From: a virus
Length of the DNA: 38,207 nt
Strand: one strand, 5' to 3'
IMG/VR virus record: IMGVR_UViG_3300044815_000046
Location: 1 to 38,207 of that record
In this document: positions 1 through 38,207 of the stretch, one piece after another
How positions within the stretch are numbered: position 1 is the stretch's first letter
How the letters are laid out: each line of letters opens with the position of its first letter
The notes under the pieces: generated by a model
Database searches by the model: none
The model's input: the letters and a program-made list of their open reading frames with translations, nothing else
What the model was told of the DNA's origin: nothing
Made by a program: the position numbers and the translations under genes

Positions 1-77
1 GTCCTGTGTGGGGGCCATGGGCCGTCGCGGCCCCTCCCCCCCGGTATGGGCTAACGATCGTGATGCAGGACGGCAGG
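1..77. other. Left-edge non-coding region, possible packaging-end region
   Basis: No convincing gene lies here. The last minus-strand gene ends at 78. The stretch is G/C-rich with a C tract (about 35-42) and a small hairpin at 19-33 (GGGCC, 5-nt loop, GGCCC). If the two window ends join, this plus 38165-38207 forms a gap of about 120 nt directly upstream of the terminase genes. That is where a cos or pac site and a structural-operon promoter would be expected. No overhang can be read from the sequence alone. Confidence 0.35.
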
Positions 78-374
78 TCATGGCCGCGCCACCCTGTGTG
101 GTCGCACTGGTTCAACGATGACCTGATCGATGATGGATGCGTCAGCCTCGGTGATGCGGATGGTCGGGTAGTAGAGCAGGCCCTTGCACCGTGAGCACTC
201 GATGCCGCCTTCGAGCTCACCATGCTTGGCGCTCCATTGACCATCGGTACGCAGGCGGTAGCTCAGGTGCAGCGTGACGCGGTCGGACTTGTGACCGAAC
301 AGCCAGCACACCAGCCGCGAGGTGGTTGAGGTCTGGCCGAACCATGGTGTCGATGAGTGAGTGATAGTGCTCAT
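78..374 (-). CDS. Small zinc-ribbon-like protein, 98 aa
   Basis: Last gene of the leftward early operon. Its ATG overlaps the stop of the upstream gene (ATGA). It carries cysteines in CWLFGHK near residue 23 and a CSRC knuckle near residue 61, a spacing seen in small phage zinc-binding proteins of unknown role. The C-terminus is rich in acidic and valine residues. No function is assigned. The reading frame is supported mainly by the coupled start and the CxxC pattern. Confidence 0.6.
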   Translation of the reverse strand: MSTITHSSTPWFGQTSTTSRLVCWLFGHKSDRVTLHLSYRLRTDGQWSAKHGELEGGIECSRCKGLLYYPTIRITEADASIIDQVIVEPVRPHRVARP

Positions 375-664
375 GTGCCCACCTCTGCTCCGGAGATACG
401 AGCCAAGATGTCAGCGGCACGACAGAACCAGCATTTGCCGCAGTGGGTCTCGGGTGCTGGTGCAGCGCATGATGTGTATTCGCCGAGATCGGCCAGCAGC
501 TCTGCCATCTCAGGTGCAGCAGCGATCAGCCAGGCGTCCTCGCGGCCGTAGACCGTGACGATGGGCGAGGTGGATGCGGGTTCTCCTGTCCATATCGTCC
601 ATTCATCCTCAAGCGGATCGGTGCAATCGGGCTCGCTCCACGGTCCTGGTGTGTAGTCGCTCAT
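371..664 (-). CDS. Conserved phage protein of the TPGPW / LIAAAPEM type, 97 aa
   Basis: The start ATG at 664 overlaps the preceding stop. The N-terminus has DYTPGPWSEPDC and the middle has DAWLIAAAPEMAELL. This pair of motifs is widespread in small phage and prophage proteins of unknown function. A C-terminal CGKCWFC cluster could bind metal. Small size and the operon position among zinc-ribbon proteins suggest a host-takeover accessory role, which is inference only. Confidence 0.7.
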   Translation of the reverse strand: MSDYTPGPWSEPDCTDPLEDEWTIWTGEPASTSPIVTVYGREDAWLIAAAPEMAELLADLGEYTSCAAPAPETHCGKCWFCRAADILARISGAEVGT

Positions 665-858
665 ACGCTCACCCCGAAATGGAATGAGTCTCGGCAGTTG
701 CATGGGCCGCTCAGCGCTATGTGCTTGGCACAGGCGCCTAGGAACGCACGCTCATGACCGCAGGCAGGGCAGAGCACCGGTTCATCGACCACTTCGATGA
801 ACTGCTCGCCCCTGCCGTTCACGCCTTCGTAGGTGGTGGTCCTGTATTCAAACGGCAT
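661..858 (-). CDS. Small cysteine-rich protein, 65 aa
   Basis: The start at 858 is chosen because GGGAGGA lies 6 nt upstream. It begins 11 nt inside the end of the HNH gene. CPACG near residue 30 and a later C-x(6)-CNC cluster suggest a treble-clef or ribbon zinc site. No family was recognised. Confidence 0.65.
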   Translation of the reverse strand: MPFEYRTTTYEGVNGRGEQFIEVVDEPVLCPACGHERAFLGACAKHIALSGPCNCRDSFHFGVSV

Positions 859-1198
859 ATCGTTCCTCCCTTGGTGCACTCGGTGCGGGTGTTCCTACCA
901 TCTTGGCTCCCCTTCGGCTGTTGCAGCTGGCGTGGGCTGCGCGGAGGTTGGAGCGTTCGTGGCCTCCACCTTGGGATCGTGGGGTGATGTGGTCAACCGT
1001 GAGGGGGTCGTTGGGCCTTGGGCCTTCGCCGTCCATCCAGCAGACCGATTCCTCAGCGAGGACGCGCTTAGCTGCCTTGCGGTAGTCGTGGCCCAATCCT
1101 CGTTCGGTGGTTGTTCTCCCGTCGTGCTTGCGCGGGGCGTGGGTGGGGCAGTAGGAGCCCTTGGCGGGGGTCGAACAGGCCAGGCAGGGGCGGAGCAT
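848..1198 (-). CDS. HNH endonuclease, 116 aa
   Basis: An N-terminal zinc knuckle (CLAC ... YCPTH) is followed by RGLGHDYRKAAKRVL and the HNH core: VDHITPRSQGGGHERSNLRAAHASCNSRRG. The DH, N and H/N-x3 residues are all present. This layout (small, zinc knuckle, RGLG.D.R) matches HNH proteins often encoded next to phage terminase genes, and in a joined genome it would lie about 1 kb from the terminase small subunit. In some cos phages such an HNH protein assists terminase cleavage; that role here is inference. Confidence 0.85.
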   Translation of the reverse strand: MLRPCLACSTPAKGSYCPTHAPRKHDGRTTTERGLGHDYRKAAKRVLAEESVCWMDGEGPRPNDPLTVDHITPRSQGGGHERSNLRAAHASCNSRRGAKMVGTPAPSAPREERYAV

Positions 1199-1431
1199 CA
1201 GCCGGTGCCCCAGTAGTGAGCCGACTTGCCGCAGAAGCAGAGGCCAGTGTGGGGGTCATAGTCGTGCTCAGCAGGGGGTGGGGTGTTTTGGGTCAGCGAG
1301 CCCGTCACTCGCGGCCGCTCGGTCCTGATCCAGCCAACCACTCCCCACCGGGTCGAGAGGCCGTAGACGCGAGCATTGCCCGAACGGTTGAGCTTGGTCA
1401 TCAGAAACGGCCAGCCCCATCGCGGCTTCAT
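1198..1431 (-). CDS. Hypothetical protein, 77 aa
   Basis: The ATG at 1431 overlaps the previous stop (ATGA). The product is basic and tryptophan-rich at its N-terminus (MKPRWGWPF) with a C-terminal HTGLCFCGKSAHYW that resembles half a zinc knuckle. No family was recognised. Confidence 0.55.
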   Translation of the reverse strand: MKPRWGWPFLMTKLNRSGNARVYGLSTRWGVVGWIRTERPRVTGSLTQNTPPPAEHDYDPHTGLCFCGKSAHYWGTG

Positions 1432-1598
1432 GTCACGGGGCTCAGGCTCGGGAGTTCGCACAACTCGGCCAGGGTCCGGGCATACGTGAATGCGGCGTCA
1501 GCATCGCCTCGTCGCAACGCGGCTGCCATGGCCTGCATCGTGTCGCCTCGCAGCTGCTCCACCGTGGGCAGGTCTCTCTTGTTCTCTGTATCGCTCAT
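1428..1598 (-). CDS. Hypothetical helical protein, 56 aa
   Basis: Coupled to the WhiB gene by an ATGA overlap. The sequence is largely helical (VEQLRGDTMQAMAAALRRGD) with one cysteine. Co-translation with WhiB may indicate a linked regulatory role, but nothing in the sequence proves it. Confidence 0.6.
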   Translation of the reverse strand: MSDTENKRDLPTVEQLRGDTMQAMAAALRRGDADAAFTYARTLAELCELPSLSPVT

Positions 1599-2140
1599 GC
1601 CACCATCTTCCTTTCTCGGGCAAGGATGCGTTCCACCTTGCGACAGGCTCGGGTACAGCGGGCGGTGGGATCGGGCCAGAGGTAGCCCTGGCCGCAATCG
1701 GTGCAAAACGCGCGTTCGGGTTCGGGTAGGAGCGCCATGGGGGTGCGGCCGGCGGCGCGCTGGCGCCACATGGCGAGGCGGGCAGCGAAGGTCGATTCCA
1801 GGACCGATGCGGCCGATTCCCTGATCTCGGCTTCGGTGAGGGTCGGCAACTGGGTGCGGAGCGTATCGACCGCCTGGGTTCGCTCGGTCATCGCTGTTCC
1901 GCCCCATACGCCCATGATGGTGTGGCGCTGTTCGCCGATCGCGTCGGTAAGGCATTCGGTTCTCACGGGGCAGGTGGCGCAGACCTCGAATCGCTTCACC
2001 ACGCTGCGGGGCGGCTCACGGCCTGAGATGGGTTCATAGACCCACACAAGCTCGGCATAGGGCGCACTCGCACAAGCCGCCTCGAGCGTCCAGGGACGGT
2101 CGGAGAGGGCAGCCAGCACCGAGAGGGGATGGTCGGTCAT
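1595..2140 (-). CDS. WhiB-family iron-sulfur regulator with C-terminal zinc-ribbon extension, 181 aa
   Basis: WhiB proteins bind a 4Fe-4S cluster and usually act by docking on the primary sigma factor near the -35 region. They are restricted to Actinobacteria and their phages. The four cluster cysteines are C23, C54, C57 and C63 (VCATCPVRTEC), followed by the GVWGGTAMTERT turn and basic motif at 77-88. Beyond the usual WhiB length there is a helical segment (about 95-140) and a second cysteine set, CTDCGQGYLW...CTRAC (C146, C149, C162, C166), probably a zinc ribbon. The start at 2140 overlaps the previous stop. Likely a host-takeover or phage-stage transcription factor. Confidence 0.9.
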   Translation of the reverse strand: MTDHPLSVLAALSDRPWTLEAACASAPYAELVWVYEPISGREPPRSVVKRFEVCATCPVRTECLTDAIGEQRHTIMGVWGGTAMTERTQAVDTLRTQLPTLTEAEIRESAASVLESTFAARLAMWRQRAAGRTPMALLPEPERAFCTDCGQGYLWPDPTARCTRACRKVERILARERKMVA

Positions 2141-2313
2141 GGGGTTGAGGGCTCTCCTGGGGTGGTGCGAGATGGGCCGTAGTTGGCCTCGATCCACGCG
2201 AGCACCGGGGCCATGACCTCTCGGGCCTTGGCATCACCGCTCAGGTTTGCTACGGCTTGGCGCAGGTCCCATGCCGCCTCCATCGCATGTCCGTATCGTT
2301 CATCGCGTGGCAT
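2137..2313 (-). CDS. Small helical protein ending in TTPGEPSTP, 58 aa
   Basis: Starts at ATG 2313 with AGGAG about 9 nt upstream, inside a direct repeat. A second in-frame ATG lies 10 codons in. It reads as a short helical protein (AAWDLRQAVANLSGDAKARE). The C-terminus RTTPGEPSTP is encoded by a copy of the same repeat, which also supplies the ribosome-binding region of the WhiB gene. Function unknown. Confidence 0.6.
   Translation of the reverse strand: MPRDERYGHAMEAAWDLRQAVANLSGDAKAREVMAPVLAWIEANYGPSRTTPGEPSTP
2149..2167. repeat. Junction repeat family B, copy 1 (19 bp)
   Basis: Identical to the first 19 bp of the other two copies (core CTCTCCTGGGGTGGTG). Read on the minus strand it carries AGGAG and lies just upstream of the WhiB start. 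Confidence 0.85.
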
Positions 2314-2371
2314 CGGAGGGCTCTCCTGGGGTGGTGGCGGCGAGGGCGGTGCACGTCGGGTCGCCCATCAC
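2300..2371 (-). CDS. Micro-ORF, 23 aa, carrying the TTPGEP repeat
   Basis: Starts at GTG 2371 overlapping the previous stop (GTGA), with a second start (ATG) at 2368, and ends inside the start of the 58-aa gene. Most of it is repeat-derived (ALAATTPGEPSD). It may be a translational coupler rather than a functional protein. Confidence 0.4.
   Translation of the reverse strand: MMGDPTCTALAATTPGEPSDATR
2318..2346. repeat. Junction repeat family B, copy 2 (29 bp)
   Basis: Perfect 29-bp match to 2503-2531. On the minus strand it provides the Shine-Dalgarno (AGGAG) for the gene starting at 2313 while coding LAATTPGEP in the micro-ORF upstream. Confidence 0.9.
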
Positions 2372-3081
2372 ATGTCCATGTGGTGCTGTTCCTCGGGGGC
2401 GGACGAAGCGTGGAAACTGCCTTCACATCGCCTGGCCCCGTGGCTCGCCCTCTGCATCAGGCGCACACTGGGGTCATTGCTTCCGCAGGCGTAGCACCGC
2501 TGGGGCTCTCCTGGGGTGGTGGCGGCGAGGGATTGCCATGCAGCTCCGTCTTTGTAGAGCCAGCACCGGCAGTAGCCCACGACGGTAGGTGGGTGCATGT
2601 GTGGAATGTGAAGGTTTGCGAGATGCCTGATGCTCGCGTCCCTCTCGGCCTCTGCCTGTTCCGCTCTGACACGAGCCTCGGCAAGATCGACCGCGATGAT
2701 CCCTGTCCGTTGCTCGGATGCGTCCCGCTCGCGCTCTGCCTGTTCCGCCCTGGCCATCCATCCGTTTAGGTCCATGGCCTCCCATCCGTCTAGCAGTTCT
2801 TCCGCGGAGCCCAGCGCTTCCTCTGCCTGTTCCGCTCGTCGCTCCAACGCGGCCACTTCGGTCTCAGCGAGAGAACGCAGTTGCTCGGCCCGGTGCCAAT
2901 AGCCCTTGCCGTCCAGAAACTCGGCCATTGCTTTCAGCGGCCCGCGGATCGTGTCGGCCTCGCTCGGGCGGGCATGGTCATGGGCAAGCGCCATGCCACC
3001 CTTGCCGCTGAATCGGGGCGCGTCACCTTCGGCGTGGGTATGCGGCTCGGTCTTGTGAAACGGGTGAACGTGCTCGCTCAT
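2368..3081 (-). CDS. Histidine-rich coiled-coil protein with C-terminal cysteines, 237 aa
   Basis: The N-terminus is histidine-rich (SEHVHPFHKTEPHTHAEGD). Residues about 45-155 form a heptad-like coiled coil with repeated RAEQAE(R/A)ERDAS units; the matching DNA carries three near-copies of CTCTGCCTGTTCCGCTC. The C-terminal part has HPPTVVGYCRCWLY, the TTPGEP repeat and CYACGSND, suggesting metal binding. The internal family B repeat hints at fusion of two former genes near residue 190. The start at 3081 overlaps the previous stop and has GGGAGG about 7 nt upstream. Function unknown. Confidence 0.65.
   Translation of the reverse strand: MSEHVHPFHKTEPHTHAEGDAPRFSGKGGMALAHDHARPSEADTIRGPLKAMAEFLDGKGYWHRAEQLRSLAETEVAALERRAEQAEEALGSAEELLDGWEAMDLNGWMARAEQAERERDASEQRTGIIAVDLAEARVRAEQAEAERDASIRHLANLHIPHMHPPTVVGYCRCWLYKDGAAWQSLAATTPGEPQRCYACGSNDPSVRLMQRASHGARRCEGSFHASSAPEEQHHMDM
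2503..2531. repeat. Junction repeat family B, copy 3 (29 bp), inside a gene
   Basis: Perfect 29-bp match to 2318-2346, but located inside the 237-aa gene where it codes LAATTPGEP. This suggests that an old gene junction has been absorbed into a longer reading frame. Confidence 0.9.
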
Positions 3082-3239
3082 CCCTGCACCTCCCTGGGCT
3101 TGCCCGCGATGATGTGGAATGAATGGACCGATTCGGTGGAGTCGGGTCGGCTGCTAGGCGTGCCCTCCGGTTGACACCCTGCATACGTGGCTCTCGGGTC
3201 GGTCGAACCGCACTGCGGGCACTTCCCTTCCTCGGTCAC
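3078..3239 (-). CDS. Zinc-ribbon microprotein ending GKPREVQG, 53 aa
   Basis: The GTG start at 3239 overlaps the previous stop and has an ideal GGGAGG upstream. CPQCGSTDPRATYAGC near the N-terminus is a zinc-ribbon-like half site. The C-terminal GKPREV is the translation of junction repeat family A. Confidence 0.6.
   Translation of the reverse strand: MTEEGKCPQCGSTDPRATYAGCQPEGTPSSRPDSTESVHSFHIIAGKPREVQG
3086..3102. repeat. Junction repeat family A, copy 1
   Basis: GCACCTCCCTGGGCTTG. On the minus strand it gives GGGAGGTG 7 nt before the ATG at 3081 and codes the KPREV tail of the upstream gene. It shares 21 bp with copy 2. Confidence 0.9.
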
Positions 3240-3604
3240 TTGGGCACCTCCCTGGGCTTGCCCGGCGCGGCCCCGTGGCATGGATCGGGGCAGTCGCTAC
3301 TCGGCGTGGTCGTGAGAGCGCCACAGGTGAGACACCGCAACGGCTCCCCGACGAACGCCTCGCATCCGCATTTGCAGGACGGCGTATGGAACCGCTCCCC
3401 ATGCCAGCACCCACTACGAGCACAGACCCGCTCGCCTTCCGGCGGTTCGTGCGTCCGAGGCATCCGAAAGTCCCACGATTCATCGTTCGCCCACAGGTGC
3501 AGGACGTGTTCATCGTCGGTGTCGTAGCGATTCCAGCCCGATGTCGCTTCGGTGTGCACGCCCACCGGAACCACCAGCAGGGTGCGCCTCGAAATGGCGT
3601 TCAT
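3236..3604 (-). CDS. Cysteine-rich protein ending GKPREVPK, 122 aa
   Basis: The start at 3604 is preferred because GGAGGG lies about 7 nt upstream; an in-frame ATG also exists at 3619. The C-terminal half has CARSGCWHGERFHTPSCKCGCEAF and CLTCG, which looks like two zinc sites. The N-terminus (MNAISRRTLLVVPVGVH) is mildly hydrophobic but not a clear signal peptide. Function unknown. Confidence 0.6.
   Translation of the reverse strand: MNAISRRTLLVVPVGVHTEATSGWNRYDTDDEHVLHLWANDESWDFRMPRTHEPPEGERVCARSGCWHGERFHTPSCKCGCEAFVGEPLRCLTCGALTTTPSSDCPDPCHGAAPGKPREVPK
3244..3260. repeat. Junction repeat family A, copy 2
   Basis: Same 17 bp as copy 1. It provides the Shine-Dalgarno 7 nt before the GTG at 3239 and the KPREV tail of the 122-aa gene. 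Confidence 0.9.
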
Positions 3605-3662
3605 CGGTGCGCCCTCCATCGGTACGTGCTCACTCGGGCACCTCCCTGGGCTTGTAGGTCAT
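3601..3662 (-). other. Chain of two 10-codon ORFs at a repeat junction
   Basis: ATG 3662 overlaps the stop of the 606-aa gene and encodes MTYKPREVPE, ending at 3630. GTG 3633 overlaps that stop, has an ideal Shine-Dalgarno in repeat A, encodes MSTYRWRAHR and ends at 3601, overlapping the ATG at 3604. Every junction is a 4-nt overlap. This could be a coupling device or the remains of deleted genes. Confidence 0.35.
3638..3654. repeat. Junction repeat family A, copy 3
   Basis: Same 17 bp as the other copies. It lies in the micro-ORF junction at 3601-3662 and places GGGAGG 7 nt before a GTG at 3633. Confidence 0.9.
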
Positions 3663-5479
3663 GCGGGGGCCATCTTCGAGATCGCTGCGCCGTGGTTGTA
3701 GACGATCGCCGTCAGGTCGTCGCGCCAGTACGTCGAGTGAGGCCCGAACCGCACGACTCCGGGGTGAGCGTTGTGCTCATCGAGCGTGGCCTGGGACGGA
3801 TGGCCGGGCTGCGCTCGCTTCGGTGGCATCGGACCGCTGGACGGGACCATGGTGGTGGAGCCGTCGCGCAGGATGCCACGCTCACCGTCGCGTCCGAGGT
3901 AGTGCAGATCCTCGCCGGCGAACACGACATCGCCGCCCTCATTCTGGCCGGGCACGCCCTCGGGAATCGTCCACACGTTGGTGGTGATGTCGCGGCAGAG
4001 CGTGAGGCGGAAGTCCGAGCACGCGAACGCGGCCTTGCCACCGGGCGACTCGTCGTACTGGGGGAACACCAGGATGCCGGCGCCCCATGGTGCTGGGCGG
4101 AACTCTCCATCGATGTAGGCCCACACGATGCCCGAGGCGATGCACCAGGGCGTGCCGTCCCTCCACCCCACGTCGGTGACGACCGCGCCCGGCATCCCGA
4201 GCGTGTTGGACCGCTGGACGGCGGTGAAGTTGTAGCCGCCTTCGATCGCGGGGAAGCCGGGATCGGTGCTGCCGGTGAGCATCCGGGGTGTCCAGTTGAG
4301 CCATGTGCTCGACCCCGCAGGCAGGTACGCGACGGACCAGTAGCGCCCGTCCGGACCCTTGGTCGGCTCGGCGCACCCAGCGATGATGTTGCCGTACTCG
4401 TCCACGTCGAGGGAGTACCACCAGGCTCGCGGCAGGTTGGTCGAGATGTTCACGCCGTCACGGATGATGCCCTGATAGCGGGCCGCGCCGTAGGTGACAC
4501 CGTTCACCCAGCGGGTGCGTTCGATCTCGGGCAGGTTCGACCACATGCGGCTGATCACGCCGGTGTCCACGTTCACGAGGTACAGACCACCGGGCGAGGT
4601 GAGGATGCCCGACGTGGACTTCCACGCGCTCACGAGGTAGGCATCATCGGTCACGCGCTCGACATGGCGCACCGACCACTGCTCGGTCGTCGGGATGACA
4701 CGCTTGACGCCGCCGATGAGCGTGGCGAGCCCCCCGGTGCCCGGCCCCTTGAGCCCGAACAGCCCACAGACCAACGAGCCGTTGGCTCGCATCCACGTCA
4801 GACGGCCACACGAGCGGACGTAGCGATGGCCCACGCCCCAGTTGGGCCAGCCCGTGCCTTCGGGGTTGGGGTTCTGGCTCTGAACTTCGAGGCCCTTGGA
4901 CCCCGCGATCGGGCCGGTGTAGGCATGCGTGCGGGTGTCGTAGATGTAGACGCCCTCCTGGGCACCCCACGCGCCGCCGTGTACCAACATCCGGAACTCG
5001 TCGATGGGCGTGAGGGAGGCGATGTGACGTGTCCCCGCGATGCCTTGCCCGCACTTGTGCGCGCGCCAGCCGGTCTCGTAGTGATCGATCGCGCCCACGT
5101 CCGTCGCCGTCTGGACACCGCCGGCGATGTAAAGCCCGCAGTTCCTCCCGCCGCCTCCGTCCATGCCGTAGGGGTCCACGATGCGAACCTCTGTCGGCGG
5201 GGGCGTGATGATGTCCTCGAGCTCCTTGATGCGAGCCCGGAGAATGACGATTTCGGCTCGCGCGAGGTTGAAGTCGTCGATGGCCTCGTCACGCTCATGC
5301 AGCACCGCGGCGTAGTCCTCTCGCAGACTCGCAACCTCCGCCAACGCGCTCTCAAGCCTCAGCTTGGTGTCGGCGAGCTCCACCTGGACGGTGCGGAGGT
5401 CGGCGGCGGTTTGGATCTCGGTCTTGGCGACTGCTGCTGCGACAGCGGCGGTCGCTGCTTGGATCTCGGGAAACGTCAT
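3659..5479 (-). CDS. Coiled-coil plus beta-propeller-like protein, 606 aa
   Basis: Start at 5479 (GGAGAG 5 nt upstream; overlaps the previous stop) rather than the ATG at 5494. Residues about 5-95 are a strong coiled coil (ADLRTVQVELADTKLRLESA). The remaining 500 residues are rich in W, G and D with repeated strand-turn patterns (GLYLVNVDTGVISRMW, WYSLDVDEYGNIIAGC) like six- or seven-bladed propellers or sialidase folds. Architecture resembles a trimeric tail fibre or glycan-binding protein. No catalytic Asp-box or other enzyme signature could be confirmed. It sits in the early operon, far from the tail genes, next to a secreted transglycosylase, so a role at the host surface after infection is also possible. 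Confidence 0.7.
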   Translation of the reverse strand: MTFPEIQAATAAVAAAVAKTEIQTAADLRTVQVELADTKLRLESALAEVASLREDYAAVLHERDEAIDDFNLARAEIVILRARIKELEDIITPPPTEVRIVDPYGMDGGGGRNCGLYIAGGVQTATDVGAIDHYETGWRAHKCGQGIAGTRHIASLTPIDEFRMLVHGGAWGAQEGVYIYDTRTHAYTGPIAGSKGLEVQSQNPNPEGTGWPNWGVGHRYVRSCGRLTWMRANGSLVCGLFGLKGPGTGGLATLIGGVKRVIPTTEQWSVRHVERVTDDAYLVSAWKSTSGILTSPGGLYLVNVDTGVISRMWSNLPEIERTRWVNGVTYGAARYQGIIRDGVNISTNLPRAWWYSLDVDEYGNIIAGCAEPTKGPDGRYWSVAYLPAGSSTWLNWTPRMLTGSTDPGFPAIEGGYNFTAVQRSNTLGMPGAVVTDVGWRDGTPWCIASGIVWAYIDGEFRPAPWGAGILVFPQYDESPGGKAAFACSDFRLTLCRDITTNVWTIPEGVPGQNEGGDVVFAGEDLHYLGRDGERGILRDGSTTMVPSSGPMPPKRAQPGHPSQATLDEHNAHPGVVRFGPHSTYWRDDLTAIVYNHGAAISKMAPA

Positions 5480-5610
5480 TCCATCTCTCCACATTCTGCG
5501 CAGGCCGTGACCTCTGAGCCGTCCGTTTGTTCGAACGTGACGAAGCGGTGCCCGTCGCCGTTCACGGAGTCGCAGAGGCAGGACCGCACGAACTCATCGA
5601 AGGTCAACAT
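5476..5610 (-). CDS. Cysteine-containing microprotein, 44 aa
   Basis: ATG 5610 lies 7 nt inside the end of the transglycosylase gene and the stop overlaps the next start (ATGA). CLCDS near residue 11 and CAECGE at the C-terminus could form one zinc site. It fills the only gap between its neighbours, which supports it as a real cistron. Confidence 0.55.
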   Translation of the reverse strand: MLTFDEFVRSCLCDSVNGDGHRFVTFEQTDGSEVTACAECGEME

Positions 5611-6059
5611 CCGCCGCCCCACGGTCCGAAGCCGCCGGCACGCATCATTCGGGCACTCACCAGCGCGTTTGCACGGGCGCTGAACGGTGAAGCGTTGGGC
5701 TTAACATCGAGCCAGCCACCGACGCCGTGGTTGTAGCTGCGCACCCGGCTGGGCCAGTAGCGGCGGAGGTGCTGGAACAGGCCGGAGGCGCCCGAGTAGC
5801 TGTTGTAGGCATCCTCATCGAGGTTCGATTCGCGGCGGGCGATGCACATCATCACCGAGCGAGAGACGTTGAATCGATCGGCTGCTGCCGTGATGGTCAG
5901 GACGGTCTCGCGGGCGGTCCACTGGGGGTTCTCCAGCGTCTCGTAGCGGATGCGATCGTGGCGCTGATCCCAACTCAGGCGTTCCTCGGCGTGGGCTTGG
6001 CCCACTGTCATCCCGAGGGCGAACACGGTGGCGAGTGCGACCTTGCCGCGCCAGGTCAT
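5604..6059 (-). CDS. Secreted lytic transglycosylase-like protein, 151 aa
   Basis: The N-terminus is a classic signal peptide: basic MTWRGK, hydrophobic core, cleavage near AHA-EE at residue 24. The mature part has IARRESNLDEDAYN with the likely catalytic glutamate E77, then SGASGLFQHLRRYWPSR, the conserved SLT/lysozyme-like core. It ends FGPWGGGC, like many actinobacterial transglycosylases. It would cleave peptidoglycan glycan strands outside the membrane. Placement in the early operon, far from the endolysin and tail genes, is unusual. It may remodel the wall during infection or lysogeny, or supplement lysis. Confidence 0.8.
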   Translation of the reverse strand: MTWRGKVALATVFALGMTVGQAHAEERLSWDQRHDRIRYETLENPQWTARETVLTITAAADRFNVSRSVMMCIARRESNLDEDAYNSYSGASGLFQHLRRYWPSRVRSYNHGVGGWLDVKPNASPFSARANALVSARMMRAGGFGPWGGGC

Positions 6060-6265
6060 GCTGCCTCCAGCGGTGCGTAGGCTTGGTACATCCGTCGGGC
6101 GTTCGTCTCCGCGTTCGGGCCGTAGAAGTACCGACGCCACTGCCGCGACGAACCGCCGCCGAACATCCGGTAGGCGGTGACGCACCAGCCTTTCGCGGTG
6201 CGCCCCAGGTAGAACTTGTAGTTCGCGTCGGCTCCGTACGCCTCGCTCGTCTTGATGACTCTCAT
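6056..6265 (-). CDS. Hypothetical protein, 69 aa
   Basis: Start at 6265 with GGAGG 7 nt upstream. The stop overlaps the transglycosylase start, so the two are translationally coupled. The sequence is rich in aromatic and arginine residues (YKFYLGRTAKGWCVTAYR, RQWRRYFYGP). No signal peptide or known family was recognised. Confidence 0.6.
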   Translation of the reverse strand: MRVIKTSEAYGADANYKFYLGRTAKGWCVTAYRMFGGGSSRQWRRYFYGPNAETNARRMYQAYAPLEAA

Positions 6266-6296
6266 GCTGCTGCCTCCAGACCTCGGTAGTGGGCGG

Positions 6297-6743
6297 TCAC
6301 GGTCGGTACCTCTCGATGATCTCCATGGGGTCTTGCGGCGTGCCGTTGTAGCCGCGCAGGCGAAGCGCGTCGAAGTCAACGCCGCGGTCACGGACGTATG
6401 CCTGCCAGGCGTCGGGGTGGTGGGTGAACCAGACGTGGTGACCGGCGCACATGCACTTCACGTTGTCCCGGGTCCAGCGGATCGCGCGGCGCTCGCGGGT
6501 GATGATGTGGCACGCCTGCCACTCCCCGCCGCAGCGCACGTCGGTGAACCACGCGCCCCAGCACGATGCATCGCCGCGGACGTGTGCACCGAACACGCGA
6601 TCAGCCGCATCGAGGGCGCACAGCCGGATGCCGTCGATGGTGGTCACGGCGTCCTTGCGGCACGACTTCCGGCCCTTGCGCTGGCAGCCGACGCCCGGTG
6701 GGCGGCGCTTCGCGGGCTTGCGTTTCAGCGCGGTGCGCTTCAT
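6297..6743 (-). CDS. HNH / NinG-like nuclease, 148 aa
   Basis: The strongly basic N-terminus (MKRTALKRKPAKRRPPG) precedes cysteine sites (C22, C30) and a core with CHIITRERRAIRWTRDNVKCMCAGHH followed by FTHHPDAWQAYV. This pattern (cHi.tR....RW...N...lC..CH) is typical of NinG/Rap-type and related HNH recombination endonucleases that process branched DNA. A structure-specific nuclease fits the recombination and replication neighbourhood. The exact substrate is unknown. Confidence 0.75.
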   Translation of the reverse strand: MKRTALKRKPAKRRPPGVGCQRKGRKSCRKDAVTTIDGIRLCALDAADRVFGAHVRGDASCWGAWFTDVRCGGEWQACHIITRERRAIRWTRDNVKCMCAGHHVWFTHHPDAWQAYVRDRGVDFDALRLRGYNGTPQDPMEIIERYRP

Positions 6744-7162
6744 CGCCACACCACCACCGCGCTGGGGAACGGCGCAGGGCCTCCACCTGAGAAGCGAACC
6801 CGGCCACGAAGGAACCGCACCTCATGGTCGATAACGTCGTCGTGCCACCAGGCGGTATCGGTCCTCGCGGGGACCAGGCCGACGACCGTGATGCCAGCCT
6901 CGCCTGCACGGCGGGCCTTCGCGGTCCACTTCCCGATCTCGCGACCGTAGGGCGGGTTCATCCAGCACGGCCCCGGTGCCCACACCTGGCGCAATCCGTC
7001 CTGTTCGATGGTGAAGTAGTCGGCGCACTTCGCGTTCTCTACCGACGCGCACACGTCCAGCACGAACCCGAACTCGGCGTCCAGACCGTCGAACAGGGCT
7101 TGGGGTGTGGCCCAGTCGATTCGGGTGATTCCGAATAGCTGACGCTGCGCCGTCGCCTTCAC
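6740..7162 (-). CDS. Dam-type DNA N6-adenine methyltransferase, phage type, 140 aa
   Basis: DWATPQALFDGLDAEFGF at the start, DVCAS (36-40) as the SAM-binding strand, catalytic NPPYG at 69-73 (WMNPPYGREIGKW) and a C-terminal GRVRFSG...PFPSAVVVW are all typical of the short phage Dam family. At 140 residues it is slightly shorter than usual but keeps the key motifs. No restriction enzyme is nearby, so it is an orphan methylase, probably protecting phage DNA or tuning replication. Start is GTG overlapping the previous stop. Confidence 0.88.
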   Translation of the reverse strand: MKATAQRQLFGITRIDWATPQALFDGLDAEFGFVLDVCASVENAKCADYFTIEQDGLRQVWAPGPCWMNPPYGREIGKWTAKARRAGEAGITVVGLVPARTDTAWWHDDVIDHEVRFLRGRVRFSGGGPAPFPSAVVVWR

Positions 7163-7479
7163 GACGCCACCTCGCTGGGGAGCAGCTGCAGCAATCGCTC
7201 GCCGAGATGTTCGGCAGTCCCGCGCTGCAACTTGGTGGAGTTGCCCTGGTGCAGATCGCGCATGAGCGTGTAGCCCACGCCCGTGAACCGTGCGAGCTCG
7301 CGCAGCGACAGACCGCTGGCGTGGATCGCTCGAACGACCTCGATGAACGGCGCCGACGCCACGAAGCCCGACGGCGCTGGAGGCCTCACCGGACGCTTGC
7401 GTCCGCCGACCATCGCCATGAGGCGGCACCCGTCGCACAGACACCCGTCCTCGAACGCCTTCCGCGTCCCGTGGTTCAT
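7159..7479 (-). CDS. Helix-turn-helix protein with HGTR zinc knuckle, 106 aa
   Basis: The N-terminal NHGTRKAFEDGCLCDGCR is the HGTR...CxCxxCR motif common in actinophage DNA-binding proteins. Residues about 50-90 (GLSLRELARFTGVGYTLMRDLHQG) form an HTH resembling XRE-type domains. Likely a transcription regulator of phage or host genes. The start overlaps the end of the replication gene. Confidence 0.75.
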   Translation of the reverse strand: MNHGTRKAFEDGCLCDGCRLMAMVGGRKRPVRPPAPSGFVASAPFIEVVRAIHASGLSLRELARFTGVGYTLMRDLHQGNSTKLQRGTAEHLGERLLQLLPSEVAS

Positions 7480-8105
7480 GCCGCGTCCCCCTTGCAGATC
7501 GCTTCGACGTAGGCGAACGGAGATTGAACGGCCTCTTCGGGAGGGAACCCCCGCAGCGAACGCAGGGCGTCCGATACCACGCTCACGCCGTAGCGGTCGT
7601 TCAACTTCTGCAGACCGGCGATGGTGATGGTGCCCTTGGCGGTCCCCCACGTTTCGGTGATCTTCGTCGCGAGGTACACCTGATCCTCGGTCGGCCTCGT
7701 AGCCGCCTTCGGCGCCTTTGCCTTCGGCGTTTCGGGGTCCGGGTCGGGTCGGGTCGGGTCGGGGTTGAATAACGTCGGGCGACGTTCGGGCGACGTTCGC
7801 CCGCCTTTCTGCCGACGTTCGCGCGCCTTGGCTCGTTCGGCCTGCACCTGTTCGCGGCTGGGGTTGTAATCGAGAAAGTCGTGAATCAGGTAGCCGCTGA
7901 TGGTCTCGAGCCAGATCCCGACGGCCACCAACTCGGTCGCCGGCTTGGCTCCCCACTCGGCCGCCTTGGCCGCCGGCACGTACCCATCGGTGAGGTGAGC
8001 CGACGCGTAGCACAGGGCGCGGACATGCACCCGGAACGCCCGATCGGATAGCCCGATCACCTTCGGGGAATCAGCGAACCCGTCGTCCAGCTTGACCCAC
8101 GTCAC
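7476..8105 (-). CDS. Replication-initiator-like protein, 209 aa
   Basis: The N-terminal domain WVKLDDGFADSPKVIGLSDRAFRVHVRALCYASAHLTDG matches the winged-helix start of phage replisome-organiser proteins. A charged linker (about 95-140; ERRPTLFNPDPTRPDPDPE) precedes a C-terminal helical domain with SPFAYVEAICKG, as in DnaD/DnaT-like proteins that load helicase. The linker DNA holds iteron-like repeats, as the lambda origin lies inside gene O. Start GTG at 8105 overlaps the HNH stop. No helicase gene is visible, so host helicase recruitment is likely. Confidence 0.75.
   Translation of the reverse strand: MTWVKLDDGFADSPKVIGLSDRAFRVHVRALCYASAHLTDGYVPAAKAAEWGAKPATELVAVGIWLETISGYLIHDFLDYNPSREQVQAERAKARERRQKGGRTSPERRPTLFNPDPTRPDPDPETPKAKAPKAATRPTEDQVYLATKITETWGTAKGTITIAGLQKLNDRYGVSVVSDALRSLRGFPPEEAVQSPFAYVEAICKGDAA
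7741..7760. repeat. Tandem repeat (GGGTC)x4
   Basis: Four perfect 5-bp units with a further interrupted unit just before, inside the replication gene linker (coding DPTRPDP). A 5-bp unit makes unit-number changes frameshifting. Confidence 0.9.
7771..7821. repeat. Iteron-like repeats CGACGTTCG, candidate replication origin
   Basis: CGACGTTCG occurs at 7780-7788, 7791-7799 and 7813-7821, spaced 11 and 22 bp, one and two helical turns. A partial inverted copy (AACGTCG) is at 7771-7777, and a palindrome CGGGCGA-CGT-TCGCCCG spans 7787-7803. Helical phasing inside an initiator-like gene suggests binding sites for that initiator. Confidence 0.5.
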
Positions 8106-8503
8106 AGGAGGCGCGCTCCCTTCCTGCCATTGCACGACCAGCAGAGCGTCTGGAGGTTCGAGTCCTCATCGCCACCGCCGCGAACGACGGGCACGATGTG
8201 GTCGATCGTGAGGTTGATGTGGGAACCGCACTGGAGACAGATGTGACCGTCGCGCTCCATGATCCGCTTGCGTCGGCGGGTGCTGAGGCTCGACCGTTTG
8301 CGCGTGGGCGGGGGCGTGAGTTCCAGTCCCGCTGCCGCGAACGCGGCGCTGACATCGGCCTTCACACACCCGCCGTACCCGTCGCCGAGATGCCACACCG
8401 GCCGCGCTGCCTCGGCAAGCTCGGCAGCGATGTCGCGCACCCGCTTGACCTGCGCCTGCTCCTCGGCGATGGCAGCGTCCCAGTCGGTGCCTTCGAGCAT
8501 CAT
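8102..8503 (-). CDS. HNH endonuclease, 133 aa
   Basis: The N-terminal half is an acidic helical segment. The C-terminal half carries RKRIMERDGHICLQCGSHINLTIDHIVPVVRGGGDEDSNLQTLCWSCNGRKGARL with both CxxC pairs and the DHI...N...N HNH residues. Free-standing HNH of this type may be a homing or recombination nuclease. It is translationally coupled to both neighbours, so it is integrated into the operon rather than interrupting a gene. Confidence 0.88.
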   Translation of the reverse strand: MMLEGTDWDAAIAEEQAQVKRVRDIAAELAEAARPVWHLGDGYGGCVKADVSAAFAAAGLELTPPPTRKRSSLSTRRRKRIMERDGHICLQCGSHINLTIDHIVPVVRGGGDEDSNLQTLCWSCNGRKGARLL

Positions 8504-8766
8504 GCGTCCTCGCCTACCGGAGAGGCTGCTACGGGCGGCTCCGTCGATTGTGGACGGTCGGAGTGGGTCGCCAGAACTCCGGGCAGGTGGGCTTGCAGTG
8601 TTCGGCGGTAGATGCCGTCGCTGGCCTTCACGATCTGGCGGGCTCGCAACTGGGTGTCGGATAGGCAGCGGTCGGCGACGCGGTGGCGGCGTTCGGTCTC
8701 ACTCCCGCCGAACCTGCGATCGCAGCGGGCGTCGCGGCAGGACTCCGGGACCGTGCGGGGGCTCAC
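8500..8766 (-). CDS. Hypothetical basic protein, 88 aa
   Basis: GTG start overlapping the previous stop. C10 and C14 (PESCRDARCDRRFGG) precede a helical ARQIVKASDGIYRRTLQAHL. It may be a small zinc or nucleic acid-binding protein. No family recognised. Confidence 0.55.
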   Translation of the reverse strand: MSPRTVPESCRDARCDRRFGGSETERRHRVADRCLSDTQLRARQIVKASDGIYRRTLQAHLPGVLATHSDRPQSTEPPVAASPVGEDA

Positions 8767-9128
8767 GATGCCGCCTCGTAGGTTCCGGGCTGAAACTGGC
8801 GCGCGAACTCGATGCGCCAGACGCTTTCGTAGATCTCGCCCGCGTCGATGTTCCAGACACGAGACAGCCGCGAAGGACGGAGGCCGTGCTGAACAGCCAC
8901 CGAGACTGCCGCGTAGCCCTGCCCCGCCCCGCCGAGGAAGTCCACGGTCGGGCAGGGGTAGGCATGGCCCGCGCCGCCCTCGCACGACTGGCAGGTCTCG
9001 ATGCCGTGGTCGTGCAGCACGACGACCGCGCCAGCGATACCAGGGTCAAGAGCGTCAACCTTCTCGGGCGACATCGGAGGCCGTGCGCTGATCTCGCGGC
9101 AGAACTGGTGCAGCTCGTAGCCGCTCAT
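8763..9128 (-). CDS. Conserved phage protein with HGIETCQSCEGG motif, 121 aa
   Basis: The motif HGIETCQSCEGGAGHAYPCPTV (about 44-65) is shared by many small phage proteins of unknown function. The remainder includes DFLGGAGQGYAAVSVA and a C-terminal ESVWRIEFARQF. It is probably metal-binding. Start ATG at 9128 overlaps the previous stop. Confidence 0.7.
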   Translation of the reverse strand: MSGYELHQFCREISARPPMSPEKVDALDPGIAGAVVVLHDHGIETCQSCEGGAGHAYPCPTVDFLGGAGQGYAAVSVAVQHGLRPSRLSRVWNIDAGEIYESVWRIEFARQFQPGTYEAAS

Positions 9129-9472
9129 CCCCGAATCACCCAAACCTGCGCTTGACGGCCTGAGCGGGTGGGGCGGGTCTCGGCGCGGGGACGGATCACG
9201 CGGGCCTGCTCGAGTTCACGGCGGCGGGGGCGGTAGGTGTTCGGCGCGATGGAAGTTACGTCCATGCCTTCTTCGTCCGTGAGGCCGGTCGCGCCGGCCT
9301 CTTCGATCGCGGCGAACACCTCGCCCCGCAGGTTGTGGGTCGCGCCCTCGATGCGGGTTGCGGCTGCGCGGGACGTGTGGGTGGGGACCGATGGGGCGCC
9401 GCCGAGTTCGTACGTCTTGGTGGCCCGTACGTCGGGTACGGACTCATCGAACAGGCGAGCCTGGTTTGTCAC
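9125..9472 (-). CDS. Winged-helix DNA-binding protein, 115 aa
   Basis: The C-terminal 65 residues (LRGEVFAAIEEAGATGLTDEE...NTYRPRRRELEQARVIRP...GRQAQVWVI) fit a MarR/winged-helix module: a recognition helix around NTYRPRRREL, then a beta wing. The N-terminus is disordered and rich in T, A and R. It may regulate early genes or take part in replication. GTG start overlaps the upstream stop. Confidence 0.7.
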   Translation of the reverse strand: MTNQARLFDESVPDVRATKTYELGGAPSVPTHTSRAAATRIEGATHNLRGEVFAAIEEAGATGLTDEEGMDVTSIAPNTYRPRRRELEQARVIRPRAETRPTRSGRQAQVWVIRG

Positions 9473-9723
9473 GCCACGGCCTCCACGAGACGCCTGCTCT
9501 CGATCTTGCCGTTGCGGATGCGGCGTCCGTAGAGGTGACGACCGCAGTACGCCCACCACGAATCAATCGTCCCAATACCGTCGCGGTGCTGGCCCCGGTT
9601 GAACTCGACAAGCGCGACGTAGCCGCACCCTTTCATCGCGCACGTTCGCTTGCGGTCGGCAGGGATGAGACGCCACCGCGAGTCCTCCACCCACACGTAG
9701 CGGAAGCCGTCGGGGGCCTTCAC
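9469..9723 (-). CDS. Hypothetical protein, 84 aa
   Basis: GTG start at 9723 overlaps the stop of a tiny membrane-protein gene. APDGFRYVWVEDSRWRLIP and CAMKGCGYVALVEFNRG...YCGRHLYGRRI suggest a small beta-rich protein with a zinc site (C38, C43, C66). Its final residues overlap the winged-helix gene. Function unknown. Confidence 0.6.
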   Translation of the reverse strand: MKAPDGFRYVWVEDSRWRLIPADRKRTCAMKGCGYVALVEFNRGQHRDGIGTIDSWWAYCGRHLYGRRIRNGKIESRRLVEAVA

Positions 9724-9815
9724 CAGCGCCTCCGCATCACGAGCATGAGAGCCGCCCCAGCGAAGAACGCGATGGCGAAGGTCACGAGGAACACCCCAGC
9801 GCAATCACACGGCAT
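9720..9815 (-). CDS. Single-pass membrane microprotein, 31 aa
   Basis: MPCDC start, a hydrophobic helix (GVFLVTFAIAFFAGAALMLV) and MRRRW at the cytoplasmic end. It overlaps both neighbours and fills an otherwise empty gap, which supports it as a real cistron. Confidence 0.5.
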   Translation of the reverse strand: MPCDCAGVFLVTFAIAFFAGAALMLVMRRRW

Positions 9816-9882
9816 GGCGCACCGCCTGGACGATGAAGAACGTCACCGCAGCGATCAGGAACCACGATTCGAGCGGGCTCAT
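9805..9882 (-). CDS. Membrane microprotein, 25 aa
   Basis: Starts at ATG 9882 overlapping the upstream stop (ATGA). MSPLESWFLIAAVTFFIVQA is a short hydrophobic helix. It overlaps the next microprotein by 11 nt. Function unknown. Confidence 0.45.
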   Translation of the reverse strand: MSPLESWFLIAAVTFFIVQAVRHAV

Positions 9883-10211
9883 GCGTCACCCCGTGGGAGG
9901 ATGTCGGCCTCTAAGATCTGCTTGCCGGTGATGTGCGGGTAGCCGTTCTCCAGCGTGTGAAGGCTCACCAAGAGGCGGTCGAAGCGGATGACCGCCTCTC
10001 GCACCCACCAGGGGTTCGCGTGTTCCTGCCCCTGCGTGTGGTTATGGGTGCGGTCGCGGGTCACGATCCAGTCCACGTAGCGCCCATCGCCAAGGCGGGT
10101 GTTCAGGTAGCTACCGACAAGGCAGCGTGTGCCGCCGACCTCGTACGTCCTCTCCGGATCCTCCTCGACGTAGGCCCGCAGTTCCCACGGCTCGACCGGG
10201 TAAGCGCTCAC
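9879..10211 (-). CDS. Hypothetical protein, 110 aa
   Basis: ATG start overlapping the upstream stop. Acidic N-terminus (EPWELRAYVEEDPE) then a soluble alpha/beta-looking sequence with DWIVTRDRTHNHTQGQEH and ITGKQILEADILP. No known family recognised. Confidence 0.6.
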   Translation of the reverse strand: MSAYPVEPWELRAYVEEDPERTYEVGGTRCLVGSYLNTRLGDGRYVDWIVTRDRTHNHTQGQEHANPWWVREAVIRFDRLLVSLHTLENGYPHITGKQILEADILPRGDA

Positions 10212-10369
10212 TGCTCACGCTCCACCGGCAGAACTCGCACCGTGCTGGGCTCGACGCGCTCGGCCTGGTCGTACAGCCGTGGCTCACCTTCGGGCACATT
10301 CCACAGGAACGTGAGCGCAGCGAGAGCAAGCGCCGCGAGCACCAGAACAACGATCAGAACGACGTTCAC
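10208..10369 (-). CDS. Single-pass membrane protein, 53 aa
   Basis: GTG start at 10369 (GTGA overlap). The N-terminal 22 residues (NVVLIVVLVLAALALAALTF) are a transmembrane helix or uncleaved signal anchor, followed by an acidic soluble tail (EGEPRLYDQAERVEP). Function unknown. Confidence 0.6.
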   Translation of the reverse strand: MNVVLIVVLVLAALALAALTFLWNVPEGEPRLYDQAERVEPSTVRVLPVEREQ

Positions 10370-11064
10370 TTGGTCCCCCCTCGTACGAGTGCGAGCCCTG
10401 CTTGCCAGTCCTCGGGCTCGAGCGTTTCCAGCTGGTCCTTGCGGTAGGCGGTTGAACACGCCTTGTTGATCGCTGAGATGGCCTTGGCCTCAGATCCCGA
10501 CACCGCTTCGAGCAGCGCCGCGAGTGCATCGGACGGGGGCGCGGCTGCGGACGGTCCTTCCCCCAGTGGTTCTCCCTCCGCGCCACCTCCCCCATCCGAC
10601 GAAGGTGCCCCCGGCCGCTGTCCCTGTGCAGCGTTGTCCGCTTGCGCGTGTGGAGCCGGGGACGTTGTTTGCGTCATCACGTCGGCCTTGCGGACTTCCT
10701 CGAGCGAGGGGCGCTGGCCCTTGGGCGCGAAGCCCAGGTTTGCGAGCGCACGCCCGACCGCCGATGTCTCGGCCACTTCCCAAGGTGAGGTCCACTCGGG
10801 TGCGGAGTAGTTCGGTCCTCCGTTGCGCTTGGGCGGTGGCTCTTTCAGGATCCGTTGGTGGGCGTATCCGGTGGCCGCGGCGGGCGTGTCGCGGAGCTCG
10901 TCGCCGCGGAACAGTTCGGCACGGAAGATGATGGCGTCGCCGGGCATCGCCAGGCTGGGGTCGCTCACCATGTGGGTGATGACTCGGCCGGTGCGGAACC
11001 GCTCGTGGAACTCACGCAGCCGGTCCTCGACGGGCTGGTATCCGTCCATCCAGGAGTCGGTCAC
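10366..11064 (-). CDS. ERF/Sak-like ssDNA-annealing recombination protein (putative), 232 aa
   Basis: YQPVEDRLREFHERFRTGRV near the start, GDAIIFRAELF in the middle, and VAETSAVGRALANLGF at about 98-113 resemble the conserved core of phage single-strand annealing and ERF-like proteins, which have an ETsAvGRALA-type helix. A low-complexity P/G/A linker follows (about 130-180), then a small helical C-terminal domain. It would support recombination or circularisation of phage DNA. Assignment rests on motif memory, not on a search. Confidence 0.6.
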   Translation of the reverse strand: MTDSWMDGYQPVEDRLREFHERFRTGRVITHMVSDPSLAMPGDAIIFRAELFRGDELRDTPAAATGYAHQRILKEPPPKRNGGPNYSAPEWTSPWEVAETSAVGRALANLGFAPKGQRPSLEEVRKADVMTQTTSPAPHAQADNAAQGQRPGAPSSDGGGGAEGEPLGEGPSAAAPPSDALAALLEAVSGSEAKAISAINKACSTAYRKDQLETLEPEDWQAGLALVRGGTK

Positions 11065-11357
11065 CAGGACACCGCCGAACTGTCGTCCTCGGTATCGAGA
11101 TGGGCCGTGACGTAATCACAGAGGTCACAACTGGGATTGGTGCAGCGGTCGAAGTGCTCCCGCACCGATGAGCCCTGCAACACCGGGTGCAGTTCCAGCC
11201 CGGTCGCGGCGGTCTCGATCCGATGCGCGAGGCTCAAGGTGTTGGTGACGTGGCGCTCGCCCTCGAAGGGCTGGCCGACCTTCGCGCAGCCCCGCGTGTG
11301 GCGGAGCGTCCAGCCCGACGGACCGGGGAGCCGCTTCGGTGTGCAGCAGACGCTCAT
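11061..11357 (-). CDS. Cysteine-rich small protein, 98 aa
   Basis: CC at residues 4-5, C24 and CTNPSCDLCDYVTAHLD near residue 72 suggest zinc coordination. VREHFDRCTNPSCDLCDYV looks like a treble-clef knuckle. Its ATG overlaps the upstream stop by one base (TGATG). Function unknown. Confidence 0.6.
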   Translation of the reverse strand: MSVCCTPKRLPGPSGWTLRHTRGCAKVGQPFEGERHVTNTLSLAHRIETAATGLELHPVLQGSSVREHFDRCTNPSCDLCDYVTAHLDTEDDSSAVSW

Positions 11358-11641
11358 CAGTCGTCCTCACCGCGCCGGGCAGTCACACGCAGGCGCACCG
11401 TCGAGCCGCCCTGTTCCACCGTCGCCGTGTGGTCAACCCGCGTGTAGTTCGGAGCCGTTTCGGCGTCGGCAGTCAGTTCATCGAGCCACTTCGCGGCCTC
11501 GCCCAGCGAGTCGGCGTACCTGTAGTACGCCCCAGCCCGCGAGCGCAGCTGCTCACTGGTCAGGCCGTTGGCATCCACATCGACGTGAGGCAGGTACGGC
11601 AAGGCGTAGCTGCCGGTGATGGAGAGGTTGGCGGTGCTCAT
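11357..11641 (-). CDS. Hypothetical protein, 94 aa
   Basis: ATG at 11641 overlaps the previous stop. YRYADSLGEAAKWLDELTADAE forms a helix and the C-terminal TVRLRVTARRGEDD a strand. Possibly a small DNA-mimic-like acidic protein or chaperone. No family recognised. Confidence 0.6.
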   Translation of the reverse strand: MSTANLSITGSYALPYLPHVDVDANGLTSEQLRSRAGAYYRYADSLGEAAKWLDELTADAETAPNYTRVDHTATVEQGGSTVRLRVTARRGEDD

Positions 11642-11913
11642 GCCACGGCCCTCGTGACATGAGCACCGCAGCCGGGGCAGATGACGTGCTGCGGTCCGAG
11701 CGGCTTCCAACAGCCCTTGCAGGTGTCGGTGGTCTCCCCCAGCACATACCAGGCGTTGTCCTCGATCGGGTGGGTGCAGAGGGGACAGACCTTGATGGCG
11801 AGGTCGTGGATCGTGGCTGATTCCACGCCGACGCGCTCGGCGTCCACGTCCTGCGGGCAGTCAACGGAGAAGTGCCGGCCGTCGGTGCCGAAGCGGTGCC
11901 GCTCGGTCCTCAT
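11638..11913 (-). CDS. Double zinc-ribbon protein, 91 aa
   Basis: The C-terminal half has CPLCTHPI...CKGCWKPLGPQHVICPGCG, three CxxC pairs. This is a typical rubredoxin-like or zinc-ribbon arrangement. Start overlaps the end of the 50-aa gene. Its role in DNA or RNA metabolism is unknown. Confidence 0.7.
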   Translation of the reverse strand: MRTERHRFGTDGRHFSVDCPQDVDAERVGVESATIHDLAIKVCPLCTHPIEDNAWYVLGETTDTCKGCWKPLGPQHVICPGCGAHVTRAVA

Positions 11914-12062
11914 CGGAACAGTCCCGACAGCAGGCGAGCCGTGGCACGCCCAGCGATGCGACGGCCGATGCGCTCGCCGACCTTGCCGCGCTTGACGGCG
12001 TTGTAATCGCCGAGCACCTTGCCAGCGCCGTAGAGCAGACTGCGGAGCTTCCCGATCGTCAT
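11910..12062 (-). CDS. Small basic protein, 50 aa
   Basis: ATG at 12062 with a strong purine-rich Shine-Dalgarno (GGGGAG). Sequence (TIGKLRSLLYGAGKVLGDYN ... VKRGKVGERIGRRIAGRATA) is highly basic and helical and resembles tiny AVKRG...RRxxGR proteins found in phages and mobile elements. Probably nucleic acid- or membrane-associated; function unproven. Confidence 0.65.
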   Translation of the reverse strand: MTIGKLRSLLYGAGKVLGDYNAVKRGKVGERIGRRIAGRATARLLSGLFR

Positions 12063-12082
12063 GGCTCCCCCTCCCCTGGTGC

Positions 12083-12253
12083 CTACCGCTGGTGGCGGTC
12101 GGTGTCGTGGCGCGTCTTGTCTCCGATGTGGGGATCGCGCAGATGGGCCGACGCGGGAGCCGCGATGGATCCCGCGAGCATGAGAGCGAGCAGCGCGGCG
12201 GTGATGCGGCCGCGTCCGGACTGGTCGGGGTCGGTCAAGCGTCGAAGCCTCAT
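12083..12253 (-). CDS. Small secreted or exported protein, 56 aa
   Basis: ATG 12253 overlaps the previous stop. After a basic N-terminus, ITAALLALMLAGSIAAPASA is a textbook signal peptide with cleavage after ASA, leaving a short histidine- and aspartate-rich mature peptide. Its early operon position suggests an effect on the host envelope, such as exclusion, but there is no direct evidence. Confidence 0.55.
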   Translation of the reverse strand: MRLRRLTDPDQSGRGRITAALLALMLAGSIAAPASAHLRDPHIGDKTRHDTDRHQR

Positions 12254-12576
12254 GGCTCCATCCCTTCGGGTGCGGCCCAGCGCCACTGCTGAGCCTCGAG
12301 GTGTGCTCCTGCGTGGAGCCCGAGCACGGTCACGGCCGCGTTGAACGGAGCGGACGTGCCGACGTAGGTGCCGTGGAAGGTGATGCGGTGGACGCCGTGA
12401 ACGTCAGCGGCCTCCACCCGGATCGCTTGGTAGACCGGGCAGCGCTTGCCCTGCTTGCAGGTGTAGGGAGTAGGGGAAGTCGCAGCGGGGGCACCATGAG
12501 GCCGCGCGTCGTCCGAACGGGAGGGGTGCTGTGCACCTACCCCCGCTGCGACGGTGTGAGAATCGGTGGTCTGCAT
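12250..12576 (-). CDS. First gene of the leftward early operon, 108 aa
   Basis: ATG at 12576 with AAGGAGGAAC upstream, an ideal Shine-Dalgarno. N-terminus is disordered (TTDSHTVAAGVGAQHPSRSD); a CKQGKRCPVYQAIRVEA segment and a beta-rich end (HRITFHGTYVGTSAPFNAAV) follow. Position immediately downstream of the divergent control region suggests an immediate-early or Cro-like slot, but no HTH is visible. Confidence 0.65.
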   Translation of the reverse strand: MQTTDSHTVAAGVGAQHPSRSDDARPHGAPAATSPTPYTCKQGKRCPVYQAIRVEAADVHGVHRITFHGTYVGTSAPFNAAVTVLGLHAGAHLEAQQWRWAAPEGMEP

Positions 12577-12596
12577 GGGCGTTCCTCCTTGTAGGC

Positions 12597-12614
12597 GTTC
12601 GGACATGGACGAAC
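12597..12614. promoter_or_regulatory. Candidate operator, inverted repeat GTTCG-N8-CGAAC
   Basis: A perfect 5-bp inverted repeat overlapping the edge of the early -10 box and the likely start point. The same GTCCGAAC element recurs at 12732-12739 by the HTH gene and at 12511-12518, suggesting a repressor binding site. Confidence 0.45.
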
Positions 12615-12640
12615 GTACATGCTGCGAGAGGCTAGGACAA
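12612..12640 (-). promoter_or_regulatory. Leftward early promoter (candidate)
   Basis: On the minus strand TTGTCC (12640-12635), a 17-nt spacer and TACGTT (12617-12612) match a housekeeping -35/-10 pair, about 35 nt before the early operon's first ATG, which has its own Shine-Dalgarno. Confidence 0.55.
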
Positions 12641-12718
12641 GCATCCATTGGGGTGACTTTCGACAATCCCCCGAATGACCTAGGTATATGAGCGGTGGTA
12701 ATCGGACACCGATGCGCG

Positions 12719-12739
12719 TACCATGCGGCAGGTCCGAAC
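12719..12739 (+). promoter_or_regulatory. Rightward promoter and operator upstream of the HTH gene (candidate)
   Basis: TACCAT (12719-12724) fits a -10 box and GTCCGAAC (12732-12739) would lie at the start point, consistent with autoregulation. No good -35 is visible. The HTH gene also has an ideal AGGAGG site. Confidence 0.4.
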
Positions 12740-12758
12740 GTGATAGGAGGAACCGGCC

Positions 12759-13034
12759 ATGACCGACCCGACCGAGAACGAGCGCCGAGGGCGCGAGTGG
12801 GCTCAGGGGTTGAAGGACGCGCGGAACGCTCGAGACCTCACGCAGCAGGATCTAGCGTTTGCGCTGGGTACGAGCGTTTCTACGATCGCGAAGTGGGAGG
12901 GCGGAAGGCTGCCCCGCATGACCGAGTATCTTGTGGTCCGCACCTTCTTCGGCCACGGGTTCTTCGGTGTGGAGGGTGAAGCTACGCGGGTGTTCCTCCA
13001 GGGTGAAGCTCCAATCTCACTGTCGGGTAGCTGA
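12759..13034 (+). CDS. XRE-family HTH regulator, 91 aa, candidate immunity repressor
   Basis: ATG 12759 has AGGAGG upstream. Residues about 28-53 (LTQQDLAFALGTSVSTIAKWEGG) are a canonical XRE helix-turn-helix. It is divergent to the early operon and adjacent to the integrase, the usual place of a temperate-phage repressor. It is short for a repressor with a dimerisation domain; the remaining 35 residues are aromatic-rich. It could instead be a Cro- or excisionase-like regulator. Confidence 0.8.
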   Translation: MTDPTENERRGREWAQGLKDARNARDLTQQDLAFALGTSVSTIAKWEGGRLPRMTEYLVVRTFFGHGFFGVEGEATRVFLQGEAPISLSGS

Positions 13035-13089
13035 CAAGTCCGTAGTCCTTCCAGGGCATGAAATCTGACCCAAGAAAACGGTTGTCCAG
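13035..13089. other. HTH-integrase spacer, possible attP region
   Basis: A 55-nt gap with a locally lower GC stretch around 13058-13082. In temperate actinophages attP usually lies beside the integrase. No tRNA-like 3' end or clear core could be recognised, so the site is not placed. Confidence 0.25.
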
Positions 13090-14043
13090 TTGGTCATCTC
13101 TGCGCAATCCTTGGGCTCGACCGTGGCTGCGATACCAGAGGTCGTTGCGGTGCCGGTCAGGGCGGACGTATTCGATCTGGTGCTTCGATGGCAGCGGACG
13201 CTTCACGTCTCAGGCCGCTGTAACGCGAATACCCTACGTCAGTACCGGCGCACGCTGTTCCGCTTCCTGGCCGACGTTCTCGCCGACCCGGACTGGCTTG
13301 GCGAACGCGATCCGCTCGCGCTGACCGAGGACGATATGGTCGCCTACCTCGATGAGATCGACCCCAAGGGCGGGAGGCGAGCCGCCACCATCCGGGCGCT
13401 GCGGTCGTGGTACGGGTGGCTCGCCGAGCGTGAGGACGCCGCCGGCCTGCCTCTCGTGATGCGGAACCCGATGCGCCACATCCGGCCGAAGGACCGCAAG
13501 TACGGCCCCGCACCCTCCCTGAGCCGCACCGAACTCGACCGTGCGTTGGTGGCGGCGGAGCGGGTTGACCCTCGAGCCCGGTGGGCGATCCAGCTGCAGT
13601 ACGCCACCGCTTGCCGGGCGGGCTCCCTCGTGGCGCTCGTGGCCTCGGACATCGAGCACACCGACACGGGGCCGGTGATCCACTTCCGGGTAGCGAAGAA
13701 CGACGACCCCTACGTGGTGCCGCTGGGAACGAAGGCGTGGGAGGCGGCCGAAGGGCTCTTGGCGTTGAGGGACTACTGCCCTTCACGGGGGAAGCGGCGC
13801 GACACCCTCATCGGGGTGGGGTACTCGCAGTACGAGTCGTGGATCAAGCGCACCGAGGACATCGCCGAGATACCGCTGCGCTCCCACTTGCTCAGGCACA
13901 CGGCCATCACGCGGTTGAGCGAGAACCCGGAGGTCGACGTGCGCACCATCATGGCGCTGGCGAACTGGAAAGACCCCAGGCTCTTGGACCGCTACGCTGC
14001 GAAGTCGGACCCCAACATGAGAAAGGCATCGGAGGTGTATTGA
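13090..14043 (+). CDS. int: Tyrosine integrase, 317 aa
   Basis: It carries a SAM-like core-binding domain (about 25-115) and a catalytic domain with R176 (TACRAGSL), K203, the H266-L-L-R269-H-T box, W293 (ANWKD) and nucleophile Y302 (LLDRYAA). All key residues are present. It would catalyse phage integration and, with a directionality factor, excision. The start is uncertain: TTG at 13090 is the first possible codon after an in-frame stop at 13066, with GTG 13123 as alternative. No strong Shine-Dalgarno precedes either. Confidence 0.93.
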   Translation: MVISAQSLGSTVAAIPEVVAVPVRADVFDLVLRWQRTLHVSGRCNANTLRQYRRTLFRFLADVLADPDWLGERDPLALTEDDMVAYLDEIDPKGGRRAATIRALRSWYGWLAEREDAAGLPLVMRNPMRHIRPKDRKYGPAPSLSRTELDRALVAAERVDPRARWAIQLQYATACRAGSLVALVASDIEHTDTGPVIHFRVAKNDDPYVVPLGTKAWEAAEGLLALRDYCPSRGKRRDTLIGVGYSQYESWIKRTEDIAEIPLRSHLLRHTAITRLSENPEVDVRTIMALANWKDPRLLDRYAAKSDPNMRKASEVY

Positions 14044-14204
14044 TGAACCGGACGCTGGTCGTACGGATGTGGCTCCCCACCCGTGGCCGACTGTCGAAGC
14101 GCATCGCTCGCAACGCCGAGCACCGACGCTTCGCCGGATGCGTCTACGGCTTGGCGTCGGTGCTGGGGTTCGTCTACCTGGTGTTCGAGGGGCGCGAGAA
14201 CTAA
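14043..14204 (+). CDS. Integrase-coupled membrane protein, 53 aa
   Basis: ATG overlaps the integrase stop (ATGA) and the gene ends converging on the minus-strand lysis cluster with stops overlapping by 3 nt. Basic N-terminal half (RGRLSKRIARNAEHRR) then a hydrophobic helix (FAGCVYGLASVLGFVYLVF). Possibly a lysogeny-expressed membrane protein, for example in superinfection exclusion; inferred from position only. Confidence 0.6.
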   Translation: MNRTLVVRMWLPTRGRLSKRIARNAEHRRFAGCVYGLASVLGFVYLVFEGREN

Positions 14205-14554
14205 GCGGCCTGCGTGTTCCACCCTGCGTCGGGCGAGGTCTGCGTCCGCTGGAACAGGGCCGCGAGCGCGACGATGAGCGCGATGAGCGTGGCGGTTACG
14301 TCGGGCGAGAGGTTCAGCCCGAACGCCGCGAGCAACACGCCGCCTGCCTTCACGAGCCCGACGAGCAGGCCCAACAGGGTGTCGTGCGTGAGGAACGCGG
14401 TGATGAGGCCGAGCACGATCACGACCACCGCCATGATGGCCCCGATCTGGTCGGTGTTCCACTTGAGGATGCCGACCGCGACCGCCACCATGATGGCTGC
14501 CTCGATCACCCCGACGATCACCGCAGGCTCGCGGCCGAGTAGTTGACCCTTCAT
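14201..14554 (-). CDS. Holin-like multi-pass membrane protein, 117 aa
   Basis: Three or four hydrophobic helices (AVIVGVIEAAIMVAVAVGIL, AIMAVVVIVLGLITAFL, LLVGLVKAGGVLLAAFGL, ATLIALIVALAALF) and short polar ends fit a holin. The ATG at 14554 has a strong GAGGAGGG Shine-Dalgarno. Its own upstream element (14581-14601) would start transcription 20 nt before the ATG. Last gene of the lysis cassette. Confidence 0.7.
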   Translation of the reverse strand: MKGQLLGREPAVIVGVIEAAIMVAVAVGILKWNTDQIGAIMAVVVIVLGLITAFLTHDTLLGLLVGLVKAGGVLLAAFGLNLSPDVTATLIALIVALAALFQRTQTSPDAGWNTQAA

Positions 14555-14580
14555 GCGTACCCTCCTCGCAAGTTGCCGTG

Positions 14581-14601
14581 AGTCTCAGGGGCGGGTCAAG
14601 G
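14581..14601 (-). promoter_or_regulatory. Late element: CCTTGACC-N7-GAGACT, upstream of the holin-like gene
   Basis: CCTTGACC directly follows the stop of the upstream gene. Six nt after GAGACT an mRNA start at 14574 would leave a 20-nt leader containing GAGGAGGG, making this the only member of the family with an ordinary leader. Confidence 0.5.
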
Positions 14602-14937
14602 TCAGCACTGCAGGGACGAGAGCGCGTCGATGGTGCGCTTCTGGTTCGCGATGCTCTGCACCAACGTCGCGGCCGGGATGCCGGGGATGCCGTCGGGGTG
14701 CTCGTCCAGGAAGATGCGGGCGTCCTCGATCCGGAGCTCGAGGTCCGAGCGCAGGGTGCAGAGCGCGCTGTTGGCGCTGAGCGCGGTCGCGCGCAGGTCC
14801 GAGCGCTGGCCGGACGAGACGATGTAGCCCGCCACGATCGCGGCCGTGAGGAACAGGTAGACCACCACCGTCGCCCACGTCAGGCGGCGGAGCGCCTTGC
14901 GGAGTTGTTCGCCGATGTCCTCCGGTTCCTCAGTCAT
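14602..14937 (-). CDS. Membrane-anchored protein, 111 aa (lysis cassette)
   Basis: One N-terminal transmembrane helix (ATVVVYLFLTAAIVAGYIVS) and an extracytoplasmic domain with two cysteines (C60 and the last residue) that could form a disulfide. The start overlaps the preceding coiled-coil gene. Its position suggests a spanin-like or holin-modulating role; no family recognised. Confidence 0.6.
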   Translation of the reverse strand: MTEEPEDIGEQLRKALRRLTWATVVVYLFLTAAIVAGYIVSSGQRSDLRATALSANSALCTLRSDLELRIEDARIFLDEHPDGIPGIPAATLVQSIANQKRTIDALSSLQC

Positions 14938-15302
14938 GGCTCTTTCCCTTCGAGTTCTGTTCGCTGGGCGTCGATGGTGACCTGCATCGCCGTGATGGTC
15001 TCGCGCAGTTCATCGATGGTCCGTTGCATCTGTTCCAGCTTGTTCGTCAACCGCATGTTCTCTTTGACGAGATCGTGGTTGTCACCCTCCAGGTGAGCGA
15101 CCCGCGTTTCCAACTCCAGCGTGCGGTCGTTCGACTTCTGCAACCGGCTCGCGTAGTCCTCACGGATCGAGCGCGCTTCGTTCCATAGGTCGGTCGCGTC
15201 CGAGGTCTGGATCTTGCCGCTCATCCGGCGCGAGGCCACGACGTAGGCACCGACCGGGGCCGCGAGGGCTGCGACGAACGCGACGACGACCGCCCAGTTC
15301 AT
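14934..15302 (-). CDS. Membrane-anchored coiled-coil protein, spanin-like, 122 aa
   Basis: N-terminal transmembrane helix (WAVVVAFVAALAAPVGAYVV), then a long heptad coiled coil (about 35-118; LQKSNDRTLELETRVAHLEG). This is the layout of inner-membrane spanins, but actinobacterial hosts need not have the same outer membrane, so the role is open. ATG directly follows the upstream stop, with GAAGG 7 nt before. Confidence 0.6.
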   Translation of the reverse strand: MNWAVVVAFVAALAAPVGAYVVASRRMSGKIQTSDATDLWNEARSIREDYASRLQKSNDRTLELETRVAHLEGDNHDLVKENMRLTNKLEQMQRTIDELRETITAMQVTIDAQRTELEGKEP

Positions 15303-15623
15303 TCAGTCGCCTTCCCTGCGGTTGCGTCTGCGGTGGTCGGCACCGATGAACACCGCCGAGACGAACAGCACGCCCAAGGCGATCGAGTAGGTGATGACGC
15401 GCCTGGTCCACGGCAGGGCCGGAACCCGGAACACGGCTTCGGCGATCATCAGGATGATGACACTCATCGCGGCGAAGTTGGCCGCGTACGCCAAGGGCCA
15501 GGCGTCGCGGTCTCTCACCGCGGTCCGAAGGTGCACCGCGAGCGCGAGGTAGGTGGCGAGGCCCGCAGCGAAGCACGAGAGCCCCACCACGACGTTGCGA
15601 AGTGTGACGAGCGAGCCGATCAC
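15303..15623 (-). CDS. Three-helix membrane protein, 106 aa (lysis cassette)
   Basis: Three predicted transmembrane helices (VVVGLSCFAAGLATYLALAV, FAAMSVIILMIAEAVF, TYSIALGVLFVSAVFI) with a basic C-terminus (RRRNRREGD). It resembles class I holins. Coupled to both neighbours. Candidate holin or antiholin. Confidence 0.6.
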   Translation of the reverse strand: MIGSLVTLRNVVVGLSCFAAGLATYLALAVHLRTAVRDRDAWPLAYAANFAAMSVIILMIAEAVFRVPALPWTRRVITYSIALGVLFVSAVFIGADHRRRNRREGD

Positions 15624-15811
15624 CTCTCATCCTCTTTCCGATGCTGCCGACCCGTGATGACCGGACCGAACAGGTAGCCCGCCACCAGCATCATGGAACC
15701 GTTCACGCTGATCGCGTACTTGTCGGGCACGAAGTCGAACACCAGCGACGCTGCCCAGGCAACGACGATGATGCATCCGACCACGAGGCGGAATCGTTCA
15801 AGGCCGTTCAA
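15620..15811 (-). CDS. Two-helix membrane protein, 63 aa
   Basis: TTG at 15811 is preferred because GAGGGGG lies 4 nt upstream; GTG at 15826 is an alternative giving 68 aa. Two hydrophobic helices (LVVGCIIVVAWAASLVF, GSMMLVAGYLFGPVI) and a charged tail (GRQHRKEDER) fit a class II holin-like protein. Confidence 0.6.
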   Translation of the reverse strand: MNGLERFRLVVGCIIVVAWAASLVFDFVPDKYAISVNGSMMLVAGYLFGPVITGRQHRKEDER

Positions 15812-15917
15812 ACCGCCCCCTCGCACTCCACCAAAGCGCGACGCCGAGCACCAGCGACGTGAACCCCGCGGTGATGTGGAGAGCCGTATCCATGAACATG
15901 GATGTGACCGGGTTCAA
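15798..15917 (-). CDS. Single-pass membrane microprotein, 39 aa
   Basis: TTG at 15917 has AAGGGA 7 nt upstream, just after the endolysin stop; internal ATGs at 15899 and 15893 are alternatives. One helix (ITAGFTSLVLGVALWWSA) and a basic tail. It fills the space between endolysin and the holin-like genes, which it overlaps. Confidence 0.5.
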   Translation of the reverse strand: MNPVTSMFMDTALHITAGFTSLVLGVALWWSARGRFERP

Positions 15918-15930
15918 GAGCCTTTCCCTT

Positions 15931-16617
15931 CTAGACCTTCGATGCGTTCACGGCGAAGCGAGCGGCGTTCCAGCCGAACTTGCGGTCCTCGTTCCCCCAC
16001 CCATCGGGTGCGGGTCCGGGGTCCACGCCGTGCTTCTCTTTCAGCGCCGCTTGGTAGTCCTTCCAGCCTTGCTTGAACTTCTCGTACATCTCGTCATCCC
16101 CGTTCTTCTCAACGGCGCCGAGCTCGAGGCGAGCCTTGAACGTCATCTGCTTGGCGTCGGCTGGCGTGCCGGCCCAGTCGAAATGTTGCCAGTCGTTGAT
16201 CGGAGGGCCGAGCCACCGGAACCCGTACTTGCGGAACAGCACCGGCACCCACTGCGGCATCTTGTAGGTGGACGCCCCGTACACGTTGTCCAGCGAGTTG
16301 AAGTCGATCGCGAGCCCGTAGCTATGGTTGCTGGGGATCGGGTTGCCGGCCGCGTCCTCGGCGCATGTGCCATCTGAGCGATGCGAGCAGCGGCATACCG
16401 ACCCCCAACACTGCCCATTCTTCGGCGGGTAGCCCTTGCGGATGCACTCGGCCAGCAGCAACTCGAGGAGTTCGCAGATGTCCTTGTGAACCTTGCCGAA
16501 ACTCACGCCGTTGGCCGCGACGAGCGGCACCCACGGATCCTCGTGGCAGTTGGGGTAGCCACTCGGCCAACCCCTCTGATCCGGCCGCGTATTTGGGTAC
16601 GCGTAGTTGAAGGCCAT
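15931..16617 (-). CDS. Endolysin, M15 (VanY/L-Ala-D-Glu type) peptidase, 228 aa
   Basis: The catalytic domain (about 15-150) has SNHSYGLAIDF with zinc ligands H98 and D105, and NDWQHFDW with D142 and H145, the M15 peptidase signature. It would cut peptide stems of peptidoglycan. Six cysteines in CWGSVCRCSHRSDGTC are unusual and may bind metal or form disulfides. The C-terminal region (about 170-228; EDRKFGWNAARFAVNASKV) may bind cell wall or be a spacer. ATG 16617 has no Shine-Dalgarno and lies exactly 20 nt after a CCTTGACC element, suggesting a leaderless mRNA. Confidence 0.88.
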   Translation of the reverse strand: MAFNYAYPNTRPDQRGWPSGYPNCHEDPWVPLVAANGVSFGKVHKDICELLELLLAECIRKGYPPKNGQCWGSVCRCSHRSDGTCAEDAAGNPIPSNHSYGLAIDFNSLDNVYGASTYKMPQWVPVLFRKYGFRWLGPPINDWQHFDWAGTPADAKQMTFKARLELGAVEKNGDDEMYEKFKQGWKDYQAALKEKHGVDPGPAPDGWGNEDRKFGWNAARFAVNASKV

Positions 16618-16623
16618 GGGGCA

Positions 16624-16644
16624 AGGTTCGCCCAGCGGTCAAGG
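16624..16644 (-). promoter_or_regulatory. Late element: CCTTGACC-N7-GAACCT, upstream of endolysin
   Basis: The -10-like GAACCT ends 6 nt before the endolysin ATG, which has no Shine-Dalgarno. A transcript beginning at the ATG would be leaderless. The AACCTTG string is shared, at the same place, with the portal element. Confidence 0.55.
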
Positions 16645-16661
16645 CGTGTTAGGTTGCGCCG

Positions 16662-16760
16662 ATGTCGAACGACAACGACCTGACGCGCTTCGAGATGCTG
16701 ATAGGGCTCGTGGCCCTGCTCGGTCTCGGCGCGATCATCTGGAAGGTGTTCGTCGGCTAG
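16662..16760 (+). CDS. Plus-strand membrane microprotein, 32 aa
   Basis: Lone plus-strand gene within the late region. SNDNDLTRFEMLIGLVALLG leads into a transmembrane helix (MLIGLVALLGLGAIIWKVFV). TAGGTT (16650-16655) ends 6 nt before the ATG, with TTCGCC 17 nt upstream, so a leaderless transcript is plausible. Its TAG shares CTAG with the stop of the opposing tail gene. May encode a membrane effector or be a chance ORF with antisense potential. Confidence 0.45.
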   Translation: MSNDNDLTRFEMLIGLVALLGLGAIIWKVFVG

Positions 16761-18256
16761 CCACGGTGGTGCTTGCGCCGCTTCCTGGCATGGGTCCCGG
16801 CCACGAGCGAGGCGATGTTCACCGGCTGCTCCACCCCGAGCGTCACCGACGTAGGCCCCTGAGCTACCTCCATCACCCGGAGGGTTTGTGCCTCGCCCGG
16901 TCCCCAGTCTGCGATCTTCACCGTGTCGCCGTACCGGATAGCCCTGGGGTTATCTCGACCGTCCGTTGACTTCGCGGCCACGACCTCGATGGATCCCGCG
17001 TACCGCTGGGTCGAGAACCTACGGACCAGCTTGTCAGCCACCGCTGAGGGGAGCGCATTGGACTTCTGCCTGTCCTCCATCTCGAACTCGTACGTGTTGG
17101 TGAACCCAGGGATCGGATCGATCAGCGACAGGTCGACGACCGTGCGGAGCTTCGACCGCTTGACGCCGGCAGAGGTCTCGAAGAACACCCGCGCCTGGTC
17201 GAATAGCTCGAGCGGCTTGAGGTCTGCATCCGCGCCCTCAGCCTGCGAGACCGTCCATGCCGTCGTGCCCCAGGGGGCGTATTCGATGGTGTTGTTGCCG
17301 ATGCGCACGAAGTTGTCCTCCAACTCCGCGACGTACAGGAGCGCATCGAGCCACGAGCCCTGATCCCAGTCGAACGGGAGCACGTCGTAAGTCGTGGGCA
17401 CGACGCCTGCGGTGCTCCATGACATCTGCCCGGCGATGTAGGTCACCACGTCCGATGCGTTGTAGCTATCGGCCGTCGTGATGGACGAGTTCGCTCTGAC
17501 CTTGGTGAGCGTCCACCGCATCGCTGAGGCGTTCGGGGCGAACGTCCCATCGTTGCAGTGAAGCCCGAGGGTGAGCAGGTCGATGGATGCGCCCCCGATC
17601 GTGATGCTCTGCTGTGAGCCGTTGTTGCCGGTCGAGAGCAGCACCGTCGTCTCATTCGTCTCCGCGCTCGCGGGTCCGTTGGCGCGCTGCACCCGCACGT
17701 CGAGCTTCGGGAACTCGTCGGCCGCGTTGTAGGTCTGCGTCCACCGCAAACGTCCCCCGGCGAACTCCGCCCCCTCGGCGTACAGGATGAACACCGCGGC
17801 GTCGCCGGTCGCCATGGCCTGATCCTTGCCGAGCGAGAACCGCAGCGAGCCCGTGGTGGAGTCGAGCCCGACCTTGCGGGAGTGGTCATAGACCGGGATG
17901 TCGGAGCCATTCAGATGAGGATCCGAATCGGCCTGCACCCATTGGCCCATGTCGGCGGTCTGGATCAGAAGCCGTTGGGTTTTCTTGGCGGCCGCTTCCT
18001 TGTAGCCGGTGGCATTGAAGAACGCCATTCCGTCTTTGAGTTGCGGCGGCGCCGCGAACCGACCGGCCCACCGCACCTCCGCCCCCTCGTAGACGACGAG
18101 CGCAGCGCCCTGGGTGGGAGACCCGACCCTGCGGTACTCCTCCTCGCTCATCGCCCCCGAACACTGGTCGTAGCCGCCCTCGTTGTCGTTCGAGGCCCAG
18201 CCCTCAACCTTGGCTTCGTTGTCAGCCAGCGCGAACGCGACAGGCGCAAGGCTCAT
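16757..18256 (-). CDS. Minor tail protein (tip/hub region), 499 aa
   Basis: Second large gene after the tape measure, in the usual place of a tail-associated or baseplate hub protein. Sequence is beta-rich with NEAKVEGWASNDNEGGYDQC, FAGGRLRWTQTYNAADEFPK, and later a hub-like YAGSIEVVAAKSTDGRDNPR. The C-terminus is very basic (HARKRRKHHRG). No enzyme motif seen. Start overlaps the upstream tail gene. Confidence 0.75.
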   Translation of the reverse strand: MSLAPVAFALADNEAKVEGWASNDNEGGYDQCSGAMSEEEYRRVGSPTQGAALVVYEGAEVRWAGRFAAPPQLKDGMAFFNATGYKEAAAKKTQRLLIQTADMGQWVQADSDPHLNGSDIPVYDHSRKVGLDSTTGSLRFSLGKDQAMATGDAAVFILYAEGAEFAGGRLRWTQTYNAADEFPKLDVRVQRANGPASAETNETTVLLSTGNNGSQQSITIGGASIDLLTLGLHCNDGTFAPNASAMRWTLTKVRANSSITTADSYNASDVVTYIAGQMSWSTAGVVPTTYDVLPFDWDQGSWLDALLYVAELEDNFVRIGNNTIEYAPWGTTAWTVSQAEGADADLKPLELFDQARVFFETSAGVKRSKLRTVVDLSLIDPIPGFTNTYEFEMEDRQKSNALPSAVADKLVRRFSTQRYAGSIEVVAAKSTDGRDNPRAIRYGDTVKIADWGPGEAQTLRVMEVAQGPTSVTLGVEQPVNIASLVAGTHARKRRKHHRG

Positions 18257-20136
18257 GTGTAGTACCGCGGCTTGTGCTTCGCTTTGAACGTCAGCACCTC
18301 AGTGCGAGCGTTGCGGAACTCTGTCACGTCCCACTGCACGCCGGGGTACTCGGTCCACAGGCTGTAGACGACGGAGAGCCCTGGTGGGGCGACGAGAGGC
18401 GTGGGTCCACGCGGGTCGATGGTTGGGGCCGTCAGCACGCCCGCGGCACTCGTGCGGATCACGGTGCCGTCCTCCGCGTTGCTCACCGCCAGATCGGTCG
18501 CCGTGATGCCCTGCCCAACACCATCGACCATGCAGGCTCCGGGCGCCGGCACGAATGTGATGCAGTCCCATATCAGGTTCCCGGCTCCCGCGGTTCGGTT
18601 GGCGAGAACACGGAAGGCCTGTGAGGTCCACGAAGCGTCGGCCGGGAACGTCACCACGCCCATCAGCAGGTCGTAATACTGGGCGGCGGTGGCGGCGGTC
18701 GCCGTCGCGGTCAAGGTGGGTCCAACCGGGGTGGTTACTTCCAGCACCGCCGTGCCCGTGTACGTGGCATCGGCAGGCGCCACACGCATCAGCACGAGCC
18801 ACGTCTTGCCCCGAAGTGCCGACAGGATCGTGGCATCGGTGAGCGTGTACGTCGCACGCTGGGCGCTCGCTGTGACGAAGGTCGTTTTTTTGCCCGTGTT
18901 CCCCGTGCCAGGTGAAGAGAGCGCAGCGGTATCCACGGCCGTGTCGGTGCTGTTCGTCCAGTCCTCGAACTGCAGGCACGCGCCGTTGGTGTTCAGGTAC
19001 TCGATGAGCTTGCCCGTCCCCGGCGTGCCGGCGGGGTCGGAGAGGAACCCGACCATGGCACGCTGCGGCCCCGAGGTGGTGTTGTTCATCGTCAGCGTGA
19101 ACGGCGCCGGGGCGTTGCCCGCATTCACGATCGGGAACACACGCCCCATGTTCGTCTTGGGGTCGATGCTGCCGGTGGTCTCTGATCCCACACGGAAGGT
19201 CGAGGCGGCAGCGGCCAGCTCCATCTGCGCGTTCTTCCACTGCACCGTCGCGGCGGCGGTCTGCACCTTGAGCGTGCATCGAGCCCAAGCCGTCGTTGCC
19301 GGCGCGGTGAGCGTCAAGGAGTCGCGGGTGAAGATCGAAGATGAGATGCCCGTCGATGCAGAGCCCGAGATGAACGCCAGTCCCGCCGTGTACCACTCGA
19401 CCTGGACCTGAGCCACGCCGGATCCCGAGATGCGCTTGGCAAAGGCAGAGAACGTCCACTGCTGGCCGACAGAGGCGGCAACGTCCTGCAGGATCATGTT
19501 GCCCGCACCCGCCGCGACCGCTTGGAACGCCTCCGTGGCGGCGTCGATCGTGTACGTGCCCGCGACGCCGGTCCACCCGGTAGGTGCCGTGGGTATGTTC
19601 GGGGCACGAAGCAGCGTGGCGTTCAACAGCTTGTTCACCGTCGGGTCGAGTTCGGCGCCACGGAGGTAGGGCTGGCACGTCAGCGTGAGCGTCAAGCCGT
19701 CCGGTGTGTCCACCAGGGACGTGGCGAGGTAGCTGGACAGTTCCCGCCCGTCCATCGCGTACGGACTCGGTGAGGGCTCCACGTCGATGAACTTCACCAG
19801 CGACGAGGTGTTGGCCTGCCACTTGATCACGCAGCCCGCGTTGAGGTACTGGCTCAACCTGCCCAAGGCGCCAGCGAGCGAGTCGTAGGCGGCGGCTCGC
19901 ATCCGAAACCGGAACGTGACGGTGCGGAAGCCCGCCCGCTGGAACACGGTCGAGCCACCGTCACGCTGAGGTGGGGAGAACCGGGAGAACTCCATGGCGG
20001 GCTCGCCCAGGTTGGTGTTCTCCAGCAGCACCGTCGACGAGTAGCCGAGGTCGCCGACGTTCGCGGCCGTGGGGTCGTTGAAGTCGAACAGCACGGTGCT
20101 CGTGGTCTCATCGTATATCTGACACACCGATGCCAT
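18253..20136 (-). CDS. Distal tail / minor tail protein with carbohydrate-binding-like domain, 627 aa
   Basis: The N-terminal 165 residues (FDFNDPTAANVGDLGYSS, GFRTVTFRFRMRAAAYDS, DGLTLTLTCQPYLRG) resemble siphovirus distal tail proteins. Residues about 175-320 (ILQDVAASVGQQWTFSAFAK ... VQVEWY) look like a CBM-type jelly roll, likely for host glycans. A second beta domain and a C-terminal tail-like module (PGLSVVYSLWTEYPGVQWDV) follow. Position after the tape measure fits a tail-tip protein. ATG overlaps the preceding stop. Confidence 0.78.
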   Translation of the reverse strand: MASVCQIYDETTSTVLFDFNDPTAANVGDLGYSSTVLLENTNLGEPAMEFSRFSPPQRDGGSTVFQRAGFRTVTFRFRMRAAAYDSLAGALGRLSQYLNAGCVIKWQANTSSLVKFIDVEPSPSPYAMDGRELSSYLATSLVDTPDGLTLTLTCQPYLRGAELDPTVNKLLNATLLRAPNIPTAPTGWTGVAGTYTIDAATEAFQAVAAGAGNMILQDVAASVGQQWTFSAFAKRISGSGVAQVQVEWYTAGLAFISGSASTGISSSIFTRDSLTLTAPATTAWARCTLKVQTAAATVQWKNAQMELAAAASTFRVGSETTGSIDPKTNMGRVFPIVNAGNAPAPFTLTMNNTTSGPQRAMVGFLSDPAGTPGTGKLIEYLNTNGACLQFEDWTNSTDTAVDTAALSSPGTGNTGKKTTFVTASAQRATYTLTDATILSALRGKTWLVLMRVAPADATYTGTAVLEVTTPVGPTLTATATAATAAQYYDLLMGVVTFPADASWTSQAFRVLANRTAGAGNLIWDCITFVPAPGACMVDGVGQGITATDLAVSNAEDGTVIRTSAAGVLTAPTIDPRGPTPLVAPPGLSVVYSLWTEYPGVQWDVTEFRNARTEVLTFKAKHKPRYYT

Positions 20137-20300
20137 CAGCGTTGACCGCCTTCACGCATCCGCTTGCGGAACCAGCGATCCATCTGCCTCTCGAGCGGCT
20201 CGCGTTCCCGGTCAGTGGGGAACGTGTTCGAGTCCGGCACCTTGATGTCGAGCTCGACCACGAGCCGGCGCTTGGGAAGGTGGATGACTCTCTCTGCCAT
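20136..20300 (-). CDS. Small charged protein, 54 aa
   Basis: Start at 20300 with AGGAG 5 nt upstream. Sequence AERVIHLPKRRLVVELDIKV and a basic C-terminus (ERQMDRWFRKRMREGGQR). Located among tail genes; may be a minor structural or assembly factor. Confidence 0.55.
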   Translation of the reverse strand: MAERVIHLPKRRLVVELDIKVPDSNTFPTDREREPLERQMDRWFRKRMREGGQR

Positions 20301-20307
20301 GTCGCTC

Positions 20308-20751
20308 CTAGAGTGGGTACTGCGGGAAGAAGTCCGCGTGAACATGCGAGTAGTGGTCGCCGAGCGGTGAGGGGAAGTACGGGTCCGCGAGCAGGTGCGC
20401 GATCGAGAACAGCGCCCGGTTAGCGTCCGACCAGTACGCGACCTGGCGGTGCAGGTCGCCCGTGCACATCACGTCCACCGCGTTGCCCCAGTTGTGCTGG
20501 CTCAAGGTGGACGTGCCCGCGATGTTGCGGTGCGCCACGATGCCGAGCGGCAGGTTGCCGAACGTCGCACGGACGGCGCCGGCGTACAGCGCAGCGGCAG
20601 GGGTGGCGCCCGCGATCGAGGGTATCTCGATCTCCACTTCGATGACGAAGTTGGTGGTGTTCAGTTGCTCCATCGCCGCGTTCAACGTCTCGGGATCCAC
20701 CCAGTTCGGCGAGCAGGTATCCCGGACGCGCGTTCCCCCGAGTTGCGGCAT
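20308..20751 (-). CDS. M15-peptidase-like tail protein, 147 aa
   Basis: Starts with a one-base TGATG overlap at the tape-measure stop. The C-terminal part has STLSQHNWGNAVDVM and GDHYSHVHADFFPQY, matching the SxHxxGxAxD and HxH zinc motifs of M15 carboxypeptidase-like proteins (H86, D93, H138). The N-terminal 70 residues are a beta-rich lead. Likely a virion tail-tip peptidase or binding protein acting on peptidoglycan during DNA entry. It is distinct in sequence from the endolysin. Confidence 0.7.
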   Translation of the reverse strand: MPQLGGTRVRDTCSPNWVDPETLNAAMEQLNTTNFVIEVEIEIPSIAGATPAAALYAGAVRATFGNLPLGIVAHRNIAGTSTLSQHNWGNAVDVMCTGDLHRQVAYWSDANRALFSIAHLLADPYFPSPLGDHYSHVHADFFPQYPL

Positions 20752-22520
20752 CAGGGAGAACCCTTCGAGAGTTGGAGGAACTGGTCGAGCGCCTCGCCAC
20801 CCGAGACTTTGTACGCGAACGTGATGGTCGGGCTGGCATTCTTCGACCCGAGCCTGCCGAGTGCCCCGCTCAGGGAGTTCGTCTTGCCGGTGGCGGTGTC
20901 GATCTGGCCGCCGAGATTCTTCTGCGCGTCGAGGATGCCGTTGATGTCCTCCACCGCTTTGTCGCGGCCCTTCTTGTTGGCGTCCACGAACGCGGAGATG
21001 GCTTCCGGTCCCTGGTCGATCAGGAACTTGCGGATGCTGTCGCCGATGTGGATCTTGTTGAACTCGCGGAAGTCCTTGAACGTCTCCTGCGCGCGCGCGC
21101 GCATGTTGTCCAAGCCGCGGAGGAACTGCGTCACCGTTCCCTCGAACCGGCGCTTGAACCCGAAGACAGATTCGCCGGCGACGGCGAAGTCCTCCTTGGT
21201 CTGTTCCCGGAAGTCGCCGAGCTCCTTGCCCGTGAGGTGGGCGAAGTTCGCGATCTTGTTCCCGGTCTTGTCGAAGTGAACCCGCAGGTCGTTCACGCCC
21301 TGGGAGACCTCCGCCACCTTGCGGTTGATCTTCGGGAGCGTCTTGCCTGTCGATTCCAGGACCGTGCGGTACTGCTCGACCGTGAGGCTGCCAGCCGCGA
21401 ACGAGCTCGCGGCTTGCGACTGGACGGCAACGAGGAACTCCTGCTCGTTCCCATAGCGCACCGCCTCCTCACGCAGCAACGCGAACGAGGAGGCGAAGTT
21501 GATCAGTTCATCGCTTCTGGCGAAGTCCGAGATGACGAACGCCGCTGCATCTCCAACCTGCGCGAGATTGTCTGCAGCACTCTTCGCCCGTAGCGCCAGC
21601 CCGTAGAGCACCAAGCCCAGCGCGGCGGCGAGCGGGGCCACCGCCGACATGCTCACGGCCACCGCGACGATCTTCGAAGCCAGCACCGCGACAGATGCCG
21701 CTACCTGAGCGAAGTTCACCGCCACCCACGCGGCAGCGAACGCGGCGGTGAAACTAGCGATAGCCGGGAGATTGTCCAGCATCCACGTCAGCGTTGCCAC
21801 GAGCCCGTTCAACACCGGGATGAGGTACGTGCCGACCATCTCCTGGAGCTCATCGAACTTCTGCGCGAGGATCTGCGCCTGGCCCTCGGAAGTCTTGCCG
21901 AACTCCTCGGCCACCCCCCCAACCTTCTCTTGCAGGATGCCCATGAGAGTCGCAAGGTCTTGCGTCGTGTGTCCGGTCGCCTCGAACTCCCCACCGATGG
22001 CCTTGATGGCGCGGGCGTTGCCGAGCAGCGCCTTACCGAGCGTCTGCGCCGCCGCCGCCGCGTCGATACCCTGGGCATGGGCGAAGTCCAGGACGAGCGG
22101 GTTGAGTTCCATCAGTTGGTCGGTCGTGAGGTTGTAGCGAGACAGGATGGTGTCGGCGTTCAGGATGGCCTCGTCGCTGAACCCGGTCACCATCTGCAGC
22201 GCGGACGCTTGGGCTTCGAGCGCGGTGGTGTCGCCCTTGATAGCAAGCGTCAACTGGCTGATGGCCTGCTCGTGCTCCTGCGCTGCCGCGATAGCTGAAG
22301 CCGCGAACTTGACCGCGCCGACGGCGAGGCCCGCAAGCGCCACCGTGCCAACAGCCTTGAGCTTGGAGAACGACGAGCCCATCGCGGCCGTTGAACCCTT
22401 GGTCTGCGCTTCTGCGCCGGCGAGCCCCGCCTTCAACCCCGTGTCATTGATGCCGAGCAGCACGGTCGCGCCGCCGATCGCACCGCCCGAGAGCGCGCCG
22501 AGGAACGCGCCGGTAGCCAC
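20751..22520 (-). CDS. Tape measure protein, 589 aa
   Basis: Longest helical protein of the tail module. The N-terminus is small-residue-rich (GALSGGAIGGATVLLGINDT), with coiled-coil stretches, a hydrophobic stretch at about 240-310 (IASFTAAFAAAWVAVNFA, LAAALGLVLYGLAL), and further helices to the end. It follows the frameshifted chaperones, as is standard. At roughly 0.15 nm per residue the tail would be near 90 nm. GTG start overlaps the chaperone stop (TAGTG). Confidence 0.92.
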   Translation of the reverse strand: MATGAFLGALSGGAIGGATVLLGINDTGLKAGLAGAEAQTKGSTAAMGSSFSKLKAVGTVALAGLAVGAVKFAASAIAAAQEHEQAISQLTLAIKGDTTALEAQASALQMVTGFSDEAILNADTILSRYNLTTDQLMELNPLVLDFAHAQGIDAAAAAQTLGKALLGNARAIKAIGGEFEATGHTTQDLATLMGILQEKVGGVAEEFGKTSEGQAQILAQKFDELQEMVGTYLIPVLNGLVATLTWMLDNLPAIASFTAAFAAAWVAVNFAQVAASVAVLASKIVAVAVSMSAVAPLAAALGLVLYGLALRAKSAADNLAQVGDAAAFVISDFARSDELINFASSFALLREEAVRYGNEQEFLVAVQSQAASSFAAGSLTVEQYRTVLESTGKTLPKINRKVAEVSQGVNDLRVHFDKTGNKIANFAHLTGKELGDFREQTKEDFAVAGESVFGFKRRFEGTVTQFLRGLDNMRARAQETFKDFREFNKIHIGDSIRKFLIDQGPEAISAFVDANKKGRDKAVEDINGILDAQKNLGGQIDTATGKTNSLSGALGRLGSKNASPTITFAYKVSGGEALDQFLQLSKGSP

Positions 22521-23103
22521 TAGGCGAACGCCTCCTGGGACTTCTGCTTGGCCTGCTCGAACTCGTCGGGTTCGTCCTCATCGATGTCGCTCAGCACCAA
22601 GGCCACGCGGAGGTTCAGCGCGAGCACGTCGTCATCGAGCACCGCGCCGGGATCGACGCCGTAGCGTTCACAGGTACGCCCGTAGATCTTGCCCGCGTCC
22701 GAGGTGGCGAAATCCACGAGCATGGCGGGCGTCAGTCTTTTCCCGGTAGCGGCTTGGCCCGCGAGGCGTACAGGACGATCTCGTTGAAGTCGTCCTCCTC
22801 GAATACCGCGAGGTCATCGGGCTCGAGTTCCACCGGCTCGCCCTCGAGGTGGGTGACGAACGCCAGCACCAGGTTGTCGTTGAACGTCCCGACCGCACGG
22901 ATCTCGTCGGCGCTCAGGTCGGGCGCCTTGTCCCCGTTCGTCGCCTTCGTGCGCTTCTCGATCTCCACCAACACCGGCAGCGGGATGTCACCGCCGATGA
23001 GGCAGTCACGCACGCGCGGCAGCGTTCCGGTGACGGTGAGGCCCGAGGGCAGTGTTACGTCAGCGGTGTTCTTGGCGCGCAGAGCTTCGAGAGCTTGGTT
23101 CAT
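22520..23103 (-). CDS. Tail assembly chaperone G-T, made by -1 ribosomal frameshift, about 194 aa
   Basis: The zero frame reads to 22732. The slippery heptamer GGGAAAA (22744-22738, in frame as G GGA AAA) lies two codons before its stop. Slipping -1 continues through 22520 with an acidic helical extension (VDFATSDAGKIYGRTCERYG ... DIDEDEPDEFEQAKQKSQ). The downstream ORF is in the required frame and ends at the tape measure start. This is the conserved lambda G/GT arrangement. An internal ATG at 22723 could also allow independent translation. Confidence 0.85.
22732..23103 (-). CDS. Tail assembly chaperone G (unshifted product), 123 aa
   Basis: ATG at 23103 is chosen because GGGAGG lies 8 nt upstream, while GTG 23109 is too close to it. 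Contains TLPSGLTVTGTLPRVRDCLI and VEIEKRTKATNGDKAPDLSA, then an acidic helical end. Lies between tail tube and tape measure, as expected for G-type chaperones that bind the tape measure before tube assembly. Confidence 0.82.
   Translation of the reverse strand: MNQALEALRAKNTADVTLPSGLTVTGTLPRVRDCLIGGDIPLPVLVEIEKRTKATNGDKAPDLSADEIRAVGTFNDNLVLAFVTHLEGEPVELEPDDLAVFEEDDFNEIVLYASRAKPLPGKD
22738..22744 (-). promoter_or_regulatory. -1 frameshift slippery site GGGAAAA
   Basis: Zero frame is CCG GGA AAA GAC TGA; re-pairing one base back gives AAA AGA CTG and enters the 22520-ending frame. Similar to the GGGAAAG site of phage lambda. Confidence 0.85.
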
Positions 23104-23118
23104 GGGCACTGCCTCCCT

Positions 23119-23161
23119 GCGCCGTTGGCGGCCCGTTGGGCGGGCCGAGAACCGTTGGCGC
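23119..23161 (-). terminator. Nested hairpin between tail tube and chaperone genes
   Basis: Outer stem GCGCC/GGCGC (23119-23123 with 23157-23161) and inner stem GGCCCG/CGGGCC (23130-23135 with 23141-23146). No U-tract follows, so it may attenuate rather than stop transcription, giving more tail tube than chaperone mRNA. Confidence 0.5.
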
Positions 23162-23164
23162 GGT

Positions 23165-24181
23165 CTAGTACGCCGGAGTGATGTTGTTGATCAGCGTTGG
23201 CTGAACGTGGTCACCCGAGGCTGGTTTCTGGATGTTCAACGCCACTTCGAACGTGATGGGGTCGCCCGATGGGCTCGGCTCAGGCGAGGTCGCCTTGAAC
23301 TGCACCTTCGGGACATACAGCGAGAACGTGGACACTTCGGTCGTGTGCGTGAAGTTCAGCTTGAGCGCACCGTTCACAGTGACGGCGGAGGCGGCGGTTC
23401 CTGCCACGGCTCCGTAGAAGGTGGCGCGGTAGGCGTCCCAGTCGTTCCAGATGAACGTCGCCGTCCCCGAGGGCACGACCTTGCCCACCGAGACGTTCGT
23501 GAGCGTCACTGCGTCGGCGGTCGGGACCATCGATGCATTGCGGTCCACGTTGATCGTGACAGCCTGAACGTTCGTGGCCGAGACGGTCGGAGTCACGTCG
23601 GGCGTGTCGAGGTCGGTCTTGATGGTCGCGGTCGCGGACTGCAGGGTGAAGTAGCCCTGCGTCAAGTCGTCGGCGGTGGTGACGGTGTAGGCAGCCACGG
23701 TCGGGGTCTGACCGATCGCGGTGTAGCGGATCTCCAGCGGCCCGCCGTCTTGCGTGGCTGAGAACCCGATGCCGGTTGCGAGGCCCTTGCCGAAGGTCTC
23801 CTCGAAGGCGCCCGCTCCAGGCCATTCGCGGTAGACGGCCATCCACGGCTGCGTCCCGCCGAGCCCGCTGAACGCGTGAGACTTCGTGGGCGCTGTGCCC
23901 GTTGCGGTGTCGGTCGGCCAGATGCTCTGCAGGAACGTCCCCAGCGAACGGGAGAACGCCGGGAAGCGCGTCTCTGCCATCCACGAGGAGGGCTTCTTGT
24001 AGCTGTCGCCCTGGATCGATGAGGCGTCGGTGACTTCGACCCGACCTTCCTCATAGGTCGGGGTCGCGCCAACGCCGCCGAACACGGGAACGGAGTAGGT
24101 CGCGGTCGATGCTGTCGTGGCTTCGTTCGTCTGCTTCGCGATCCCCAGGAGGAAGTTGTTGTTGGCTGCAACGACAGGCAC
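23165..24181 (-). CDS. Major tail (tube) protein, 338 aa
   Basis: The N-terminus (PVVAANNNFLLGIAKQTNEA) and pattern of beta strands (QGDSYKKPSSWMAETRFPAF) match actinophage tube proteins. The C-terminal part (YVPKVQFKATSPEPSPSGDP) is typical of tube monomers with an Ig-like tail. It precedes the chaperones. GTG start lies only 3 nt after the HNH stop and no good Shine-Dalgarno is visible. Confidence 0.9.
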   Translation of the reverse strand: MPVVAANNNFLLGIAKQTNEATTASTATYSVPVFGGVGATPTYEEGRVEVTDASSIQGDSYKKPSSWMAETRFPAFSRSLGTFLQSIWPTDTATGTAPTKSHAFSGLGGTQPWMAVYREWPGAGAFEETFGKGLATGIGFSATQDGGPLEIRYTAIGQTPTVAAYTVTTADDLTQGYFTLQSATATIKTDLDTPDVTPTVSATNVQAVTINVDRNASMVPTADAVTLTNVSVGKVVPSGTATFIWNDWDAYRATFYGAVAGTAASAVTVNGALKLNFTHTTEVSTFSLYVPKVQFKATSPEPSPSGDPITFEVALNIQKPASGDHVQPTLINNITPAY

Positions 24182-24184
24182 GGG

Positions 24185-24529
24185 CTAACTCGCTTTCTTC
24201 AAAGGTCGCGGTGGAGGAACGCCGCGGCCTTTGAGGTCACGGTCGCGGTTGTTGTCCGCTGCGGTGCCTAGCCACAGATGTGAGGGGTTCACACACGGCG
24301 GGTTGTCGCACGAGTGACATACGAACAGCCCGGCTGGGACGGCACCGTGCGCCAGTGCGTAGGCAACGCGGTGGGCAGGGTCGCATTCGCTATGCCCCAT
24401 CGAGAACTGTCCGTACCCGTACTTATCGCGGGAGGCGTCCCACTCCCAGCAGTCGTCGGGGCCAGCGCCCACGTACGCCACCTTGGACCAGAAGCGCTCG
24501 CCGACAGGGGCCGCTGCGTATCCGCTCAC
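24185..24529 (-). CDS. HNH homing-type endonuclease in the tail module, 114 aa
   Basis: ERFWSKV near the start and AHRVAYALAHGAVPAGLFVC followed by HSCDNPPCVNPSHLWLG is the well-known HNH_3-type signature with its zinc cysteines; TAADNNRDRDLKGRG ends the domain. It lies between a short pre-tail gene and the tail tube, in frame with both through overlaps or near-overlaps. This looks like a mobile insertion that has been tidied into the operon. Confidence 0.92.
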   Translation of the reverse strand: MSGYAAAPVGERFWSKVAYVGAGPDDCWEWDASRDKYGYGQFSMGHSECDPAHRVAYALAHGAVPAGLFVCHSCDNPPCVNPSHLWLGTAADNNRDRDLKGRGVPPPRPLKKAS

Positions 24530-24717
24530 GAGCCCTCCTTCACGGGCTTGATGGTGCCGGCCTCAAGCGCGAGCCGGATGGTCTGGTCGTAGGTCTGTCC
24601 CTCGTCGTCGGGGATCGTCGTGGGTGTCTTGCCCTTGAACACCAGGGGCTTGTGTGCGGCGCCCGAACGGTCTACGCCGCCAAGTTCCACGCTTCCGACT
24701 GTCGAGACGTACTCCAC
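24526..24717 (-). CDS. Small pre-tail protein, 63 aa
   Basis: GTG 24717 has no Shine-Dalgarno and is exactly 20 nt after CCTTGACC. Sequence begins EYVSTVGSVELGG and includes VDRSGAAHKPLVFKGKTPTT, an easily folded small domain. It lies between tail terminator and tail tube. Function unknown; possibly a tail assembly or connector factor. Confidence 0.6.
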   Translation of the reverse strand: MEYVSTVGSVELGGVDRSGAAHKPLVFKGKTPTTIPDDEGQTYDQTIRLALEAGTIKPVKEGS

Positions 24718-24723
24718 GGATTC

Positions 24724-24744
24724 ATCGTGGGTGAGGGGTCAAGG
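24724..24744 (-). promoter_or_regulatory. Late element: CCTTGACC-N7-CACGAT, upstream of the pre-tail gene
   Basis: The element begins 2 nt after the tail terminator stop. CACGAT ends 6 nt before the GTG at 24717, which has no Shine-Dalgarno. It could drive the tail genes, including the tail tube. Confidence 0.55.
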
Positions 24745-24746
24745 TG

Positions 24747-25205
24747 CTAGGCCATGGAGTAGGGAATCTTCACGAGGAAGTGGAGCTCCATCACCCGCAG
24801 CCCGCCCACGGTCGGGAAGCTCCCCGAGACGATCCGGGTGCGCATGATGTGCGGGTTGCCCAGCTGGATGTCGCGAGCCACGAAGAAGCGAGCTCGGATG
24901 AGCTCGTGGAGATCGAGCCACGCGGCGTTCGATTCATCGACATCGATGAGGCGCTGCGCAGCCTCGGCTTTCTCCCACACGGTCACCACGAACTCCTGAG
25001 CCGCAAGTTGCCCGCCGCTGGTGTCGAACGCCTCCATGGTCTCGGCTTCGGCTTCGGGCCAGACAGCCAGATGCTTCCCCGTGCCCTCCGGGAACAGCTG
25101 CTCCAGACTCCATGGCGCGTACTTGTGCACGATCGCGTCGGTCATCCCGACGACGTTGCCAGTGATGTCGTCGCACCAGGCATCCACGATCGAGACCCAC
25201 GACAT
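24747..25205 (-). CDS. Tail terminator / head-tail joining protein, 152 aa
   Basis: ATG 25205 overlaps the preceding stop. SIVDAWCDDITGNVVGMTDA and a C-terminal MELHFLVKIPYSMA fit small tail-terminator proteins that cap the tube. Its order, after the connector proteins and before the tail tube, agrees. A longer frame running upstream to 25832 covers the connector genes and is not used. Confidence 0.75.
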   Translation of the reverse strand: MSWVSIVDAWCDDITGNVVGMTDAIVHKYAPWSLEQLFPEGTGKHLAVWPEAEAETMEAFDTSGGQLAAQEFVVTVWEKAEAAQRLIDVDESNAAWLDLHELIRARFFVARDIQLGNPHIMRTRIVSGSFPTVGGLRVMELHFLVKIPYSMA

Positions 25206-25681
25206 CAGAGCTTCACCCCGAACCCGAACGCCGCGAGAACACGCCTGGCAACAGCCGAGTAGCCCGCGCGCGCCCAGCCCTGCGCGGCCGGCCGCATCGC
25301 GGGGAAGGCTCGCTGCGGACCTCTCATCACTCCACGCACCGGGTGAGCCAGCCCTGCGCCCGCCAACGCGCCCTTGTCTCCGGAACCGCCCCGAACGACC
25401 ACCGTCGTAACGCGCCCCGTGCTCGACGCAGTGCCGACGCCCGACGCGTTGATGGGGTAGGGGCCCTTCCCGCCGAGTTCGAACAGCCCTTGCAGTCCTT
25501 CGGGTTGAAGCTGGGCGTGCTCCGCGTCGATGACCTTGAGGTTCACGTCCGACTTCGAGGTGTTGTGACGGCGCAGCTTCGCGTCCGCTGCCGCCGCCTC
25601 GAACGATGACAGGTTGGCACTCTTGACCGCGCTCGTGAGGCGAGTGGTGTCCCACCAGAACTGAGGCAGCGGGGAAGCCAC
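25205..25681 (-). CDS. Head-tail connector / HK97 gp10-like protein, 158 aa
   Basis: GTG start overlaps the adaptor stop (TAGTG). Helical N-terminus (WWDTTRLTSAVKSANLSSFE), then basic beta segments (VRGVMRGPQRAFPAMRPAAQ) ending AFGFGVKL. It occupies the connector slot between adaptor and terminator. Confidence 0.65.
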   Translation of the reverse strand: MASPLPQFWWDTTRLTSAVKSANLSSFEAAAADAKLRRHNTSKSDVNLKVIDAEHAQLQPEGLQGLFELGGKGPYPINASGVGTASSTGRVTTVVVRGGSGDKGALAGAGLAHPVRGVMRGPQRAFPAMRPAAQGWARAGYSAVARRVLAAFGFGVKL

Positions 25682-26376
25682 TAGCCCACGGCCACCTTCT
25701 GCCGGCGCTCGAAGTCGCGGATGATCTCGTCGGCCTCCCCGATACCCGAGAAGATGCCCTCGGCGGGGTTGGGCTGGGCGTACCGCACGAGAACGCCGCC
25801 GGCCTGGACGGATTCGGCGTCGCGCAGGTCATCCCTCTTGCGCTTGACGTGATCCCACACCAGCAGCGCCAGTGCGCGCTTGATCTCCGGTGGCGTCACG
25901 GTCCAGCCGTATGTGCCCGTGACCTGAACGCTTCCGGCCGCGTTGGGCCAGCAGTAGGTGCTTCCACCGATACCCACCGATGACAGTCCTGTGCCACCGT
26001 AGAGCAGGTCGATCCAGTCCAGGATCGCGTCCTGGTTGATGCGGTCATCCCCCGCCGCGTTCAGCGACGAGTGGAGGCGATAGCCCGTCGTCGTGAGAGC
26101 GGCCGAGAGCGTGCCGGTCTCGTCACGCGTCTTGACCGCTGTCACGGCGGTGAAGCGCTGCGGCAGGTAGAGCCGGGCCGTTCCGCGTCCATCGACCTCG
26201 AGCGCGCCCGTCGTGGGCTCGAAGCGGTCGTTGCACCAGCGTTGGAGGCGCTTGGTCACGCGAGCGATCGCTGCGGCCAGGGGCGCGTCCTCGGCTTCGT
26301 CATCGGTGAGGGGCAGCCCGATGCACGCCTCATTGAGGCTTTCCGTCCTGAACGAGCTAGGGGTGAGAAGGCTCAA
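25681..26376 (-). CDS. Head-tail adaptor (gp6-like) protein, about 231 aa
   Basis: Helical N-terminal half (DDEAEDAPLAAAIARVTKRL) with ring-forming adaptor features, then YGWTVTPPEIKRALALLVWD and a C-terminal GIGEADEIIRDFERRQKVAV. The likely start is TTG at 26376, which overlaps the preceding stop as TTGA; no in-frame ATG or GTG lies near. An in-frame start at 26463 would lie inside the neighbouring gene and is not preferred. Confidence 0.75.
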   Translation of the reverse strand: MSLLTPSSFRTESLNEACIGLPLTDDEAEDAPLAAAIARVTKRLQRWCNDRFEPTTGALEVDGRGTARLYLPQRFTAVTAVKTRDETGTLSAALTTTGYRLHSSLNAAGDDRINQDAILDWIDLLYGGTGLSSVGIGGSTYCWPNAAGSVQVTGTYGWTVTPPEIKRALALLVWDHVKRKRDDLRDAESVQAGGVLVRYAQPNPAEGIFSGIGEADEIIRDFERRQKVAVG

Positions 26377-26714
26377 TCGACATACACATCCTGGAGGTCG
26401 ACGGTTCCGTAGTTGATCTCGGCCCGCGAGCCCGAGTCGGTGCGGCGGAGGCGATACCACCAATCCGATGCGGGGTTGAGCCCGATCGTGTCGGCGCTCG
26501 CGATGGCTACAGTGCAGATGCCTAATAGCGGCGTGGTCAGCGTGGCGGTCTTGGTGAGGTCGGCCGAGCCCGAGAGCACGTCAGCGAGCGCGAACTGGAT
26601 CGTCCAACCCGTGATGTTCTGCACCGCGCCACCGGTGGTGACCGTGAACACCAACCCCTTGTCCTCACCGATGAACCAGCCATCTGCCGCGGTGATGTCC
26701 CTGCGGGTGCTCAT
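26373..26714 (-). CDS. Small beta-sandwich domain protein, paralogue A, 113 aa
   Basis: Shares ADGWFIGED, ITGWTIQF and LTKTATLTTPL-x-GICTVA with the protein at 28824-29189. The fold resembles the N-terminal module of phage baseplate/decoration proteins (BppU-like), likely an Ig-type beta sandwich. It closes the cassette at its downstream end, next to the adaptor gene. Probably a structural attachment domain. Confidence 0.7.
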   Translation of the reverse strand: MSTRRDITAADGWFIGEDKGLVFTVTTGGAVQNITGWTIQFALADVLSGSADLTKTATLTTPLLGICTVAIASADTIGLNPASDWWYRLRRTDSGSRAEINYGTVDLQDVYVD

Positions 26715-26977
26715 GGGCTACCGACCGACGTGATGGTGGGGTCGTAGGTGCCCGCGATGGCGATGATGGGCGAGTAGGAACCGAGCAAGGTCACTGTTGC
26801 ATCGTGCGTCCCAAGTAAAGGTAGCGACGGGCTGTAGGCGCCCGCCACGGCCACGTTATCGAGCGATCCAGCGATAGCGATCGAGGGCGAGTAAAGCCCC
26901 AGGATCTCGGTGATATCGACCGGGTTGGTGTCCAGGTCTCCGTCGAGCAAGAGCGACGACAGCAGGAGCTCGCTCAT
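26711..26977 (-). CDS. Decapeptide-repeat protein, 88 aa
   Basis: After a hydrophobic, acidic N-terminal 27 residues, the protein is six tandem units of about 10 residues of form xY(S/D)PxIxIxG (LYSPSIAIAG, AYSPSLPLLG, SYSPIIAIAG, TYDPTITSVG). The same unit ends the 508-aa cassette protein. Such short repeats usually form an elongated beta structure. ATG overlaps the upstream stop. Confidence 0.65.
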   Translation of the reverse strand: MSELLLSSLLLDGDLDTNPVDITEILGLYSPSIAIAGSLDNVAVAGAYSPSLPLLGTHDATVTLLGSYSPIIAIAGTYDPTITSVGSP

Positions 26978-28824
26978 GCGTGGGTCACCAGCTTCCAGCC
27001 GGTGTTCCCCGCGCCCGTTTTCTTGATGTAGCCCTCGCCGTTCGTGGTGTCGGCGCAGTAGGACCCCATCGGAGCAGTGACGACGGACTCAGGCGTGCCG
27101 GCGTTGGTGCAGAACCGCACACCGTCGAGCGAGAGCGCCTGGCCCTTGAGCAGCCCCACGTCCCCGACACGGACGTTCGACGAGGACGACACGACCGATT
27201 CCATGAACGCGAGCACTTCGGAGTCCGACCAAGTGGCCGTTGGGATGTGGTAGAAGCACGGCGCGAAATACTCGACGGAGGCGTTCGTGTCGCAGTAGAT
27301 GTTCAGGTTCGTATTTGCTCCGCCCGTGGGGATCGCCGCGACCTTCACGGCGTCCACGACGAAGATCTCGTCCTTGTCACCGAGCCATGGGTGCTTGAGT
27401 TCGGCGAACGTCGCGGTCGTCCCGTTGCCGCGGTCGAACAGGTTGCCCGCACCCGTCATGGCGATCTGCATCACCTTGTTCGGGAAGCCCGTGGACGTGC
27501 GCTTGATCCAAGCCCCGTAGACGTACCAGTCACCGACCGCGAGCGAGTGGCCCGAATGGGCGATGTCCACGATGGTCTTGTTGCCCGATGCTCCCGAGAG
27601 CTCCGCAGCGTTCGTCGTACCATCCGGCGCGGTGCGGCCCGTGGTGACGGTGCAGGAACCAGACAGCCCGCTCCACGTCGAAGTGTCGTGAGGCGCGCGT
27701 TGGATGAACCTCACGACCGCTGGAGCAAACGCCCTGCGAACCGCATCGGTGCGCCCGAACACCCGGCCCTTCCAGAACCCCACCTGGCGATGTCCCTGGG
27801 GGCTCGTGGTCACGACTGCCGAGCTGGAGTCGTAGCGGCTGAGGACGGTGGCCGGGCCGGAGACATCCGTAGCCCCCGCGACCACAACGATGGAAGGGTC
27901 GTTGCCGGTTGCCACCATGACCGCGGGTTGGCGGGTGCCGGCGTCGGCCTGCTCGATCCCCCGGACGTGGGCGTGACCGGGCGCGTTGGTGACCTTCGAT
28001 GCGAACCAGTAGATCGGGCCAGACGTGAGGTCGCCCGTCGATGGACCCTCCTGCACGCAGGACTCCACGATGGTGTTCACCGAGCCGGAGGAATACTGCT
28101 TGACTCCCCCGCCGCCGTTGAAGTTCGTGTCCCTGATCCAGATGAGCCCCTCACCGATGCCGTTGCCCCGGATCAGGACGGCAGGACGCTTGTCGTTGCT
28201 CCATACGACCTGCTCGTTGCAGGAGAAGTCGCAGTCGCGGATGTAGAGCCAGTACGCCGACGTGATGTCGATGACCGGGCCATAGGCGGAGTTCTGCTCG
28301 CAGCGCAACACGATGTTGTCGAACGTGAAGAAGGCGTTGTTGGTCGAGCCCGCGCCGGTGGAGTCCAGCCCCAGGATGACGGGATGGGCCAGGGCCGTCT
28401 GCGAGAAGTTCACGAACTCTAGCGGCAGGTTGTTCCCCGAGGCCCATAGCAGCGGCCGGTTGACATCGGTCGGCGAACCGGCGTTGAGCGTCGCGGTTGG
28501 CTTGTGGCTCTGCCCGGTGGGATCCAGGACAGGGATGCCTTCGAGCTTCATCGCGATCGGGCGTCGCCACCCGGCAGCGAGGAGCGCCGGGGTCAATGCT
28601 CCGCTGTTCCACTGTGAGTCCCCCGGCCCCGCCAGCTGGATACCGCGCGTCGGGTTGGCGGAGTCCCAGCAGGAACCGGACTCGAACAGGATGGTGGCAC
28701 CGCCGAGCCCGCCCGCCAGCGCCGCGTCGTAGGCGCCCAGCGCGTCCTTCTTGGGATAGTTCCAGGTGCGGCCGTCGTTGCTGTTGTCGCCCGTGGGCGA
28801 AACGCAGAAGGCGCCGGTGGGCAT
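26974..28824 (-). CDS. Right-handed beta-helix spike-like protein, 616 aa
   Basis: Start at ATG 28824, one-base TAATG overlap. The opening CVSPTGDNSNDGRTWNYPKK and the stretch about 90-300 with repeated inward-facing V/I and N ladders (AFFTFDNIVLRCEQNSAYGP, LIWIRDTNFNGGGG) match pectate-lyase-like beta-helices. The region around 400-560 is a carbohydrate-binding-like jelly roll (GSCTVTTGRTAPDGTTNAAE). The C-terminus is small and Cys-containing. Such proteins usually bind or cleave surface glycans. Its location in the head-gene region suggests a capsid-surface fibre. Confidence 0.75.
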   Translation of the reverse strand: MPTGAFCVSPTGDNSNDGRTWNYPKKDALGAYDAALAGGLGGATILFESGSCWDSANPTRGIQLAGPGDSQWNSGALTPALLAAGWRRPIAMKLEGIPVLDPTGQSHKPTATLNAGSPTDVNRPLLWASGNNLPLEFVNFSQTALAHPVILGLDSTGAGSTNNAFFTFDNIVLRCEQNSAYGPVIDITSAYWLYIRDCDFSCNEQVVWSNDKRPAVLIRGNGIGEGLIWIRDTNFNGGGGVKQYSSGSVNTIVESCVQEGPSTGDLTSGPIYWFASKVTNAPGHAHVRGIEQADAGTRQPAVMVATGNDPSIVVVAGATDVSGPATVLSRYDSSSAVVTTSPQGHRQVGFWKGRVFGRTDAVRRAFAPAVVRFIQRAPHDTSTWSGLSGSCTVTTGRTAPDGTTNAAELSGASGNKTIVDIAHSGHSLAVGDWYVYGAWIKRTSTGFPNKVMQIAMTGAGNLFDRGNGTTATFAELKHPWLGDKDEIFVVDAVKVAAIPTGGANTNLNIYCDTNASVEYFAPCFYHIPTATWSDSEVLAFMESVVSSSSNVRVGDVGLLKGQALSLDGVRFCTNAGTPESVVTAPMGSYCADTTNGEGYIKKTGAGNTGWKLVTHA

Positions 28825-29189
28825 TAGGCCACCCGGCCCTGCAGCACCGCCGTGCCCCACGCCAGCACTTGGTTCTGACCCGCGTCGATACGGGCGAGCG
28901 TGTAGTGGAACGTCCCCGGAGAAAGCCCTGGGGTGTCGGTCGCGGCCACCGCGACGGTGCAGATACCGCTCAACGGGGTCGTGAGGGTGGCGGTCTTGGT
29001 GAGCACCGACGCGCCGGTCTCAGTGGGGGCCATACGGAACTGGATCGTCCAGCCGGTGATGTCCTTGGCGACCGGGGGCGAGACAGCCGTGAGGGGGTCA
29101 AGGTCAGTGATGGGCCACTGGAACGACTGATCCTCACCGATGAACCAACCATCGGCCTCGGTGATGGGGCTGTTGCCGGGGATCTTCAC
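28824..29189 (-). CDS. Small beta-sandwich domain protein, paralogue B, 121 aa
   Basis: GTG 29189 is preferred because it lies exactly 20 nt after a CCTTGACC element; GTG 29192 is 3 nt upstream. Shares several blocks with 26373-26714 (ADGWFIGED, ITGWTIQF, LTKTATLTTPLSGICTVAVA). It sits at the other side of the beta-helix gene, so the pair flanks the spike. Likely an attachment or collar domain. Confidence 0.7.
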   Translation of the reverse strand: MKIPGNSPITEADGWFIGEDQSFQWPITDLDPLTAVSPPVAKDITGWTIQFRMAPTETGASVLTKTATLTTPLSGICTVAVAATDTPGLSPGTFHYTLARIDAGQNQVLAWGTAVLQGRVA

Positions 29190-29195
29190 CACGCA

Positions 29196-29216
29196 AGCGT
29201 CGGCTAGGGGTCAAGG
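29196..29216 (-). promoter_or_regulatory. Late element: CCTTGACC-N7-GACGCT, upstream of the spike cassette
   Basis: CCTTGACC overlaps the stop of the upstream repeat protein, and GACGCT ends 6 nt before the GTG at 29189, which has no Shine-Dalgarno. It would drive the paralogue B, spike and repeat-protein genes. Confidence 0.5.
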
Positions 29217-30737
29217 CTGATAGGCACCCGGCTTCACGACGGTCGGGGCGTGTCGGGCGGCCTTGGCGATGGTCGGGGCGTGCACCCCGTCGAGCACCAC
29301 CCGCGGGGCGTAACGCGCCTGCTTCACGACGGTCGGGGACCAGACGCCCAGGAGCTCGATCGTGTAGACCGCGAAGGCGTCCCCGGTGTTGATCGTCGTC
29401 ACCGACTGCCCGGTGAGCGTGATGGCGCCGGGCTGGAGCGCCACGAGGGTGCGGAGCGCGATTTGCTGGCCTGAGAGCGTCAGAGCGCCCGCAGAGACCG
29501 ATACCGTCCGACTAGTCGCAACCGTCTGGCCGGTCAGCGTGAGGGCTCCAGGGACGGTCGTAACGGTGTTTCTGAGCAGGACCGCTTGGCCGGTGAGCGT
29601 TATGGCCCCTGGAGTGACGGTGGAGACCGTCGCCACCAGCGTGGTGACGGCCTGGCCCGTAAAGGTCACCGCACCGGGGTTCGACACGATGGAGGTGCGC
29701 AGCAGCACGGTCTGACCCGCGAGCGTGAGGGCTCCCGGCACCGAGACCGAAGCCACCGTGGCAACGGCGATGTTGACGGTCTGCCCGGTGAGCGTGATCG
29801 CTCCAGCCCCGACCGCTTGCGACTGCCGCAGCAGGACAGACTGGCCCGCGAGGGTCAGAGCTCCCGGCGTGATGGTGGCGACCGTGGCAACGGAGGTGTT
29901 CACCGTCTGGCCGGTCAGCGTGATGGCCCCTGGGTTCGTGACCACCGAGGTGCGCAGCAGGGGCGTCTGGCCCGTGAGCGTCACGACGCCGGCCGTCACT
30001 GCCTGGGATTGCCGCAGCAGCACCGACTGACCCGTGATCGTCAGCACGCCCGGCGTCGTGACCTGCACCGTCGTGACGGTGGAGGCGGCGTCGATCTCGT
30101 AGATCGCGGTGAAGTTCGCCGCGTCGGTGCCCGAGGTGCCGGTGAACGCCTGCGTTGCGGCGAGGTGATAGATCGACAAGCCCGTCACCGGGGTCGAGAC
30201 GCCGGTGTCCATATCCTCGGTCCATCCGGCGTTCGTCCAGGCGGGGGGGTTGCGCCTGGTCATCACTGCGACCAGCGACATCGAATCGGAGTCGGGGGCC
30301 ACGGACATCGACACCGTGGGGTCGGTCCCCGATGCGTTGGTGGCGCTGTTCGTCTGCTTGATCGGCGTGGTGGTGTTCGCGCCCGCGAACTCCCCTATCC
30401 ATCCGTCGCACGCAAGGATGGTCTGATCCCAGTTCGCGTTCACGGCCGTCACCGAGGCAGGCGAGCCACCGACCGGAGCGGTGAGTACATGCAGCCGATA
30501 GAACTGCGTGTTGGTCCAGGCGTAGACCGTGGCGTACTTCGTCCAGGTAAGGCTCATCCCCGTGCTGGTGACGGAGGTCAGATCGAAGGTCGCGTCGGCG
30601 GTCTTGGCACCCTCGACAACGCAGACCAGCAGCCCGCCGGCGGTCGGGGTGAAGGCTCCCGCCGTGGCGAGGTTGTAGACCGATGCGTCGGTCGCGGATG
30701 CGAACTCCGCGCGCTCAGCGGTGAAGGTGACGGCCAC
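29211..30737 (-). CDS. TLTGQ-repeat cassette protein, 508 aa
   Basis: Residues 1-215 form a beta-rich head domain (FTAERAEFASATDASVYNLA; GGLLVCVVEGAKTADATFDL) of a type common in phage structural proteins. Residues about 229-450 contain 11 units of about 20 residues with core PGA(I/L)TLTGQ; units alternate between xVLLR and VNxxVATV linkers. The C-terminal 43 residues are four 10-residue units (WSPTVVKQA, YAPRVVLDG, HAPTIAKAA, HAPTVVKPG). It would be an elongated fibre. GTG start has AGGA 5 nt upstream. Confidence 0.75.
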   Translation of the reverse strand: MAVTFTAERAEFASATDASVYNLATAGAFTPTAGGLLVCVVEGAKTADATFDLTSVTSTGMSLTWTKYATVYAWTNTQFYRLHVLTAPVGGSPASVTAVNANWDQTILACDGWIGEFAGANTTTPIKQTNSATNASGTDPTVSMSVAPDSDSMSLVAVMTRRNPPAWTNAGWTEDMDTGVSTPVTGLSIYHLAATQAFTGTSGTDAANFTAIYEIDAASTVTTVQVTTPGVLTITGQSVLLRQSQAVTAGVVTLTGQTPLLRTSVVTNPGAITLTGQTVNTSVATVATITPGALTLAGQSVLLRQSQAVGAGAITLTGQTVNIAVATVASVSVPGALTLAGQTVLLRTSIVSNPGAVTFTGQAVTTLVATVSTVTPGAITLTGQAVLLRNTVTTVPGALTLTGQTVATSRTVSVSAGALTLSGQQIALRTLVALQPGAITLTGQSVTTINTGDAFAVYTIELLGVWSPTVVKQARYAPRVVLDGVHAPTIAKAARHAPTVVKPGAYQP

Positions 30738-30746
30738 GGCCGTCCT

Positions 30747-31214
30747 CTATGAGACCGTCGCGGTCCAGAGGCCGGATGCAGTCACGTCGATCGTGAACGT
30801 GTTGCCCGTGGTGATCGTTTGAGCGCCCACGTCGATGTAGCCGATGAGCGGCTTGACGGGCGGACCCGTGCCGATGGAATCATCGTGAACCGCGGCGTAC
30901 TGGAACACGAGCGAACCACCCGATGCCGTCCACGACACGTCATCGCACGCGAACGTGGTGACGTTCCCGGTGCCGTTGTACGTGAGGGTCTTGGTGCTGA
31001 GCGTGATGCCGTTCGCGGTGTAGCCGTTCGCGGTGCTCAGTTCGTTCGTAGCGTCGGCGAACGCTTCGTTGGTGTCGATGTTCGGCGTCCAGGTGACGGT
31101 ATGCAGCGTGATCTTGAGCGTGTCGGACAGGATGTCCATCTGCCCAGCATCGCCGGACGCCTCGCCGCCCTGGACGTTCGCGCCGTACTTGCCGAACAGC
31201 TGCATGGTAGCCAC
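30747..31214 (-). CDS. Virion beta-sandwich protein of the LSDTLKITLHT type, 155 aa
   Basis: The motif run LSDTLKITLHTVTWTPNIDT, TANGITLSTKTLTYNGTGNV and KPLIGYIDVGAQTITTGNTF is shared by many small phage structural proteins of unresolved role. GTG start (TAGTG overlap) has a GAGGTGG site 7 nt before. Candidate capsid decoration. Confidence 0.75.
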   Translation of the reverse strand: MATMQLFGKYGANVQGGEASGDAGQMDILSDTLKITLHTVTWTPNIDTNEAFADATNELSTANGYTANGITLSTKTLTYNGTGNVTTFACDDVSWTASGGSLVFQYAAVHDDSIGTGPPVKPLIGYIDVGAQTITTGNTFTIDVTASGLWTATVS

Positions 31215-31534
31215 TAGGACGCCACCTCGATCCAGTCAGCGGCGACCTGCTCATCGGTGAGCGGTTCAGCGGCATAGCCGTAGCGGTCGACCTCATGGCC
31301 CTTGGGGCACGTCGCGCTCACGTGGACCGCGATGCCCTTGCGTTCCTCCATGGCCTCGGTGCGATCCTGGCCGCACTCCACCGAAGCGGAGCGGCCGTCG
31401 GGCAGTTCGACGGTCTCGATGGTGTTGCAGACCCCCGGCGAGATCCGCCGGCGCAGCGTCGGGCCCTTGGCGGCATCGAAGTCGGCCTGGGCTTGGCCGT
31501 GACGCGAGAGCGCTTCCTTGGACTTCGCCATCAC
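31214..31534 (-). CDS. Hypothetical head-region protein, 106 aa
   Basis: GTG 31534 overlaps the upstream stop; ATG 31531 is an alternative. Basic N-terminus (AKSKEALSRHGQAQADFDAA), two cysteines in VCNTIETV and VECGQD, and CPKGHEVDRYGYA. Small soluble protein among capsid genes; may be a minor head component or assembly helper. Confidence 0.6.
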   Translation of the reverse strand: MMAKSKEALSRHGQAQADFDAAKGPTLRRRISPGVCNTIETVELPDGRSASVECGQDRTEAMEERKGIAVHVSATCPKGHEVDRYGYAAEPLTDEQVAADWIEVAS

Positions 31535-31890
31535 AGATACGCGTCCGCGGTCAGAGTCACATTCGTGTTCGCGGATCCCACGATGCGGACGAACTGCCAG
31601 GGCTGGTTCGCCTGGAGCAGGTAGGTCGTGGTCACAGCCGTGGTGATCGTGATGGCCGTGATGACGAACGTGGAGGGTGTCGCGACGAGTGCGTACGGGA
31701 TGTTGAAGAAGGCCACGCCGTCAGCGGAGCCCTGGATGTTCACCGTGACGGTGGGGGTCGCGCCGATCGTGGACGTGATGACGACAGCGCCCGGCGACTG
31801 CGTATCGCTCGAGGAGCCTCGCGACGCGACCGCAGACGCGGTGGCAAGCACCTCAGCGGTGCAGAGCCGGGACTGGTCGAATGCGGCCAC
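31531..31890 (-). CDS. Beta-rich head-region protein, 119 aa
   Basis: GTG start overlapping the upstream stop (TAGTG). The sequence is alternating T/V/I strands (VVITSTIGATPTVTVNIQGS, YLLQANQPWQFVRIVGSANT) typical of small capsid or tail decoration beta-sandwiches. No family recognised with certainty. Confidence 0.65.
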   Translation of the reverse strand: MAAFDQSRLCTAEVLATASAVASRGSSSDTQSPGAVVITSTIGATPTVTVNIQGSADGVAFFNIPYALVATPSTFVITAITITTAVTTTYLLQANQPWQFVRIVGSANTNVTLTADAYL

Positions 31891-32168
31891 TACTTTCCCT
31901 TCGTGCTCTGCGTGGTGAGCCCGGCTGCCTTGGGCTCTTCCTTCTCGGGGGCCGTGCGGGGCGCGCGTTTCTCACCGGGGGCCGCTGTTGCGGCTTCCAC
32001 GTCGGGGGCTCCGCCGCGGCGTGATGCCTCCAGGGGCTTGAACAGGTGCGGCGCGAGCTTGAGGATCGGATCTCCCCGCTTCACGCGCGTGGTGTCTTTC
32101 GTGAACATCTCGCCCTCTTGCGTCGTGAAGCTCTCGCTGGCGACGAACCACTCTGTCTGTGGAGCCAT
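31890..32168 (-). CDS. Small post-capsid protein, 92 aa
   Basis: Start at 32168 with a perfect GGAGGA site. N-terminal APQTEWFVASESFTTQEGEM and a VKRGDPILKLAPHLFKPL core, then a charged disordered tail (GEKRAPRTAPEKEEPKAAG). Found directly after the capsid gene in many actinophages; likely a minor head protein. Confidence 0.68.
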   Translation of the reverse strand: MAPQTEWFVASESFTTQEGEMFTKDTTRVKRGDPILKLAPHLFKPLEASRRGGAPDVEAATAAPGEKRAPRTAPEKEEPKAAGLTTQSTKGK

Positions 32169-32190
32169 GTGTCCTCCGTTTCGGGGGAGG

Positions 32191-32215
32191 GGGCGGGGGG
32201 ACCGGCCCCCCGCCC
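32191..32215 (-). terminator. Strong hairpin directly after the capsid gene
   Basis: Perfect 10-bp GC stem (GGGCGGGGGG with CCCCCCGCCC) and a 5-nt loop, 12 nt after the capsid stop. No U-tract follows. It probably attenuates transcription or stabilises capsid mRNA, giving high capsid expression. Confidence 0.7.
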
Positions 32216-32226
32216 ACATCCTTGGC

Positions 32227-34440
32227 TTACAGGCCGACCAGCGTGATCCCGCCTGCCGGGTCGAACACCCGTGCGGTGTTGCGCCACATCGCGTAGACGC
32301 CGCGCTGCCCGGAGGGGTAGTTGGCCGTGAGGCCGAACAGATGCGGGATCAGTTCGATGTCGAGCCCGACCCGCTCCACGATCACGTAGAAGCTCGGGTC
32401 CATGAGGACCGCTTCCTTCACGGTCGTGGCGAGCGTTGCGACCATGGCCGATGACTCGTTGGCCGGGTAGCCGATGAGGTTGAAGCCAGTGTTCCCGGTC
32501 TCGTTCGCCGGGATGCCCGTGCGCAGGTCCGGCACCCACAGGTTCGCGCCGCCGGCGGTGTCGAGCTGGCGAACCTTGTTGTACCAGAAGCGGTTCGCGA
32601 ACCACTGCGCGTTGTCACGGAACCGCGGAGGCAGGGCCTCTTCGGTCTTGTAGATGTCGTTGACTGCCAGCACCGTCGTGGTGCCCGTGGTCGCGGTGTT
32701 CGTCATGCCGACCACGATGCCCTGCGGGAGCACGCCGGTGCCGAGGCCGGTGGCGAACTGGGTGGCCTCCAGCACGTCCTTCGAGTCCTGGATCAGTCCG
32801 GCCATCTCCGACTGCAACGCGCCCCAGTCTTGGTCCAGTTCGATCGAGAACGGGATGAAGGTCTGCGCGCGCTTCGTGATGAAGGCGGGCTGGGCCAGCG
32901 TCGGCGAACGGTCCACCGCTTCGGTGGCTTCTGCCTCATACGTCGCGACCACGGCGCCCGACGACACTCCACGCCACTCATTCGTCCCCGAGATCGAGAC
33001 CACGCGACACGCCCGGCGGAACGGGTTCACCGCGCCACTCGAGGTCTTCACGATGGTCGGGTCGAGATCGAACGTGATGGCGAACCCACCGGTTGCACCG
33101 GCGCCCTCTGCCATCACGGTCCGCTCTTCGGAGGTGAGGGTGTCGAGGGAACCTGCCTTGATGGCTTTGCCCAACGCCCTGCGGTAGGTCGGGGAGCCGG
33201 TCGTGAGGATCCTGCGGCTGATCTCGGCGTCCTGAGACTCCGAGGTCTTGAGCAGCTTCTCGACCTGGCCCTTGGCGTCTTCCTGGTTGGCGCGCTGGTG
33301 GGCGAACGTCGCACCCTCGACGGCCTTCATGGCGCGGTCGCGGAACATCTGCGAGGCGTTGTCGGGATCGCGTGCGTCCCGGTAGACCGCGGCCTTGTTG
33401 TAGATGTCCTGGACGGGCTTCATCACCTGGAAGTCGCGGTCCGGTGGCTCCACCGTCTCGCGCTTCTCGCCGAACGAGGCCACGCGCTGTTCGCGCTTCA
33501 CCTGAGCCTCGAGGTCACGCGTCACCTTCTCGAGGGCTTCCTCGGCCTCGTCGTAGCGCGTCTGCACGTCGGGCGGCAACTGGCCGCTGTGCTCTTCTGA
33601 GATGGCGGTGATCTCGGCTTGCAACTCCGTGATCCTTGCGCCCTTGTCTTCCTTGGTTCGAAGCTGTTCGGTGTCCACGACGGGGGCCTCCTTCGGCTCC
33701 TCGAGTTGCTCTGGATCGCGGCGCTCCGTCGAGGTGGCCTGTGCGGCCGGCGTCGTGGAGGGTGCGGACTTCTTCTGTTCGAGCGCACCTTCGATGAGGT
33801 GCGCCAGTTCCTTGGGCTTGGTGCGGGCGGCTTCGAGCAACTGCGCTTCGAAGCCCGAGGTGTCTCGATACCAGTCCGTGAGCGACCGAACCCCGACTTC
33901 GGTGTCAACTTCGGCCGGGAAGGTGACGGGGCCGGCCTCCATCACGCGGGCTTCCTTGATCGTGCGCTGCGGGATGCCGTCGGGGTTCCAGTCGGAACGC
34001 TCGGGGCGCTCCTCGATGTCCTCGCGCAGGACGTTGAAGCGGTAGGACGCGCCGTACACCCCTGCGTCGATGCCGGGAAGGATCTCGCGGTTGTAGGCGG
34101 TATCCAACATGGTGCCGCCCATGAACGGCCCCTCGTCGTCTTCGCGCACATCTTCGATCGCGGCGACGGGCTTGTCCCCCACCACGGGGTCGCGGCCGTG
34201 CTGGAACAGCATCCGCATCCGCGCCAGGTTCTCCTGGAACGTCTTCGCCATCGCGCCCTTCTCGACGCGCTCCATGAACCGGCCCTCGTAGGGGGAGTTG
34301 ATCTCGTTCCAAGTCCCGTACCGGGCGAAGCGGACGCCGATGTAGGGCATCTGCCCGTCTTCGGCCTTCCGAACCTCCACTCGCGTCGGAACCGCCCGCA
34401 CAAGGTCTTGACGCGGCAGGCTCATGGGGTCGTTGTCCAT
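32227..34440 (-). CDS. Fused prohead protease and HK97-type major capsid protein, 737 aa
   Basis: Residues 1-195 are an HK97-family protease: H81 (LFQHGRDP) and S132 (GASYRFNV), with VMEAGPVTFPAEVDT after it. Residues about 205-340 form a charged coiled coil acting as the delta scaffold. The rest is an HK97-fold capsid (GAGATGGFAITFDLDPTIVK, TFIPFSIELDQDWGALQSEM, GIVVGMTN) ending in VFDPAGGITLVGL. Fusion of protease and capsid in one gene is known in several phages and implies self-processing. ATG follows the portal stop by 3 nt. Confidence 0.92.
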   Translation of the reverse strand: MDNDPMSLPRQDLVRAVPTRVEVRKAEDGQMPYIGVRFARYGTWNEINSPYEGRFMERVEKGAMAKTFQENLARMRMLFQHGRDPVVGDKPVAAIEDVREDDEGPFMGGTMLDTAYNREILPGIDAGVYGASYRFNVLREDIEERPERSDWNPDGIPQRTIKEARVMEAGPVTFPAEVDTEVGVRSLTDWYRDTSGFEAQLLEAARTKPKELAHLIEGALEQKKSAPSTTPAAQATSTERRDPEQLEEPKEAPVVDTEQLRTKEDKGARITELQAEITAISEEHSGQLPPDVQTRYDEAEEALEKVTRDLEAQVKREQRVASFGEKRETVEPPDRDFQVMKPVQDIYNKAAVYRDARDPDNASQMFRDRAMKAVEGATFAHQRANQEDAKGQVEKLLKTSESQDAEISRRILTTGSPTYRRALGKAIKAGSLDTLTSEERTVMAEGAGATGGFAITFDLDPTIVKTSSGAVNPFRRACRVVSISGTNEWRGVSSGAVVATYEAEATEAVDRSPTLAQPAFITKRAQTFIPFSIELDQDWGALQSEMAGLIQDSKDVLEATQFATGLGTGVLPQGIVVGMTNTATTGTTTVLAVNDIYKTEEALPPRFRDNAQWFANRFWYNKVRQLDTAGGANLWVPDLRTGIPANETGNTGFNLIGYPANESSAMVATLATTVKEAVLMDPSFYVIVERVGLDIELIPHLFGLTANYPSGQRGVYAMWRNTARVFDPAGGITLVGL

Positions 34441-34443
34441 GGC

Positions 34444-35844
34444 CTAGACCTTCGCCTTGGCGTCAAGGTTGGTTGCCTTGCCGTTCGAAGTCGGGTCGAT
34501 TCCGGGCAGCGCCGGCTGTTCAGGCTTCGCCACGGTGCCGGGAGGCTGCAGCTGCACGCTCAGGAGCCCGGTGTGCTTGAGCTTGGTGGGATCGTCGCTC
34601 ACGACGGCCGCGACGACGGAGTCCGAGTCGTAGCCCGCGTTCACGTAGGTGGTGATGGTGCGGGCCTGAACCTCCTGGATCTCGGCCGCGTCCTTCTCAT
34701 CCTCGCGAAGGAACGCCACATCACGCAGGTCGGCCGCGAGCTCGGCGCGAGCCGGGACCGTGACGATGTTCGACAGCGCGCCCGCGGCTCCCTGCCACAG
34801 CGGCCGCAGCGTCTTGTCGGCCGTCAACCGTCGAGCGGCGGCGAAGTTGCCCTGGTTCAGGCTGGAGCCCTGCAGCCCTTCGCTCAAGCCCACGATGGTG
34901 GGGTGGATCCCTGACGCCGCGGCGATGCGCGTTTCGTCAGCGCCCTGCACGGCCTTGAAGTCCATCTGCTGAAAGTCCGCACCGATGGAGTGGGCGGTGG
35001 CGCCGAGTAGATGGGCGGTCTTGAACGCGTTCCCGGCCCCGTTGTGGTTCTCATCGAACCGCTGGGTCATGGCATCGAAGATCTCGATGGTCATGGCAGG
35101 GTCGTACTCGATCGCGAGGTTCACGGTGGCGCCCTTGTCGAAGAACGTCTGCTTGTGCGTCGTCGCCGCGATGTCGCCCTGGATCTCCCGCACGACCGGC
35201 ATGAGCCAACTCATCCCCCGTTTGGGGCTCATGGGGTCCGGGATCGGTGCCCAGTGGGCCACTTCCTCGGGGAACAGGATCACGGGGTCTTTCCCGGAGT
35301 TCGGGCCACCTTCTTGGTACAGGTAGCCGAGCAGCTGCGCATCGAGATCCCACATCGTCGGGTCTTCCTGCGGCGAGCCGTAGACGATCTGCACCCAGTC
35401 GGGCCGCAGTCGGCCGAGCGGCGTGCCTCTCGTGGCGATGAACGCGTCACCGGCCATGTCGGCGTCGGCGATCATCGTGGTGAGCAGGTCCAACGTGGTG
35501 CTGCCCTGCCACGGTTTGTGCAGCGGGATGAGGTCGGCGTTGCCGAACAGGTCTCCAGGGCGGCCGTCCTTGAAGTTCTGGAACTGGAACCGGGCCTGGC
35601 AGAACAGCATCATGCGGGCCAACATGCAGGCGAACACCACGCCGTTGGATTTGTAGGCCCCCTGCACCAGTCCGGCGAAGTTCGCGCCGATCTTCTCGGA
35701 AGTGCCGGTCGATGAGGGGTAGGTGGTCAGCGGATAGCCGAGCCCCTGGTACTTGAAGTATTCATCGATCGTGAGCGGGTAGGTCTGACGTTCGGACACG
35801 CCAGTGCCCATCGTGTCTTGCCACCACTCGCGAAGCTTCCCCAC
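34444..35844 (-). CDS. Portal protein, 466 aa
   Basis: SPP1/HK97-like portal: VFACMLARMMLFCQARFQFQ near residue 70, ADMAGDAFIATRGTP, EEVAHWAPIPDPMSP, the long helical crown about 220-360 and an acidic helical C-terminal part (LREDEKDAAEIQEVQARTIT). It forms the DNA-passage ring at one capsid vertex. GTG start has no Shine-Dalgarno and lies exactly 20 nt after a CCTTGACC element. It precedes the capsid gene as usual. Confidence 0.9.
   Translation of the reverse strand: MGKLREWWQDTMGTGVSERQTYPLTIDEYFKYQGLGYPLTTYPSSTGTSEKIGANFAGLVQGAYKSNGVVFACMLARMMLFCQARFQFQNFKDGRPGDLFGNADLIPLHKPWQGSTTLDLLTTMIADADMAGDAFIATRGTPLGRLRPDWVQIVYGSPQEDPTMWDLDAQLLGYLYQEGGPNSGKDPVILFPEEVAHWAPIPDPMSPKRGMSWLMPVVREIQGDIAATTHKQTFFDKGATVNLAIEYDPAMTIEIFDAMTQRFDENHNGAGNAFKTAHLLGATAHSIGADFQQMDFKAVQGADETRIAAASGIHPTIVGLSEGLQGSSLNQGNFAAARRLTADKTLRPLWQGAAGALSNIVTVPARAELAADLRDVAFLREDEKDAAEIQEVQARTITTYVNAGYDSDSVVAAVVSDDPTKLKHTGLLSVQLQPPGTVAKPEQPALPGIDPTSNGKATNLDAKAKV
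34448..34468 (-). promoter_or_regulatory. Late element: CCTTGACG-N7-GAAGGT, upstream of the protease-capsid gene
   Basis: Lies inside the last codons of the portal gene. One base differs from CCTTGACC; GAAGGT is followed by 7 nt to the ATG. A transcript from here would carry essentially no leader. Confidence 0.4.
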
Positions 35845-35860
35845 GCCCCAAGGTTGGGGC
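35845..35860. promoter_or_regulatory. Perfect inverted repeat GCCCCAA-GG-TTGGGGC before portal start
   Basis: A 7-bp stem, 2-nt loop palindrome immediately upstream of the GTG, overlapping the -10-like CAACCT of the late element. It could be an operator; if transcribed, it could form a hairpin blocking the start codon. Confidence 0.45.
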
Positions 35861-35871
35861 TCCGGTCAAGG
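35851..35871 (-). promoter_or_regulatory. Late element: CCTTGACC-N7-CAACCT, upstream of portal
   Basis: Begins immediately after the terminase stop. CAACCT ends 6 nt before the portal GTG, which has no Shine-Dalgarno. Same AACCTTG string as the endolysin element. Confidence 0.55.
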
Positions 35872-37428
35872 CTAGCTGGTCCAGGCCATCCCGAACGCCT
35901 TCTCGGCCACCCATTCGGACGTTTCGCACGCCTCCAGCGCGAGCACGTCGGCCACGGCGCCCGTGATCGGCAGCGAACCCCCGCCGCGCTCCAGCACGTA
36001 CATCGTGCGGCCTTCCTCCTCGGTGTCGGTCGCCAGCACCTTGCGCAGGTAGGAGGCCGCGACGTGGGCCGCAACCACCTCATCCCCGTCGTGCGGGTGC
36101 GATTTCGTGCGCAGCGAGGTCAACCAGCGGTCCACGGCGCGGCTCATGCGGGTGGGCTGGTTGCGTTCGACCGCCAGCACGATCTTGTCGCCGAACGAGG
36201 TGGCCCAGGCTTCGGCTTCGGTGCGCCAGTTGGCGGGGTTCACGAGGAACCGACCCACCCGATAGGTGGCGAATGCGCCCGCCACGGCCTCGTTCACGGC
36301 CTCGCGTGGTGGTTGCCAGTCCAGATCCCCCTGCGGAGCCACCCACGCACCGAGCGTGAACCCGTACCCGGTCCGGGTGCAGGCCCGCAGCACCACCGCG
36401 TTCGCCACGCCCTCGAACCCCAACCCGATATCGGACCCGTTCTCAACGTCTTGGGCCGCGATGAGGTCGGCCCAGCGGCGTGGGTCCACCGCGCGGTTGG
36501 CTCCGGGCGAGCGGATGTTGAACCAGAACTGCAGCGAGTCCGACCACGCGGCGGCGGGGTCTCGGATCTCGCGGATGCGACGCTCATAGTCCACCCACCA
36601 GGCGTCCCCGTACACCTCGGCCAGCGCTTCGCGCATCTGCGCGTCGCTCCAATCGGGCTCGGGCTCGTTCGAGGGCCTATGCGCGTAGTGCAGCGTCCGG
36701 CCGTCCGGGTTGTCGGGGTCGCGTTGCTCCGCCACCGAGTTCTCACCCAGCACCGGAGCGTTGGTGGTTTCCTTCGAACGCCCGCCCATCTTCGCCACGT
36801 TGCGGTTGATCGTCTTGGCGAGCCGCACCCCACCGTTCCGCGGCGTCCACAGGTGCGTTTCGTCCTTCGTGGCATCCGTGACGCGCTGCCCCTCCCGAGA
36901 ACCCGCCGACGCGGTGACTGGTTCGAGCCGTCCGGGCCGGCCGGTGAGGTAGAGCCGCGTTCGGCCGGCGTCGATACCGAGCGCATCCGCCGCCTTGGCG
37001 TCGTTCGCCATGAGCATCGAGTAGAGCGCGCCGTAGGTGTTCTCGGTCTGGTCCTCGGATACCGCCGCGATCTGGCTGTGTGGGCTCGGCCGCTCCCCCG
37101 TCCCCCACGGAACCGCAACCGGATTGCCCTCTGCGTCCCACCCGTCGAACAGACACGGCCCCGCGAACTCCACGAGCGCCAGGACCGCAGCGAACGGTGA
37201 CTTCCCCGAGCCCTTGGCCTCCTCGAGCACCAAGGTTTCGTAGACGAACTCCCCCGAGATGGGATCGAGCATGAACCACCGCAGCACCCGCTGGGCCTGC
37301 TCATCGGTGAGCACCAACGGTCCGGACTCATCGGCCGGCGACGGGAGGTAGGTGTGGGTCCATTCCAGCACTTCCCAGCCGAGCGTCGGGAACTCGCCCT
37401 TGTATTCGGGCTTGCGCCAGCGTTTCAC
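35872..37428 (-). CDS. Terminase large subunit, 518 aa
   Basis: ATPase domain with a Walker A-like AKGSGKS at 71-77 and Walker B/catalytic DETH at 189-192. It powers DNA packaging. The nuclease half (about 325-460) keeps the fold pattern (DIGLGFEGVANAVVLRACT; YRVGRFLVNPANWRTEAEAW; HPHDGDEVVAAH). However, three positions usually aspartate in relatives (GFDG, D before the TAL strand, DP-xx-W) read E339, N343 and N398. GTG start overlaps the upstream stop. Confident as a terminase; its nuclease competence is uncertain. Confidence 0.93.
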   Translation of the reverse strand: MKRWRKPEYKGEFPTLGWEVLEWTHTYLPSPADESGPLVLTDEQAQRVLRWFMLDPISGEFVYETLVLEEAKGSGKSPFAAVLALVEFAGPCLFDGWDAEGNPVAVPWGTGERPSPHSQIAAVSEDQTENTYGALYSMLMANDAKAADALGIDAGRTRLYLTGRPGRLEPVTASAGSREGQRVTDATKDETHLWTPRNGGVRLAKTINRNVAKMGGRSKETTNAPVLGENSVAEQRDPDNPDGRTLHYAHRPSNEPEPDWSDAQMREALAEVYGDAWWVDYERRIREIRDPAAAWSDSLQFWFNIRSPGANRAVDPRRWADLIAAQDVENGSDIGLGFEGVANAVVLRACTRTGYGFTLGAWVAPQGDLDWQPPREAVNEAVAGAFATYRVGRFLVNPANWRTEAEAWATSFGDKIVLAVERNQPTRMSRAVDRWLTSLRTKSHPHDGDEVVAAHVAASYLRKVLATDTEEEGRTMYVLERGGGSLPITGAVADVLALEACETSEWVAEKAFGMAWTS

Positions 37429-37742
37429 GGCTCGAACGGGTCATCGAGGAAGGGGCGGTCCCAGCGGTCGATCTCGATGGACTCGAACCCCGAGCCCGAG
37501 AACGTGTGCACATACGGCGGACGCTCGGGGTAGTCGGGGTGGCGCGCCGAACAGCGCACGCAGTAGAGCTCGCCAGGCTCAGGCGCGCCGAACAGGTAGC
37601 CCCACAGGGCCTCGGTCATCTCATGGGTGCGGCCAGGCGGGTAGGGGCGCCATCCTGGGTGGCCGAACACGCGGCACGCCTTGCGGTCGAACCACCCGCG
37701 CACCCGCCACCACTCGGCATCGAACTCGACTTCGAGCTTCAC
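37425..37742 (-). CDS. Small protein between the terminase subunits, 105 aa
   Basis: GTG 37742 overlaps the terminase small subunit stop (TAGTG). W- and P-rich N-terminus (FDAEWWRVRGWFDRKACRVF) and a CVRCSARHPDYPERPP knuckle. Perhaps a zinc-binding packaging accessory. No family recognised. Confidence 0.6.
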   Translation of the reverse strand: MKLEVEFDAEWWRVRGWFDRKACRVFGHPGWRPYPPGRTHEMTEALWGYLFGAPEPGELYCVRCSARHPDYPERPPYVHTFSGSGFESIEIDRWDRPFLDDPFEP

Positions 37743-38164
37743 TACTCCACCGCCCTCAGCCCGCGATACGTCTCGGGCTTCGCGCCCTTGGCTTTCTTCT
37801 TCGCTGCCGCCGTCTCGGGCTCACCGGGTTCGAGCCACCGGCGATCCTGCTGGCCCTTGGGGGTCAAACCGTAGGTGTCCATCTGCACGCGGAGCTCGCT
37901 CGCATAGCTCACGGCCCCGTCGTCCACGACCTTGTGATACAGGCCCGCCACGACGAGCAGACCGGGCAGATCCTTCGGGCGCCAGTGGGCCGCGATCCAC
38001 GACTGCATCCACATCTGCCACGCCAGTTGGGTCATCGGGCCGAGCGCGGCCGGCAGTTCCGGGATCTTCCCGTGCTGCCACCCGACACCCTCGGACGCCT
38101 TCCACTCCCCGCGGGCCGGCGGGTTCCGGCGAGCGCGCGACTTCTTGGGGGCCGGGCCAGTCAT
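37742..38164 (-). CDS. Terminase small subunit, 140 aa
   Basis: ATG at 38164 chosen because AGGGG lies 6 nt upstream; GTG 38188 would add 8 residues. Begins TGPAPKKSRARRNPPARGEW, a typical actinophage small terminase start. A helical core follows (AALGPMTQLAWQMWMQSWIA, LPGLLVVAGLYHKVV), then AYGLTPKGQQDRRWLEP-like end. It recognises the packaging site and recruits the large subunit. Confidence 0.82.
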   Translation of the reverse strand: MTGPAPKKSRARRNPPARGEWKASEGVGWQHGKIPELPAALGPMTQLAWQMWMQSWIAAHWRPKDLPGLLVVAGLYHKVVDDGAVSYASELRVQMDTYGLTPKGQQDRRWLEPGEPETAAAKKKAKGAKPETYRGLRAVE

Positions 38165-38207
38165 GGCGACCCCTGGGAACCCGTACACAACTCGAGAGGG
38201 AGATGAG
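38165..38207. other. Right-edge upstream region of the terminase operon
   Basis: Contains a ribosome-binding AGGGG and no recognisable promoter of the CCTTGACC type. With 1-77 it probably forms the packaging-end and late-control region. Confidence 0.3.

Follow-up and report, generated by a model that had tools for sequence, protein, structure and literature searches.

A conserved two-part element before the late genes of uncultured actinophages, a probable late promoter giving mostly leaderless mRNAs

Six exact copies of the pattern CCTTGACS-N7-SANNNT, each heading a late transcription unit and all on the minus strand, are present in the genome of an uncultured virus, and an element of the same fixed geometry is conserved before late genes in related viruses. 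The element is most probably a bipartite late promoter, in which a phage-dependent box would take the place of the -35 and from which mostly leaderless mRNAs would be made. As about a dozen other viruses carry this signal ahead of genes of the same kinds, it probably represents a hitherto undescribed type of promoter, dependent on a helper protein made by the phage. The viruses that bear the element can be placed as soil actinophages.

The element in the window

The stretch of DNA analysed, called the window here, is 38,207 bp long (positions 1 to 38,207 of IMG/VR record IMGVR_UViG_3300044815_000046) and comes from an uncultured virus of actinobacteria, most likely a near-complete temperate siphovirus. 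Genes recognised in it include those for a terminase, a portal, a protease/capsid fusion, a tape measure, an endolysin, a holin and an integrase, as well as a replication-initiation protein, an HNH protein and a WhiB, and the minus strand holds all of the late genes (Table 1). The prohead protease and the major capsid protein form a single 737-aa fusion, an arrangement also annotated in Rhodococcus phage Shagrat.

Table 1. Copies of the element (cores) and the genes discussed in the text, in window coordinates.
Feature	Coordinates	Strand	Details
Core before portal	35851..35871	-	CCTTGACC-N7-CAACCT; predicted +1 is the G of GTG 35844
Portal protein gene	34444..35844	-	PHROG portal, E 1.6e-27; start GTG 35844
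Core before capsid/protease fusion gene	34448..34468	-	CCTTGACG-N7-GAAGGT; ATG 7 nt after box
Capsid maturation protease and major capsid fusion	32227..34440	-	Pfam Peptidase_S78 and Phage_capsid; ATG 34440
Core before 29189 GTG gene	29196..29216	-	CCTTGACC-N7-GACGCT
phrog_1084 gene behind third core, function not known	28824..29189	-	GTG 29189
Core before 24717 GTG gene	24724..24744	-	CCTTGACC-N7-CACGAT
63-aa gene behind fourth core	24526..24717	-	GTG 24717
Core before endolysin (M15 peptidase)	16624..16644	-	CCTTGACC-N7-GAACCT
Endolysin, M15 D-Ala-D-Ala carboxypeptidase type	15931..16617	-	ATG 16617
Core before holin gene	14581..14601	-	CCTTGACC-N7-GAGACT, then C/A at -1/+1 and a 20-nt leader with Shine-Dalgarno
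Holin	14201..14554	-	PHROG holin, E 4.8e-17
Small HGTR-GCxCDGCR and XRE-type helix-turn-helix protein, candidate regulator	7162..7479	-	
Probable seventh, weaker core (near-match)	1605..1625	-	CCTTGCCC-N7-GAAGAT-N6-ATG (1596-1625 including the ATG)
WhiB-like protein, candidate activator	1595..2197	-	Pfam Whib 1.6e-10

The octamers, 7-nt gaps and boxes that the initial annotation had listed at six minus-strand positions are present letter for letter, the octamers spanning 35864-35871, 34461-34468, 29209-29216, 24737-24744, 16637-16644 and 14594-14601. The start codons of the portal, the endolysin and the genes at 29189 and 24717 lie exactly 6 nt after the box, as had been described, and a Shine-Dalgarno-like tetramer is indeed absent from all four. 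The 7-nt distance reported for the capsid ATG is likewise correct, with an AAGG that sits inside the element itself, and the holin gene has its 20-nt leader, AACTTGCGAGGAGGGTACGC, carrying a Shine-Dalgarno of its own. The probable seventh core precedes a 56-aa ORF between whiB and the HNH gene; its octamer deviates, and it was retrieved by a looser search, as were four sites in another virus, G028.

With the start codon taken as +1, the box occupies -12 to -7, the usual position of a -10 element, and the octamer occupies -27 to -20. A-11 and T-7 are the two most critical letters of a -10 element. In the case of the holin gene, C and A are kept at -1 and +1 where no start codon stands at +1, which makes the element look like a promoter and unlike a translation signal.

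How far chance could produce such an arrangement was estimated in several ways. The octamer CCTTGACS occurs nine times in the window, always on the minus strand; shuffled sequences lead one to expect 2.9 occurrences. Behind six of the nine, SANNNT follows at a spacing of 7, and at other spacings from 0 to 17 it follows none; the remaining three octamers (29103, 19319 and 18716) lie inside genes and have no full box. The co-occurrence of octamer and AnnnT, for which a Markov-background check had been proposed, holds up well: the joint 21-mer is found six times, against 0.11 expected and a maximum of 1 in 300 order-3 Markov simulations, and with a start codon in place the expectation falls to 0.003. 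Because the 21-mer was defined after the sites had been seen, the weight of the argument rests on independent tests, namely conservation and a blind scan.

Conservation in portal relatives and other viral records

Relatives of the portal were taken from IMG/VR. The exact CCTTGAC motif is mostly absent from the first 80 of them, a result that resembled refutation until alignment of the upstream regions by start codon revealed variant octamers. At the start of the portal gene the element occupies the equivalent position in 11 relatives with proteins 54-67% identical (L007, L008, L010, L011, L012, L087, L107, L108, L109, L110 and L111), and the fixed octamer-to-start spacing, suggested earlier as something to look for in related phages, is kept in each. 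The variants include CCTAGACG-N7-CACCCT-N6-GTG (L007), CCTAGACA (L008), GCGTGACC-N7-CATCGT-N6-GTG (L010 and L011, with GCGTGACC also in L108, L109 and L111), CCTTGAGT (L012), CCGTGACC (L087 and L110) and CCTAGACC-N7-TAGGCT (L107). The octamer letters differ among relatives, and the spacer letters are unlike between lineages.

The portal is one of several genes with a conserved copy. The gene after the portal bears the element in L007, L008, L009, L107 and L087; in L010, L108, L012 and G001 (the contig of L111) the element is present there with the start codon up to 2 nt farther away. The core of the capsid/protease gene is also found in L107, L010, L108, L087, L012 and G001, and other sites precede capsid, protease, tail and lysis genes. 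The L007 ortholog of the 29189 gene (63% identity) has CCTTGACC-N7-CAATCT, and G001 has six sites, one of which is followed by an 11-nt leader. Two relatives with 55% portal identity, L013 and L014, have a Shine-Dalgarno at the portal start instead of the element, so its use must have been gained or lost within this group. A reversed-pattern control gave no match in 16 records.

Over 42 sites the octamer can be summarised as SCKWGACS at -27 to -20. G-23, A-11 and T-7 are found at 42 of 42 sites, C-26 at 41, C-21 at 38 and A-22 at 37, position -12 is C or G in 41 and T in one, and C-1 and a purine at +1 are each found in 36. The frequencies of S-12, A-11, T-7, C-1 and RTG are somewhat inflated because these letters were built into some of the search patterns. 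Alignment of the portal set on the start codon alone yields the same letter preferences, and the spacers between the parts are uninformative. At sites without a start codon at +1 (the holin gene of the window and site 23312 of G001), the core stays as it is, with a leader behind it. The octamer letters at -25/-24, which are TT, TA or GT, agree within genomes beyond shuffling (p 0.001-0.007), as though the sites of each genome tracked a reader of their own.

A DNA pattern derived from the window was also run blind over IMG/VR and gave 68 stretches, a number near a rough chance estimate. Among these, L200 and L201 each have one copy ahead of the portal and another ahead of the prohead protease, with one site of each pair lying outside the scan's own selection. 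The element also precedes a terminase in L237, and in L218 (G028) it precedes both an M15 endolysin-like gene and the gene for a secreted protein, the gene names on these four contigs coming from reading of their sequences and not from a family search; the pattern that yielded L200, L201, L218, L220 and L237 already included C-1 and RTG. The 38.4-kb G028 is laid out like the window, down to the location of a WhiB-like gene, and its looser sites precede the portal, a putative structural gene, a 53-aa gene and HNH.

The majority of the IMG/VR pattern matches are chance-like and were set aside, including a repeated CCTTGACCaagtgccCAACCT...GTGCAAT block. Slightly varying copies of this block, CCTTGACCaagtgccCAACCTt[g/a]ttgcGTGCAAT, occur in some dozen contigs with a GC content of 52-56% (L181, L182, L190, L204, L206, L213, L215, L219, L221, L238, L240, L274 and L275), and it is probably an unrelated repeat that matches by chance. 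Terminase and endolysin queries returned no relatives in IMG/VR. No copy was found in 13 other phage records, mainly actinophage isolates with related portals, and searches for an isolated phage that carries the element found none.

A late-promoter reading and its rivals

The element could work as follows. Host RNA polymerase with a sigma-2-type domain would open the DNA at [C/G]A-N3-T, in the usual place at -12 to -7, while a second, phage-dependent protein would contact the octamer at -27 to -20, exactly 7 bp upstream, replacing the sigma-4/-35 contact. The first transcribed base would be a purine with C in front of it, 6-7 nt downstream of the box. This purine would in most genes be the first base of the ATG or GTG, giving a leaderless mRNA for which a Shine-Dalgarno is unneeded, and a few genes would get a short leader; the RNA start is predicted at, or a few bases from, the first codon. 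At least six such promoters would switch on the genes for structure and lysis, unit by unit. The proposal of late promoters with leaderless mRNAs, made in the initial annotation, gains support from the invariance of A-11 and T-7, from C-1 and the purine at +1, and from a core that stays fixed when the start codon moves. Taken together, the sequence comparisons point to a conserved, phage-specific late promoter, a variant of the kind that combines a phage box with a -10.

The earlier argument that the octamer is not a -35 at ordinary spacing also stands, the spacing being 7. TTGAC is, even so, the core of the actinobacterial -35, and the octamer might be a -35 contact of sigma region 4 moved one helical turn closer, for instance through a phage WhiB bound to sigma-4 or through a phage sigma, with TTGAC at -25 to -21 instead of -35. 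The presence of this core, a spacer exactly 10 bp shorter than 17 and a whiB closing the early regions of the window and G028 would fit such a shift, and there is a precedent in WhiB7, which works by binding SigA (PMC3905903). We nevertheless regard it as unlikely, though the foremost of the rivals, given that the TAGAC or GTGAC of relatives break the best-conserved -35 letters, G001 has no Pfam WhiB match and nothing sigma-like was recognised among the genes of the window.

Less likely again, the element could be a host-type promoter, read by an alternative sigma factor or an activator of the host and exploited by many phages. Such a promoter would suit the lack of a shared phage regulator in the three positive genomes; however, in 198 genomes of Acidimicrobiia, one candidate host class, the element and its reversed control are about equally frequent (4 matches against 3), and this lack of enrichment counts against a host promoter type. 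Six genomes with related prophage-like loci hold one match in total, and the octamer letters vary by phage genome.

The placement of most copies directly at start codons and gene junctions could also suggest a translation-initiation or junction sequence, either a recombination boundary or a repeat like the start-associated sequences (SAS/ESAS) of cluster K, which carry AGGAG and lie right before phage start codons (PMC3203893). Both are repeated, mostly one-directional and immediately upstream of start codons, but the Shine-Dalgarno that lies inside the SAS is missing from the element at most sites, and its inner geometry is kept when the start codon is 20 nt away or absent at +1. SAS matches in the window are no better than chance, as judged with a 13-bp consensus whose AGGAG core and position are those of PMC3203893. 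This explanation is very improbable. The least probable of all, raised in the initial annotation, is that of L5-type (cluster A) stoperators, GGTGGMTGTCAAG, overlapping ordinary promoters, as the complement GGTCAAGG has GTCAAG in common with them, but each of the six sites departs from GGTGGMTGTCAAG at more than 3 positions, and repressor sites would predict neither A-11, T-7 and C-1, nor the fixed distance to the start, nor placement before orthologous late genes.

Returning to the late-promoter reading, its parts can be compared with known systems. In mycobacterial leaderless promoters the -10 lies about 6 nt upstream of the start. Mapped starts of this kind favour C at -1 and have RTG at +1, as here (PMC4633059), but in the element C or G replaces the first T of the -10 in 41 of 42 sites, and an octamer with an invariant G-23 is added. 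TANNNT at -12 to -7 is thus not the rule (T-12 in one of 42), and TANNNT-N6-RTG is absent from the minus strand of the window, which also contains no ordinary sigma-70/A promoter with -35 and -10 hexamers 16-18 bp apart.

T4 middle promoters offer a second comparison. There a MotA box, (a/t)(a/t)(a/t)TGCTTtA, is centred at -30 and lies 12 +/- 1 bp from the -10, through sigma appropriation by AsiA/MotA (PMC2988021). A phage-specific box stands in for the -35, the host -10 position is kept and a class of genes is switched on, all as proposed here (PMC2988021). The T4 -10, however, is stringent, whereas SCKWGACS lies 7 bp away at -27 to -20, T-12 is lacking and the mRNAs are predicted to be leaderless; a MotA box at the T4 spacing is not found. 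The searched early proteins gave no match to the AsiA/MotA families in Pfam and PHROGs, a comparison that could miss remote homologues. The late promoter P3 of GIL01 likewise places late genes of a temperate phage under a phage activator near the -35, although its gp6 site is centred at -43.5 (PMC6182141) and the octamer lies at -27 to -20.

Whether the mode of recognition is itself undescribed, with a phage-encoded factor on a TGAC/AGAC box one helical turn nearer the -10 than an ordinary -35, RNA polymerase delivered straight to the start codon, a late programme that is leaderless throughout and a spread through uncultured actinophages, is in our view an even question. The literature search, which covered open-access sources, found no older report of such promoters, although one may exist, for instance for phiC31. 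If the reading is correct, the -35 is replaced at a spacing without precedent in the open-access literature examined, and a late programme without Shine-Dalgarno sites is explained. For an actinophage late promoter and its start site, the element supplies an exact 21-bp description that can be tested and that is found in about a dozen phage lineages; it could aid in locating late operons and correcting start codons in uncultured phages. A 2022 review noted that few late promoters of mycobacteriophages are characterised and that their study is merited (PMC9262239).

Candidate readers of the octamer

Our best guess is that the octamer is read by a phage-encoded activator. A phage factor is favoured because the element is not common in the candidate host genomes, is absent from the 13 other phage records and has octamer variants that agree within genomes. 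Still, a search for an early regulator common to the window, G001 and G028 found the integrase alone to be shared, and the reader could therefore be a host protein or a fast-evolving one.

The WhiB protein, put forward in the initial annotation, is a fair candidate. WhiB-like genes are present in two of the three early regions, those of the window and G028 (the latter recognised from its sequence), but G001, with its six sites, gives no Pfam WhiB match. As a universal partner WhiB was rejected on this ground, and a tblastn search of phage isolates with the window WhiB gave no match. The gene comes last in the early region, ahead of HNH and the terminase, both in the window and in G028 (1308-1889, minus strand), two phages that have otherwise diverged. 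The window copy has a basic C-terminal tail with CxxC...CxxxC.

The HGTR-HTH protein has a counterpart in G001 (8016-8357) that is about 41-44% identical, and in both phages it follows the replication gene. Its predicted model weakly resembles XRE/Cro-type HTH domains, and no PDB match fell below E 0.001. It too was rejected as a universal partner, being found in the window and G001 and not seen in the comparison with G028. Another early gene of the window, at 11638-11913, encodes a Zn-ribbon protein, a further possible factor.

Near the place that WhiB holds in the others, G001 has a gene for a SANT/Myb-like HTH and zinc-ribbon protein (13981-14432), itself preceded by a GCGTGACG-N7-GAAGAT core. 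A tRNA-like sequence ending in GGTTCGAATCCCACCTCAGCA lies between the early region and HNH of G001, at about 14600-14720.

Follow-up and report, generated by a model that had tools for sequence, protein, structure and literature searches.

In the lactococcal neck passage structure (NPS), a BppU-type domain has been proposed to act as a collar at the tail-capsid connector, with an ancillary role in glycan binding (PMC6669499). A region of the satellite phage MiniFlayer was termed a possible adsorption module by its authors; its particle is short-tailed, and the virions bear short fibres, have no long tail and engage in capsid-to-capsid contact (PMC10690885). Gene 76 of phiCbK has been proposed to encode a head filament, the identity itself being unproven (PMC3556154). 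In R4C, an Ig-like attachment domain on the adaptor lies outside the capsid and was proposed by the authors to be stabilising (PMC10276861), and HFTV1 has been seen binding cells head-first (PMC9973310).

The locus described here lies in a window (the whole stretch of DNA analysed) that is an IMG/VR record of 38,207 bp. Late genes are on the minus strand, in the order terminase, portal, protease-major capsid protein (MCP) fusion, nine ORFs, adaptor, putative tail tube protein (338 aa, between adaptor and tape measure), tape measure (20751-22520) and two large tail-tip candidates. A WhiB gene (1595-2197, PF02467) points to an actinobacterial host. No terminal repeats were found in the window, and a capsid-alignment search of GTDB genomes found no prophages. 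As the first-pass annotation had claimed, nine successive minus-strand ORFs separate the capsid fusion from the adaptor, with the 616-aa ORF, the 508-aa ORF and the paralogue pair where it had placed them. The genes of this interval and its two boundaries are as follows.

32227..34440, minus strand: protease-major capsid fusion (PF04586 and PF05065), the upstream boundary of the cassette
31890..32168, minus strand: g109, 92 aa from an ATG with a good RBS, phrog_9538 (E=2e-7), adjoining the MCP gene in L002-L005; head module, not cassette
31531..31890, minus strand: g119, 74-81% identical to proteins encoded beside MCP in L003, L004 and L005; head module, not cassette
31214..31534, minus strand: g106, Cys-containing protein between head module and cassette
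30747..31214, minus strand: g155, 155 aa, phrog_644, proposed to lead the fibre module or to form its base
29211..30737, minus strand: g508, repeat fibre of 508 aa with an N-terminal domain of ~220 aa, 11 LTGQ repeats and C-terminal short repeats
28824..29192, minus strand: g122, proposed Ig-like docking domain, phrog_1084, paralogue of g113
26974..28824, minus strand: g616, spike of 616 aa with a tailspike-type C-terminal module and a CBM-like stretch at about residues 373-496
26711..26977, minus strand: g88, short-repeat peptide of the G-x-Y-x-P type (sequence read directly)
26373..26714, minus strand: g113, proposed Ig-like docking domain, phrog_1084, overlapping the adaptor gene
25681..26376, minus strand: head-tail adaptor, HK97 gp6-like, phrog_442 (E=3e-21, profile positions 99-259 of 270), proposed docking site of g113

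The nine ORFs had been taken as a single cassette, but two of them are head-module genes: g109 and g119 also follow MCP in the spike-less relatives L004 and L005, and we therefore assigned both to the conserved head module. No family match was found for g106 in Pfam and PHROG profile searches. The cassette proper is thus six genes, g155-g508-g122-g616-g88-g113. From g109 through the adaptor every junction is an overlap or a gap of at most 18 bp, with 58 bp between MCP and g109; a clear Shine-Dalgarno is present only at g109, and a weak one at g508. No promoter-like sites were found in the cassette region, and no terminator-like sites on the minus strand. Given this tight packing and the lack of a promoter-like site, the region looks like one operon, and the suggestion of separate transcription units within it, two of them with a ribosome-binding or late element of their own, is not supported. 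Recent acquisition judged by base composition was discarded, because the GC content of the cassette genes (0.62-0.68) shows no clear contrast with that of the other late genes (0.65-0.69).

Several other genes in the window deserve mention. A 611-aa minus-strand protein (3659-5494), with an N-terminal coiled-coil-like stretch followed by a long beta-rich part, is encoded far from the structural genes and is possibly another fibre. A 114-aa HNH-like protein (24185-24529) lies between tail genes and has relatives in L014, L020 and L021. Two separate M15-type peptidase-like genes are found, one in the lysis region (15931-16617) and one beside the tape measure (20308-20751), the latter falling below the Pfam cut-off.

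The fibre protein g508 contains 11 motifs of the type [ILV]T[LF][TSA]GQ at a regular spacing of 20-23 aa, whereas 20,000 shuffles averaged 0.017 such motifs and never gave more than 2; this bears out the repeats ascribed to it at first reading. No DNA-level tandem array was found within g508, indicating that the repeats are old at the protein level. Its relatives occur in L016, L017 and EBPR siphovirus 2. Judged by eye, the C-terminal repeats of g508 are of one type with those of g88, for which Pfam and PHROG profile searches gave no family match. Each repeat stretch (the end of g508, and g88) is followed by a phrog_1084 gene, and the plan of adhesin, repeat tail and Ig domain, with the likeness of the repeats resting on inspection by eye, is present twice in the cassette.

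The spike protein had been described as a 616-aa beta-helix, a label that its matches do not confirm: g616 gave no Pfam family and no PDB sequence match, and only its C-terminus matches annotated tailspike C-termini (63% over 38 aa, E=6e-3; phrog_16355, E=5e-6), identifying a tailspike-type C-terminal module. Residues 373-496 resemble part of the window's 627-aa tail protein (E=0.002), and no direct homologues of g616 were found in IMG/VR. The 627-aa protein (18253-20136) is a tail-tip candidate that gave no family match; it has a CBM-like insert resembling part of g616 and is possibly an 'evolved' Dit.

The proposal that the cassette contains two paralogous domains was confirmed, since g122 and g113 are 49% identical over 110 aa (E=4e-32) and both belong to phrog_1084 (E=2e-6 for g113, E=5e-5 for g122). 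An orthologue of g122 is encoded in L017 (64% identity). A first scan of IMG/VR with the paralogue pair gave no matches, a three-sequence version found L017 and L101, and no direct homologues of g113 were found among GenBank phages. The predicted model of g113 (pLDDT 83.8) is Ig-like, and Foldseek matched it to DT57C/T5 baseplate proteins (E 2e-6 to 2e-5), the TP901-1 baseplate (4v96, E=9e-4), Bas63 connector proteins, the 80alpha baseplate and, more weakly, the R4C portal-adaptor complex (E=0.0013); several of these matches are tail-tip proteins. BppU_N (PF10651) had no match among the window proteins, the relatives in L064 and L128 fell below the Pfam cut-off (E=0.03-0.04), and none of 11 records held a match above it. 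The BppU-like fold predicted for g113 would support a protein that works like BppU, not membership of PF10651.

A connection between this domain and the neck comes from the adaptor. The window's adaptor lacks the N-terminal ~100 positions of the phrog_442 family, and g113 lies directly upstream, its stop codon overlapped by the TTG start of the adaptor. The capsid protein of L128 is 42% identical to that of the window, and between its capsid and connector genes one ORF of 309 aa combines a g113-type domain with an adaptor. This ORF scored 37.0 bits against a profile of g113, g122 and their relatives, compared with 8.2 for the best of 2,150 scored shuffled decoys; its N-terminus matches phrog_1084, an HRTV-25 gene annotated as BppU_N and a CRP-6 gene, while the C-terminal part has matches to phrog_5938 and to proteins annotated as head-to-tail adaptor/neck. 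An adaptor scan of IMG/VR gave no matches. The extra N-domains on the adaptors of L004, L005, L118 and L120 were considered as members of the g113 family and rejected, as their g113 profile scores were not above those of shuffled decoys, and the evidence for fusion therefore comes from L128 only. MiniFlayer gp9 and a 110-aa protein of L016 were set aside for the same reason, with only a weak hhalign result for the gp9 family. The L128 fusion makes the neck the best-supported docking site.

At the other end of the cassette, g155 is a member of phrog_644 (E=1.2e-16, profile positions 18-141 of 174) and is 80% and 77% identical to its homologues in L017 and L016, respectively. Its predicted model (pLDDT 91.2) gave no significant fold match in a Foldseek search of the PDB, and none to any decoration protein. 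When the phrog_644 profile was compared with PDB sequences, the sole plausible match was a marginal one to gp31 of Bxb1, a 'tail wing arm' (E=0.003-0.012). Of 63 viral contigs sampled, at least 42 have a major capsid gene as the upstream neighbour of the g155 homologue, a count that does not represent 42 independent events because around 40 of the contigs belong to one MiniFlayer-like lineage that dominates the sample.

Related arrangements recur at the same locus in L016, L017 and L093, and in a comparable position in MiniFlayer. In L017 the order is MCP, phrog_644, a 363-aa protein, carboxylesterase, repeat fibre, g122 orthologue and a large spike-like ORF that leaves the contig and gave no match in a PDB sequence search; the carboxylesterase within this sister cassette (L017:7702-8490) is a 262-aa alpha/beta hydrolase of the carboxylesterase/BD-FAE type (PF20434, E=9e-23). 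L016 has MCP, phrog_644, fibres, a 1165-aa repeat protein, a 110-aa protein and the adaptor, and L093 has terminase, portal, MCP, phrog_644, fibre, phrog_1084 and a spike-like ORF, the functions of the neighbouring genes other than MCP being read from sequence and size. MiniFlayer has MCP, phrog_644, proteins of 68, 1376 and 111 aa and the adaptor. In phiCbK, gp75 is a phrog_644 protein encoded directly before gp76, the proposed head-filament gene, and gp75 (L097:11956-20846 for the gp75-gp76 pair) is a candidate base or chaperone of the filament. The haloarchaeal tailed virus HRTV-25 carries, shortly before terminase and portal, a phrog_644-like gene (a weak match, 17 bits against 10 for the best decoy), a gene for a laminin-G protein of 1569 aa, and a BppU_N gene (gp6-gp8, L132:1792-7306).

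The MiniFlayer order (terL, portal, scaffold, MCP, phrog_644, giant fibre, ~111 aa, adaptor) is common to many IMG/VR contigs, among them L028, L029, L036, L044, L046, L051, L065, L069, L070, L075, L079, L080, L087, L089 and L090. When contigs were chosen by upstream gene-size pattern, 40 of 41 were no longer than 16.7 kb, suggesting that genomes of about the size of MiniFlayer's, possibly satellites, form an abundant lineage. No terminal repeats were found in the MiniFlayer-like contig L112; in another, L113, some 20-mers are common to both ends.

Between the window and L017, g155 is 80% identical but the capsid protein only about 40%, and L005 lacks the cassette although its capsid protein is 58% identical to that of the window; L004 and L005, both without the cassette, are closer capsid relatives than L016 and L017. 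The cassette has therefore been exchanged independently of the capsid, and the locus is mosaic. The same families also occur away from the head genes: phrog_644, a fibre gene and phrog_1084 follow the tail-tip genes and precede lysis-type genes in L064, a repeat fibre and phrog_1084 lie in the tail/lysis region of L101, and phrog_644 comes after minor tail proteins in Mycobacterium and Gordonia phage records. These families are therefore linked with adhesins and not specifically with the head, and the order of the genes is by itself not enough to place the window's products on the virion. The earlier phrase 'rather than tail fibres' holds for the locus, which is in the head region with capsid neighbours in most sampled contigs, but not for families that are also found in tail-fibre blocks.

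The explanation that we favour, and to which we would give an even chance, is that of a mobile adsorption cassette, split among several genes, which would dock at the head-tail connector in analogy to the lactococcal NPS. The gene content, the paralogy, the domain fusion in L128, the recurrence at the locus and the mosaicism are observed; we infer its place on the virion, along with oligomeric state, docking partners, glycan ligand and reversibility. The phrog_644 protein g155 would lead two tandem sets, [g508 + g122] and [g616 + g88 + g113]. In g113, the Ig (BppU_N-like) domain would be the counterpart of the adaptor N-terminus in L128, sitting around the adaptor at the neck and holding the spike g616, and g122 would play the same docking role for the fibre g508. 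From the particle's head end, spike and fibre would then bind a surface glycan, and this initial attachment, which is probably reversible, would precede engagement of the tail tip; in L017 the carboxylesterase perhaps deacylates surface glycans. A polysaccharide role, raised as a possibility in the first-pass annotation, is plausible from the CBM-like stretch in g616 and the L017 carboxylesterase.

What was originally proposed, a capsid-surface fibre system, survives as an adsorption-type fibre and spike cassette that is head-associated by its locus; as for the surface itself, the L128 fusion points instead to the neck, and docking there appears most likely from the sequences at hand. Fibres mounted on the capsid independently of the neck, with g155 on capsomers or vertices carrying fibre and spike, would fit a phrog_644 gene directly after MCP in most sampled contigs, the gp75-gp76 pair and apical head filament of phiCbK and the capsid-to-capsid contact of MiniFlayer. 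We nevertheless consider this arrangement distinctly unlikely, since it leaves aside the adaptor fusion, g155 has no fold match to any decoration protein and phrog_644 is also found in tail loci.

It is less improbable, though still rather unlikely, that these are ordinary tail-tip fibres and spikes simply encoded in the head region, with g113 and g122 docking on a Dit-like ring in the manner of BppU. The cassette is encoded not downstream of the tape measure and tail-tip genes but upstream of them, in the interval from capsid to adaptor, where it adjoins the adaptor gene; in L128 a g113-type domain is fused to the adaptor, and the same kind of module is present in MiniFlayer, which has short fibres on its virions and no long tail; all of this weighs against a tail-tip position. 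In its favour are the phrog_644/phrog_1084 modules in tail-fibre loci of L064, L101, Mycobacterium and Gordonia phages, the marginal Bxb1 match and the fold matches of g113 to T5, TP901-1 and 80alpha baseplates. Moreover, the part of the window that runs from the tail-tip candidates to the lysis-type genes contains no recognised fibre gene, and the main receptor-binding set may therefore be the cassette, on either end of the particle. A common device would be absent altogether if g113 were an adaptor stabiliser only, as the R4C authors proposed for the Ig domain of their adaptor (PMC10276861), and the fibre and spike genes were unrelated recombining cargo at a mosaic locus. This we think very improbable, because the paralogue g122 comes after a fibre gene and phrog_1084 does so too in L017, L064, L093 and L101.

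Beyond the neck-docked cassette of the window, we tentatively raise, as a doubtful generalisation, that phrog_644, a fibre or spike and a BppU_N-like domain form a mobile 'head-end adsorption' module that moves between head and tail-fibre loci. Such a module would be common to MiniFlayer-like satellites, actinophages, podovirus-like phages, phiCbK-type giants and haloarchaeal tailed viruses, with the same adhesive on either virion end. Receptor-binding proteins are usually sought downstream of the tape measure gene. If it is common for neck-docked adsorption appendages to have their genes between those for capsid and connector, a class of host-range determinants is being missed by annotation pipelines, for which phrog_644, phrog_1084 and the adaptor fusion are testable markers. 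For the head filament of phiCbK, itself still unproven, the phrog_644 link also offers a candidate base protein.

Compared with known systems, the cassette resembles each in part. RcGTA head spikes and HFTV1 turrets are likewise appendages carried on the head and believed to make the first contact with the cell surface, but they are different proteins at different head positions, and we claim no homology. The Bxb1 tail wing arm gp31 (PDB 9D93), marginally matched by the phrog_644 profile, is a named tail part and is absent among the Foldseek matches listed for g155. R4C and RcGTA place an Ig-like domain with a fold match to g113 on a dodecameric head-tail adaptor; there the Ig domain is fused in one protein, a structural role is proposed and no linked spike cassette is described. 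In phiCbK, gp75 stands directly upstream of a giant fibre gene, nearer to head than to tail genes, whereas no phrog_1084 match was found and the ligand is the flagellum. The gp6-gp9 genes of MiniFlayer occupy the same position between MCP and head-to-tail adaptor, with phrog_644 first and a last, 111-aa gene that touches the adaptor gene; they differ in having one 1376-aa protein instead of fibre and spike, and gp9 scores no better than decoys against the g113 profile. MiniFlayer attaches to the neck of its helper. Lactococcal NPS hold all parts in one polypeptide, while the window's cassette uses separate genes, without a BppU_N match above cut-off, doubles docking, fibre and spike parts, is led by phrog_644 and lies between capsid and adaptor genes. 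What it has in common with the NPS of 936/P335 phages (a collar with whiskers) is the combination of a BppU-type beta-sandwich, a fibre and a C-terminal CBM or beta-helix (PMC6669499), to which the predicted Ig-like domains, the repeat fibre and the spike would correspond.
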